Under the pieces are notes generated by a model. The model was not told where the DNA came from and made no database searches. It saw only the letters and a program-made list of their open reading frames with translations. A stretch of DNA of 64,000 nt, taken from the NCBI RefSeq assembly GCF_037975245.1, contig NC_092566.1, positions 9,652,001 through 9,716,000 of the forward strand, written 5' to 3'. Below, piece by piece: positions 1 through 64,000 of this stretch (its first letter is position 1; every line of letters starts with the position of its first letter). The stretch is from Apostichopus japonicus. Taxonomy: Eukaryota > Echinodermata > Holothuroidea > Aspidochirotida > Stichopodidae. The position numbers were made by a program, and so were the translations under genes.

Positions 1-296
1 TCATAGTTCATCTTAAGTAAGATCTTTACCCTGCACGCTTGAAGACACTCAAATTATCTGGCCTTTTTTTTTTTTTTTTTGCCGTACAACGAAAGCGCCC
101 TCACTTTTGTTCATAGCTTCACAGGTTAAAGACACGGCGATACAATGTGTCAGCCCACTCCCGTACTTCAATGTCTATGGTGTTGGTTCAGAAGGGACAT
201 TTATAGAAAAATTTAAAAAAGACTGCAAAGTCTAAATAACGACATTCTATCACGAAAGATCGCGATAAAATAATGTTGACATTTCATGATTAAAAG

Positions 297-455
297 TTGA
301 TATCATTTCGGGATAAAACGAAATTTCCAAACTTTCGAAACTGCTGATATCATCAAACCATTTGATGATATCATCTAATGATTTGATGATATCAGCAAAT
401 AATTGGTGCTATCATTAAATTATTGCTGATATCAGCATAAATTGTTGATATCAGC
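297..455. repeat. Cluster of TGATATCA palindromes
   Basis: About six copies of the self-complementary octamer TGATATCA or close variants (TGATATCAGC, TGATATCATC) lie within 160 bases, spaced irregularly at roughly 20-40 bases in AT-rich sequence. The copies are separated by related TGATGATATC and CAAATAAT words, so this looks like a decayed short tandem repeat rather than a set of designed binding sites. A long perfect palindrome follows 30 bases downstream. Confidence 0.5.
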
Positions 456-487
456 AAATATCGAATAAAAAGTAAAACGGCTTGCCA

Positions 488-523
488 AAAAAGATGTCAG
501 CCATATATGGCTGACATCTTTTT
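488..523. repeat. Perfect 36-base palindrome (hairpin)
   Basis: Positions 488-523 form an uninterrupted 18-bp inverted repeat centred on CCATATATGG. Each arm reads AAAAAGATGTCAGCC plus half of the centre. It would extrude as a perfect hairpin. It may be a miniature foldback element or a transposon end; there is no gene on either side. Confidence 0.7.
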
Positions 524-2511
524 CTCAACGATAATATAATTAAAATTAAGGTCAGCAAGTTTAAAGCTCCCGTATTTTCAATATGAGCGGAGTATGAATA
601 TCCTGTTTGAATAGTATGAAGTGAATCGTAGGCCTATCTATACAGTAGCCTTTCTATTGTCTGGGTTAGCGGGGCAACGCGTATTTTGTTAAGAGTAATC
701 TAAGTGAACCTTGAAGATATGTAAGTACTAGCTCATTGTTAGGTGTTAATGTGCTACACTTAAGTTCTAAAAGGATAAAGTTAAGCCTACATCAACATGG
801 CAGGCTTTTGAACTCATCGAAATAAAGTTCATGACCCTGACACTAGGCTTTGAGAACACAAAGCCTGGTTCTTTGACAGCTAGTGGAATCGATAAACCAT
901 ATACCACGTATCAAAACTAGGAGTGTTCAAATAATGTTAACCACTTATTCAAATCTTTTATAGCTCGGTCGAAGTAACGAAGTCTATAACTAGATCGTTG
1001 GGAAATGACAGACTTCTTAGTTGTTGTTTGCCCTACAAATGCCGATCATACATGCAGCATTCGTTCTACGAGTATCACGTGACAATGAACTATAAAACTT
1101 CTTCAATCTAGCATAAAGCCCTTCTGAGTGTTGGTCACTCTGTTTGGTAACTAACGAAAGCGTAGACGTAATTAAACGAAGTCATTTCACCTTGACCTAG
1201 GCATAGAAAACTAAAGATATGTGACATTCGACTGTCATGAGGAGATGCAAGCATATAGGAGATGGAGTTCTGTCTTGATGGAGAGTAGAAAGGCTCGTGA
1301 TATCGATGGCACCCGGTCATTTATCAAATAGACAAACGAGATAACCGTCGCCATTTTTACGAACGAGTGTATATGCCGAGGTACCCGTTCCACGACATAT
1401 TTGCAGTATATTTATCTAGGGCCTAGGCCTACAGTAGTCGATAATGGCTAAGTACAATTAAGCCTAATCTATAGCCTACCTGTTATCAGTGGGAACACTA
1501 TAACCGTCTACGTACGATTACAATGAGTATGCGTTTGAGGTTGACATTGCCACTAGGCCTTAAAAGCCTTGCACTTCGCAAGATGAATCTTAATTAACTT
1601 TATCTGCACCCCATCCAACCACATTTAGCCTACATCATTTTACATGAGGTCAGACTGCTGTGAGTGTTGGCTTAAGCCTATGCCTAAGTAAGGCTAATGA
1701 CAAATTGCCAGAGTGTCATCTTCATTAGACTCAGACTTCTGAAGTACCAGTTTTGTGTGTTTTAACTGCACGTAACCTTCCATAGTCTATCTGTTACTCT
1801 AACGTCTATCTAGGCAACAAGTTAACAATAACGGTTAATTCTTGAACTGATGTCTCAGTGGGTTGCACTCTTCAAAGGTTTTCAATACAGAATGAAGGAT
1901 AAGTGAAAGTTTGTAGCTCTTGAACAATAAGCATTCCATGAATGATTGGTAGTGTTTTTGATAATTGAATCGGTGAAAATGTCAACAGACTCTAAACACT
2001 CAACCCATTTTCCCTAGCTGTGCTTAATTTGGATAATATTAGGTATGAAATGTGCTTTGTAGTGCCAAAGAGCATGTCACCTAGTTGGGACATGATTTCC
2101 TATAATGTACTTGCACATTTCAAAGCCCACTTGTCGTACTGACATTTTGAGCACTAGGATATTATATTTCTACTGTATCAGATAAAGGTTATGCTTTTTA
2201 TGCTGTCAGTATTGTCAGTAATTTGACTCATATGATATGAGCAGGAAGTATAGATTGGTAATTAAGCATTGGAGAATTGTTATAACTGGCTGAGTATATA
2301 TATATTCAACACCTACTGTATTGATGAATATTTGTGTACTCAATACCTTTATGTATACCTGTTTATTACAACTGTCTTCATTCAGTATGGCATGAAAGTT
2401 TCATTTTTAAGACTATTTGTTGTTCTTTAGTATTTCTTGATATTGGTTTGATATAGCCTAGGTATATCTATTATGTCAATAAATCATTGATTATGTTTTT
2501 TCTTAACTTAG
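524..2511. other. Non-coding stretch upstream of the EF-hand gene
   Basis: No supported coding sequence. It is AT-rich with frequent TAGGCCTA-type words. Because the first coding exon downstream begins at an acceptor (2511/2512), at least one 5' untranslated exon and the promoter probably lie here or further left. I could not place them. Confidence 0.4.
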
Positions 2512-2533
2512 GTTTGCTTCAGCACCAGTCAAG

Positions 2534-5500
2534 ATGGATTCCTTACTACCGCAACTTGACCGCCAAAGTAAACCTCATCGTGATAAAGAGGCAAACCCTC
2601 CATCATTCGATTCCATCTGTTCCAAATTACCTCTGATTCTTCAACGAGAGGACGATAGAGCAGATAGAAGGCAGACGTGGACCAGGGAGGTGAACATTTT
2701 ATTGACATTAAACAGTTTTGCTGTAAAGTACCTGATAATATTGAAGCAATATTGCTCTGTCAATATTAGGTTTATAAGATACAATGCAGTTGAAGACTGT
2801 TCTTGATTGTCCAAAACATCTTTTATGAAAGTTTCTTAATAAATATCAAACCTATACACACTTTACTTTCCTTTCTCCTCTCATGTCATATATTCAAGAC
2901 TAAGCGGCCGAGGTTACATCCAAGCTACAGTAAGAGCAATGTGAGACGAAAGATGGACTCCGTTCAGATTTCTGACGAATTGTCTCCAATGCCATATCAA
3001 GCCCAGTTATTTCGGTAAGAAATTGCAATATCAGTTTTCCATTCACTAATTGCAAGCTTTAAACACCCCTTATTTTCAAGTCGAGATCATATCTAAAGAT
3101 ATTTAACTCATGGTACAAAAAAGAAGGGAAAGAGGGGGGGATGGGAAAATCTGTAAAACCAAACAAATTTGAGCACCTCATCTTTCAAGGCTACTCACGC
3201 AAGTTGCTTTATCATGAAATAGTTGGAAAGTTTTATTTATTTGGCTCCTTACATAGTCTGACAGACTTAACCACAAACCAGCAATATCTGCTGGTTTGAA
3301 TGAATGAATAAATAGTTGAATGATAACTGAATCTAATGGTTGATTACGATAGTGTAGTAATTTCATCACGTGTACACAGAGTTTACAAATATTATGCCCG
3401 AAATTTTACCACATACTTAGAGATTGCAAATATTTAAAGAATGTTAGAGATCTCAATAACAGTGAAAGAAATTCGAGAGTCGTACATCTAGCCAATGTAT
3501 TCTTCTCTTTTCCTGGAAGTGTTCAATATTATTTAGCCGAATGGCAAAGTCACATTATTCAGGACTAATAGTCCTGAATAATGTGGCTTTGTTATTCACT
3601 ATACCAGAAGTGATCGTTTGGGGGCTTCTTGTTCTCGATCAAATTATTTCTGAAGAGTAATTGCTGTCAAAATATGTTTTCAATTTTCAGAAGAAATTTT
3701 ACAAGATAAGTTGAAGTTACAAATTAAAAAGGATGAGATCAGTTTAATGTTGTGTATCTTTAGTTTATATAACATCAAATCATATCAGGCCACACAGAAA
3801 TTCAAAAACTCCATTGGATTTATGATTTGATTGTCTTTAACTTTCTTAGCAGAAGTGAAAAACGTTCATGTACAAAAGCGCATATTGGCATTCGTTTTTC
3901 CACACCTCTAGATCATCAACTTCATTAAAAATGGTTCCATTGAAGAAGTACCATCACATGCCAAGTTTTAGTCAACCGTTACCTGACCAAGTCACGAAGA
4001 CTAAATCAGTTCCGTTCCACTCAAGAAGCAGGTTCTTGGCTGAAGACCACAGCTCAAGTATCTTGTAAGTTTTATATATCATTAAAAAATATATGCATTA
4101 AAAAAATATGCCGTATTAACCAGTCAGGTTAAGTAACTCGAAGAAGTCTGTGTTAAGTTTTACCTCATAGAGTGAGTTCATGGCTTCAGTTAAGTCAGGA
4201 AATATCACTGGCAGTGACTCTACTCGACATCAAATTGAAGCAACTATTTGCAAACCTGTTGAAGACTTTTTTAGGTCCTTGTTAGACGTTTGCTTATGAA
4301 ACCAATAGATAACAAACTACACACAGTACAAACCGTTAAGTTCAGTTTTCACAACACGAGCAGTAGTCCCTGGCATGAGTACATTACATATATACAAAAC
4401 TTAACTTACAATTGTACCACACTCTTGTAGTTTTCACCAAGGGCGGCGGAACCGGGGGGGCACAGGGGGCACGTGCCCCCCCACTTTTCCTCAGGTTAAA
4501 AATGTGCCCTTTTTCTACATAAACATTGAGGTGTCTCAAGTTAGCAAGAGGCCAGGGAACCAGAATGAACAATCGGGAAGGGCCGTTTCCGGCCATCTGA
4601 GGGGTTTGTAAAACCAAAAATTTTCTTGGACGATAGTCGTGCATACAACCTTGCAAATCCTGGCCACGCCCCTGACTGTTAATGAATTTCTGTGGGGCAA
4701 ACTCAAAGCTATTTCGAATGGAAAAAATTTGTTAAGATATTAACAAGAAATAAACTCTAATTCGGAAGATTCCTACATTAGCAACTAGCATGATTTCACC
4801 TCATTTTGTCTCAAAAGAAAACTTGTGCCTTGTTTCCCAATTTGCACATTGGATATTGTAGTGCTAGTATGCATATTTTCCTTGGGGGGGGGCGTTGATG
4901 GAGTGATGTGTATACGCAAATAAGATAAAACAATAAGAGTTATAAAGGGTACTAAATATCAGGCTGCATCAGTCCAATCAAATTTCTGCAAAGTGCCCTT
5001 TGATGTCGGTGCCCCCCCAGATTAAAAGTGCTTCCCCCGCCCTTGGTTTTCAGGTTAAGGTATTCACATGCAAAGAAGCTCATGAAACGAATGATGTAAC
5101 CAACTTGCTATGAAACTTTCCTATCCTACTAGGGTTAACTCACACATATCACATTACAGTGAGTCCATGAAATGTTCATTTCAACTCCATCCAGCCTAAG
5201 AAATGACATCGATATTGGTGAACACAAGTTCCTTTGCTTTATTTCTCAAATTTTTGCAAATACAGTTTACTCTCTCTATACATAATAGTTGAAATTGATT
5301 CAGAAAGCTACTTTCTAAACTTGCCTGCAGTAACTACACTTTAATGTGTATAAAGAACATTAGAAATGACAGGAAATATCAACAGATTAAAATTGCTATG
5401 ACGTAGAAAAGACAATATTTCATTTTGATGGATGGTAGACCCGAGATGCTTTTAAGTTGTTTTTATCAAAATAAATTAAAACCGTTAGCAACCTGCTTAT

Positions 5501-8500
5501 CCACTAGAGAGCCTGTGTAGGAGAATGTGTAAAAGTAAGTTGGCCTGACGTTTCGATCCTACTGTAGCAGGATCTTCTTCAGGCTATATGACAAGTAACA
5601 GTAAAAGTAGGGACAAAAACACACACATAATATTGACAATGAGCATGGTGAACACAAAGAGATAGATGTAAGGGGATTAGTAGACAAGGGATGGAGAGAG
5701 GAAAGAGAGAAACCAACAGGGGAAGAGGAGAGGTAGGGGATAAACAGTGGAGGAACAAAGAGAGTATTAAGGGAAGGGGGGGGGTAGGGAATAAACTGGA
5801 GAAGGACAAGTACAGAAAGTGGTGGAGAAAACTGGGTGGAGAGAGCTATGAGAAGAGGAGTGATAGGGGGGGGGAACAAGGGGAGAAGGAGGGGGGACAG
5901 AAGAAATATTAGTGATGTCATTCATTGATTTTTTCTTTGTTGAGAGCATTTGGGTTTTAGAGCAGCAGATCTGGGTAATGGCAGGGTTAAAGTTGTGTTT
6001 CTTCCAGTTTATCATCATTTCCCATATCATATTTGGATTCTTTGTATTAGGGACTGGCAGGGTTATTATTCAACTGGAGATCAAGAGGAATCAGAGATGA
6101 AGAGAGACTCCGCTGGGACGTTAGAGTCGGAATACAGAGATTTGCATGTCGGAGGGCGACCTTCCAATCTAATGGAGAGGTAGTTGAATATATTCTCTAA
6201 TTGAATTTTTCTTTCTCTCATTTTTATTGGATTACATTGGGTCTATCGTCAACCTGTGTTTGCAGTTACTTTTCATTTCAAGTCAAACTAAAAATTTCCA
6301 ATCAACTTAACTTGTGTTTTCTATAGGCTAGCCCTGTTTTGTTTTTATTTAAAGAAACTGCAAAAGTGATAACCTTTAACTAGTCAATCACTCAGCATAT
6401 CTGCATGCAAGGTCGTCCTGTGTGTCTACATAATAGTGGACACTTTCATGCAATCATATTACTTTGATTCAGAGATCCGTCGACAGTCAGGCACGTAGCC
6501 AGGAATTTGCTAAGGGATGGGCGAACCTGTAGGCAAACTATCAGAGCCGTATATATGGCACTGCAAATTATGTAAGCGTAGCTCCACCATGGGTTGGCGC
6601 GAAGCGTACAAGAGAATTTTGGCCGAAAATGCCGCCCAGATCGCTGTAAATGGCACTTCCCAGGCCTTGTAAGTTGCATCTTTTGCATTTTCTATTTTGG
6701 AATAACTAGCGAACATACAAAAAAAAATATGCTCAAGGGGGGCGGTTTCCCCCTTCCCCCCCTAACTACGCGCCTGTCGACAGTATAGACATGCTGGTCT
6801 ACAGCAACCTCCACAGAAAAGCTGGAGAACCCCTTGGATTAGCTTGACAGTTGGTAATATTTTGTTTGCAGTATTGAATTACCCAACATTACTTGTTGTT
6901 TGTATGTGGACCATACCATAGTATGCAAGGTGGCTCTTGTGTGGTTATAATCGGATCTTCTCGACAGGTGGAATATACTCTCGTTTTACGGTATTTGAAT
7001 TACACAGCATTATGCGATTATCATTGAAATAAACATCTGCAATATAAGGAGGAAAATCAATTCTTTAACAATTATTTCTCAGAGAAGATTCATCAATGTG
7101 GGCATCCAAAACCAATGTCAAGCTTCCGAGAAAGAAAGAAAAGATCCGACCATGGCCAGAAATGGAAACACAGCAGCAGCCCAGACCAAAGTCCGAGTCC
7201 GACCCAGTTGACCGGGATAATACCGTCTCGAGCTTATCAAAGAAGGACGGTAAGACTTTTAAGTCGTTGAGTCTAGAGGAGATGTCCATCAGGAGACAGA
7301 TGACCAAGATAAAACCGGTCAAGCGGAGGGAAAACGATCCACGGATATCGGATCACCTCGCCGATAAAGTCAGCAAGAAACGAATGCAACCTCCGATCAC
7401 AGAGACCAGTCATAAACTGGAAAGGGTACATTCTTACCCATCAAAGAGGGCCATGGTTTCAAGAGATGAACAAAAGGGCGGCCAGAAAACTGTCAAGTTA
7501 TTAGCTAGTGAAAAGTACCATAATTTATACGGAAAGGAAACGAGGCAGAGAAGTGTCGGAGGTTTCAAAAAGGGAAGCGGAACGGATAGGCGTCCGTTCG
7601 CCGTCGGGGAGAGAGAGCGAATGAAAGATTATGGTGGGTACGTATGTCATCACAGAGTTAAGATGACAGAGACGGGAAAGAGTGGCGGAGAGACAAGAGA
7701 AACGGAGGAGGAAGAAGAAGAAGTAAATGTGAAATGCGAGGCAGTTGCCTTTCCCCTGCAAGAGAGGTAAGTAAAATAGTCACTGACATATCGGTTATTA
7801 CCATATTACCAGTCCAAAGAAAATGGTTATTATACTTTGTCATATAAATTTATATCTCCTTTTCAAGCATACCTTGATTCTGACAACTTTAACTTATTAT
7901 GGTGCACAGGGGTTAGTTTTTTTTTATTTATTTTTTTGGCAATTCTACATGGTTGTTCTGTGCACTTCTGATATCATTGTTAGTGCTTCATGTAGCCAGA
8001 TTATCATTGTATTTAAACCTGTCACTAGTCAAAGTAGGTCGCCAACTGAAAAACTATTGAAGGCTCGACTTCCTAATTTCTGGTCATACCGCGTAGTATT
8101 CACTTTTCTCACAACAACAATTGATAAATATTATGAAATCATTGGTATTTTTTTACAATTTATATCTAGTGTGATTTTTGTGAAAAAGTTTAAACTGGGT
8201 TCAAAGTAAACTTTCTTTACAACCCTACGTGGATTATGAATAAACTGAAAGCACCCTAAAATACAAACAAACAGATGGATATGTTGGATGAACTAACAGC
8301 ATTAAACATGAGATTGTGTTCAGCGATATTTCCACTATTAACTATTTACAAACATCTGATTCCATCTTCATCCCTGTCAGTGTTTTAATTTTTAATGGAT
8401 AAATATTGACCGATTTCAGACTCACAGAATCTCCAGTAGATGAGACAATAACAGAAACTGAAGAAGTCACAGAGAATTGCGATGGGGAGAGTGACCGGTA

Positions 8501-11500
8501 AGCTTATATCTAAGTTAGATATGTATCATATGAAAGAAGTACATAGATTTGTCAACATTTCTGTTTTATGTAATATATATATTTGCAGATGTTCACTAAA
8601 ATTACTACTTTTTATACCTTTTTAAGAAGCGCTCAAGAAGAAATGTTTCTTGAAAATACCAAACAGTCTGTGCAAAGGATTGAGAATAATTGAAAGATGA
8701 AATTTAAGGTTAAATTCATGGCATAAATTATCTCTATAATTACGATATATTTCGTCATATTTTATTGACAGCTTGGACTTGGGCAGATTAACATTTAACA
8801 TTCAAGATGCCGTAATAAATAGCATTGAGCCAAAGGGCAACAGACTCCCGTCATGACACAATTCACAAATGGATTTCATTAAGTATTGCTCCCAAAATAT
8901 TAATGTGTAAAAACTTGGTTAAAAGTGAGCTTTTTTCCATCATAAACAAAATTAAAAAAATAGACACTTTTTCTTGATTTTGTAAACAATCTCCAAAACT
9001 GATATCTTGATACATTTAATAAATTGTTAAATTGTCTCTGTTAGGAAGGATGCTTCAAGTGTGTCTATATTAAATTGGCTCGTTGAAGTTTGCAGATACG
9101 TAGCCCCCTTATTTAATTTTGTTACGAATTTGTATGACTGTATTGGCGATCTTTAATTTTTTATTTCACAAATCAGTGTGTAAAACTCTCTTGTCATCAG
9201 TGTATTATCTGAAATCATGGAGGCGGAGGCAGTCAGCTCGCCTCACCTGTCCGAGGCGATAGTGATGACGCCGGAGTCACCGTACCTCTTACAATTATCA
9301 ACTCTGCTGGATTACATCACGGAGGAAAAAATGAAATACTTAACCAAAACATTCCACAAGCTAGACGGAGATAAAGATGGGTCTGTTTATTCATTATTTT
9401 AAAATAAAACTGTTAGCAAACTGCTTATCCACTAGAGAGCCTGTGTAGGAGAATGTGTTAAAGTAAGTTGGCCTGACGTTTCGATCCTAGCAGGATCTTC
9501 TTCAAAGGCTAAATGACAAGTAACAGTAACAGAAGGGACAAAAACACGCACAAAATACAGACAGGTTAATGAGCATGGTGAACACAAAGAGATGAATGAA
9601 AGGGGATTAGTAGACAATCCCTTTCATGCATCTCTTTGTGTTCACCATGCTCATTAACCTGTCTGTATTGTCTGTTACTGTTACTTGTCATTTAGCCTTT
9701 GAAGAAGATCCTGCTAGGATCGAAACGTCAGGCCAACTTACTTTTACATATTAATTATTTTACTAGCTAATCTAATACTATAAATCTAGTCACAAAATTT
9801 CATGGCTCTTTCCAAAAATTTGTTTTCTAGTTTTCCAGTGTAGGTTTCAGTTGTTCAATTTCCTTTGATTATATGCTAGTAAGAAGCTTTTGGAAGCTCT
9901 TTCTTGTCACTTTCTGGGTTGAATCGATTGAAACGGGGAGTGATTCCTGGTTTCAGGGTACGCAAGTCATGATGAAATGGATAACTCCATAAGGAGAGCA
10001 CTGTACTCGTAATCCTTATAAATGCACTGGTGAATCCTCTCGGACAAAATTTCTTTTCCATTCTTCAAATTTGTTTTGTAATTTTCTCAGCAAGGTTTCT
10101 GTAATTGATGTACTAATGTACTTGATTAATTGTCAATTGGAAATGTTTCAGTACTGTTTAGTGCTTTCTTGTTACTAATTCAAATGCTTAGGCAACACAA
10201 CAATACTATTATTTACATTAACTAACTTCTTGTGAAGTTTAGTTGATATAATTGCATTCTACTCCTTCAATTCTGATCCGTTTTGGAAGTTAAAAACCGA
10301 CATTTCAAGATGTAAAACTTCATAGGATTTGATTCTTAAAGACATCTCAAGTTTGGGAAGGTAGAATCAGACATTTCAAAATGTAAAAATTCCTTATGAT
10401 TTTACTTGTACAGACATCTCAAGTGTGGAGGGGGGTGGTGGGGTAGAATCAGACTTTTCAAAATATACCATTAAAACAGACATTTATCTCAACTTTTGGA
10501 AGTAAGATTCAGACATTTCAAAATGGAATATTTTGTATGGGTTGATTGTTACAGACATCTCAAGTTTCAAGAGTTAGAATCAGAACTTCCACGAGCATTA
10601 AGCGAAGCACAAAAGGTTTTCATTAAAGAGGTGAGTGCTTTGAAGTACCTTTCCCTGCTAACTGCGTGGTATTTCTTTCTTGGACTGAAATGAATATTTG
10701 ATTTTTGATTTGCTATGACTTTTAATATAAACTACTGTACATAAGATAAGTATTTGTAGCTCCAGTTTTTAGAGTTGGTTCCAGAAGGCTTCTTTTTTTT
10801 TTTTTTAATATGACTAATTTTCATCATTACCTCCGAACATTCACAAGATATTAATTACCTTCATGTTGTACACTCATAGTGGGTGGTGTCTTATGAAGGA
10901 AAGCTGATGTTTCTAAATTTAACTTCAAATGCAACGTATGCCAAAAACTTCAGTAAACTTGTTAGAACTTGCATTAAAAATTTATTAAATTCAGCTGATT
11001 TTTTTTTTTTTTTTTAAATTGTTGCAAAGTACAATTGATCCACTTATATGGCTTATTAAAATTGTACCAATATTTAGAAAGTCATAGTTATTGGCAGGTT
11101 AATTTTTATGAGTGAGAATCACTGGAACAACATATGATTCTTTGATATTAACCAGTTCTACTGATGGTTAAGTGGCTATTATCAACTCATATTGCTGCAA
11201 TGTATAACAATTTATGTAAAAGTAACATAAAATTAATACATGCCCCAGTCATAATTAATAGTACAGAACTTTTGAATTTAGCTGCTTAATTAATGCTATC
11301 AAATACTAAGACAATCATTTTGGATTATGTGTAAGTATATATCTTCAAGTTTTCACAGTTATCGTTTCAAAGCAATATCTCTTTTCATTTTGCTTCGTTT
11401 AGGTTTACAATGTGGTCAGTTCGAGTACATTCTTTGGCTTGTCCGAATTTTGCACTGTTGCCTTAATTTGTGAGTTTCTTCTGAAGTTACCTCCAGCACC

Positions 11501-12081
11501 GAGGGACGCCATAGAGTCCAGTCTTTATACACAGGAATCCATCTCATATCTCATGGTGAGCAACAACATCCAATGGGACACTCTGACGTTTCGTCAGAGG
11601 TCAAAAATCATATCTTCGCCATACACCATAATGCTATGAGGATGTTGTTTTTGACCTCAAGATACAGAATATTCCCAACATTTATATTAATTAATCATAT
11701 TTAGATACCAGAATATCCCTTTGAGATGTGCACATGGAAATGTTTTACCATTCATATCTCATTCCTCCACAGAGGCAGTTCAACAAATCAGACTTAAGAA
11801 GAGCATGTGCCATATCCATACAGGCTATGTTTGGTTTACTTCAGGTGGTAGAACCTCAACGGATAGACAGAATTCTTAATGATCTTCACCTTGTAAGTAT
11901 AGTACAAATGGTTACGACTGTTGTGTTTCATTTGTCCCCCTCAGATGGTGTTGTCCCAAACCTAAAGAGATATTGCAACAGGCTTGCAATTAACAAAGCA
12001 ATGCGCTCTGATCTTAGACGCTTCCGATTAGCCGATAGCTGCATGCAATTACTGGTCAGCCGTGCCCAGCAAATGGCCTAA
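2534..12081 (+). CDS. Ten-exon gene for a 677-aa single EF-hand protein
   Basis: Inferred exons: 2512-2689 (ATG 2534), 2899-3014, 3912-4064, 6051-6179, 7083-7766, 8420-8497, 9201-9380, 10555-10630, 11403-11555, 11773-12081 (TAA). All introns are GT-AG. Phases chain without a break and the coding total is 2034 nt. Residues 1-413 are basic, Ser/Thr-rich and apparently disordered; exon 5 alone gives residues 185-413 and ends in a Glu tract near 391-398. Helical sequence follows. The EF-hand loop at 494-505 reads DGDKDGHLKFQE, with Asp at 1, 3 and 5, Gly at 6, Leu at 8 and Glu at 12, so Ca2+ binding is likely. Its sixth residue is split by intron 7. The C-terminal 170 residues are compact and hydrophobic. 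The first exon starts at an acceptor, so a 5' UTR exon lies upstream. Uncertain: the terminal exon reads through a good donor (GTAAGT at 11893). I do not recognise the family; a calcium-responsive cytosolic role is inference. Confidence 0.72.
3545..3591. repeat. 47-base hairpin in intron 2
   Basis: CAAAGTCACATTATTCAGGACT is followed by a short AA spacer and its near-perfect reverse complement (one mismatch). It lies inside intron 2 of the EF-hand gene (3015-3911). It looks like a tiny foldback repeat. No exon or protein signal overlaps it. Confidence 0.6.
4438..5045. mobile_element. hAT-type non-autonomous element, 608 bp, in intron 3
   Basis: The ends are inverted repeats: CAAGGGCGGCGGAACC at the left and the reverse complement of CAAGGGCGGGGGAAGC at the right. 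Flanking 8-bp repeats GTTTTCAC (4430-4437) and GTTTTCAG (5046-5053) match at 7 of 8 bases, as expected of an aged hAT target duplication. The interior has G/C homopolymers near both ends and no transposase. It shares the word GTGCCCCCCC and general layout with the element at 14667-15092. Confidence 0.75.
5470..5995. repeat. Interspersed repeat with polypurine core in intron 3
   Basis: The left part (about 5475-5660) is nearly identical to the left arm of the intron-7 element (9411-9600), including CCGTTAGCAA/CTGTTAGCAA, TTGGCCTGACGTTTCGATCC and the AAGATCCTGC hairpin. Positions 5680-5910 are an almost pure purine strand (GGGGAAGAGGAGAGG and similar). The right part ends near the word GGTAATGGCAGGGTTAAAG. 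No intact protein is encoded; open frames here only reflect the purine bias. It may be the end of a Penelope-like element, since similar GAAGAAGATCC...CGAAACGTC words accompany such elements; this is inference. Confidence 0.55.
6488..6776. mobile_element. hAT-type miniature element, 289 bp, in intron 4
   Basis: It begins CAGGCACGTAGCCAGG and ends CTAACTACGCGCCTG. The termini are imperfect inverted repeats starting CAGG. The flanking 8-mers are identical: TCGACAGT at 6480-6487 and again at 6777-6784. An 8-bp target duplication with CAG-starting ends is the hAT superfamily signature. The interior is short and encodes no transposase. Confidence 0.82.
9411..9752. mobile_element. Foldback repeat next to the EF-hand exon donor (intron 7)
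   Basis: Two long arms in inverted orientation: 9470-9615 (AAGTAAGTTGGCCTGACG onward) and 9616-9750 (its reverse complement, ending GGCCAACTTACTTTTAC). The arms meet almost without a loop around 9610-9625. Each arm contains ATCCTAGCAGGAT and the GAAGAAGATCC...CGAAACGTC word. The left flank (9411-9470) matches the repeat in intron 3. It starts only about 30 bases after the donor of exon 7 (9380/9381), so RNA folding could affect that splice site. No protein is encoded. Confidence 0.65.
10270..10553 (+). repeat. Minisatellite made of exon-8 acceptor copies
   Basis: About four degenerate units of roughly 70 bases precede exon 8. GACATCTCAAGT followed by GGTAGAATCAGACATTTCAAAATG recurs at 10341, 10413 and (diverged) 10479. 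The real exon starts with the same word at 10554-10555 and continues GTTAGAATCAGAAC. The unit therefore includes the splice acceptor and about the first 35 coding bases of exon 8, including the second half of the EF-hand loop. The copy at 10413 keeps an AG (ACAG) before the exon-like sequence; the upstream copies do not continue as usable open frames. Confidence 0.6.
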
Positions 12082-12440
12082 CGATGGACTTGTGACAAAG
12101 CCATGAAACTCTGATCTTACCCCAAATAACCAATATCTGCATGCAGTTAGGTCAGCCGTGTCCAGCCAGCATCCTAACAACGGACTTTATACATAGCCAT
12201 GAAACTGCGATCTTAGCCACTCCCAAATAACTAGTATTTGCAGGTAATTATAGTCAGCTATGCCCAACCAAACGGTCTAACAATGGAGCCATGAAACTGC
12301 GATCTGAGCCGCTCCCAAATAGCCAATATCTGCATGCAATTAATGGTCAGATGTGCCCAGCCAATGTCCTAACAAGGACTTGATCCATAGCCATGAAACT
12401 CTGATCTTAGTCGCTCTCAAATAGCCAGTATTTGCAGGTA
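12010..12440 (+). repeat. Tandem array seeded from the terminal exon, ~5 units of ~92-103 bp
   Basis: Unit starts, marked by GATCTTA or GATCTGA, fall at about 12010, 12113, 12209, 12301 and 12403. Each unit carries TGCATGCAATTA...GTCAGC...GCCCAGCC...CTAACAA...GCCATGAAACT. The first unit is in frame with exon 10 of the EF-hand gene and supplies its last residues and TAA stop at 12079-12081. Later units carry stops and indels and look non-coding, so they form part of the 3' UTR or flank. Confidence 0.65.
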
Positions 12441-12565
12441 ATGATAGCTAGCTATGCCAAGCCAAATGGTCTAGCAATAGATGTGTTGTCTTATAGTTAC
12501 ACAACCATTAAATCAAGGAATTGTCCTAAAGCAGCAGCAGTTTTCCTTGTACTAAAAAAATTTGA

Positions 12566-12571
12566 AATAAA
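12566..12571 (+). terminator. Candidate poly(A) signal for the EF-hand gene
   Basis: AATAAA lies about 485 bases after the stop, beyond the tandem array. It is the first canonical hexamer I noticed downstream. No transcript evidence is available from sequence alone. Confidence 0.3.
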
Positions 12572-13630
12572 AGGGGAAAAAATTGAAACTAAACCGAAAA
12601 ATAATAAATTTAATCAAACCTTTGTGCCCCTTTCCACCAGCTTTCAAATGTTAGTAACTCAGTGCATTTCTTTCTTGAGAATTAATATTGTTTTCTGTTT
12701 TCCGGCTATTTTGGATAAATATGTTTCAAAAACTTATATAGTAGTTTATAATACTGGATGATCCATAACAACTTTTCAGAAATTAATATGCCAAAATGTG
12801 ACAGTTGGATAAGCTTCGATGGAAAATGTTGGTGTTATTTGTGTCTCAATATAACTTAAAATGACTTTATCAAGGCGTTGATACATGACAACAGCTGCAC
12901 TTATCTCTTATTCTTCTTCTTCTTCTTCTTTGATCAGAATGCTGATAATACGATCCCTAAAGTGGACTTCATCTGTTATATTCCATACTTTCTTAGTATG
13001 CCGGAACAGTGTAACAGAATAGTGTAACAGAATCATGGTAAGGAAGTATTCATATAGTACTCCATCCTCAATTCATATTCAATCCCTACTTTTTCTCAGT
13101 AAAGATTAAAAGTAAGCTCTGATTTAGCCAGTTAGTAGCTAATCACCTACCTCCCATTTCACAATTATTCCCATTGACATATACTTCCACTTATATTCAT
13201 TGCTGTATATATCTTAAATATCACTGTGATGTAAGGCCAGACGTTATGGCATTTCATTGTGCCATATGCATATGAAAACATTGATCATAACATATGGAGG
13301 ACTTTATATATTGTTATGCAAATTCAATTTGTTTGTGTCTGTATACCATGTTTACCATTCTAAGTATGTCGCTGAATTTCTTTATTTCCAAGCCACTTCA
13401 TGCTGATGATCAAGGTGCGGTTACGGTCAAGCATAATATAATTTTTGGTATGCAGCAAGTATTTTCTTGGATGCTCTGCAATTGACATCAATTCAGAGGT
13501 ATTCCTTTGTTGTGTGGTGGAAAACTTTTGCATTCAAAGATATTTCTACTGGTCTTTTGTTTACAGCTATTGGAATGTTTTTTTGATTATTAAGTTTGAT
13601 TTGCTGTGTGTCTACTGCATGGTGTTATAA
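12572..13630. other. Intergenic, nothing recognised
   Basis: AT-rich sequence with a short (TTC)n tract near 12908-12930 and no supported gene. Open frames here are short, cross simple sequence and show no recognisable domain. Confidence 0.5.
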
Positions 13631-13635
13631 GGCTG

Positions 13636-14350
13636 ATACCAAGAAGCCCTCAATAACAGTGGTTACAAACTCGGAATTCAAAAAAAACATTAACAAAAAC
13701 GACAAAAAAGAAACGCAGCCCCAAAACAATTCGGTACCACCCCCCCCCCCCCTTTTGGCAAACATCTGGCAACCAATATCAGCAAACTTGTTTTTCAAAA
13801 TTAGAATGAAGAATTCCCAGCAAATAACAAAATACACAAGATTTTTAACAGAAATACAGTTTAACTGAGTTATGCCAAATATGTAAAATGACGCTCACCA
13901 CATATCATCAACAACCAGAACAGACCACCAACCAAACAATGCAATTGTAGAATAAAAGAACAATGCCCCCTTAAGGGGAAATGCAGGGATGAGGGAGTTT
14001 GTGTACCAGGCAAGTATCACAACACAAGACAGCGGTGACACACAAACGTACGTTGGATTTTGTGCAACTGAATTTAAGACATGGTACAACAACCATAAAA
14101 GCTTATTCACACAACAACACAAAAGAAACGAAACTGAACTAAGCAAACAGATCTGGGCACTCTTGGACAGACAAATCAATTTTGAAATTAAATGGAAAAT
14201 TTGGAAACAAGCCAGACCATACAGCAGCACCACAAAAGGTTGCAACCTATGCTCACAGGAAAAATATTTCCTTATCTATAGACCCCTTGAATCAAGGCTA
14301 ACCAAAGGCTCTCAATAAATGTCGAATAACAGGCATTCAAGAAAATGCTA
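13636..14350 (+). pseudogene. Penelope-like element fragment (RT tail plus GIY-YIG endonuclease)
   Basis: Conceptual translation across frameshifts gives the usual order at the end of a Penelope-like polyprotein: ATNISKLVFQN, then HKIFNRNTV, then a Cys-rich link CNCRIKEQCPLKGKC (near 13940), then a GIY-YIG nuclease region FVYQASITT...TYVGFCATEFKTWYNNHK...NETELSKQIW (open frame 13989-14318). Such nucleases nick DNA for target-primed reverse transcription. The link and nuclease lie in different frames, the RT tail has in-frame stops, and the usual catalytic Arg after FKT is Trp here. This is a dead, 5'-truncated copy; most of the RT is absent. A poly-C run at 13741-13752 interrupts it. Confidence 0.8.
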
Positions 14351-14666
14351 TCTGCATACCAAATGCACAAACACAAAATTCAAACGACACACTTTTAAAC
14401 TCAGTTGCAAATTAGCACCTGACGAGTTAGAAATCAGGAGACAAGCTTGTCATGCCCTAGTCAAGAAGTGCGCCGTTATGTTCTTATTCTTATGATATAT
14501 ATATATACATATATATATATGTATAGATAAATATATGTGTTTCTGTATACATTTTTTGTCCACAGATACCTCAGTTACCAAACCTACCGGAGTTTATCCT
14601 TTTGAAGATGGTATATACACTGTATTTTGAATAACATGATCTTCAGCAAACTGTTAAGACTATAGC

Positions 14667-15092
14667 CAGGGGGGTCGGAGCTGGGGGGCATTTGGGGCAC
14701 GTGCACTCCCCACCCACTTTTTTTCCAAAATAGAGAATGCGCCCTACTGGCAAATAAAATGTGCCCCTTTGATGAAGAACTGTCTTTTGGATATCTTAAG
14801 GCTTTGTTAATTTAAATATTTTATTTTAATTATTTATTTTTAGTCTGTACATGCTATTTTTAAAATGGCATCCCATATCTTTTTGTAGCACAGTTAAAAC
14901 AATCTCTATAAATCAAAAATCAATGTTGCAGTGTACCATAATAGTATTGATAGCAGACTAACACATCATATACATCTAAGCGATATGACATGTGTCAGTT
15001 TATAGCATAACGAATGGTGATTGTGGGCTGCGAAAGTGCCCCTCTGATGTTGTGCCCCCCCCACTTCTTGGAAGCTTCTCCCCCCCCCCCTG
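14667..15092. mobile_element. hAT-type miniature element, 426 bp
   Basis: It starts CAGGGGGGTCGGAGCTGG and ends GCTTCTCCCCCCCCCCCTG, an imperfect inverted pair. Identical 8-bp flanks ACTATAGC lie at 14659-14666 and 15093-15100. The interior contains GTGCACTCCCC and GTGCCCCCCCCA words like those of 4438-5045 and no transposase, so it depends on an element elsewhere. Confidence 0.85.
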
Positions 15093-15100
15093 ACTATAGC

Positions 15101-16720
15101 CACGGGGTAAACCTCGCTGCTCACCATACTTTCTGGCCTAGTGTCTTTAACTGCAACTCTAAGAAAATTATTAAAGTTTTGTTGTGCAATCAGTATTGCG
15201 ATTGTACTTATGTTGGAGAGAATTTGTCATCATAGCAGGGAAAAACTAAAATAGATATAATAAGAATAACAAATTTTGACATCCTCCCAATTTGCAGATA
15301 AAAGTTTAAACAGCAATTTATGTTATTGTCAATAAGATAGCCCCCAATCCCCTGATAAAAAATGCAAAACACATTTTCAATAACTGAAAAGTGAACCTGC
15401 CACAGGACTGAATAAACAAGTTTTCTGGTTGTATAAATTTTTTGTGTAAACAACGACCATGATGAGTAGAAAGATCGTTTTTTTTTACTAATTGCAGAAA
15501 TAAATAAAAAAAATAAAAACGATTCCCCCCCCCCATTATAATCAAGATATACACCTTTAGAGTTCAGTAATCTTTAAGTCAGTGACTTTTGACCTCATCA
15601 GTATGATGGTTTCAGGAATTAAGCGTATTGCAGTTAAAATATTATGTTGCTAGTCAAATTTTCTTTTAAACAGGAGAAACATTATTATATTTTGTGTTTT
15701 GTGTTCACCTTTAGTGATATTTTTCTTACTCCTTTCTCTTAGTTTCTAGTTTCTTTCCTGTTTTTTTGTTTATTCATTTATGTTATTTTATTGATTTATT
15801 TATTTTTTTAGAAGAGTGCTATTTAACTTTGTCTTCAAGACTCTTTATTTGCTCAGTGGTGGTACAAGTTTTTATTTTTTTTATTTTTATAGTTATATCA
15901 GTACTGCAAATATAGAATATGTGTTATACTATCCAAATTTATTTGTTTTCTTTCCAACCCAGCTCTAGTGTTTACCCCTTGGGAAGGGAGAATGGGAGGG
16001 TAGGTAGTAGGCCTATAGCTATGCCAGGGCACAGGGGAATTTCCCCTCCCCGGATTGGGGTTCACTATGCTAAACTTGCTCCTCTTCTAGCTCAAAATCT
16101 AAACGGTTGTTGATATGGAAATTTGCAAGTGCCATGAGAGGCCAACTTTGGCTTCAGCTATCATGTGGTGGGTAGGAAATGCCAGTTGAAAACTTCTATC
16201 TATGCTCTGGTGGGCCTTGAAAGTTTAGTGTGTAAGTGTATGGAACGATTAATTGTGGTACGACCGTATTAAGCAGCTCTATATTTTAGAATCAGCATTT
16301 GTAAAATCTTGTCAAAAGATGGTAAATTTTTTCCTCACTGAAAGTATCCTAACATTCACTCGCTCGGTTATAACGCAATTCCCTGCTTAATATGTTTTTC
16401 ACCATAAGCTTGCTCTTGGCCACCATACGTGTCCTTGCTGTTGAGATGGGTAATGAAAGAACCCGTTTACCTCTGTATACAAAAAAAAAGGAATTTACAA
16501 TGAACTCCACTCATTAGTCTCTGCGGTATTAATGTAACAGAAGGACACATCCACAGATTGAATAACACTGGTAGATCAAATCGGTTATTCAACTGTTTGA
16601 ATTTGTGTCAAATAGCTAGGACCACGTACAGTTTAATGAGACAAATTTGTTATGGTTATACACACCCGGTTATTTTCATTTTCTTCAGTTTGATTTGTTT
16701 GAACTGACTAGCTAGGTAAT
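15101..16720. other. Intergenic, nothing recognised
   Basis: Low-complexity T-rich stretches (15700-15900), a poly-C run near 15526 and no supported gene, RNA or further bounded transposon. Confidence 0.45.
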
Positions 16721-16723
16721 ATA

Positions 16724-16981
16724 CGAAGCTCTAGAGGGGACATGGTAAAAAGTTTTTTTTTTTAATACGTACGTAATATTTACTACGTACGTAATACAAC
16801 CACGTAGGGCTATGTACATGATATTTATTACGTACGGGATCTGTATTACGTACGTACGTGATGATTAATACGTACGTAACATTATCACGTACGTACGTGA
16901 TCATTATTCCGTAGGTACTGTACGTAGTATTATTATTACGTACGTAATAATTGTTTTTACCATGTCCCCTCAAGAGCTTCG
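16724..16981. mobile_element. TA-flanked miniature element packed with ACGTACGT palindromes
   Basis: The terminal inverted repeats are CGAAGCTCTAGAGGGGACAT and the reverse complement of CGAAGCTCTTGAGGGGACAT, about 28 bp each and extending through GGTAAAAA. A TA dinucleotide borders each end (16722-16723, 16982-16983), as in Tc1/mariner-type elements. The 190-base interior is a series of TACGTACGTA words separated by AT-rich spacers (for example 16785, 16853, 16890, 16938), so the whole element can fold into many hairpins. No protein is encoded. Confidence 0.7.
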
Positions 16982-17634
16982 TAGTAATAATACTAACTAG
17001 TTTGTTTATCCACATCCCTCCAAAGTAATTCAAGTCCATCTCATATCAGATATGCTTTTCAAATATGCGGCTGTAAGTTCACGACATACGACACATAACA
17101 ACAATCCGGGTAAAATTCGCGTCCGGGTATATAACAACTTTGTCAGGGGATTTTGTCTACACAGCTACCGCATCCGTATTACGCAGAAAGTGTTATATTC
17201 GGGTTTTTACTCCTGCAAATTTTTACAAGATTATTTACCATATATATTATAAAGTTAGCCTACTTAAGTAGAAGATGGGAAAAAATACATACGGGTAAAA
17301 AATAGCTTCCTAGCTAGGCTAAACGTGAAAGCATATAGGAGGTCTAGCCTATACGAAGAACAGTGCGTTGGAAGTTGTTGCCAAGAGATACACTATAAAA
17401 ATAGCCTCTAAAAACGAATTTGAAAAAGGTTTGGTAAACAGTATTTCATTTTATCACGTTATAAATTGAATTGTCAAGAATGGAACGTCTTTGGAAAACA
17501 GCCATGAAAATGTGACGGTTAGTAGCGGAGCCAGTCAGTAGTCACAGTGTAATACACCGTGTGACCAAGTATACAACCGGGAAGGGGTGTCAAGAAACTT
17601 TTAGGGTGCTTTTGCAGTGTTTAATCTTCAAAAT

Positions 17635-17790
17635 TGATCTCGACGTCCGGATCAGATCCTGGTCTCTGCCAGCATCAAACTAGCTAGGAGGATCAGATCC
17701 GGATCTGAACTGCGTTTACAGTACAGCCGTGATATCGACGTCAGGGTCAAATCCTGACGTCGAGATCTGATCCTGGATCTAGTGTAAACA
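17635..17790. repeat. GATCAGATCC-rich inverted repeat
   Basis: Multiple copies of GGATCAGATCC, GATCCGGATCTGA and TCCTGACGTC in both orientations, ending GATCTAGTGTAAACAC. A related, shorter cluster (CAAGGATCAGATCC, CTGATCTGGATCTTGT) lies at 48345-48465. It looks like a small foldback element; I could not fix its ends. Confidence 0.4.
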
Positions 17791-17980
17791 CACCCAAGTT
17801 ATTGTCAGGAGTTACATAAAAATCAATAGCATCGTACGGAACAAGCTTTCGACTTTTAATCTGTCGTCTTCGAAGACACTGGGCGATGATTGGCTTCGCA
17901 AAAGCAATACTATATCTCCATTGTATTGTGTCATATATGCTAAACTGTTTAAATCGCATACATGTATATCATGTTTAAAT

Positions 17981-18047
<67 letters not shown>
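17981..18047. repeat. (CA)n-(TA)n microsatellite
   Basis: About 14 CA dinucleotides pass directly into about 20 TA dinucleotides. The alternating purine-pyrimidine CA block can adopt Z-DNA and the TA block is prone to cruciform extrusion. Length is likely polymorphic. Confidence 0.9.
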
Positions 18048-18051
<4 letters not shown>

Positions 18052-18400
18052 TAGAAGTTTACACTGAGATGTCCTATCCACCATATGATAGCTGATGGCT
18101 TGGGCTATCACACCACATTCAACTTTTGCCTCCATGACAGTTAAGATTTTGAGCTTTAAGAGGTCAAAGGTTAGCATATAGTACTTCGATCCCAACCCAG
18201 CTCTTGCTGCGGAATCTTCTTGTTTCACCCAGGATTTTCCAAAATGCCTTATATCACTTTCAATCCTTCAGATGTTTAGACTATTAGTAGTTTATTTAAT
18301 CCTCTTCAACACACAAGCATTAACGTGGACTGAATATGACTCAAACAAAAAATGACAACTAAGTACAGTATAGGTCAATATAGGACTATTACCCTGCGCA
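18047..18400 (+). repeat. Dispersed repeat R2, copy 1
   Basis: This is the first of six copies (others near 22299, 23994, 25219, 57640 and 59010) of a ~300-350-bp unit. Landmarks are CCACCATATGATAGCTGATGGCTTGGGCTATCA, TTTGCCACCATGAC, CTGCGGAATCTTCTTG and TTTAGACCATCAGTAGTTTA, joined in that order. All copies have the same orientation and lie near the receptor genes. No coding capacity is evident, and I do not recognise a known class. Confidence 0.6.
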
Positions 18401-18699
18401 CGTACACTATATCTGTACGTAATTAGTTTCCACGAACCATTAGTAATCACGGGAATCCTTTTTAACTCGAGTAATAAACTCGACAATTCGAAAAAGAAAG
18501 TTCTAGTATATGGGGGATTGTTAACCATAAAAACCAGAACGTGTAAATGCATTTTGGTTTCGATGATGTAACATGAGCAGTTTTCATCATGAATCTGACG
18601 TAATGTACAGTGAGGGTGTACAACATATTCGAGCCTAGTAAAACAGTGTGGTGTGACAAACAATAAATTCACAATGACACAGGCTGTCCTGAAATGACC

Positions 18700-19835
18700 A
18701 TTCACCTCAACAACAGGCTTCTTGTACTAAATGTGTTACATCAACATACTAAATATGACATCTGTCCTTGTTGAAATATTGTTGAAAACATGGTTTCCAC
18801 AATTTAGACCCTGGTGAACTTAAACGACAATTGACCTCCGCCTAAAACAATAGGCTTCTTGTACTCAATGTGGTACAAACATACCACATATGTGATCTGG
18901 CCAAGGATGGAGCTATAGCTCCATGGTCCAAGCTTCTCTTGCAATATTATGTTTAGGAAGGTGCGTCAGTGTAGAGAGACATGTGGTACGTGGGGAGGGG
19001 AGTAACTTTTTAGCGTTTGTTCACTTTTTTGACCTACACCAAAATCAATATGCTTCTTTTACTCAATTTTAAAACACCTTACCTAGTAGGAGATCTGCTC
19101 AAGCTTCCAATATTGAGATATCATGTTAACAAGGTTTTCACAATTTGACCTCTGTTGACTCCATGCAAATGCAAATGACCTTTGACCCCCACCAAAAACA
19201 ATAGGCTTCTTGTACTAAATGTAGTTCATATACATATTGAATATGAGATATGCCCAAGCTTACCTTCTTGAGATATCGTGTTTACAAGGTTTTTACAAGT
19301 TGACTTTTGGAGACCCCGAATGACCTTTAACCTTCACAAAAAACAGTAGGCTTCTTGTACTTAAATGTGGTTTACCTACATACCAAATACGAGATCTATC
19401 CAAGCTTTGCTTCTTGAGATATTATGTTTACAAGATTTCTAGAATTTGAACCCTGATGACACCAAATGATCTTTGAACTCTACCAAAAACAATAGGCTTC
19501 TTGTACTTAATGTGGTTCACATACATACTAAACATGAGATCTGTCCGAGCTTTGCTTCTTTAAATATGGTTACAAAGTTTTCACAATTTGACCCCTCGTT
19601 ACCAAAAATGACCTTTGACCTCCACCAAAAGCAATAGGCTTCTTGTACGAAAGTGATTCACCTACATACCTAATAAGAGAACGGTCCAAGCTCTGCTTCT
19701 TTAGATATCATGTTTGGAAGGTTTTTACAATTTGACCCCTTTGACCTCAACTAAAGGCAAAAGTTAATAATGTACTCTTACACACAAAATATGAGATCTG
19801 TCTAAGCTTCCCGTCTTGAGATATCATGTAGCTGG
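18700..19835 (+). repeat. Tandem array (~7 units of 137-160 bp) with DR1-type motifs
   Basis: The marker AATAGGCTTCTTGTACT recurs near 18711, 18848, 19047, 19197, 19342, 19491 and 19632. Between markers each unit has CATACCAAATATGAGATCTGTCCAAGCTT, GAGATATCATGTTTACAAGG, CACAATTTGACCCC and AATGACCTTTGACCTCCACC in variant forms. The last word contains TGACCTTTGACCT, the complement of AGGTCA-A-AGGTCA, the consensus DR1 element for RXR/HNF4-class nuclear receptors; perfect or near-perfect copies are at 19176 and 19609. Whether any is bound is unknown; repeat origin is sufficient to explain the clustering. Confidence 0.7.
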
Positions 19836-20156
19836 GCGTCACAAACACACGCACATACATTCGAGCATGAATGCATAGTTTACGATTATCATCGAAACCA
19901 AAAGGGACATACTCAATGCAATACTGGCACGTACAAATTACGAATCAACACATCTACTTCCTTTCTTATCTTGTCTGGTTTATTTTAGGTTCCTTGTTCC
20001 TCGAATTGCGTGCTTAACATGCATTCAAATGTGTATATCATAGAGTAGCGTTATATCCGTATGTATTCCAATGGATAGTTCAGTGGTAGCATAGCCTATA
20101 CATTAACATTTGACTTATTTAAAGACTTATCGAAAGCTCCATGTTGAGTCATTCAA

Positions 20157-20575
20157 CTATTTACTGTCCGCAACCTTCCAGCTCGCAAAAAGTGGTCAAA
20201 GTACCTTTCTGTCAGTGGGGTCTTACTAAACCTCAACTCCAACACCCACCTCCACAGGTGTTCAAAGTAACTAACATTTTGAATGTGGTCAGAATACAAA
20301 CAATAAGTTTTATATGAAATGAATGAAAATTGATTCAACATACGGGCTTTATATACAATTCAATCGTTGCATGCATGTTGAAACGGAACAATGGGTATAG
20401 CGTACCGTATATGCCATCAGTACTGTCCGCAACTATCCAACTCGCAAAAAGGGGTCAAAGTGCCTATCTGTGCGGTCTTACTAACCCTCAACTCCAACAC
20501 CCACCTCCACAGGTGTTCCCAGTAAGTAACATTTTGAATGTGGTCAGAATTTAAAAAATAAGTTTTCTATGAAAT
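20157..20575 (+). repeat. Direct repeat pair (~160 bp each) beside the first receptor gene
   Basis: Copies at about 20160-20321 and 20416-20575 share ACTGTCCGCAAC, AACTCGCAAAAAG, CTCAACTCCAACACCCACC, CACAGGTGTTC and ACATTTTGAATGTGGTCAGA. They are separated by about 95 unique bases. They sit within 520 bases of the 3' end of the minus-strand receptor gene and could fall in its 3' UTR. Confidence 0.7.
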
Positions 20576-20679
20576 TGCTTTGCCAAAAGTGTAAAACAAA
20601 GGACGCTTAAGAATTTAATTGTTGATTACTGAGCAGTTAAATGACAGGGAGTTCTAGGTGTCACGTATGACAATCGGCT

Positions 20680-21990
20680 TTAAGTGTTCACTTGGCCTGG
20701 TATCATGCAATAATCATTTTCATCTTCTGTTATAGCTACGTCAACGTGATCTGCAGATTGATAAACAGTGTTGTAATGTAAATCTGTCTCTGCTGGAATA
20801 ACGGTTTTATTTTCGTCACCGGCCTTCGATGAAATCTTCCTGGCTTTCAAAAGATCGAAAAGTTTCCAAAGAAGTAGTATCGCAATTATGAAACTAGAAG
20901 CCGTAATAACGACAATAAATGGTCTATTTGAGTATAGCAATGTTCGTTCTTGTTTATCTATTGTATCAGTGGTCTCTCCGGCATATATAGTGGCAGTAGA
21001 CCAATCATTCTGATATCCACTTCCAGATGTTTGCGTGATCAGATGCGCACTCGCTGTCGCAATTTGCGTGTCGTAGGTGAAACAGACCACAATTTGGATA
21101 CCGTGGCTACCAGCGAAATTTCCATTGATATCAATCGATGTGTGTCCGATCGATTGATAGATATCAATATCTATATTACTTCTAATCGATTGATTATGAG
21201 TCGCAGGATCAAGAATATTGCCATCCGAGGAATATACCTCCCAGTACATCATGCGAGGAGGGTAACTTCTACATTGGAACTGTAATAATTTTGAGACGTT
21301 TGTAAACTGTTTTGGTAATATTTCGATCCGAAGTGATTGTACCTCTATACCAGTTACCTTACATGTTTCATTCCAACCACCGTTAGGTGTATCCTGTCCA
21401 CAAGAGAGCTGACTCCGTCTGTCGCCGACCGTCATTCTGAATGTGTTACTGGTCAATGACAGGTCCGTCTGACCAGTGGTTCTCCAACTGTTACCATTAC
21501 CAATACAAATTAGATTTGCTCTCTCTTGCAAAATACCAGTGTCGCCGATAGTTGTCTCACATAACACTAAATTTGCCCGACGAATTTTGAAACTGCGACT
21601 CACAGTGTAGGAATAATACGCTCCGTTTGGAAGTTGGTATGAAATATTTTGATAAATAGAGTAATTTCCCTCAAAGATCGAGTCTTTGCACTGTTGAGAA
21701 AAATATAAACCGATGTCACCATTTGCTTTGAAAGCTTCCTTCAAAACATTTTCGTCTTTAAAGAGAATCATATGAGATGATGCATAAGTTACACTCTTGC
21801 ACGAAATAAAACAACTTCCTTCCCCATTCACAACTGTATACTCTAAATAACCGGTCTGAAACACGGGCGATCCGGCACCGAACACATTTATGGATGGTAT
21901 CACGAGTGATTGAGTCACATTGATCACAAACATGCATAGCCCTAGTGCGAAAGTTAGACACATTTTGACCGCGGATTGATCTACTTCCAT
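20680..21990 (-). CDS. Intronless Ig-like type I membrane receptor, 436 aa (paralogue 1)
   Basis: A single open frame. The signal peptide is residues 1-28; Met10 is an alternative start that would leave a more typical signal sequence. The ectodomain is 29-357, with Cys at 60, 64, 101, 144, 162, 197, 210, 240 and 303. The membrane-proximal part is Ig-like: LQFQC240RSYPPRMMYW and, about 60 residues on, VVC303FTYDTQIA, fitting B- and F-strand cysteines. Asn glycosylation sites include NYS, NIS, NET, NVS and NQS. The membrane segment is 358-380. The 55-residue tail has tyrosines 406, 410 and 427; LHYNTV fits the ITIM pattern and YCMI a YxxI sorting or docking motif. Compared with the other paralogues, the second cysteine of the first domain (GNYTC) is missing. 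It is probably a plasma-membrane receptor, perhaps immune; the ligand is unknown and I cannot name the family. Confidence 0.85.
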   Translation of the reverse strand: MEVDQSAVKMCLTFALGLCMFVINVTQSLVIPSINVFGAGSPVFQTGYLEYTVVNGEGSCFISCKSVTYASSHMILFKDENVLKEAFKANGDIGLYFSQQCKDSIFEGNYSIYQNISYQLPNGAYYSYTVSRSFKIRRANLVLCETTIGDTGILQERANLICIGNGNSWRTTGQTDLSLTSNTFRMTVGDRRSQLSCGQDTPNGGWNETCKVTGIEVQSLRIEILPKQFTNVSKLLQFQCRSYPPRMMYWEVYSSDGNILDPATHNQSIRSNIDIDIYQSIGHTSIDINGNFAGSHGIQIVVCFTYDTQIATASAHLITQTSGSGYQNDWSTATIYAGETTDTIDKQERTLLYSNRPFIVVITASSFIIAILLLWKLFDLLKARKISSKAGDENKTVIPAETDLHYNTVYQSADHVDVAITEDENDYCMIPGQVNT

Positions 21991-22298
21991 GCTGATTCGA
22001 TGTTACAATTTGTTACAATTACAATTTGTTAATGTTCTCGGATGATTATAGTTAAGTAAGGAATCCGTGCGGCAATCACCTCATTTGTAAACAAACACTC
22101 GGTATGGTCAGTCAGTACACATTGCATGCAAATATATACTCCTATACCAAGATTGGACTAAGCAGACATTTGCCACTGTGGTTTTAAACAAAGCGATTTG
22201 TGTCGGAAGTAATATAACTGTATTACTTTAGACACCAATCGTTGTGCGCCGTACCCTACCATACAAGTATCGTATCACAATATCGTATCAATACTTTT

Positions 22299-22385
22299 AA
22301 ATCATCAGTAGTTTATTTCATCCTCTTCAGCATCCAAGCATCAACAAGAATGATGATGACTACAAAAAAAAAATGCCCACCAAAT
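22299..22385 (+). repeat. Dispersed repeat R2, copy 2 (3' part only)
   Basis: ATCATCAGTAGTTTATTTCATCCTCTTCAGCATCCAAGCATC and AAGAATGATGATGACT match the last third of R2. With copy 1 it flanks the 436-aa receptor gene on the opposite side, in the same orientation. Confidence 0.6.
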
Positions 22386-22389
22386 CCCT

Positions 22390-23990
22390 ACGTTAATTTT
22401 ATGACTATTTCCCAACGGTTTCAGTCGGTTCACTTAATTGTTGTAAGGTACGTATACAAACGGGGTTTTTGTACGACGGCTGATAAGTTCAATATAATTG
22501 TGAACCTTTACAAAGGTCAACAAGTCTTGTCAGTGGGAAAAGGGATCTTTTCAAGTCAACAATTATATGCTTAGATTCCGTTTGGAGGTCCATGCCAGCA
22601 GTTACTTGAGCAAACGATAAAAACAGGAGCTGGTTACGAGTACGACCACTTCTACCCGCCTCACCCCTCCCCCGCTGCTCAAATCAGTGATGAAGTCATA
22701 TCCATGAATAATGATGATTTGGGTGAAGTCACAGTTTTCGCATAATAATACAGACTTAATAAGACACTATTTACGTTCAAGAAATCAAAGGTGACATTGT
22801 TTGCAAATAAACTTAAGCATGATGAAAATGTTTTCTATTATTTGTAAAACAGTGAACAATGACTAAAAGTTCTTGGAATCGGTCTAACAACTCCCAGGCA
22901 AGTTTTACAAACTTGTGCGGAATATAACACTCAAAATTAGATTGACTCATGGCCCACCCACCATTGCCCCTCCCCACCCCCACCCCAAAACACCGTCCCT
23001 TTCCCATATGGTATAAGCTGACTTAGCTTGATCAAAGTAACGGTTGTTTGCATAACCTGAAATTAATGTTGTTTGTCCTTTATTGGAAGTCATGTTGTTG
23101 TTTTTAACAATCCGTTATTCTCCCTCTTCATCAACCACTTCTCAGTTATCTTCCGTGACTTCCTTCCTTGTTTAATTCCGTTCTCCGCTTCCACTCTTGT
23201 GGTGTTTTAAACCTATTAATTCTTTGTTTTTGTGTTTGTTTGAATCGTCTGTTCAGCCAGAGGTTACTGACTTTTATTAGAATTGATTATTTCCAAATCA
23301 AGTTACGTGTCAAATTTATCTATGAGTACGTGTTCAAGATTCTAAGCGCGAGTACAAGTATTAAAACTCTATTTCTAAATCTACAATCGTGTTTTGGTTC
23401 TATTGTGTGGTAATTGATCACACAGACACATTGGTTCTCTTCTTTGTTGTAGTTTTGGTCGAGTTGAAAACACACGGATGCATGCGCCGGAAGATGTAAT
23501 GACCTCTCCGTTCATGAGTGCATTAGGTTATCATGCTGGGTTACGTAATAATAAAGCCTAGCAACATCACGTACTTAATGTGAATCTCTGTCAAAGTTCC
23601 TATAGCAGAGAGAACCGTTCGAAGAATATAGTCCACAAAAGCCCTGAGATATTAGTTTGCTAAATGTAAGGCAAACATTTTCACATTTTTGTGACCGCAA
23701 ACACTTTGTTTCCTGTCAAGAGAACATAGGCTACATCATAGTTCTTGCAAAACTTTTTGTCGCTTTTCAATTATTTAATTACATCATCAACAAGAAAACA
23801 TCGATATTTTCACAGTCAATAGTTGCGATCGACAGAATTTATAGGTACCTATATTATTAGCAATCAGTTTCGCGATGCTTTGTTTTGGTAGTAGGTGATG
23901 GCCATTTTGAATGTTCAATTGGGTCCATTTCCCCGTGTAGGTACCGCACCACAACTAATTGCTCCCATTGACTTACACCCTAAACTCATC
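22390..23990. other. Intergenic, nothing recognised
   Basis: No supported coding or RNA gene. A short C-rich stretch at 22955-22995 and AT-rich sequence otherwise. Confidence 0.45.
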
Positions 23991-23993
23991 AAT

Positions 23994-24345
23994 TTCCAAG
24001 GCCGATAGAGCATAGATAGAAGTTTTAGACATGTCCTACCCACCATATGATATCAAATGGCTTTGTTATCATAAAACATTCAACTTTTGCCACCATAATT
24101 ATTTAGATGTTGAGCTAGAAGCGCTCACAGTTTATTATAGTGCTCTCAACCTATCTGCCAGCTGTCGTTGCGGAATCTTTTTTGTTTCACCCAAGATTTT
24201 CTATAATACCTTAAATCACCTTCAATCCTCCGGATTGTTAGACCACCAGTAGTTTATTTCATCTTCTTCAATATCCAAGCATAAAAAAGAATGGCGATGA
24301 CTCAGAAAATGCCCCCCCCCCAAAAAAAAAAATCAACACAGTAGG
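23994..24345 (+). repeat. Dispersed repeat R2, copy 3
   Basis: Runs from CCAAGGCCGATAGAGCATAG to GATGACTCAGAAAATGCC with all R2 landmarks in order. The edge of segmental duplication A lies inside it at about 24058; sequence left of that point has no counterpart in copy B. Confidence 0.6.
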
Positions 24346-24837
24346 TCACTTTAGAGGGCTATTTTCCGATAATGGTTAACCTCTCAGGCGGACGTGCACT
24401 ACTCTGATTGTGGTGCGATACCTGTACCTCGTCAGGATGGTGAGATTATTTCCGACACATACCTTAGCAAAATGGAACAAAATGATTCTCTTGACAGTTC
24501 AAGATCAAATACATACTGAGACAAATACATAATGTCATCTTTCAGTTGTATTTATTGAAATTGCCCGACTATAAATCCACGAGGGTGAGCGAGTACAAGT
24601 GCAAGTGAACAGGAAATTATGTTTGAATACGAGGAACATTATGCACTCACTACAAGATATATTAACTTAATGAACTACAATTTTCGTGATGAAAAATACA
24701 TATTCCGCTCCAGATGCATATTGCATTCAGATATCATTTTCACCAAGTCACCAGGCCACATTGGTTTAATAAACATATATTGCAGCATTTATAACGGATA
24801 CCACATAGCGGTTATACTGTGCAGTTCATCTTAACAA

Positions 24838-25200
24838 ATGGACGTGCTGTTCTAAGTCATTGGAAAGATGTTGAGGCTGACGTTCACAGATGAACTCACA
24901 CTAGATTATACATCATTCTGTCGGCCGGGAAATGCAAACAATACAAATGGACGTGCTGTTCTAAGTCCTTGTAAAGATGCTTGAGGATGTAGTTCTCAGA
25001 TGAATACACACAATATCATAGTACATCATTTTGGTGGCCGAGAAATGCAACCAATTCAAATGGACGTGCTGTTCTATGTCCCTGTAAAGATGCTTGAGGA
25101 TGAAGTTCTCAGATGAACTCACACTAGATCATACATCATTCTGTCGGCCGGGAAATGCAAGCAATACAAATGGACGTGCTGTTCTAAGTCCTTTTAAAGA
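24838..25200 (+). repeat. ~112-bp tandem array, about 4 unit starts (copy A)
   Basis: The unit marker ATGGACGTGCTGTTCTAAGTC recurs near 24840, 24947, 25059 and 25170, each followed by GTAAAGATGCTTGAGGATG, TTCTCAGATGAA, ACATCATT and GGCCGGGAAATGCAA. The matching array in copy B (58403-58995) has about six starts, so the array changed length after the duplication. Confidence 0.75.
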
Positions 25201-25218
25201 CACTTCCTTTCCCGTCAC

Positions 25219-25560
25219 TTCCAAGGCCGCCGCGGCAAATAGATTGAAGTTTTCAACTGACGTATTTTACCCACCATATGATAGCTGATGGCTTGGGCTA
25301 TTACAGTACATTCAAGTTTTTGCCACCATGACCATTCAGAGTTTCAGCTACAAGAGATCAAAGTTCACCATGGCTTCCCAACCCATCTACCAGCCCTCAC
25401 TGTGGAATCTTCTTGGTTCTCGAAGGATTTTTTGAAATGTTCTTAAATCGTCTTCAACCCTCCATATTTTTAGACCATCAATAGCTTATTTCATCCTCTT
25501 TCGACCCCAATGCATCAACAAGAATGATGATCAAAAGTGCCATAATAATCACTACAGTGG
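25219..25560 (+). repeat. Dispersed repeat R2, copy 4
   Basis: Begins TCCAAGGCCGCCGCGG, continues through ATATGATAGCTGATGGCTTGGGC and AGACCATCAATAGC, and ends in AAGAATGATGATCAAAAGTGCC. It directly follows the tandem array and is duplicated at 59010-59345. Confidence 0.6.
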
Positions 25561-25839
25561 GTCACAATTTTCCTGTCAGGCGGACGTGTCCTACTCTAAG
25601 TGTGGTTCCCTGCAGCTACTATGTAGTACTTACTATCTGTACCAACGCTATTAACGCTATAATTAAGACTCAGTGTAGTTATATATGAAATGAAAAAAGT
25701 GACTGGAAAAGCCACTCTTAAAAGGGTTAAAACCATGTACTGTACAAGGTAATTCGATGTCTGTTTCTTGATTACAAACAAAAAAAGATGTATGATAATT
25801 AAATTTTTTTACTACTACATTGTTTTTCCTAATACATCC

Positions 25840-25912
25840 TTACCAATTCTACTACCAACGCTACTCACGTTACTTACGTTACTAACGTACCAACGCTACT
25901 AACGCTACATAA
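25840..25912 (+). repeat. ACGCTACTA minisatellite (copy A)
   Basis: About eight degenerate copies of (C)CAACGCTACTA / ACGTTACTT over 70 bases; the counterpart in copy B is at 59628-59697. Confidence 0.6.
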
Positions 25913-27067
25913 TTAACACCCAGTATCTATGAAAAAAGGTGATTGGAAAAAGTCACTCTTAAAAGTGTTAAAATCATGTACTGTACAAGGTTATTCGATA
26001 TCTGTTTCTTGATCACAAAATAACAAAGATATATGATAATTAATTTTTTTTACTAATACATTGAAAATGATACAAGATGAACCCATACGTTATCAGCAGT
26101 TGATCTTTCGTGTCCAGATGTATCCAAGCATGAATGGCGAAATATGCTTACCAAATCGATCATACGTCTCTAAATGAAATGGTGAACTTATCAATACAGA
26201 TTGAGCTATAACGTTTGACGACATTAACTACAAATTCATATTGGTCAAGCCGATATAGCAGACTATACTTTGGTAAACCTGGTTACCGAACGTGCTGATG
26301 ACGCAATGGAGGCCTAATTAGGCGTATAGTAGTGTCACGTTTAGAGGAAAAAATATTGGGTACATCAAAAGACAGAAAAATTTTCCAAACGGAAGAATAT
26401 TTCCTCTGGTGCAGGTGTACCTTACGATACCTCTTGTATTTAAAGGTTCTTGTTTTGGGCTCCTCCGGAGACTATTTCTAGATTATCATGCCGATTGGTA
26501 GACAACATTATCATAAGCCGTGCCAAAATTTCTCCTCAGCACCTTGACTTTAAGTCTGCATAGCTATGTCTATGTGACTGGATAGGCTTAATTATCTATG
26601 AGGCAATCAAATAACTATAGTAAACTGATCATCACTTGTAAAGTAAAGTTCATGAAGTAAATGTCACAAACAAGACAAGCGACAAACGAAGTGTGGTGAA
26701 AGGAAGACTGAAAGAGAAACAAAGAACGAGCTAATCATACTTACAAAATTACGAATACCACTTTCTCGATTCGTTGTATTCGTTAAGCAAGAATAGGTCT
26801 AAAATATTAATTTTGTTACACATTCGATCAACAGGAACAATTAACTAAATAATAAGAATCATTACAAAAAAAGTTGCCGCAATGTACAACAGGACAGCAC
26901 AATGACAGTAAAAGTGTGATTATGTGCCATTAACGTAAGATATATAAAGTGAATGCATATCACAGAGAAATAAGATTATAAATGATCCTAGGTTCACCCC
27001 TCCATTAGTGGAACGGTTTCGTTATGTATCAGAGCGTCTAAGAAGAAACAAAATGCCATTTTGTCAT
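25913..27067. other. Duplicated non-coding sequence 3' of the receptor gene
   Basis: Matches 59698-60857 with few differences. No open frame of note. It probably holds the 3' flank of the 398-aa receptor gene. Confidence 0.5.
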
Positions 27068-27073
27068 TTTATT
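27068..27073 (-). terminator. Candidate poly(A) signal of the 398-aa receptor gene
   Basis: The plus strand reads TTTATT, that is AATAAA on the gene strand, about 137 bases after the stop. In copy B the matching hexamer (60858-60863) is CATAAA, so the canonical signal is absent there. Confidence 0.35.
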
Positions 27074-27209
27074 ACGTCATGAAGTTACCTAGTAGTTTTG
27101 TACTGCTTAACCTTTCCCATACTCCAGCAAGTGGATCCCATGGAGGATGATCTGCGATGCCATCGTGGCACTGAGTTGCTCGTCAGAAGCTTTACTTAGA
27201 CTGTTTTGT

Positions 27210-28406
27210 TTAAAGCTTTTCGGCCGATTGATAGATAATATTATCTTGCATCTCGGTTTCTGCTGGTGTGACGTTTTTCTCTACGCCAGCTGATTTTGAA
27301 GAAGCATTTCTAGATTTGAAGATTTTGTACAATGCGAAGGTCACCACAATAGCGATAATCAAACTCAGGACGATTATCACTACGATGTACGGTATTGATG
27401 CAGATACAGTTGTCCTACTCTGTTCTGGTATGGTCATGTTGTCTGTGGTTGATGTGCTTTGGTGAAAATTGTCCGTAACGGGCGGGGAGTCGTCGGTGAC
27501 CAGATGCGCGATCGCTACCGCGATTTGCGTATCGTATGTTAAACAGATCACTTCTTGGATATCATTCCCACCTGGAATGTCTTCCGTGATACTGATCGAT
27601 GTAAATCCTATCGATTGATCAATACTTATGGTTGTATTGACTAAAATTGATTGGTTTTGGTTACCTGCATCGAGGATGTTCCCATTCGTTGAATATACCG
27701 CCCAGTACATCAAACGAGGCGGATAACTCGAACAATTAAACTGCAGTAGGGGTGTAGAACTCGTGAAATTCTTGGGCAATATTTCAATTTCTAACGGTTT
27801 CACGATTATTTCAGTTGCACATGTCTCGACCCACGTATTGTTCTCATATTTTCCACACAAAATATTCCTATTTGTTTGACTTATTATAAAGGATGCTCTA
27901 GTCATATTAATTCTATTCCAGGATATATTATTACCAAAACAAATAAAATTCAACCTCTCTTGTAAGATTACAGTTGTTCCGACTGTAGACTTGCATGCTA
28001 TAACAGACGCCTGTCGTATTTGAAATGTTCTCTTCATAGTATAAGTATAAGCTATACCATGTGCAGTTTGCTGTGAAATATTAACGCTGCAAGTATAATT
28101 TCCTTCACAGCTCTCTACGGTACAGTTTCGGTGTAACCTCGCTGTGATTATGCCCATAATCCTCGTTTCTACTTGGGGGTTTTCGCCTTTTCGTTCTAGC
28201 ACCACACTTGTGTCGTCTCCATACGCTATGTTTCTACAGGAGATATTAAGTGTCTCCGTAAAATTTACAGCTCCAGTCAGAATTGTATACTCCAAGATTC
28301 CAGTTTCAAACACATCGGTTTCGCCGTCAATTCTAACAATGATAAGCGGTATAAAGAATGCATGGGAAACATGGATTAGTAACGAGATGAACAGTAATGA
28401 CGCCAT
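27210..28406 (-). CDS. Intronless Ig-like type I membrane receptor, 398 aa (paralogue 2)
   Basis: One open frame. The signal peptide is residues 1-16 (MASLLFISLLIHVSHA). The ectodomain is 17-337, with ten cysteines: 57, 95, 100, 106, 138, 156, 184, 196, 225 and 288. C57 with GNYTC106 fits a first Ig-like domain; LQFNC225SSYPPRLMYW with VIC288LTYDTQIA fits a membrane-proximal one; the middle (138-196) is a third cysteine-rich unit. There are at least ten N-glycosylation sites. The membrane segment is about 338-360. The 38-residue tail keeps IIYQSAEKL, but the ITIM-like tyrosine of paralogue 1 is replaced by Asp (EMQDNIIYQSA). It is clearly homologous to the 436-aa gene over the whole length (shared YPPRxMYW, NILD, DQSIGxTSI, TYDTQIA) and nearly identical to the gene at 61007. 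The family is not recognised; a surface receptor role is inferred from topology. Confidence 0.88.
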   Translation of the reverse strand: MASLLFISLLIHVSHAFFIPLIIVRIDGETDVFETGILEYTILTGAVNFTETLNISCRNIAYGDDTSVVLERKGENPQVETRIMGIITARLHRNCTVESCEGNYTCSVNISQQTAHGIAYTYTMKRTFQIRQASVIACKSTVGTTVILQERLNFICFGNNISWNRINMTRASFIISQTNRNILCGKYENNTWVETCATEIIVKPLEIEILPKNFTSSTPLLQFNCSSYPPRLMYWAVYSTNGNILDAGNQNQSILVNTTISIDQSIGFTSISITEDIPGGNDIQEVICLTYDTQIAVAIAHLVTDDSPPVTDNFHQSTSTTDNMTIPEQSRTTVSASIPYIVVIIVLSLIIAIVVTFALYKIFKSRNASSKSAGVEKNVTPAETEMQDNIIYQSAEKL

Positions 28407-30114
28407 TATGAGTATAGAAACGTATGTTTTACGAACTCACAGTTTGTATGTCGTTTAACAACGCGTACGTGGACCTGAATTAAGGTTTCTGTGAACTTCG
28501 TTAAATACATTATTTTGTAGTTGTTTTTACTGCTTCCTTATTTGATCAATATATAGTATTCGACTGCAAACGGAGCCATTATTGCTTTCATGCATGAGGG
28601 ACTTTTGGTTGCTCCATTATTGTATTTGTGCATATATAGTTATTTAATCATCATATGGTGTAGCGGACGCCATATTCTTTACGACGCAGCACTTATGTGG
28701 TCTGTTAGTCCCGTAGATTAGCTTTCACTGGGTAAACAGTATAAACCCGTCGCAGGATAGCTGAGGCGTTGGTCCTTATAGCACCTTTAAGTTTCCGTAA
28801 CATGACCAACGTAACCTTTTAGCTACAAGACACAGAAATTTATACATAGAGGCCATATCGTATGGAACCACTGATTTGTACAGATCAGTGTATGGAACGC
28901 CATGAGGACCACAAGTGGCGTTGCTACCCCAAACAGGAAGTGATACTACCCTAAACAAGTGGTGCTACTACTCATTAGTGACGGTGCTGCTGTAAAAAGG
29001 TGGCACTACCAGCATTAATTCATCAGAACCGTATATTCTAAATATACGACTCTGAAATACGTCGAAATGACATCAGTGTATAACAACCACAGAATTTAAA
29101 TGCATAGAAGTCATATCTTAACTGCTGACAACAATACGCTTTACAGCTACTTGAAGGCCGCTCGCGCCATCTTGGTACATCCAAAACAATGACTCGCGCA
29201 AAGGGTGCCTACGTTATAGGTAACGGGGTTTCGACGAAATCGTGATCTTATCTTCAAAATATCTTTCATTAAGTTCACATATAGAAACACTTGATGCACA
29301 AGATTAGTTCGAATTTTGTGGAAAAAAGATAAACTAGTTGAAATGAATTACAACTCTCGGGTATTTAGCCACTGCTTACAAATTGTTCTCATTTTTTGAT
29401 AAAAAAATCCTAGCATGTTCGCAAATGTATACATCTTACGTTTGGCCCTTAACTAGATACATAGGGCACAAACCCAACTGCTGTCGATATCGTTCACATT
29501 GCTATTTTTGATTAAACCGAAATGATGGGAAGATGGCTTTACAGAAATGTTTTGAGCTCCTGGGAAGCGAGAACTCCGAGTTGGAGGGACTCGGGCACCG
29601 ACAATTTACCGATAATTATCTGAGGGGCACTAAACTCTTGTGCTGTTGCTTGTTCACGTCATGGTGGGACAAATTTAGGCAGCGGGGTGGGAGAACAATA
29701 GTCTGAAAGTGGAAGGGCATGCCCCCTGGGTCCAGCCTGCATGGCTACCTGACTGCTGAGGGCGGGGGGGGGGGGGTGGAGTCATATAGCCACTAGACGA
29801 AAGCTCAGTCAATGATAAAACTGATATACACTGCAAGTCGACTTGATCGTGTTGGGGTAAAACTTTTTTTAACTTAAAGGTACGTCACAGTAATGTAACA
29901 ACCAAGATGTCATATTTTTGTGTATTAGTTGATGTTGCAAGTGCTTGGAAAATAGGTCAACACGGAAAACAATTTTGGATAGAACTTCCCAAAATGTATT
30001 TCTCTGTATACTTTCTATTTTCAATAGAAGTATCAGATGGTCCAATTGGAAACTGGTTAAGTATATATATATACTCGCAAAATGAAAGTCAATATGGAAG
30101 AAGAAATAGATAAC
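28407..30114. other. Duplicated 5' flank of the receptor gene, no gene recognised
   Basis: Matches 62198-63871. It presumably includes the promoter and 5' UTR of the 398-aa gene. A 68-codon open frame at 29907-30113 is present in both copies (63664-63870) but shows no domain and would be expected to persist simply because the blocks are so similar. A poly-G run lies near 29765. Confidence 0.45.
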
Positions 30115-30126
30115 TTCGGGACCTGC

Positions 30127-30290
30127 TGTTATGTGACGTCAGAACTTGCGTTGAACTTTCAGTTGACTCTGAACTTGAGGAAACGTTTCTTGATCTGGAA
30201 ACTTTGTATAGTTTGAAGATGACCAATATCGCGATATTCAAAGTGAAAGACAGTAAGACCGCAATATACGGTATCTCACCCTGGACCAGC
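30127..30290 (-). pseudogene. Receptor fragment: membrane segment and tail only
   Basis: The minus-strand frame gives GEIPYIAVLLSFTLNIAILV followed by IFKLYKVSRSRNVSSSSEST. This aligns with the membrane segment and start of the tail of the receptors at 27210 and 61007 (IPYIVVIIVLSLIIAI, LYKIFKSRNASSKSAG). No ectodomain lies upstream; the frame turns into unrelated sequence before residue GEIPYI. It begins about 13 bases beyond the sharp end of segmental duplication A, so it is a remnant of a fourth family member cut at or near the breakpoint. Confidence 0.65.
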
Positions 30291-30393
30291 ATGGATTCTA
30301 TCTTCAACTTTTGAAGTCGTCGTCGGTATCCACTACTTATGTGCAATGCTTCCGCCAGCAGTGTTTGTGTATATTGTGTGTGAAACAACAATT

Positions 30394-30640
30394 CGTGATT
30401 TCATATCAAATTTATATGACTAAAACTTCGTCGAATGCCACTCTTTTTTTCGAGAGAAGCGTTCACTAGGTTCTGGGAATCCGTAATAAGTAGCCTGACA
30501 GAAATTTGAGAACTTTCATTACTTTCATATTTGGCCAAAATTTGGCAATTTTGTGAGGCTATACTCTTATGATTTTGTTCGATTCTGGCCAAATGGCCGA
30601 CTTTCTGAATTCTTCCCAAAATTGTACCTGCAGTGTGTGG
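30394..30640 (+). repeat. Dispersed repeat R1, copy 1
   Basis: CGTGATTTCATATCAAATTT, AATGCCACT, AGAGAAGCGTT, TCTGACAGAAATTTGAGA, CTTTCAT and TTTTGGCCAAAATTT occur in order and match 57403-57629. Copy 1 lies just after duplication A, copy 2 just before duplication B. Confidence 0.7.
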
Positions 30641-30903
30641 CGTCCTTCTGATTCCTTTCCAGGCGATCAGAGTAGAATAAAGACTCATATTACGGTGAAA
30701 AATTAAATTTAAACACCAAGAGGCTAGGAAACATTTAGGGTTTCTAGGAACTATTTAAACCTGACTTTTATCCAAGAAAAAAAAAACTTTCTGTTCAACA
30801 TTGATAAATTTACCAGAAATGATATTGCTTTTAATGACGTTTGCATCCGGGTATAAAAATATGGTATATATAAGGGAAAAATCTACGCTATGACTGTCAT
30901 TGT

Positions 30904-31996
30904 TGTTACGTTGGAATGCGAGAGGTCTCGATAACTAATTTTTAACGAGACACAAGCCTGAGTTCGTTTCCGTAAGGAACAGACAAATTGACGAGTCTAG
31001 AGATTTTAAATGAGAACGTAAACTATATTGAACAATGGATTTCGAACCAACAACAACAAGTGGTAATTACAAATATATAGAAAATTACTCACAAACTTAA
31101 CAAGATAGGATACACTTTAAAACACGCTGGTCTCTTCCAACGGCGATATCCCACAGCGGCCACGACCTCGATGACGACGATTCTCGGTCCGTTGTACCGC
31201 GAAATTCACTGGTCCTCGACGAAGTTTCTCGCGATCCCAGAAACAGCAGTCACCTTCTTTCCGGCGATGCTCCAAAATAGAAGACGGACTTCCAGCCACA
31301 ATAGAGTGAAGCACAAGTCGAACTTCTCGCCGACTAAATATTACCAGAGTCAGTCCAAAATCAGCTTTATAGCCACTAACTCCTGGCGTAACGAACTTCC
31401 TCAACGGAGACAGAAATTCTTCACCTTCTCCGCAATAACGACTGAAAACTGTAGTATCACAGTAAAGTCCTCTTCAAACTTCTGAATGGAAGTGTAGAAT
31501 CAATCTTGATATTGATATCTCAATCCTTCAGAAAATACTGGTAGTTGAGCACTGACGATATATATAGTAGAATGGTATAATATGTGTCGTCGCTTGTATT
31601 CGTACAGAAACTGAGAAACTCTCCGATCTGGGCGGGTTTTTATACGATTCGCCATATCAAGAATCATCTAGATCTTTCTCGATACACTTGACCCAGTTTT
31701 TCTATTCTTGGAAATCCTTTGCATATCTGCGAACGTTCCAGAGAATCCACATCCACGAAGATGCCGTGCACAGCTTACACGCGATTCCACGTAAACCGAC
31801 GTTAACCCGAGACCAGCGCGTCATCATAAGGAATATACCAGAACAATCGTGTATTATAACATTGTGACACGGTAACCCGACCTAATTTCTCAAATACTGA
31901 TTTATCACGTAGGCAATTTCAATTACTCTCCACATTATAACATTAGGTTTCTCACTAGCAGTGACTAGCGTTAGGCTACAATGGGCCCTCGTAACA
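30904..31996 (-). mobile_element. Solo LTR (~1.09 kb) of an LTR retrotransposon
   Basis: The ends are TGTTACG and CGTAACA (the canonical TG...CA pair), flanked by the 4-bp direct repeat TTGT (30900-30903, 31997-32000). On the minus strand GTATAAAAACCCGCC near 31640-31655 resembles a core promoter with TATA box, so transcription would run leftward. No gag, protease or RT lies on either side, so this is a recombination-derived solo LTR. The open frame inside it (31117-31404) is part of the LTR and not a gene. The GC content is higher than the surroundings. Superfamily unassigned; the 4-bp flank is short enough to allow chance. Confidence 0.6.
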
Positions 31997-32249
31997 TTGT
32001 CTTTAAACCTTAAAATGTGAGTTAAAAAGGCAAATGCATTGTAATCATACTGCAGATACATAAATTTGAGACAAAAAATAACACAATGAGAAAATTATTC
32101 TTTGTTTGTACCAACTTATGTATTTCATGTTATATTTTATCTACATGACCATAAACTGAAATTTAGTACGTTAATTTCTTACATGAATTAAAAGGAAGAA
32201 AAATACCTCTTGTCCCTGTACAAAAGTGAATCAGTGAAACAAATACACC

Positions 32250-33545
32250 CCACAACTGCAAGGGAGTGTCATTTAGCACCAAGAAGAAACACCATTAATG
32301 GCTTACAATACAGTTCTAAGGGGCGTACCAATACGCCCCGCTACTGGTTGGAGTGTCATTTAGCACCAAGAAGTAACAACATTTAGTGGCTTGCAATACA
32401 GTTCTGAGGGGCGTACCAATACGCCCCACTACTGGTTGGAGTGTCATTTAGCAACAAGGAGTTACAAAATTTAGTGGCTTGCAATACAGTTCTAAGGGGC
32501 GTACCAATACGCCCCGCTACTGGTTGGAGTGTCATTTAGCACAAAGAAGTAACACCATTAAGGGGCGTACCAATACGCCCCGCTTCTGGTTGGAGTGTCA
32601 TTTAGCACAAAGAAGTAACAAAATTTAGTGGCTTGCAATACAGTTCTAAGGGGCGTACCAATACGCCCCGCTAATGGTTGGAGTGTCATTTAGTTCCAAG
32701 AAGTACCAACATTTAGTGGCTTACAATACAGTTCTAAGGGGCGTACCAAAACGCCCCGCTACTGATTGGAGTGTCATTTAGCACCAAGAAGTAACAACAT
32801 TTAGTGGCTTACAATACAGTTCTGAGGGGCGTATCAATACGCCCCACTATTGGTTGGAGTGTCATTTAGCAACAAGAAGTTACAAAATTTAGTGGCTTGC
32901 AATACAGTTCTAAGGGGCGTACCAATACGCCCCGCTACTGGTTGGAGTGTCATTTAGCACAAAGAAGTAACACCATTAAGGGGCGTACCAATACGCCCCG
33001 CTTCTGGTTGGAGTGTCATTTAGCACCAAGAAGTAACAAAATTAAGTGGCTTGCAATATACAGTTCTAAGGGGCGTACCAATACGCCCCGCTAATGGTTG
33101 GAGTGTCATTTAGTTCCAAGAAGTACCAACATTTAGTGGCTTACAATACAGTTCTAAGGGGCGTACCAATACGCCCCGCTACTGATTGGAGTGTCATTTA
33201 GCACCAAGAAGTAACAACATTTAGTGGCTTACAATACAGTTCTGAGGGGCGTACCAATACGCCCCGCTACTGGTTGGAGTGTCATTTAGCACCAAGAAGT
33301 GACAAAATTTAGTGGCTTGCAAAACAGTTCTGAGAGGTGTACCAAAACGCCCCGCTAATGGTTGGAGTGTCATTTAGCACCAAGAGGTTACACCATTAGT
33401 TCTGAAATAACATAATAACACCATTAGGTGGCTAAGAATGCAGTTCTGAAGTCCGTACCGATACACCCCCTACTGCTCGGAGTGTCATTTAGCAATAAGA
33501 AATTACATCATTAATAACAACAATAAGTGGCTTACAATGCAGTTC
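32250..33545. repeat. 88-bp satellite with GGGGCGTACC palindrome and 418-bp higher-order repeat
   Basis: At least 13 units. Each carries GGGGCGTACCAATACGCCCC (arms GGGGCGTA/TACGCCCC), GGTTGGAGTGTCATTTAGC, AAGAAGTAAC and TTTAGTGGCTTACAATACAG. Palindromes begin at 32320, 32408, 32496, 32562, 32650, 32738, 32826, 32914, 32980, 33070, 33158 and 33246, followed by decayed units. Spacing is 88 bases except for one 66-base unit at 32496-32562, and the same short unit recurs at 32914-32980. The array is therefore a two-copy higher-order repeat of 418-420 bp (four long units plus one short). Open frames inside are satellite artefacts. Confidence 0.92.
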
Positions 33546-33814
33546 TGAAGGATGTACTATTCAGACCCTCAGATTGCTCTAATGGGCATACTGATACCCC
33601 TACTAATAATTTTATACCAAAAAAGTACAATAATAAGAGAAGTCACTGTAACCTTACCCAACCCTCCCACCCCCCCTTTTTATTTCACACACACTTAAAA
33701 CAAGCATTTTAGGATTTGCAGAGTAGAAGACCATGTGGCTGTTCCAGTGTTGCCACTTCCTAAAGATGAACACATATACCCTACAAGACAATTAACCTCC
33801 GTGTTGTCCCCAAA

Positions 33815-33827
33815 TGACCTTTGACCT
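33815..33827 (-). promoter_or_regulatory. Perfect DR1-type nuclear receptor motif
   Basis: TGACCTTTGACCT on the plus strand is AGGTCAAAGGTCA on the minus strand: two AGGTCA half-sites with a one-base spacer. It is followed by TCACCAAACTCAATACGCTTCTT, so it is a stray unit of the array at 18700-19835. Binding by an RXR/HNF4-type factor is possible; no nearby gene is evident. Confidence 0.35.
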
Positions 33828-33839
33828 TCACCAAACTCA

Positions 33840-34990
33840 ATACGCTTCTTTTAATCAGTGCTATACACATTTTTTTCATCCTCTGTGATCTAGGATCATC
33901 CCTAGCAACAATAGGCACAGTAAGTTCTGTGCCATCATCCCATCAAAGTTTCCTTGCAATGGTTTTCCTCTTGAACGCAATGGCCAGACCAAACAGACTC
34001 AGTGTGAGCATTTCTGTGTCATCTTCAGAAGAAAAGAGAGAAATAAAACTTTATTCTACACTGACAGTCTAACCATTTTATTTATTTTTTATCTGTTGCA
34101 TTGATAGTAAAAAAACAAATGAACAAAGACTGCAAATGTGTTTTTTTTATATGATAAGTTAGCAGGACTATACTGTCATATGATTGCAGTGCTATCACTC
34201 TGCTGTCCTCTACAATCTGATTAATACTATGACAGAGGTCACATGTCTGCCTGTATTAGTAGCCTACATGTTGTTCCCATTATACAAGTGAAGATTCCAT
34301 TTGAATGTAATGTGTCCCCTTGGAGTAATATTGAATTAAAACATTGAATTTAATTTGATGTGACATTTGACCTATGTTTCTGGGGGGTCTGCTAGACATA
34401 GACTTTAACCCTAAAACACCTTCATACCAAGTTTTAAGAAAATCAACACAGCCATTTAAGAGGACTGTTTGACATAAAATTGGACACCCCACACAGACAA
34501 CTTTTACCCCTCCCTCAGTCAAACACTTCCGGTGACCATGCAATACCCCACAATGAATGACCCCTATTGGGAAAACTAACCACTACCATGGCAACTGTTG
34601 CGTAATACTGTTAATGGTCCAACTGGCAAAGGAACTACAATATTGTACCTAATCCTCCCTATCAGAGTGATTAGATAACAATTATTTGAAAATTCACATA
34701 CTGTAAGAGAGCGATTCTGTGTGCACAACACAAAGTTATGTGTTATGTGTAGACAAGGACTTTCCATACACACTTTCAATGTCTTAATGCATAGGTCATT
34801 GCAACCTGAATATACAATATGGAGGAATGAGATGAATAACTGCTCGGCAGAAATTCTTCTATAACAAGAGCCCAAGGGCACTGTGGTTCCTTGCTTGGGG
34901 TATATGACAATACACATAATATTATCAAGCAAGATTGGGCTCAAATAGTCCAAGTAATTGTGGTCCTACATGTTCCCATAAAGTAACCAA
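33840..34990. other. Intergenic, nothing recognised
   Basis: No supported gene. The open frame on the minus strand at 34576-34953 has no recognisable domain and begins in repeat-like sequence. Confidence 0.4.
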
Positions 34991-34999
34991 CACTATAGA

Positions 35000-35740
35000 C
35001 AACACTTTTGTGATCACAAAATGTGATCAGATTTTTGATCAAAAGACACTTTTGAGATCTAAATATGGCGTCGGAAATGTAAGAAATATAAGAGACCTAC
35101 AAGCGTGTCAACAGATATGATAACATTTGTGACCTCAGATGACATGACCTTTAAGTTTTAAAATGTTCCACCACCCCATTCACAACTTGTCCCAAAATAT
35201 CAACCATTTCACACCTTGGCATTGAGATTTAATTGCATTAAATGTCAAAAAATTAACTTTGAACTTGTATACATAACTTCACACACAAAGGTCACCCGGA
35301 GGTCAACCAATTGACATTTTTGATCGGTGAGACCTAAATAGAGCATGACTGTAAAAATTCAAACATTTTTTCTTTGCCCATTTTCTCCCCCCCCCCCAAA
35401 ATACTACTTTTTTAACATTAGCTGACCTTTGGTGACGTTGGATCACATGACCATTAAGTTTGAAAATATTCCCCTATACCATTTGCAACTTGTCCAAAAA
35501 AATCAACCTTGTAACACCTTGGCACTGGGAGTTATTGCATTAAATGTCTGAAAATTAACTTTGACCTCATATAACTTCGCACACGAAGGTCACACGGGGG
35601 TCAACCCATTGACATTTATGATCAGAAGGTACCTTTAACATCTGAAAATAGCATCGAAACTGTAAAATTCCACAAAACACGAAAAGGTCACCAGAGGTCA
35701 AATTGAGGTCAGGGGTCACCCAGATGCGGGTCGACAAATG
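35000..35740. repeat. ~300-bp tandem repeat, about 2.5 copies
   Basis: Units share TTTTGATC, ATGACCTTTAAG/ATGACCATTAAG, CCATTCACAACTTGTCC/CCATTTGCAACTTGTCC, CACCTTGGCA, TTGCATTAAATGTC, AATTAACTTTGA, CACACAAAGGTCAC/CACACGAAGGTCAC and GGTCAACC in order, at roughly 300-base spacing. The sequence is rich in AGGTCA/TGACCT half-sites (for example near 35683-35720) and carries a poly-C run near 35390. Confidence 0.65.
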
Positions 35741-35829
35741 GATTACATTGAAGCAACTCCCAACCCTAACAGACAATTTGTTTTCAAACAAGGATTTTGG
35801 AGTAGCCGACAACAGGAACGAAATTAGGA

Positions 35830-37374
35830 TTTAGGAGCACTTCACGTTTTAACAATGTTGATATTTTAACACTATCCTGGCTTCACTGATTAAATAGGCT
35901 TACGGCCTAGCTCTTGCTAAGTTGGAGTTGGACGTGACAATGTTATTTTCTACGAAATTTTAACAGATTTGTAGGTGCAAACAACAAAGACACACGTTTT
36001 TTTTTTTAAATGAAAGCTGAAGGTTAAGGAACGTGAAGCATCAATCGAATTAATCAAATAACTGCACGAAATTAGGACTCACCTTTGATGTTGTGACCTA
36101 GCCTACACAGACTTCAGTCTAGAAATAGTGTGCACGCTACCTAGGGCCTAAGTTAGAGCCCGTAGAGGCCCCTTTTCTTCTAAGTTCTATTTGAGGCGTA
36201 TTACAACGAACCGAACTTGTCAAAAAATTGGCAAAATCGCTTGGTCAATAACTTCCTGGGCTCCTGCCTTTAATTGTACCGTAAATTGTCGAGAGGAATA
36301 ATAAATTTAAAATGCCGGTATATCCTAGTCATTGAATCAACTTGAAGTAGGCCTAACGTTTAATACTAACTCGCATCATGTAGTGTACTTCACTTTTTCA
36401 CCTTTGACCCTCAAGTTTTCTGTCAAATTCACGTACGTACATAATATAAGCTTAAGGAGGTAGCACTTGTATGTTACTACGCGACTGTGGTCGCCGTTTT
36501 CTTGTTCGTCGGAAAATATCACAGAAACAGATTGTAGTAGTAGAAACCGTCAGGAGTGTCACTCGTTGACTTGTTAAATGGCTGTCAGCGTTGCTTGTTA
36601 TTGCACTTGCTTCAAGTAGCATTTTTTCACTCACAATCAAGTCAGAATTGATTGAAATATCTTTTCTAATCAGTTTGGGTTGTAGACAAGCCACACTACA
36701 TGACACCGACGGTTTTTTCTTGAAAGTCAGTCTAGAGCAATGTATAGGGTGTTCATTATGTGTTTGCATGAACAACTTAAAAATAGTAATACACAAAATA
36801 TGACGACAGATCATGATGAAGTTCGAATTCAATGTATAACGTTAAATGCTTGTCTACACTGCGGTTGGACACCTGCAATCACAAATAAGTTACGCTTGGC
36901 AGTTACATTAGCACACTGCGGTTCAAGCGTCCTTTGACTCGAGTCAGAGAACAATAGTATTTACTGTTGATGTCAGTTCTGCATGAAGATAAAAAACACT
37001 GATAATGTGCATTCTGACAGTTAACCCACCACAATGGAGGTTATAGGTCGGTTAATTACGCGGTGACTTGATTCGGGTTTTCAAGAATGGTATGGTTTAG
37101 ACAATTTATCCTTCACTGACCTTGTTTTCAGGTTTGCCAAGCAGAATTACCAGAGATCAATGTCTTAAACTACAGAAGTTATAAGTACCATATATTTGTC
37201 AAAACTCCTTTTTATTCTCAGAGGGTTATGGAATAATTTGTCTGAGAAAGTTGTACTTGCAAGTAGTGTACGAACATGGGAAGTATCACTTCCTTGGTAA
37301 GAATGGCTTTGGGTGTTCATTTAGAATATTTGAGAACAAATGGAGAGTGAATGCTTCCAGGAAAGTATTTTTGA
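35830..37374. other. Intergenic, nothing recognised
   Basis: An open frame of 126 codons on the minus strand (36452-36832) and overlapping plus-strand frames show no domain, no signal peptide and no clear splice context. I do not call a gene. Confidence 0.4.
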
Positions 37375-37672
37375 CAAGGGCGTAGGAACCGGGGGGCTGG
37401 GGGGCGCCAGCCCCCCCAGTGAAAAATATGGGGGGGGGGGCGGAAGTATCATTCCGCCCCCCCCCCCCCCCCCGCTCCGCAAGTCAGAAAACCCCTTTTT
37501 CATTTCCAAATGAGAAAAAAATCTCATTTGGAGCACCAAATTGCATTTAAGGCCAGGTGAAAATGCAAAATTCTTTACAAAATGGAGTGGGAATTGAAGT
37601 GTGCTATATTGCACCAAATTGCATCTGAGGCCACCTGGAAATGCAAAAAAAATCCAAAGGGGAGGGGGACAT
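37375..37672 (+). mobile_element. Truncated hAT-like miniature element
   Basis: Begins CAAGGGCGTAGGAACCGGGG and runs parallel to 40169-40480: AGTGAAAAATATGG, CGGAAGTATCATTCCGCC, AAGTCAGAAAACCCC, ATGAGAAAAAAATCTCAT, GCACCAAATTGCAT. It stops resembling that copy at GAGGGGGACA. Long C and G runs at 37430-37475 make the local base count uncertain. Confidence 0.6.
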
Positions 37673-37674
37673 CC

Positions 37675-39242
37675 ACATCAACTACATATTATGCTGATGG
37701 AATGTACTTACAAGTATTTCAAGTTTGTTAAGTTTTCGAAGATGTTGGAAGAAAGTGACTGGAGTTGGTTGTGGTCCAATCGCCTGCAACAAAGAAAGAG
37801 AAAGCAAATTATTTATATCTGTAATGCAAACGTAAAGCGACCTCAAACATGTTATTACTCCATTTGAAGCGATTGACTGTGCACCTTTGATTTGGCATTC
37901 TATATATGATCTAGGAGTTGTTCTTAACACACCCACCGGTTTTGTTAAGACACATACAGAGGCGGTAGAAGCGAGGAGGGGAGGGGGTGCACAAGGAGCA
38001 CGTTACCCTCAAAAGTGCACCCTTATTGTAAAAAGGACTCCATTTGTTGAAAAATTAAATATTATTGTTGTTAAAAAAAATGTCTAAATCTATGAGTGAC
38101 CTTTTGTTGACAAACATTCAAATACAGGATTTCGCAGTATGAACGCACAAAATGAATTACTTTGTTTGAGGTAACTTTATGCTTTGGTATGTTGGACCGT
38201 TCTGCGACTGAGTAAAATAACATTAGCTTCTAGCAACGGGATTGCGAATTGAATCACGTCACGGAAATGAGTAATACTTCCTTATATTTGATATGTAATA
38301 ATAAATAGATAAGTGAGAATTGCAAAGCTGTATCCGGCTTACAAGGAATGCAGCCAAATATTTGACAATTCAAGGGAGATAGTTTAGGGATTATACAGAA
38401 ACGAAATATCAGAAGAAAAAACAACAACAACTAAGTATAGCCGCTGATGAAGCTCCAGAAGGATATGTGTAGGTTTGTTACTGGTTTGATGTAGCTCTGC
38501 AATTGCATTGACCACTTTGCCTCTAAAGGAAGATCCTGATTGATTTAAAAGTCAAACTCTTTATATTTTGTGGACCCGTATAGGCCTCTTTATCTCCACT
38601 GTTCCTATAAGTATTTTTGTATATTTAGTTTGTTAACATACGTATTACTTACAAAGTTTCCAGGTTAGGTAAACGTGCAAACACATCAGGGGAAAGAACA
38701 CGCAGCTTATTAGTTTGTAGTTCACTGCAAGAAAGGTAAACTATGAGATGAATTCACAACAGGATGTGCCTTGCTTTCTAATATAAACACATAAACATGC
38801 AAATGATTGCTCTAAAGAAATGTATCTGAAAATTGTCTGTATTTCCTCAAAGCGGAATGGTACACAAATCAGTGTTCTTCATAAAAGCAATTATAATGAT
38901 ATTAATATAATATAAATAAATTTAATAGCCAGTATCCGTTTTTGGTTCACTTGGATAAATAAGGAAAGTGTAAAAAGGTTTATAAAACTATAACAATGTT
39001 TAAAAATTGCACGATGTGCAACTTTTAATGACATTTCATGAACTGTCAAATGTGTTCGGAAAATATATGAAATACATTGCTTATGACCGTATCTGCATTG
39101 CATTTCAAACCTTAACGAGAATGTATATAAGCCATAGTGACTAATCAACAAGCACAGACAAGTTAACGATTGCACTATTGAAAGATTTATCGTATTTTCA
39201 TGAATTAACATATTCATTAATTTACTTACGCTGTGCGTGCTT
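37675..39242. other. Intergenic, nothing recognised
   Basis: AT-rich sequence without a supported gene or bounded repeat. Confidence 0.4.
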
Positions 39243-40168
39243 CAGTGGCGTAGCCAGACTTTTTCATCTGGGGGGGGGGGCAAAGGGAGGGGGCGAAGGG
39301 TCTGATTGGTGGGGCAGACTAAGCTAGTACAAAAGACATACCAAACAGTTTGCATGACAAACTGTGGCGAATCGGGTATTGTGTCAGCAATGTAGGGCAC
39401 AGATGGTCACTCTAGTTAGCTGACGTTTTATGTTATTTCCACATAGGTATTATTAACGATAAAACAGATCACTGAAAAAGTCATCGATAGTACTCTTTAA
39501 AAATCTGAATAGACTATGCTCTTTCTGTCAGTATTCAAAGATGATCAGCATGATATCTGACTGGCCTGGGAGTGTAACCACCCCCCCCTCCCCAATCAAC
39601 AAAAGATGTTATCATTCCCCCTTCGGGCCCTTCTTTTGCACTGTCTAGGGCTCACTCAAACAGTTTAGCGAAGGTTAATTCGCCTATTCTGATGACTGTC
39701 TGCGACGAATTCGTCCAAATTGATCCCCTCGGACAGTTCCCTTTCGATATGTAAAACTCCGAGATCACTAAGGCGAGTGTCTGACATTGTGTTCCGCAGA
39801 TAGGTTTTGACGAGCTTCAATGTTGAGAAGCTGCGCTCGCATCCAGCACTCAATACCGGAATCGCAATGGCAATTTTACAAAGGCGTAACAGCTCTGCAA
39901 AGACATCATGATTATATGGCTCCAGAAACGATGTCAGCGACAGAAGGTTGGGTGGTGGCGTCTCTCCCGTGTTAGCGAACTAGCGCTGGAGGAGTCTCTG
40001 TGCTTGCGGAACCTCGTGTTTGAGGTCTTCCATGCTCGCATCGAAAACTTGGCCAAACTGTTCGACGCTTTCCATCCAGAGGTAATCCTTATATACTCTC
40101 TGGATTCAGTGATTGGATCCCTCTCATGATCTGGCAGTTTTCTGTGGAGAAGCGCTTGTTCATTTCCG
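39243..40168 (-). pseudogene. hAT transposase remnant (C-terminal dimerisation domain)
   Basis: The minus-strand frame 39665-39853 gives SAGCERSFSTLKLVKTYLRN, the hallmark of the hAT C-terminal dimerisation region (ZMYM1-like family), preceded in the same frame by YNHDVFAELLRLCKIAIAIP. Further upstream, across a frameshift and an in-frame stop, come NKRFSTENCQIMRGIQ and GKRRTVWPSFRC. The catalytic core is missing. An element end CAGTGGCGTAGCCAGAC lies at 39243, the expected position beyond the transposase stop. The other end is lost: the coding sequence stops abruptly at 40168, where another element begins. Confidence 0.75.
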
Positions 40169-40538
40169 CAAGGGCGTAGGAACCGTGGGGCTGGGGGGGG
40201 GGGCCAGCTCCCCCAGTGAAAAATGTGGAGGGGCGGAAGTATCATTCCGCCCCCCCCCCGCTTCGCAAGTCAGAAAACCCCTTTTTCATTTCCAAATGAG
40301 AAAAAAATCTCATTTGGAGCACCAAATTGCATCTAAGGCCTGGTGAAAATACAAAATTAAGTTTACAAAATGGAGTAGGTGTTGAAGTGTGCTATATTGC
40401 ACCAAATTGCATCTGAGGCTACCTGGAAATGCAAAAAATTCCAAAGGGGAGGGGGACACCCCCTCTCCTTAGACCCCTACCCCAGGCCGGCCATCAGTCT
40501 TCAGCCCCCCCACTCAAAAGTACCTTCCTACGCCACTG
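40169..40538. mobile_element. hAT-like miniature element, 370 bp
   Basis: Termini are CAAGGGCGTAGGAACC and the reverse complement of CAGTGGCGTAGGAAGG. It abuts the transposase remnant at its left edge. The flanking 8-mers (CATTTCCG and CTTTTTGA) do not match. The right flank CTTTTTGA does match the left flank of the 37375 copy (ATTTTTGA) at 7 of 8 positions, so 37375-40538 may once have been one composite element; this is weak because the words are T-rich. Confidence 0.6.
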
Positions 40539-41557
40539 CTTTTTGAAAACGCCTAGCAATTTTAGCGTGCTATGATTTGGGGCGATTGGCTATGCACTTT
40601 CAATTTATTTTAAAAGCATACCCATATACATGCAAGAACCAAAAACTCCACTTGGTTATTCTTAACACAAAATATATTTCATTATACGGAAATAAGTCCA
40701 AAAATTTTCCTCACCTTAATGCTGTTTGGGATCGGCGGTATATTTCGAATCTTCATGTAATTGTTGACAAGGGCTCTTTGGTTCCAAAAGTAGACTTCGG
40801 ACAAGTCCGAAAAAAGAAAAATCTTGAGTCTTCCTCTGCCACACACCAATTTCTTGGTCTCGTCATTTTATAAAATTATTATTTAGGCGTTTCGAACTTT
40901 TTCGCAACTTCGGCTCTACGATTTTGCGTTTGGTGCATCCGTACATGAGCAGTCTAACCTTTTCAGGGTACAAATACGTTGGTGGTCTGAACAACTCCCT
41001 GGTCTAACAAACGTATACGTATGTGTATGCAACTACGACAGTGAAAATTTACGATATCAAATAATAGTGCGGATGTTTGTGGTAGAAAAAAGACAACAAA
41101 GTCTGGTTGAACATCTCCACGTTTGCGGTCAACATCGAGAGGGCCGATGAAAGATGATATTACGTAATCATTCCTATCACGTTGCGTTCTCTCACACAGG
41201 AAATGAAGGTTAACGTTTTTTAAGTTGACGACATGCCATGGCCTTAGCCTTTAATTAGAACTATAGTTGTAAATAAAGAAAACAGTGTGTTTGGCGAATA
41301 GGATCATTTATATACCTACCAGTATGTGTATGCATGGAGGTCAAAAACAGGTAAAAAAAAACCAGGTAAAATGGAGGTAAAAAACAGTTTAACCTCCATG
41401 GAGGTAAAAACAGTTTTCCCTCCATGGTGTATGCATGTGTGCATGCGTGAGTGTATGTATGTATGCAATGCATGTACGTGTATAGGTATGGATGGGTGGG
41501 AATAACAAATAAGCTGCATTAATAATATATGATGCATTTCATTGAAAATAAGGCTGC

Positions 41558-41606
<49 letters not shown>

Positions 41607-41764
41607 CATAAATATATATTTATATATACATATATATATATATACTTATATATAAATATATATATATATTATTATTATTATTATAGAAAACCAGAGAAAT
41701 AAGATATGACTCATAATTGAAAAATAAGGAGTAAAGTTTTAGAAAATATATTAGAATTTCGGTC
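40539..41764. other. Intergenic with microsatellites
   Basis: No gene. Simple sequence includes GGAGGTAAAAACAG repeats with a CCTCCATGG palindrome (41330-41430) and a (TA)n block (41558-41680). Open frames across these are artefacts. Confidence 0.5.
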
Positions 41765-42065
41765 ACCTTGGGGCCTTCGTTAGCAATACTTGGCAGTCGA
41801 ATGAAAAGTACAAAATATACTAACACAATGAAAGTATGACGCTAGATAAGTGTAAGCTGCATTGATGGAATTAAAACCAAATAAACCATGACTATACAGG
41901 AAGCGGATGAATGAGAAAAGAACGGATAACATGTTTATAGAACTGATAGTTGTTAAGGCACTTAAGGGGTCCCAAGTCTTTGTCGAGGCCGGTGACTTAA
42001 TACGAAAGATCCAATCGATTTCTTTACGTTTACGTTCAGTAGCGAGCCTGAAGTTGGGGGGGGAG
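41765..42065 (-). pseudogene. Probable Penelope-like element 3' remnant
   Basis: The minus-strand frame has RLATERKRKEIDWIFRIKSP, resembling the Arg-rich, aromatic segment (R-R-E-x-x-W-I) at the end of GIY-YIG-bearing Penelope-like polyproteins. Downstream on the same strand comes GCTAACGAAGGCCCCAAGG and TGACCGAAAT, similar to the GACGAAGG...CCGAAA words that often follow such elements. It is short and degraded, and I am less sure of it than of the copy at 13.6-14.35 kb. Confidence 0.4.
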
Positions 42066-42499
42066 GGGGGATGCAGTGGCTGAAATTCCAACTTGATGGG
42101 TTTTGGAGCCAGAAAATTCCGACTGCTGCCTTGTACCCCCCACCCGCACTACTCGTGAACGATACGGTCAGTGTTAGTCAGACATCCCATCTTTCGCGAC
42201 TGCAATTTTGTTCCGAATTTTTTGCGGTACATTTGTAGCACTGGCCCTCACTTCACAAACTTATTATTCACTCTGGTAAAGCGGGTAAGCAACTGAGTTG
42301 AGTTATCTGCTTGATAGGCTACATAGACTACTAACTACAAAAGCTATGTTAATGTAACAAAGGGGAAAACCTTTTTTTCAACAAATTATATTCGACGACA
42401 TAGTGAATTACCCCAAAATACAGTGCTTTTTCCTAGCGCGCTTAATATTATTTTCTTGGGGGGGGGGGGCTATTTATCACTCACATGATTTTTTTTTAA

Positions 42500-42860
42500 A
42501 TTGTTCACTTCATTCCAACTGAGCATTGGGAATGAAATGAATACTTAAACATTTTGCAGAAAAATGTTGAGTTGACGACTGATACGATAAGTTATCAATT
42601 AAACATTTTGCAGAAATTTTTCAATTGCTCCATTGGAATGAAGTGAACAATTGAACATTTTGCCAAAAAATGTCCAATTGACGAGATAAGATATGTTGTC
42701 AATTCAACATTTTGCAGAAAATTTTTCAATTGCTCAGATGGAATGAAGTGAACAACTGAACATTTTGCAGCAAAATGTCCAATTCACGAGATATGATAAG
42801 TTGTCAATTAAACATTTTGTAGAAAATTGTTCAATTGCTCAGTTAAAGCAACTAAGCAAT
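42500..42860. repeat. ~110-bp tandem repeat, three units
   Basis: Units share GGAATGAAGTGAACAA, TGAACATTTTGC, AAAATGTCCAATT, ACGAGATA, TAAGTTGTCAATTAAACATT and TTTTTCAATTGCTC. Within each unit ACATTTTGCAGAAAA occurs twice, so the unit itself arose by an earlier doubling. Confidence 0.7.
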
Positions 42861-43097
42861 CCAAATTTTTTTTAATTTTTTGTAAGATTTTATCTTGTTA
42901 TCTAAACAATTTACTGAAAAATTTCACCCTATGGGGCAAAGTTTTTCTCATGTTGATGGCACTTTAAAGCTTCCGTAGATAAGCATTGAGCGAGATGCAA
43001 TTTCTAAATTTGACAAGGAAAACGTGGTAAATATGACTGATTAAAGGTCAATTTTGACCGAAAATTGTAGGTCACTCACAAATTACAAGAATATATG

Positions 43098-43170
43098 AAA
43101 TTAGAGTGCGACAGTCGGAAAAATTAGAGTGAGACAGTCGGAAATTCGGACTGTCGCACTCAAATTTTCC
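43098..43170. repeat. Direct plus inverted repeat of TTAGAGTGCGACAGTCGGAA
   Basis: TTAGAGTGCGACAGTCGGAA (43101-43120) is repeated as TTAGAGTGAGACAGTCGGAA (43124-43143) and then in inverted form, TTCGGACTGTCGCACTCAAA (43145-43164). The second and third can pair as a hairpin. Confidence 0.6.
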
Positions 43171-44042
43171 AACTATCATCAGTTTTACAAAGATTAGGGG
43201 TGGGGTGTGAGACACCCCCACCCCTCTAGCGACGTCCCTGAGTGTACGTATACACACGGCACGTCGAATAATACACGGGCGAAACTCGCAGTGTCCTGCA
43301 TTACCATTGAACTTCTGAGTTCGTATATTTTTCAAGAAACCGACACGGATACATACGACAACGTATACCAATATGTAAATGTCTCTCAAGATCGGTATGT
43401 CATAGGCACCTAGATGACTGAATTTCCCAGTGAGGTAAAATTCCTCCTAGATGGTAATCAAACGGTTTAAGAATTTTACCCAAAGGTGACCATATTTTAA
43501 TTTGGAGCATATATGGGGCCAATACATCATAACTTTAAGCCTTCGAAATAACCTATTGTAGTTGCATATAACAAGGTTTGAACCTAACTGGAGACCAAAA
43601 CTTCCCCGTATGCAACACCTTTGAAAAATAAAGAGGCGCGGGGGGGGGGGGGGGGTCGGAAAGAGGATTCAAGAAAGTTTGTAATATGTAGGCTTCTTAA
43701 ATAGTGCAGTTCCTAAAGGGTCTACTCGTTTGTATTGGGTTTTAATGCCTTCTGAATCGCTTAATTTTCAAACAGTTTCTGTGAAGACTACTATATTTCA
43801 GTCATACTTTCTCAAGCGTGGGCACAATGCCTAAGCGTGGGCACAATAAAGTTGCTGTCACACATGCATGTTAACCAATATGTATATGTGTAGTGTACGC
43901 GGCTGCGTGCAGTACATATTTTGTCTATGTATATATGTTAATCGTAATGTCTTTTTCCCGTGTTGATAGATGGGCTATAGTATGGGGTGCCTCCTATGAT
44001 AGTAAGAAACCCGTTACCATTAAGTACCATTGACGTACCCAT

Positions 44043-44381
44043 CAGTGGCGTCGCCAAGGGGGGGGGGGGGCTGGGGCCTGAAAAAAATCGTGCCCCCAGG
44101 TGCCCTTCCCCTTCAGATGCGGTTGTAGTGTTAAAAAAAATACTCAGACAAAAAACTTTATTTGCCTAAATAAATTAAAAACATCAATATTGGACAGATG
44201 CAAGCCCGAAAATTACTTCAAGTTGCTAAATATAGCACCAGATTGCATCTGAGGACCCTTAAAATTGATCCAAAATTCACAAAGTGGAAGGGAGAACTTT
44301 CCCCTATCACCCCTCCCACAGGACGGCATTTAACAATACACATTGTGCCTCCATAAGTAAGTGATGTCCCCCCCCCCCCTG
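44043..44381. mobile_element. Putative hAT-like miniature element
   Basis: Begins CAGTGGCGTCGCCAAGG and ends in a C run plus TG. The interior carries the family words GCACCAGATTGCATCTGAGG and AAAGTGGAAGGG seen at 37375 and 40169. The flanking 8-mers (GTACCCAT, TACTACAT) do not match convincingly, so the ends are provisional. Confidence 0.45.
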
Positions 44382-46550
44382 TACTACATGAAATTGGACA
44401 GTAATGATGGATGAAGAACCCGAAGTACATTTGTTTTTCCGTATCACATATTATTTCACAAAAATTACAAAATTTAAACCCCAATGACGTGCGGGCATAA
44501 TCTATACGAATTCAATACATCACTAACTATAGGTGGTGGCGAGATCCTCAATCCTAAATGTGATAGATTTTGTGTATAACTTCTGCATATCAGTTTCCAA
44601 TCTTATTTCCGAAAATTTTAATCAATAAGAAGTGCTGAATGTGAACAAATCCTAAATGAGAGTATATGCCTAGAGTCGGCGAATAAACAATTTTGGTTGT
44701 AAAATGTATACATGATATTTTTCTCAAATTGATACATATGACCTTGAATTTTACCCATCTTTTTAACTGTGTTAATGAAAATGACATATGTAAAGGGGGA
44801 TTTTGTAACACCTTTAGATCCAGAGATATGTGTGTTTTCCACGTCGCAAAAAGTACGCCCTCTATTCCATCTTGTTGCTAAAATGTGTTTTTTCCCTCTT
44901 TTGTTGGAGACTAGGTATTTTCCTTTATATTGTAACATGATTCAGCTAGGAGTTGATCACAATGCACAGAGTAAATTGGTAAATTTGTATAATTATATTC
45001 CAAACAAAATTGAAATAACCCTATCAATTAGACACAAGCATTTTACTGTTTTCCAAAATTATCATGGAAGTTTGATGTATTTTGCCACATTAGGAGGCTT
45101 TAAATGTATTGTCAATGTTAGTGCGATTAATTAAGTGAAAATAGCTATGGCTGTAGAAAATCGGAGGGTTGAGCGCCGTAGGCTAGGACTATATTGTAAT
45201 GGACTTGTCGCAACAGAAATGTGTATGTGTTTGTGTATGGGTGAGGCGGGGGGGGGGGGGTGGGGATATAATGATATTCTTTATAGCAAGTGATTTTAAT
45301 GTTATGATCACAAGCTGGCTGAAAAAATATACCATAATATATCTTACAAGCATGCAGCTATTTTTTTGGGTTGGGGGGGGGGGTGGTCAGGTCGACCGTT
45401 GTTTATATAGGATCAGCAAAGTCGTTGGGAGCTGGGGTTAGCATCGATGTGGGGCAGATCTCCATGCCCCTGCCCCCATATCCCACCGTGCTACTGTTTA
45501 CAAACAAGTGAAAGCGAAATTTTCCAAATGCATCCATGTAAACCACAAATGAATACTTCTACAGAAAGGCTAACCTAACACAAATAAGACTATAGGCATG
45601 CATGTGTGTTTGACAAGTAATACTGATGAGAACTCCGCATAGTGCATATTTTTACACAGTACAACTAAACAAGTCTACTACAGTACTATTATAAAAGTTA
45701 CCAGCGTTAGCCTTTTCACACAATAGATCTAGCGTATTTTTTCACCTTTCTAGGATTCCAGCATACGTTTTATCAAAAATCGCACCAAATCGGTAATTCA
45801 CAAAATAATTACTTTGTTTTCTGAAACTTTGAGACCAAATTACCACTTGGCAACCCAATAAAATATATTTATAGGCTTCCGTGGCTTTTACACTATAATA
45901 CCGCGTGAACTGTTTTAATATTAATGGGTTTTTCATACTTGGATTTTTCATTAGGACTGAATCAGCATTTTTGTAAAATCCACAGTTAATTTTCTTGTAT
46001 TATTTCCTGATTGTTATTAACCGTTTTAACTTGTTAAAATAATCACTAGACTGCCTATGATATGAATCAGTGCAACGAGCAGTCAACGAATTATTGAAAA
46101 CAACACATAACAAGTGAGTGAAACTGATTATCTAGCGTTTTCTGGGGTTTTATTTTGGCAAATCTAACGTTTTATTGTTACTTGTCGCTGGTAACCCTGA
46201 TTATTATTATGCTAACCGTAAATGACCTTTGGCCACCCCGTACTAGTTTTTAGTGATTGACAGATCAGCTGTGCCGCAACCCATTACAACTCCCTGGTAG
46301 TACAGTAGATACTGTAGTGTAATCGCACAAAAACATCGTGTGTTATGACACATGTCACATACGTTGTACTCCCTGTCCCAGGGCAACTCCGAATATTGAG
46401 CCCATCGTTTTAAATTCTACACTTGTTGCTAGCGTCCATACTGACACGATTTTTATCGTCAACTCTTCTTCGAAATCGGGTGTTTTTCGTAAAAAGCATG
46501 CATCCTGAATTCCTGACCATCGTCGATACAATACTATATAATAATCATAA
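44382..46550. other. Intergenic, nothing recognised
   Basis: Open frames at 44618-44938 and 44769-45134 overlap on opposite strands and have no recognisable domain. G runs occur at 45247 and 45374. No gene is called. Confidence 0.4.
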
Positions 46551-46558
46551 CTGACCTA

Positions 46559-48209
46559 TAGGGTTGGGCGATATATCGAAAATTATTATTATCGCGATAA
46601 TTTTTTTTCAAGACGATATTTTTTGAGGATTGAACAAATGACGATAATTTCTTGTGAAAAAAATTTGAAATAGATGTAGAAAAAAAAATTCTCCGTTTTA
46701 TGTGTAAATGTTATTCTAGCATTCCATGGTTAAGAAAGTTGAAAAGAAATATTTTATCAACTTCATTTACTGACTTTTGAACTTCGTAAAAACCCGTTCT
46801 TTACAACATTGACTGTATAGAGAACAAAACTCTGAAAATCAGTAGAGAAATTACCAATTGTGTACGAAAAGTAAGTTGGTACACCTTTCTAATTTTACGA
46901 AAGATCGAGCAAAATACTTTCGAAAAATTCACGCGAAACTGGCATATCGTGCTAAATGCAACAAGTGTCATGTAAACAAGGCTCTAGTACACCCATTTAT
47001 GAATAAACCAGAAGACCACATCTGGTGTAAAGCGGGGGAAAGAAAGTATTTTCTAGAATTTCCAAAAAAAAATAATAATAATAATATCCTACCATAGTTA
47101 AGTTTATAGTAAATAGCCTAACCACTTCGTCGGTTACGGATCTCACGTAACAACAAAAACACAACTAATTGTATTTTGCGAAGTTGACGATTTCTACAAG
47201 GACATGGAAACAATATTTAGCATTAAGTTAATCACGCCTGGTGGCCTAAAACATGGAATTACAAGGTTTACTTTCATAAAGATGGCCATACTGTAGCTAC
47301 TGGGGCCTTGATATCGTGCTATGTCTGTATGGTATAGACTGTGCCTCGTGTATCATGGGGAATAGATTGTTTTGTTCATACGGAGGAGTCGGTTGGCTTG
47401 AGGTGTGTTTTACTTACCTTAATGTTACGGGGATATTTACCTACTTTCCTTGAACGTCTAAGATAATATTTCGCATAACTTTACGGATCCTTTACTGACT
47501 GACCTAATTAATTCTAGAGTGGAGCCAAAGAATTTTACTCCATGAAAAGTTTTTTGGAAACGTGCCAAAAATGTTAACAAACAGGTGTTAGACAGGGGGG
47601 TTGTTTTGCAAGGTACCTGAGAAAATTTGAAGCACATTGTAGCCTACCGTGATATTTAAGTACGGTTAAACACTGCAGTTGTAAACTGATTGTTAGGCAG
47701 TCTAGAAACGGGGCTTTGCCGAACGTAGTTTGTTTGATAATATCGACAGTTTTGTAAGTTAAACTTTATAAAGATTGTAAGACATATTAATTCTCTTTTC
47801 ATTTTATCACATAATATAGCTACTCTAACTTGTCATTTTAAAACTTTCATCAGTTTCGTGACAATTTAAATTCATAAAGTCAGTCAGTATTTTGAATCCT
47901 CAATTGCGAATTTTTTTATCGCCAGACACGCAAAAATACTTAACTTTTCCGGGGGCCTTCGCCCCTGGACCCCCACAAGGGGTTCCACCCCTTGAACCCA
48001 ACGGGGCTCTAAGGCGGGCCTTGAACCCCACGCCATTATGCTCGGTGTGTTTGCTGCGCGAAAACACCGGTGGGAAATCGGCAGTTGTTTTTAGTGTGTT
48101 CGCGAACACACTAAAAACAACAAGAAAAAATTATCGTAATTATCGAAATATCGCGATAATTTTTGAACTATTTATCGTGACATTAAAAAGCAAATATCGC
48201 CCAACCCTA
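46559..48209. mobile_element. hAT-type non-autonomous element, 1.65 kb
   Basis: Ends are TAGGGTTGGGCGATAT and ATATCGCCCAACCCTA, with further matching TATCGCGATAATTTTT inside each end. Identical 8-bp flanks CTGACCTA lie at 46551-46558 and 48210-48217. The interior shows no transposase in any frame; it includes a GC-rich block at 47945-48020 (GGGGCCTTCGCCCC, TGGACCCCC) that looks like a separate repeat. Confidence 0.88.
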
Positions 48210-48217
48210 CTGACCTA

Positions 48218-49500
48218 TGAATCTAACGTAGCATTGTCACTCTAGGCTATGAACTTTGAAAACGAAAGTTTTGGACCAAATGTACTACTAGTACGCGATT
48301 TCCGGCTGCGAATGACACATTTCCAATCCGAATTTTTTACCGGCCCGGGCAAGGATCAGATCCATAGTACGGCTCGAGTGCAAATGCGACTGGATCAATG
48401 CATCAGTTTACCCCGTGGAGAGATGATCGTCTGATAAAATCAGAGGACCTGATCTGGATCTTGTATAAAAGCACAAGTCCAAGAACAGATTTAAGAACTT
48501 AGGTAAGTGCTAATTTTCAAATTTAATCTTTATAGCAGCAAATATGCTTATATACTTCATTATTGCATACTGTACATGGTGCATATTGCTATAATTTATT
48601 TCAGGCTTTTCCAGTTACAAACATCCCCCTCCCCCCCCCCAAGAAAAAATAACAAAACAAATAACAGTTTTGGCATATATATGTCCCTGCATGGTCCAGT
48701 GTGCAGATTTTTACTCACATTTGTTGCTCTCACTATGTGTGATTGTGGGAACTAGGGACTGTGTCCCAATGGCTAGGAAAATTATTGAAGGTCAGGCTAT
48801 TTTATTGAAGTTAATGAGTTTTGTCCTTTTTTACAAGTTGTACTGAAGTTTGGTAGAACAGTACCATTTTGACAAAATATTGTCAACTAAAAATTCACTT
48901 TTCAACATTGCAGCATTGATACTGACATTGGAGAAGTCCTTTCCCTCCATACATCCACATACAGTACCTCTCAGATGTGCAAGATTTCTTAACAGGGCTA
49001 CACAGTCTGCATAAAGTACTAACCTCAGAAGCAATCAATCACAACAATATTGTCTTGCCTGATTGCAACTCCATTGTGGAAATAAAACCTGAAAACTTTG
49101 TCCCTTTGGTTGTGGTCAAACAGTGTGTCAATAAAGGATCATATGACACCTAGCCAGTTCATATCACAGTGTAAGGCAGTCTATACTGCAGCAACCAACA
49201 GTGAATATATACAGTCTTCAAAAGCAGGGTTAACCACAGAAAGGGAGTAAAACTGTTGAGCAGTGGTCATGCTCTGAGGACTTACTCTTTCAATGCATGC
49301 CTTTGGATACTGTTTCACCGGGGAGCTGCTAGTAGCAGCTCCCTGGCTCATGTTATTGTGGTGTGCAGCTGAGTAAATGAAGATTTAGTTGTGCTCATTT
49401 GTCATTGTGCTCCACTTTAATGGGAAACAAAATGTGTGAAGGAAACCTAACAAATTTTAACAAATTACCAGTTTTCTGTCAGAATGTAAAGAGGATGATC
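48218..49500. other. Intergenic; GATC-rich repeat at 48345-48465
   Basis: The only structure seen is a cluster of GGATCAGATCC, CTGATCTGGATC words related to 17635-17790, and a C run near 48630. No gene. Confidence 0.4.
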
Positions 49501-49504
49501 CTGA

Positions 49505-52500
49505 CAAATTGGACATTGAGCCAACTCTTTTCTCATCTCCACACAAAAGCAAGGGAAATACATCCCTACCTAATACACTTAAAAGGAACGTGAGCATGGA
49601 TAATGAAATGGAAAATTTGGAAGAGGAACCAACTTTAAATAATCATACTAAAACAAAACTTTCACTGTCGTTTGAATGGGGCAGTCACTGTGAGTCACAA
49701 CATCAGTACTATTTCTCCAGATACAACAAATGATTCGCTGCAGTTGTACCGTGACATAAGTTCAAATGGAAGTAGTAGCAGTAGCTTTGGTATTGCCAGA
49801 GATTTTTCTGCATCAATTTCTTCATGTGATCAAAACCTTTTTTATTCACCAGGAGTGAGAAAAAACGAAGGAGACGCAATCAAGCATTTGATCCACTGCC
49901 TATGTTCCAATCTGATTGCTGTGATGGTAGCTGTATCAAATCGCTTTCTTACGATGACCTAGAACAGTCTTTTCTAGAGGTTCGTGAAGTGAGGGAAACT
50001 GAGCTAAAGCAATTCACTCTGGACAAGATTTGGATTCATCAGGAAAGATCATGTCACACCTGAGACAAATCTTGTTCTATTTATGTAATTTGTGGGAAGA
50101 TTGTATGTGAGAAAGCATTTTGTATGTTCTTTGGTATTAGTAGCAAGTTATTCAAAGATTGTCTGAAATAATTTCAAGTTGGCAAGAAAAATGCAATTCA
50201 TGGCAATAAAGGCAAGAAAAGGATGAGAACAAAAACTCCATTTGCACTAGCTTGGATGAGGTGTTTATTTGAACATATTGGAGATTACATGCCCCACAAA
50301 ACAGAAGTGCACCTTCCAGTGTCATACACAAAGACTTCTCTCCATGCACGCATGAATAAGGAAATGATAGAAATTGGCATTGGTGAACAAAGCATCATTT
50401 CCAAGGAATACTTTATGGAAATCTTTAGAAGAGTTCAAGATTCCTAATTATTTTATCTTGTGAATGTGCATGGATTTATGACAGTTATTGTTGCATACAT
50501 TGCATGGGAAAAGGGGAATAAAATTTCAAATTCCTCATAGCTAGTAGCTTTAAATTGATTAACTAGCATGAAGACATTGATAAAGTATACTGAAACTTGT
50601 GAGGTCGAAAGTGCTGTTGTAAGACTGTTTTGCCAAAATTCAATTTCACACAAGCAATAGCTGTGTACATTACAAATGATAACTTTCAAGTACTGTACAT
50701 GGTCTGCTGATCAATCACAATTGGTGGGTTTTAGCCTGGGGTGTCAAAACCACAGGCATTGCATCCTTTTATCTTTGCTGACTATGGAGGCTTTAACTTC
50801 ATACAATCCAGTGACATTTAATCTGTTTAGTTAACTACATGTGCAGTCCATTAAACATTTCTTAAGAAAAATTCATGTGTCTCTATTGTTAGCTTCAGCT
50901 TCAGCAAGCACAAAGACTGTACTGTACATACTGGAGAGAATACACCTCACAGCTAGTGTGCCACTAAAGCTGCATTATCATTCCTTAAAAAACATTAGAA
51001 TTATTGTCAAAAATTTTGATTTAAAGAAGTTCTAAAGAACATGTTACATAAGTTTGATTGCAACCTCCACTCAAATCAGGAGTAAAAGTACTTTCTGCTG
51101 AAATGTCAATGAACAACTCCCTTAGATAGTGACATTTTCAGAAAGTTCCCCCAAATATGCCAGAAATTAAAATATGCTTACCTTTGGTCAAACTTCTTTA
51201 ATTGTTTTAATTTCCACCTTTGAGGACATTTACCTCAACTGTCCGGGAAAATGATTAGGGTCTTATTTCCAAACATCCCTATCAATTGGTCTAATAAATA
51301 ACATGAGAAGATGTTGTACAGCTTTACTTGTTCTTTTCTCAATAGCAACTCTAAACACCCTATACTCCTTTAAAGGAATTCTCTAAAGTACCTAAAGAAT
51401 GCTTAACTTCAGTTATAATTAGTAACAAAATTCAACATGCTCATTGCATTATTCTATGGGTATTCATAAAAACAACATGGTTCAAATTGACACAATAAAA
51501 CTCTATCACTAATCACTACATAACTTTTTCTTGATTAGGTTAAGCAGTTCAATTTTACACCTTTGTGTGAAGTAAAACTTATACTTTAAATGCTTAATTA
51601 AAGTATTTCAACATTATATTTTTCTAGACGACTGAGTTTACTGTGGGTGGTACTTGAAAGAGGTAGCGGAAAGAACGAGGAGTGGAAAGAAAAATGAAGA
51701 ATGCCGACAATTGCAAGAAGTTCATCTTAATCATCTTAAGTGAGTCAAAATATTTTACTAATTTAGAGTTAAAAGTTGATGTCTGCTTTCCTTTTTGAAT
51801 CCTTGCAGAAGTCAAAAGCAATAGAAAGACTATCTATTCCTTCAAGTCCTCTATATGTGTGGGTGTGTCAGTGATGCTCCTAGTTAACACTTATCTCTTT
51901 CAAAAACTTTCTTGAACTACAAATTGGATATAGTAGCCCTAACTAAGATGATAAACCCTAAAGTTCAGAGAAAGGTCATTGGATCGGTCTCAATTTTTCG
52001 TAACAAGTAACTAAAATGGCAGAAAATGAGATAGCCTGGGTCTTTTCTGGCCCTACTTTGAGTGTGCTCTATATTCACAGGCAAAGGCATGTTTGAGTTT
52101 TACTTTCCATAGGATCCTTGCCCAGTAGTAGTTGTACGGGAAAAGTGCAAAAAAAAAGTCAAGCGGGTGGTACGTTTTATGAACAGCGCCCTTAAACTTA
52201 AGAAATCTCACTTCTGGCCCTAATTGGGGGTCCATTTTGGGCCTGTGGGTATATTTCAATTTTTTTTAATACCATTTTTTCAGGAGCGTATTGTTTCTAT
52301 TTTTAGAAACTCAAGTAAAAACGTTGTGTATTTTGTGTTATCTACTCAAATTTATGACTCGAAAATTGCGAAAATCACCTCGTTCATATGTATGAAAATG
52401 CTTGCACAAGCCGATTTGAGTAATTCAAATGACAACAACTTCTTAGCATTAGCATACAGGTGCTTAACAATTAAGAGGGTGGTCCACTAGCATAAGGGCT

Positions 52501-55500
52501 ACCAATAAACTGCATTTCCAGGGTCATATGCCGAACGATGTCTGTGAACAGCACCCTCAAACATCACATTTTACAAATATTTTGGGCTATTTTGGGCATT
52601 TCAAGGTCAAATTTGGTCACAATTAAAAGTTTTATTTTTGGTTTTCAATACAAACTAGTAAGATATGTATAGTTATGATGCAAAGAATGTGCTAAAACAT
52701 ATTTTATATAAGTTATTAATGCTCTGGAGGGCAGCTTAAAGTGGCATATATGAGAGTTATATCAGCCCTACAGAAACATGCTTGCGAGGGCAAACAGTGG
52801 TAACATTATATCTTCATTCAAGGAGATCATGCTAACAACATTAAAAACTATTGAAATGTATTAAAAGGGTTCTGTCTAATACTCTTTGGCTCCCACCCCC
52901 CCCCCCTAACACCCTCCCCATAGTGCACTATGCATATTTGTATACATGCATACAGTATGTGACTGACTTCTACTGCAAAGAGACTGCATAAACATGCATT
53001 CAAGGTATACTGAATTATTGGTATGGTCCACAGTGTGCACTATATATGTGTGTACATGTTCAGTACAGTGTTATTTTACACCAAGTACTATTAAATACAC
53101 ACTGTCCAAAATAATGAACAGTATACACACTGTACATGTATTTACTGGTTAAACATTCCTTTTAAATTATTGAAAGTCTTTTAATTTATTGAATTAGCAA
53201 AAGAATTATACACTACATTGCAAATATTTAAAAAGACATTGAAATATGCACTATGCACTATACTGTATATGTGTGTACATGTTCAGTACAGTGTTGTTCT
53301 ACACCAATTACTATTAAATAAACACTGTCCAAAAACATGTACAGTACACACTGCACATTTATGTACTGGTTAAACATTCCTTTTAAATTATTGAAAGTCT
53401 TTTAATTATTGAATTAGCAAAAGCATACACTAAATTGCAAATATTTAAAATGATATTGAAATATGCACAGTATTGAATGGAATGACCAGTACACAGTGTG
53501 TACTGTACATGATTGTGGACAGTGTGTATTTATTTAGTGCTTGGTGTAAAAATAACACTGTACTGAACATTTACACACATATATAGTGCACACTGTATGT
53601 ATGCACTGGTTCACATTCATATTCTAATCTGATATAGGGTTGGGTAGAGGATGTGGGTGGGAGGGGGTGAGTTACATGCATACAGACAATTTGAAGCAGA
53701 AGATTACCTTACCAAATAATTCAGTATACCTTGAATGCATGTTTATGCAGTCTCTTTGCAGTATTAAAATTCAGTCACATATGCATACAAATCTGCATAG
53801 TGCACTATGGGGAGGGTGCTGGGGGGGGGGGTGAGAGGGAGTCAAAGAGTACTAGACAGAACCCTTTTAATAAATAACATTTCAATAGTTTCTAATGTTG
53901 TTTTACATGGTCTCCTTGAATGAAGATACAATGTTACCACTGTTTGCCCTCGCAAGCATGTTTCTGTAGGGCTGATGTAACTCTCATGAGCCACTTTAAG
54001 TTGGTTGCTAGGCGGGGTCGTAACCTAGCAACGAAAAAGTTTCAAATTTTTTTTTTGCCCAATTTCATCCTTTGAGACATATGGCAGGACACCATATCAG
54101 TTCCAGGCGATTCTAAGAGGGTCGACGTGGAATCGACCCAAAAATCTGTTGATTTGGCATGGATTGACCCATATATCATTTACATTATTTCTCAAATGAT
54201 ATTGGATCAAAACTCAAATCAATATTTCTTATCTGATATCGTAAACCCTGTATCAGTTAAGAGTTTATTTTGTATCATAATATGTTCTATTTTTACTAGG
54301 TCAAAAGGAGAGCAGTAACATCTTGCCCGCACTAAGGCGTGCCAGGTTTCTTTGGAACTGAATACCCTTATAGTCGATGGAATGGACCAATCAAAGACTG
54401 ATCTGCCAAATTTGTCCAGAGTGAAAAGGATGTAAAACATCCACATCCACATAACAGGTCAGTACTGTATTATCATGGAGGTCTGTTTTACCTCCATGGT
54501 ATTGTGAAGTGACCTAAGAGTGCACAAGACGGAAAGTGTTTATGTCATTATAAGTGTAAACATCACGTTTTCTGGTTTCCGAGAAATTGTAATCCTACAG
54601 TATGAAATTGTAATGTCATGTTGGTGTATAGTACAGTATGTATGTGCGTGAGCAGTATGTGTGTGTGGGTGTTTATACAGGGTGTTTGTTTGTATGATGC
54701 CTTGTTTTACAACACAATGTCTCAAGAGGGGAAGCTTGATTATCTTCATAAATAGTATAAGGATGGACACCTAAGGTTACAAGAAGTCTAGTGTTCCTAT
54801 TGTTTTGGTTGAGGTCAAATCAATTCTGTTCTTTATTTTGTTGTTCTGATAAAGATTATGGCCTTAGTATCCATCAAATATTATGTGACTGTTTTGTTTT
54901 GTTTGTTAAAGCACATAGTAGGTTAATTATCAAACTTTATTTAATAGCAGAAAACAAGTAATAACAACCTCTTTATCATACATGTCAATGAAGTAGTATA
55001 TATTCATTCTTCTCTTTCTTTTCAGGTGTCCTAATTCACACTAAAGGTCCATGTGACAAGTTTGCATATATGTTATGACTGATCTGAAGCATATCCAACA
55101 TGATTCAAACATGACCATTACATGCAATTTGTGGACACTAGTGAAGCACAAGGATACTCTTGGGAAGGATCTGTTTTTGCAAATGGATAATTGTTACAGG
55201 GAGAATAAGAACCGCTATCTTCTGTCCTTCTGCCCTTCTGCCCTTCTGCTCCTTGCTTTTAGAGTTGAAGATCTTCAGAGTGGTGATATATATAAATGTT
55301 ATAACTTTGCTAAAGAAGTTATTGAAGTATCTGACTATATTCAAGTTGGGAATATAGCAGCCGTAAACCTCATTGATTCAAGCACACGACCATACTTTGG
55401 AGAAGTCACTAAAATTTAAAAGGATGAGGTTATTTTACATTGGATGAAGGGATCCTGGACTGGAGACTGGAAACTGCTAGACTGTGGCCAAGGAAGAAAT

Positions 55501-55647
55501 AAGCAGCCATACACACCATCAGTTTCTTTCCATTCCTTAATGTTCTGGGACTTTAATTTAACCCATAAAAATCGCCTTCCAAAGAGGGAAGTCTGTGACT
55601 TGAAAGAAAGATATGCAGCTATAGATAAAGAATTTGAGCTGAATAAC
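49505..55647 (+). pseudogene. Decayed multi-exon DUF7869-type (transposon-associated) gene
   Basis: Pieces in order on the plus strand, in shifting frames: RSEKKRRRNQAFDPLPMF and CCDGSCIKSLSYDDLEQSF (49852-50040); CGKIVCEKAFCMFFGISSKL (50090-50155); HGNKGKKRMRTKTPFALAW and IGDYMPHKTEVHLPVSYTKT (50200-50340); KNEECRQLQEVHLNHL (51690-51737); LNTLIVDGMDQSKTDLPN (54360-54413); DLKHIQHDSNMTITCNLW and DLFLQMDNCYRENKNRYLL (55081-55230); LLLELKIFRVV in another frame; LDCGQGRNKQPYTPSVS (55473-55530). The motif LxLQMDNCxRENKNRYLL is the signature of the DUF7869 family, widespread in mobile-element-like genes and with a likely RNase H-like fold. Breaks: TAA after CLK near 50170, TAA inside the DGMDQ exon near 54430, TGA near 55068, and a frameshift in a CCTTCTGCC triplication (55228-55252). 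Some gaps may be introns. Not functional. Confidence 0.7.
52735..54000. repeat. Large inverted repeat inside the DUF7869-type pseudogene
   Basis: The left arm 52735-53107 starts CTTAAAGTGG; the right arm 53517-54000 ends CCACTTTAAG. Shared landmarks in inverted order include CAAACAGTGGTAACATT, GGTTCTGTCTA, the C/G runs at 52895 and 53822, CATAGTGCACTATG, AGAGACTGCATAAACATGCATTC and ACACTGTAC...AACATG. The loop (53108-53516) holds a ~220-bp tandem doubling (ACATTCCTTTTAAATTATTG at 53151 and 53366). The right arm is about 110 bases longer. No coding capacity; probably a foldback or palindromic transposon. Confidence 0.75.
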
Positions 55648-55739
55648 TAGGAAACCTTATGTTTTACACATACTATTGATTGGGCAGTGTGTACTCTTAT
55701 TTTCTTGCAACAAACTTGTGTAAAAGAAGATATGTAGTT

Positions 55740-56770
55740 TTGAGAAACACACACAATTTTGTTGGTGTATTGCTACACTTAACTGGTTGGGGCGTACTGG
55801 TACGCCCCAAAGATATATACAATTTATCATAGGGGTGTATTTCTACTCTAAACTGGTTAGGGCGTACTGGTACGCCCCAAAGATATATACAATTTATCAT
55901 AGTGGTATATTTCAACACTTAACTGGTTGGGGCGTACTGGTACGCCCCAAAGATATATACAATTTATCATAGTGGTCTATTGCTACACTTAACTGGTTGG
56001 GGCGTACTGGTACGCCCCAAAGATACATACAATTTATCATAGGGGTGTATTTCTACTCTAAACTGGTTGGGGCGTACTGGTATGCCCCAAAGATATATAC
56101 AATTTATCATAGTGGTATATTTCAACAAAAGATATATACAATTTATCATAGTGGTCTATTGCTACACTTAACTGGTTGGGGCGTACTGGTACGCCCCAAA
56201 GATATATACAATTTATCATAGTGGTCTATTGCTACACTTAACTGGTTGGGGCGTACTGGTACGCCCCAAAGATATATACAATTAATCATAGTGGTGTATT
56301 GCTACACTTAACTGGTTGGGGCGTACTGGTACGCCCCAAAGATATATACAATTTATCATAGTGGTATATTGCTACACTTAACTGGTTGGGGCGTACTGGT
56401 ACGCCCCAAAGATATGTATATAATTAATCATAGTGGTGTATTGCTACACTTAACTGGTTGGGGCATACTGGTACGCCCCAAAGATATATACAATTTATCA
56501 TAGTGGTCTATTGCTACCCTTAACTGGTTGGGGCGTACTGGTACGCCCCAAAGATAAATACAATTTATCATAGAGGTGCATTTCTACACTTAACTGGTTG
56601 GGGCGTACTGGTACGCCCCAAAGATATATACAATTTATCATAGTGGTGTATTGCTACACTTAACTGGTTGGGGCGTATTGGTACGCCCCAAAGATAGAAC
56701 TTATTACAAGTAGAGGTGTATTGCTACACTTAACTGGTTGGGGTGTATTGGAACGCCCCAAAGATACAAA
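55740..56770. repeat. 70-bp satellite with GGGGCGTACTGGTACGCCCC palindrome
   Basis: About 14 units. The core palindrome has 9-base arms GGGGCGTAC/GTACGCCCC and a TG centre, followed by AAAGATATATACAATTTATC, ATAGTGGT, and ATTGCTACACTTAACTGGTT. Cores occur every 70 bases from 55789, with one truncated unit at about 56126. Open frames along the array are artefacts of a period not divisible by three. The array starts about 90 bases after the end of the DUF7869-type remnant. Confidence 0.93.
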
Positions 56771-56774
56771 AAAA

Positions 56775-57402
56775 AAATTGTACAATATATCCATTTGCCC
56801 CAAAATGACTATTTATCAAAAAATACTTGTATTTTATGTTCGCTTTGGGAAAATCATACCAAAAATAATCATATATTAAATTTTTGCTATGTTTTGTCAA
56901 CTTGATTGATAAAAATCTTTGCTTTTGTTAGTAAGTGATGGTTTATTCAAAATTCAGTGAATGTTATGGCTAAATTGCTTAATTTGTTAGTATCTGTAAC
57001 AGCAAACTCTTTTAAGACATCTAATCCACCAGAATAGAGATAAAATGTTTATGTCTGCTCGTTTTACTATGAATTAACAAGGTAACACTGTTGTGTTAAA
57101 TTATTCCATGTAAATGGCTATGTATCCTGCATTTCTGAATAAATGTATATTTACAGAATTTTACAAATAAGAAATGTTACATGCAAATAAATGAGAAAAT
57201 ACGCAACATATTTCAAATGTCATATTTTTCATGTACTAATACAATGCAAAAACCAGGCCTTGGTTAACAGACCACATTTCAACGTAAAAGGGTTGAATTC
57301 ACTCGTACATCTTTCATTTTTCAGCTTTTACTTGGAGAAAAAGTGAAAAGTCATATTTCCTTAATTACCCAAATGTTTCCTAGTCTCTTCACCATATCTT
57401 GA
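56775..57402. other. Intergenic, nothing recognised
   Basis: AT-rich; no gene. The word CCCAAATGTTTCCTAGTCTC (57368 onward) occurs in inverted form near 30712, next to R1 copy 1. Confidence 0.45.
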
Positions 57403-57629
57403 CGTGATTTCATATCAAATTTAAATGACTAAAACTCCTTCAAATGCCACTTTTGTCTCAAGAGAAGCGTTTTCTGGGTTCTGAAAATCCGTTATAAGTA
57501 TTCTGACAGAAATTTGAGATCTTTCATAACTTTCATTTTTGGCCAAAATTTATCAATTTTGTAATACTATACTCTTGTGAGTTTGTTCTACTTTGGCCAA
57601 AATCACGACTTTTGGATTTCTTCTCGAAA
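57403..57629 (+). repeat. Dispersed repeat R1, copy 2, at the edge of duplication B
   Basis: Matches 30394-30640 in order and orientation, then gives way directly to the interior of an R2 repeat (GGCTTGGGCTATCAT) at about 57635-57640, which is the left boundary of segmental duplication B. The junction R1/R2 is therefore the rearrangement point. Confidence 0.7.
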
Positions 57630-57639
57630 ATGGCTTCCT

Positions 57640-57910
57640 GGCTTGGGCTATCATAAAACATTCCACTTTTGCCACCATGACCGTGTAGATATTGAGCTAG
57701 AAGAGCTCAAAGTTTATCATGATGCTCTCAACCTATCTGCCAGCTGTCGTTGCGGAATTTTTTGTTTCACCCAAGATTTTCTATAATACCTTAAATCACA
57801 CTCAATCCTCCGGATTTTTAGACCATCAGTAGTTTATTTCATCTTCTTCAATATTCAAGCATCAAAAAGAATGGCGATGACTCAGAAAATGCCACAAAAA
57901 AATAATTAAA
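57640..57910 (+). repeat. Dispersed repeat R2, copy 5 (left part missing)
   Basis: Starts at GGCTTGGGCTATCATAAAAC; the first ~50 bases of R2 are absent because the duplication boundary cuts it here. Ends GATGACTCAGAAAATGCC. Confidence 0.6.
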
Positions 57911-58402
57911 CACAGTAGGTCACTTTAGAGGTTTTTTTTTTCGATAATGGTTAACATCTCAGGCGGGCGTGCACTACTCTGATTGTGGTGCGATACCTGT
58001 ACCTCGTCAGGATGGTGAGATTATTTCCGACACATACCTTAGCAAAATGATTCTCTTGACAGTTCAAGATCAAATACATAATGAGACAAATACATGTCAT
58101 CTTTCAGTTGTATATATTGAAATTGCCCGACTATAAATCCACGAGGGTGAGCGAGTACAAGTGCAAGTGAACAGGAAATTATATTTGAATACGAGGAACA
58201 TTATGCACTCACTACAAGACATGGTATGGTAACTGAATGAATTACAATTTTCGTGATGAGAAACACATATTCCGCTCCAGATGCATATTGCATTCAGATA
58301 TCATTTTCACCAAGTCACCAGGCCACATTGGTTTGATAAACATATATTGCAGCATTTATAACGGATACCACAGAGCGGTTATACTGTGCAGTTCATCTTA
58401 AC

Positions 58403-58995
58403 AAATGGACGGTGCTGTTCAAAGTCCTTGTAAAGATGTTGAGGCTGACGGTCACAGATGAACTCACGCTAGATCATACATCATTCTGTCGGCCGGGAAA
58501 TGCAAACAATACAAAAGGACGTGCTGTTCTAAGTCCTTGTAAAGATGCTTGAGGATGAAGTTCTCAAATGAATACACACAATATCATACATCATTTTGGT
58601 GGCCGGGAAATGCAAACAATACAAATGGACGTGCTGTTCTAAGTCCTTGTAAAGATGCTTGAGGATGAAGTTCTCAGATGAATACACACAATATCATACA
58701 TCTTTTTGGTGGCCGAGAAATGCAACCAATACAAATGGACGTGCTGCTCTAAGTCCTTGTAAAGATGCTTGAGGATGTAGTTCTCAGATGAATACACACA
58801 ATATCATAGTACATCATTTTGGTGGCCGGGAAATGCAACCAATACAAATGGACGTGCTGCTCTAAGTCCTTGTAAAGATGCTTGAGGATGTAGTTCTCAG
58901 ATGAATACACACAATATCATAGTACATCATTTTGGTGGCCGGGAAATGCAACCAATATAAATGGACGTGCTGTTTTAAGTCATTGTAAAGAAACT
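58403..58995 (+). repeat. ~112-bp tandem array, about 6 unit starts (copy B)
   Basis: GGACGTGCTG(T/C)TCTAAGTCC markers near 58406, 58517, 58625, 58735, 58850 and 58962. Internal units are closer to each other than to several units of copy A, suggesting local expansion. Confidence 0.75.
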
Positions 58996-59009
58996 TCCTT
59001 TCCCGTCAC

Positions 59010-59345
59010 ATCCAAGGCCGCTAGAGCATATAGATTGAAATTTTGAAGTGACGTGTCTTACCCACCATATGATAGCTGATGGCTTGGGCTATTACAGTAC
59101 ATTCAAGTTTTTGCCACCATGACCATGCAGATTTTGAGCTACAAGAGATCAAAGGTCAGCATGGCTTCCCAACCCATCTGCCAGCTCTCACTGCGGAATC
59201 TTCTTGATTCTCGCAGGATTTTTTGAAATGTTCTTAAATTATTCTTCAACCCTCTATATTTTTAGACCATCAATAGCTTATTTCATCCTCTTTCGACCTC
59301 CATGCATCAACAAGAATGATGATCAAAAGTGCCATAATAATCACT
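59010..59345 (+). repeat. Dispersed repeat R2, copy 6
   Basis: From TCCAAGGCCGCTAGAGCATA to AAGAATGATGATCAAAAGTGCC; counterpart of copy 4 in the proximal block. Confidence 0.6.
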
Positions 59346-59627
59346 ACAGTAGGTCACAATTTTCCTGTCAGGCGGACGTGTACTACTCTAAGTGTGGTTC
59401 CCCGCAGCTACTATGTAGTACTTACTATCTGTACCAACGCTACTAACGCTATAATTAAGACTCAGTATAGTTATATATGAAAAAAGGTGACTGGAAAAGC
59501 CACTCTTAAAAGGGTTAAACCCAAGTAGTGTACAAGGTAATTCGATGTCTGTTTCTTGATTACAAACAAAAAAAGATGTATGATAATTAAATGTTTTTAC
59601 TACTACATTGTTTTTCCTAATACATCC

Positions 59628-59697
59628 TTACCAACGCTACTACCAACGCTACTCACGCTACTTACGCTACTAACGTACCAACGCTACTAACGCTACA
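59628..59697 (+). repeat. ACGCTACTA minisatellite (copy B)
   Basis: Degenerate (C)CAACGCTACTA units; counterpart of 25840-25912, with slightly more regular units. Confidence 0.6.
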
Positions 59698-61006
59698 TAA
59701 TTAACACCCAGTATCTATGAAAAAAGGTGACTGGAAAAAGTCACTCTTAAAAGTGTTAAAATCATGTACTGTACAAGGTTATTCGATATCTGTTTCTTGA
59801 TCACAAAATAACAAAGATATATGATAATTATTTTTTTTTTACTAATACATTGAAAATGATACAAGATGAACCTATACGTTATCAGCAGTTGATCTTTCGT
59901 GTCCAGATGTATCCAAGCATGAATGGCGAAATATGCTTACCGAATGGATCATACGTCTCTAAATGAAATGGTGAATTTATCAATACAGATTGAGCTATAA
60001 CGTTTGACGACATTAACTACAAATTCATATTGGTCAAGCCGATATAGCAGACAATACTTTGGTAAACCTGGTTACCGAACGTGCTGATGACGCAATGGAG
60101 GCCCAATTAGCCGTATAGTAGTGTCACGTTTAGAGGAAAAAATATTGGGTACATCAAAAGACAGAATATTCTCCAAATGGAAGAATTTTTCCTCTGGTGC
60201 AGATGTCCCTTACAATACCTCATGTATTTAAATGTTCTTGTTTTGGGATCCTCCGGAGACTATTTCTAGATTATCATACCGATTGGTTGACAACATTATC
60301 ATAAGCCGTGCCAAAATGTCCTCTCTGCACCTTGACTTTAAGTCTGCATAGCTATGTCTATGTGACTGGATATGCTTAATTATCTATGAGGCAATCAAAT
60401 AACTATAGTAAACTGATCATCACTTGTAAAGTAAAGTTCATGAAAGGAAATGTCACAAACAAGACAGACGACAAACGAAATGTGGTGAAAGAAGGATTGA
60501 AAGAGAAACAAAGAACGAGCTAATCATACCTACAAAATTACGAATATCACTATATCGAGTCGTTGTATTCGTTAAGCAAGAATAGGTCTAAAATATTAAT
60601 TACGTTACACATTTGATAAACAAGGAAAAATTGTCTAAATATTGAGAATCATTACAAAAAAAAGTTGCCGCAATGTACAACAGGACAGCACAGTGACAGT
60701 AAAAGTTTGATTATGTGTCATTATAGTAAGATATTAAAAGTTAATGCATATCAGAGAGAAATAAGATTATAAATGATCCTAGGTTCACCCCTCCATTAGT
60801 GGAACGGTTTCGTTATGTATCTGAGCGTCTACGAAGAAACAAAATGCCATTTTGTCATTTTATGACGTCATAAAAATACCCAGTAGTTTTGTACTGCTAA
60901 ACCTTTCCCTTACTCCAGCAAGTGGATCCCATGGAGGATGATCTGCGATGCCATCGTGGCACTGAGTTGCTCTTCAGAAGCTTTACTTAGACTGTTTTGT
61001 TTATAG

Positions 61007-62197
61007 CTATTCGGCCGATTGGTAGATAATATTATCTTGCATCTCGGTTTCTGCTGGTGTGAGGTTTTTCTCTACGCCAGCTGATTTTGAAGAAGCATTT
61101 CTAGATTTGAAGATCTTGTACAATTCGAAGGTTGCCCCAATAGCGATAATCAAACTCAGGACGATTATCACTACGATGTAGGGTATTGATGCAGGTACAG
61201 TTGTCCTACTCTGTTCTGGTATGGTCATGTTGTCTGTGGTTGATGTGCTTTGGTGAAAATTGTCCGTAACGGGCGGGGAGTCGTCGGTGACCAGATGCGC
61301 AATCGCTACCGCCATTTGCGTATCATATGTTAAACAGATCACTTCTTGGATATCATTCCCACCTGGAATGTCTTCCGTGATACTGATCGATGTAAATCCT
61401 ATCGATTGATCAATACTTATGGTTGTATTGACTAAAATTGATTGGTTTTGGTTACCTGCATCGAGGATGTTCCCATTCGTTGAATATACCGCCCAGTACA
61501 TCAAACGAGGCGGTAAACTCGAACAATTAAACTGCAGTAGGGGTGTAGAACTCGAGAAATGCTTGGGCAATATTTCAATTTCTAACGGTTTCACGATTAT
61601 TTCAGTTTCACATGTCTCGACCCACGTATTGTTCTCATATTTTCCACACGAAATATCAGTATTTGTTTGACTTATTAGAAAGAATGCTCTAGTCATATTC
61701 TTTCTATTCCAGGATATATTATTACCAAAACAAAGAAAATTCAACCTCTCTTGTAAGATTACAGTTGTTCCGACTCTAGACTTGCATGCTATAACAGACG
61801 CCTGTCGTATTTGAAATGTTCTCTTCATAGTATAAGTATAAGCTACACCATGTGCAGTTCGCTGTGAAATATTAACGCTGCAAGTATAATTTCCTTCACA
61901 GTTCTCTGCGGTACAGTTTCGGTCTAACCTCGCTGTGATTATGCCCATAATCCTCGTTTGTACTTGGGGGTTTTCGCCTTTTCGTTCTAGCACCACACTT
62001 GTGTCGTCTCCATATGCTATATTTCTACAGGAGATATTAAGTGTCTCCGTAAAATTTACAGCTCCAGTCAGAATTGTATACTCCAAGATTCCAGTTTCAA
62101 ACATATCGGTTTCGCCGTCAGTTCTAACAATGATCATCGGTATAAAGAATGCATGGGAAACATGGATTAGTAATGAGATGAACAGTAATGACGCCAT
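61007..62197 (-). CDS. Intronless Ig-like type I membrane receptor, 396 aa (paralogue 3)
   Basis: Same layout as the 398-aa paralogue: signal peptide 1-16, cysteines at the same ten positions, Ig-like C57...C106 and C225...C288, membrane segment about 338-360 and a short tail. By eye the two proteins differ at about 28 positions, with a cluster between residues 140 and 213 (for example I165K, S170F, R178T, L181S, A196E, N211H) and a few in the membrane segment (VV to GA, A to E). Only about eight silent nucleotide differences are visible. The tail ends IIYQSAE because AAG of the paralogue is TAG here, removing the final Lys-Leu. The Y of SSYPPR is Leu. The frame is intact over its whole length, so it is likely expressed, although the canonical AATAAA of copy A is CATAAA here. 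Confidence 0.88.
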   Translation of the reverse strand: MASLLFISLLIHVSHAFFIPMIIVRTDGETDMFETGILEYTILTGAVNFTETLNISCRNIAYGDDTSVVLERKGENPQVQTRIMGIITARLDRNCTAENCEGNYTCSVNISQRTAHGVAYTYTMKRTFQIRQASVIACKSRVGTTVILQERLNFLCFGNNISWNRKNMTRAFFLISQTNTDISCGKYENNTWVETCETEIIVKPLEIEILPKHFSSSTPLLQFNCSSLPPRLMYWAVYSTNGNILDAGNQNQSILVNTTISIDQSIGFTSISITEDIPGGNDIQEVICLTYDTQMAVAIAHLVTDDSPPVTDNFHQSTSTTDNMTIPEQSRTTVPASIPYIVVIIVLSLIIAIGATFELYKIFKSRNASSKSAGVEKNLTPAETEMQDNIIYQSAE

Positions 62198-63871
62198 TAT
62201 GAGTATAGAATCGTATGTTTTACGAACTCACAGTTTATATGTCGTTTAACAACGCGTACGTGGACCTGAATTAAGGTTTCTGTGAAGTTCGTTTAAAGAC
62301 ATAATTTTGGTGTTGTTTGTACTGCTTCCTTATTCGATCAATGCTATACTACTCTATATAGTATTCGACTGCAACCTGAGCCATTATTGCATTCGTGCAT
62401 GAGGGACTTTGATTGCTCCATTATTGTATTTGTGCATATATAGTTGTTTCATCATCATATGGTATAGCAGACGCCATCTACTTTACGACGCAGCACTTAT
62501 GTAGTCTGTTAGTCCCCGTAGATTAGCTTTCACTATATAGGTAAACATAAACCCGTCGCAGGATAGCTGAGGCGTTGGTCCTTATGGCACCTTTAAGTTT
62601 CCGTAACATAACCAATGTAACCTTTTAGCTACAAGACACAGACATTTATACGTAGAGGCCATATCGTATGGAACGCCAAAAGGATCACAAGTGGCGTTGC
62701 TAGCCTTAACAGGAAGTACTACTACCCTAAACAAGTGGTGCTACTACTCCTTAATGACGATGCTGCTGTAAAAAGGTGGCACTATACCACCATTAATCCG
62801 TCAGAACCGTATATTCTAAATAAATGACTCTGAAATACGTCGAAATGACGTCAGTGTATAACAACCACAGAATTTAATGCATAGAAGTCATATCTTAACT
62901 GCTGACAACAATACGCTTTACAGCTATTCGAAGGCCGCTCGCGCCAAAGGATGCCTACGGACGTTATACGTAACGGGGTTTCGACGAAATCGTGATCTTA
63001 TCTTCAAAATACCTTTCATTTTCACATATAGAAACACTTGATGCACCAGATTAGTGCGAATTTTGTGGGGAAAAAAAGATATACTAGTTGAAATAAATTA
63101 CAACTGTCGGGTATTTAGCCACTGCTTACAAATTGTTCTCGTTTTTTTTTTATCAAAAATCCTAACATGTTCGCAAATGTATACATCTTACGTTTGGCCC
63201 TTAACGAGATACATAGGGCACAAAGCCCAACCGCGGTCGATATCGTTCACATTGCTATGTTTGATTAAACCGAAATGATGGGAAGATGGCTTTACAGAAA
63301 TGTTTGAGCCCCTGGGAAGCTAGTACTCCGAGTTGGAGGGATTCGGACACCGACAATTTACCGATAATTATCTGAGGGGCATTAAACTCTTGTGCTGTTG
63401 CTTGTTCACGTCATGGTGGGACAAATTGAGGCAGCGGGGTGGGAGAGCACTAGTCTGCGAGTGGAGGGCATGCCCCCTGGGTCCAGCCTGCATGGCTACC
63501 GGACTGCTGAAAGCGGGGGGAGGGGTGGGTGGAGTCTTATAGCCACTAGAAGAAAGCTCAGTCAATGATAAAAACTGATATACACTGCAAGTCGACTTGA
63601 TCGTGTTGGGGTAAAACTTTTTTTTTTAACTGAAAGGTACGTCAAAGTAATGTAACAACCAAGATGTCATATTTTTGTGTATTAGTTGATGATGCAAGTG
63701 CTTGGAAAATAGGTCAACACGGAAAACAATTTTGGATAGAACTTCCCAAAATGTATTTCTCTGTATACTTTCTATTTTCAATAGAGGTATCATATAGTCC
63801 AAATGGAAACTGGTTAAGTATATATATATACTCGCAAAATGAAAGTCAATATGGAAGAAGAAATAGATAAC
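62198..63871. other. Duplicated 5' flank of the 396-aa receptor gene
   Basis: Matches 28407-30114 with several small indels (for example around 62345, 62660 and 62945). It is presumed to contain the promoter. No gene recognised. Confidence 0.45.
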
Positions 63872-64000
63872 CTCTCCACACAAATATCCCCCTCCCCACC
63901 CCCACCCTCGGTTATAGGCTTCTTTTTTAAATATATCCCTTAACAATGATTGCGATGCTGTTTCTAATATTTTACAATGTGCATGCAGCTTTTGTTGAAG
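63872..64000. other. Unique sequence after duplication B
   Basis: It diverges at once from what follows copy A; the receptor-fragment pseudogene seen after copy A is not present here. Nothing else is visible before the window ends. Confidence 0.5.

What the first reader, a model, noticed from the sequence alone, without database searches (positions are those of the whole stretch)
27210..62197. Two duplicated receptor genes differ mostly by amino-acid-changing substitutions
Comparing 27210-28406 with 61007-62197 by eye, I count about 28 amino-acid replacements but only about eight silent changes, of which only three lie in the signal and ectodomain half. Replacements cluster at residues 140-213, while a long block around residues 225-290 is identical at DNA level. 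That pattern suggests diversifying selection on a ligand-facing region, or gene conversion homogenising the membrane-proximal domain. A family of intronless, highly glycosylated Ig-like receptors evolving this way may be an undescribed recognition system.
Basis: partly seen in the sequence, partly recalled or inferred. Interest (0 to 1): 0.72.

Follow-up and report, generated by a model that had tools for sequence, protein, structure and literature searches.

The report
Intronless three-Ig receptors, near-neutral duplicate pair
Two neighbouring copies of a sea-cucumber cell-surface receptor gene differ in about the proportion that near-neutral change would give, but they belong to a large clustered family of one-exon immunoglobulin-type receptors whose middle domain is shuffled between copies and changes fastest.

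Summary
The count is right: 28 codons differ in meaning (27 replacements plus one stop) and 8 are silent. The inference for this pair is not: replacement sites outnumber silent sites about 3:1, dN/dS is 0.91-1.03, and replacements are rarer than changes in flanking DNA (p=0.0095). The copies look like true ~6.4 kb paralogous units. The genome is an echinoderm, very probably Apostichopus japonicus. I merged matches into 26 loci of the window's family, 17 of them full single-ORF receptors; 26 further, related loci lie elsewhere, many fragmentary. D3 models as an Ig fold. In the C7/C10 subfamily mean dN/dS is 0.90, 1.00 and 0.65 for D1, D2, D3. Site models suggest selected D2 sites, but the signal fades as gappy columns go (p=4e-6, 0.003, 0.11). 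D1 and D2 trees reject each other (AU about 1e-6): paralogues are mosaics. D2 holds a length-variable, Tyr-rich Cys-Cys loop. Best reading: a germline recognition-receptor family diversified by duplication and domain exchange; ligand and function untested.

The parts
27210..28406 (-). Gene A: single-ORF receptor, 398 aa (signal-like start, three Ig-like domains, stalk, TM about residue 340, short tail with NIIYQSA)
61007..62197 (-). Gene B: paralogue of A, 396 aa, 93% identical; stop two codons earlier
20680..21990 (-). Gene C: third single-ORF paralogue, 436 aa, 45% identical to A; longer tail (NTVYQSA, NDYCMI)
28008..28358 (-). A domain D1 (residues 17-133); weak Pfam ig match (E 0.004, below cut-off)
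27798..28007 (-). A domain D2 (residues 134-203; 134-216), the most replaced domain between A and B and among the C7/C10 paralogues
27492..27797 (-). A domain D3 (residues 204-305), conserved membrane-proximal Ig fold
   Evidence: model pLDDT 72.4; fold matches
61589..61798 (-). B domain D2
   Evidence: same residues as A, no gaps
61283..61588 (-). B domain D3
   Evidence: same residues as A, no gaps
27535..27722 (-). 188-nt block identical in A and B (61326-61513 in B)
24000..30388 (.). Duplicated unit, A copy (approximate ends): gene A, flanks and a paralogue 3' fragment
57600..64000 (.). Duplicated unit, B copy (approximate start); homology runs on to about 64557, beyond the window
30200..30358 (-). 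Fragment (stalk, TM and start of tail) of a further paralogue, also copied beside B outside the window

Best explanation
A and B are a recent, most likely genuine duplicate pair (unit about 6.4 kb) of one gene in a large family of single-ORF, single-pass receptors with three Ig-like domains and a short tail that usually carries a Tyr motif (NxxY). Shown: the duplication, the single open frames, an Ig fold for D3 (by model), near-neutral dN/dS between A and B, and conflicting domain trees among the C7/C10 paralogues. Inferred: the receptors sit on coelomocytes or other cells, bind variable ligands (microbial or self/non-self) through D1-D2, hold D3 as a stem, and signal or are internalised through the tail Tyr. 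Repertoire change comes from segmental duplication, exchange of domains between paralogues, length change in a Tyr-rich D2 loop, and perhaps selection on a minority of D2 sites in one subfamily. The A/B replacement excess is what weak constraint on D1-D2 gives; diversifying selection is not needed for it.
For: A/B dN/dS 0.91-1.03: 30 replacement and 10 silent changes on 911 and 277 sites; replacement rate below the flank rate (243 of 4415), p=0.0095. Family: 26 loci merged by me, 17 of them full single-ORF receptors (frames; signal-like start and TM by crude hydropathy in 16 of these 17; L032 not scored). Tail NxxY in 15 of those 16. D3 model and Ig matches; the distant single-ORF relative L039 passes Pfam cut-offs for V-set, I-set and Ig_3. 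Over eight non-overlapping pairs replacement:silent is 147:39 in D2 and 69:40 in D3, p=0.004; 0.008 without A/B. D2 site model p=4e-6, 0.003 gap-free, 0 of 15 null simulations as extreme, 0.018 when cut in halves. D1 and D2 data reject each other's tree (AU 1.2e-6, 3.4e-7). Tyr-rich loop of 12-20 residues in eight paralogues.
Against: D2 alone is not above 1 on average: pooled pN/pS 1.29, p=0.13; M0 omega 1.00 (0.7-1.4), and D2 against D3 p=0.15. The strict D2 site test is p=0.11, the second half of D2 p=0.34; D1 also gives p=0.007, from two sites at the D1-D2 junction. Other groups lack it: D2 0.71-0.74 in L020/L021/L025; whole gene 0.43 in L022/L023; D2 class alpha 0.63 against beta 1.79; C11 relatives D2 p=0.81. 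Recombination and gaps inflate site models. D1 and D2 folds are not modelled (full-length mean pLDDT 31); four of the five D3 models were poor (32-42). No expression, ligand or cell type comes from any call.
Confidence: 0.62

Rival explanations
1. Diversifying selection acted on the D2 face of A and B themselves since they split.
For: Residues 134-216: 12.5 replacement against 0.5 silent changes; 10 of 27 replacements in 140-213, p=0.016 for the preset block.
Against: p=0.07-0.08 for that domain; whole-gene dN/dS 0.91-1.03; replacement rate in 140-213 not above the flank rate (p=0.39); scan-corrected clustering 0.09-0.19. The ratio rests on very few silent changes.
Confidence: 0.15
2. Gene conversion between A and B homogenised the D3 part.
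For: 188-nt identical run, p=0.013; divergence uneven along the unit, p=0.0002; domain trees conflict in the C7/C10 subfamily.
Against: The unevenness is also there in noncoding DNA alone (p=0.0004); D3 is the most constrained domain in the C7/C10 subfamily (0.65, interval 0.5-1.0), so constraint could give the block; silent divergence over the gene is not significantly below the flanks (p=0.11).
Confidence: 0.35
3. A and B are the two alleles of one locus, falsely placed twice in the assembly.
For: About 5% divergence could be allelic in a highly heterozygous marine animal (general knowledge).
Against: The copies lie 33.8 kb apart on one contig and homology stops at both ends of a ~6.4 kb unit. 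Among the 60 longest self-matches of the window and against 10 kb on either side, the DNA between the units matches outside only in short repeats. If this is the A. japonicus assembly it is HiFi plus Hi-C (PMC10344927, passages).
Confidence: 0.06
4. Ordinary adhesion or developmental IgSF genes under weak constraint, with no recognition role; the D2 signal is an artefact of recombination and loop misalignment.
For: Strict D2 test p=0.11; D2 and D3 omegas not separable (p=0.15); no D2 signal in the C11 relatives.
Against: Clustered expansion with broken copies, mosaicism and a length-variable loop are more typical of recognition families (general knowledge).
Confidence: 0.25

Closest known systems
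Hydractinia Alr (allorecognition complex) IgSF family
   Same: Clustered, expanded family of receptors with V-set and I-set Ig-like domains, 41 members (passages of PMC11999971); transmembrane with a tyrosine-bearing tail (recalled)
   Different: A cnidarian family; no sequence relation tested. Alr genes have several exons (recalled); these are single-ORF. No allorecognition genetics here.
SpTransformer (Sp185/333) of sea urchins
   Same: Echinoderm immune family in clusters with segmental duplications, mosaic sequence elements and pairwise dN/dS on both sides of 1 (passages of PMC8634487)
   Different: Two-exon genes; not an IgSF transmembrane architecture (recalled)
Vertebrate KIR, LILR, CEACAM and NITR receptors
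   Same: Works alike: type I Ig-domain receptors, clustered, fast-evolving outer domains (recalled)
   Different: Multi-exon, with canonical ITIM or ITAM partners (recalled); by eye no motif in the A, B or C tail fits the ITIM consensus
Amphioxus VCBPs
   Same: Germline-diverse Ig-type immune receptors in an invertebrate deuterostome (table entry in PMC13428168, passages)
   Different: Carry a chitin-binding module, not found here by Pfam in the 18 members scanned; these have a TM segment and a tail

Membership tests
Immunoglobulin superfamily | Ig-like beta-sandwich domain | tested here: met
Immunoglobulin superfamily | Pfam Ig profile above curated cut-off | tested here: inconclusive
   A: ig E 0.004, 17.9 bits against cut-off 21.8; 2 of 18 members match ig, 1 of 18 Ig_3 and 1 of 18 C2-set_2 at E up to 0.1; the distant single-ORF relative L039 passes for Ig_3, V-set and I-set
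ITIM-bearing inhibitory receptors | Cytoplasmic (I/V/L/S)xYxx(I/L/V) motif (consensus recalled) | tested here: not met
   By eye on the A, B and C tails printed: IIYQSA fails at +3, TVYQSA at -2 and +3, NDYCMI at -2. Other members were not checked one by one.
Hydractinia Alr family | Sequence homology to Alr1/Alr2 | not tested
   No Alr sequence was compared
Hydractinia Alr family | Allorecognition phenotype segregating with the locus | not testable with these tools
   Needs crosses
Positively selected immune receptor family | Subset of ectodomain sites with dN/dS above 1 | tested here: inconclusive
   Eight C7/C10 paralogues, D2: p=4e-6, 0.003 gap-free, 0.11 strict; 0 of 15 simulations; not seen in other groups

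The most novel reading that the evidence does not exclude
Sea cucumbers carry a germline recognition repertoire of some thirty intact one-exon, three-Ig receptors (about fifty loci with broken copies and fragments) in which the middle domain is a swappable module with a Tyr-rich, length-variable disulphide loop: a CDR-like binding surface diversified by domain exchange between paralogues rather than by somatic rearrangement. Being single-exon, the genes can trade domains by simple ectopic conversion.
Probability: 0.27. Interest if true: 0.72.

Novelty: new variant of a known kind. Interest (0 to 1): 0.42.

Why it matters
Clustered, fast-evolving Ig receptors are known in several animals, but a large one-exon set with mosaic domains and a Tyr-rich variable loop would give echinoderms an Ig-based repertoire beside their better-known immune families (Toll-like and NOD-like receptors, SpTransformer). 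It would also be a compact system in which to test how domain shuffling builds recognition without introns or somatic rearrangement. For the pair itself the lesson is methodological: raw replacement and silent counts must be divided by sites and set against neutral flanks.

Tried and rejected
Full-length structure with the three window proteins failed (mean pLDDT 31); the D3-only alignment worked in one of five models. A PDB sequence search found nothing for A alone and 14 weak sequences for the 18-member profile, 10 of them beta-2-microglobulin, best E 0.03. One scan of viral contigs found no relative. A retained-haplotype artefact was judged unlikely on the breakpoints. Canonical ITIM was rejected by eye for A, B and C. 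The mean-omega form of the selection claim was rejected for A/B and for the C7/C10 subfamily; the whole-gene site-model p of 4e-16 is not relied on because domain trees conflict. I considered that A and B might have lost, or splice to, a tail like C's; translation of the 400 bases past the stops shows nothing evidently like it (by eye), so that stays unproven. Paper searches (open-access library only) listed no paper that, by title and start of abstract, describes such a family in echinoderms; of PMC13228809, PMC13428168 and PMC11999971 I saw found passages only, likewise of PMC10344927 and PMC8634487.
Full report
What was checked. The window is G000:C6:9652001-9716000 of a 671,581,487-base genome in 35 contigs. 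Its mitochondrial contig gives the same open frames under tables 5 and 9, but the residues at conserved COX1 positions fit table 9, the echinoderm code (my reading). Frames that I recognise, by recall, as COX1, ND4L, COX2, ATP6, COX3, ND3, ND4, ND5 and CYTB, then ND1 and ND2, and the large rRNA (Rfam match), lie on one strand; by recall that is the echinoid and holothuroid order, not the asteroid one. Size and count are close to the Apostichopus japonicus assembly (671,643,915 bases in 34 scaffolds; PMC10344927, passages seen) plus a mitochondrion, though the totals are not equal. The species name is therefore an inference.

The pair. A (27210-28406, minus) and B (61007-62197, minus) are 93% identical proteins. 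Codon comparison gives 28 codons differing in meaning, including one stop, and 8 silent. With sites counted (Nei-Gojobori, my script; multiple-hit codons make 10 silent changes of the 8 codons) there are 30 replacement changes on 911 sites and 10 silent on 277: dN 0.034, dS 0.037, ratio 0.91; with the flank-derived transition bias, 1.03. Ectodomain 1.5-1.7, p 0.39-0.51. Residues 134-216 give 7-8, p 0.07-0.08, resting on half a silent change; residues 217-313 about 0.5 (p 0.6) and the rest about 0.4 (p 0.22-0.24). Flanking DNA of the same unit differs at 243 of 4415 sites (5.5%); the coding part is less diverged, 42 of 1194 (p 0.0047), and replacements are rarer than flank changes (p 0.0095). 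So the pair shows constraint overall, apparently weakest in D2, and no evidence for selection above neutral.

Duplication. The units are about 24.0-30.39 kb and 57.6-64.56 kb, the latter running past the window's end with unmatched DNA near 63.9-64.3 kb. Both carry a 3' fragment of another paralogue. A repeat lies beside the A unit (30394-30718), left of B (57390-57631) and right of B, which would suit duplication by recombination between repeats; this is inference. Beyond the unit I found no long match between the surroundings of A and of B (60 longest self-matches; 10 kb on either side), which argues against alleles assembled twice.

The family. Queries with A, L012 and L028 gave 25, 34 and 25 matching places. 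I merged them by hand into 26 loci of the window's family, leaving C11:25199801 and C13:6773182 apart. Seventeen are single open frames from a signal-like start through a TM segment: A, B, C, L011-L016, L020-L025, L028, L032 (L020's tail end differs). Six are broken by stops or frameshifts: L009, L010, L017, L018, L019, L026. One is a fragment. Two are doubtful: L027 has no clear start, and L033's frame ends in its TM segment. They cluster on C10 12.97-13.16 Mb and 14-16 Mb, C7 1.41-1.42 and 15.3 Mb and C6, with singles on C2 and C20. A C7 block (from 1,403,500, where my fetch began, to 1,424,156) recurs inverted on C10 at 95.7-98.8% identity and carries three family genes. The related gene L039 (C13) finds 40 places, which I merge into 26 further loci (20 on C11, 2 on C13, 4 on C6), many of them fragments, besides two of the window's family. 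I fetched 13 of the fuller ones; all 13 have a single open frame of 353-505 residues (L054 lacks a clear TM). No intron is needed to encode these proteins; UTR introns or short 3' coding exons cannot be excluded.

Selection in the family. I wrote a codon-model script (M0, M1a, M2a, F3x4; in site models branch lengths are fixed from M0 up to one scale factor) and used eight C7/C10 paralogues: L012-L016, L018, L024, L026. L018 and L026 are broken genes, used in their open parts; the broken L009, L010, L017 and L019 were left out of these models. M0 omega: D1 0.90 (0.7-1.2), D2 1.00 (0.7-1.4), D3 0.65 (0.5-1.0), remainder 0.77 (0.6-1.0); D2 against D3 p 0.15. On the first, family-wide alignment D2 was 1.16. 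M2a over M1a: whole gene p 4e-16 on one tree, unsafe under recombination; D2 on its own tree p 4e-6; 0.003 without gapped columns, 0.11 when columns within three of a gap are dropped; D1 0.007 from two sites at its junction with D2; D3 0.11; remainder 1.0. No simulated null of 15 reached the gap-free D2 value; D2 cut in halves p 0.008 and 0.34, combined 0.018. Pooled over eight non-overlapping pairs (some of them within one mosaic subfamily), D2 has 147:39 replacement to silent, pN/pS 1.29 (p 0.13 against 1), and D3 69:40; the contrast has p 0.004, or 0.008 without A/B. Against: D2 omega is 0.71-0.74 in L020/L021/L025 and 0.43 for the whole gene in L022/L023, 0.63 in D2 class alpha against 1.79 in beta (neither different from 1), and the C11 relatives show no D2 signal (D2 p 0.81, D1 p 0.02). 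So positive selection on some D2 sites in one subfamily is plausible but not firm.

Mosaicism. D1 data reject the D2 tree (AU 1.2e-6) and the D3 tree; D2 data reject the D1 tree (3.4e-7) and the D3 tree (8.6e-7); D3 data reject the D2 tree (0.007) but not the D1 tree (0.10). L016 and L026 differ by 3.4% in D1 and 18% in D2; L012 and L013 by 6.6% and 21.5%. In a triplet scan 14 of 168 tests had p below 0.0005 and 68 of 168 below 0.05, uncorrected and not independent. D2 occurs in two sequence classes (alpha: L012, L015, L016, L026; beta: L013, L014, L018, L024), combined with different D1 backgrounds. D2's Cys-Cys loop in these eight is 12-20 residues with 3-7 Tyr, against about 3% Tyr elsewhere, and has runs of TAT codons, which slippage could lengthen or shorten; that is inference.

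Tail. An NxxY motif occurs in the last 90 residues of 15 of 16 intact members scored (L020 lacks it; L032 was not scored), NPxY in L012-L016 and L021-L025, and YINI at the end of the C7/C10 subfamily. By recall NPxY binds PTB domains or endocytic adaptors and YxN fits Grb2-type SH2 domains. A and B keep only NIIYQSA.

Conclusion. The genes nevertheless open onto a family that deserves description: one-exon three-Ig receptors, clustered, partly broken, mosaic, with a variable middle domain.

Noticed in passing
39668-39979 (-): hAT transposase C-terminal dimerisation remnant (PF05699, E 3.7e-10)
   Followed up: no
55057-55416 (+): DUF7869 fragment (PF25273, E 5.7e-17), probably from a mobile element
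   Followed up: no
32263-33392 and 55763-56766: Two tandem arrays (units about 88 and 70 bp) whose units otherwise look unrelated but share a palindromic core GGGGCGTA-4-TACGCCCC
   Followed up: no
7096-7770 (+): Basic, low-complexity 224-aa open frame; three Pfam matches, all below cut-off
   Followed up: partly
L040-L045 (C7 1.403-1.424 Mb and C10 13.136-13.157 Mb): Inverted segmental duplication of at least 20 kb between two contigs, 95.7-98.8% identical, carrying three family genes
   Followed up: partly
L046-L054 (C11 7.3-7.5 and 10.5-11.05 Mb): Second large cluster of single-ORF Ig receptors, apparently duplicated within the contig
   Followed up: partly
L056 (C6:14975500-14979000): Single-ORF Ig-type receptor whose tail has TDYEIV, fitting the recalled ITSM consensus TxYxx(V/I)
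   Followed up: no
G000:C29:14745-31219: Five further COX1-like pieces with in-frame TGA on a contig other than the mitochondrial one: a rearranged mitochondrial copy or an assembly leftover
   Followed up: no
C10:15658049 and C10:16182760: Two family genes 99% identical as proteins, about half a megabase apart
   Followed up: no
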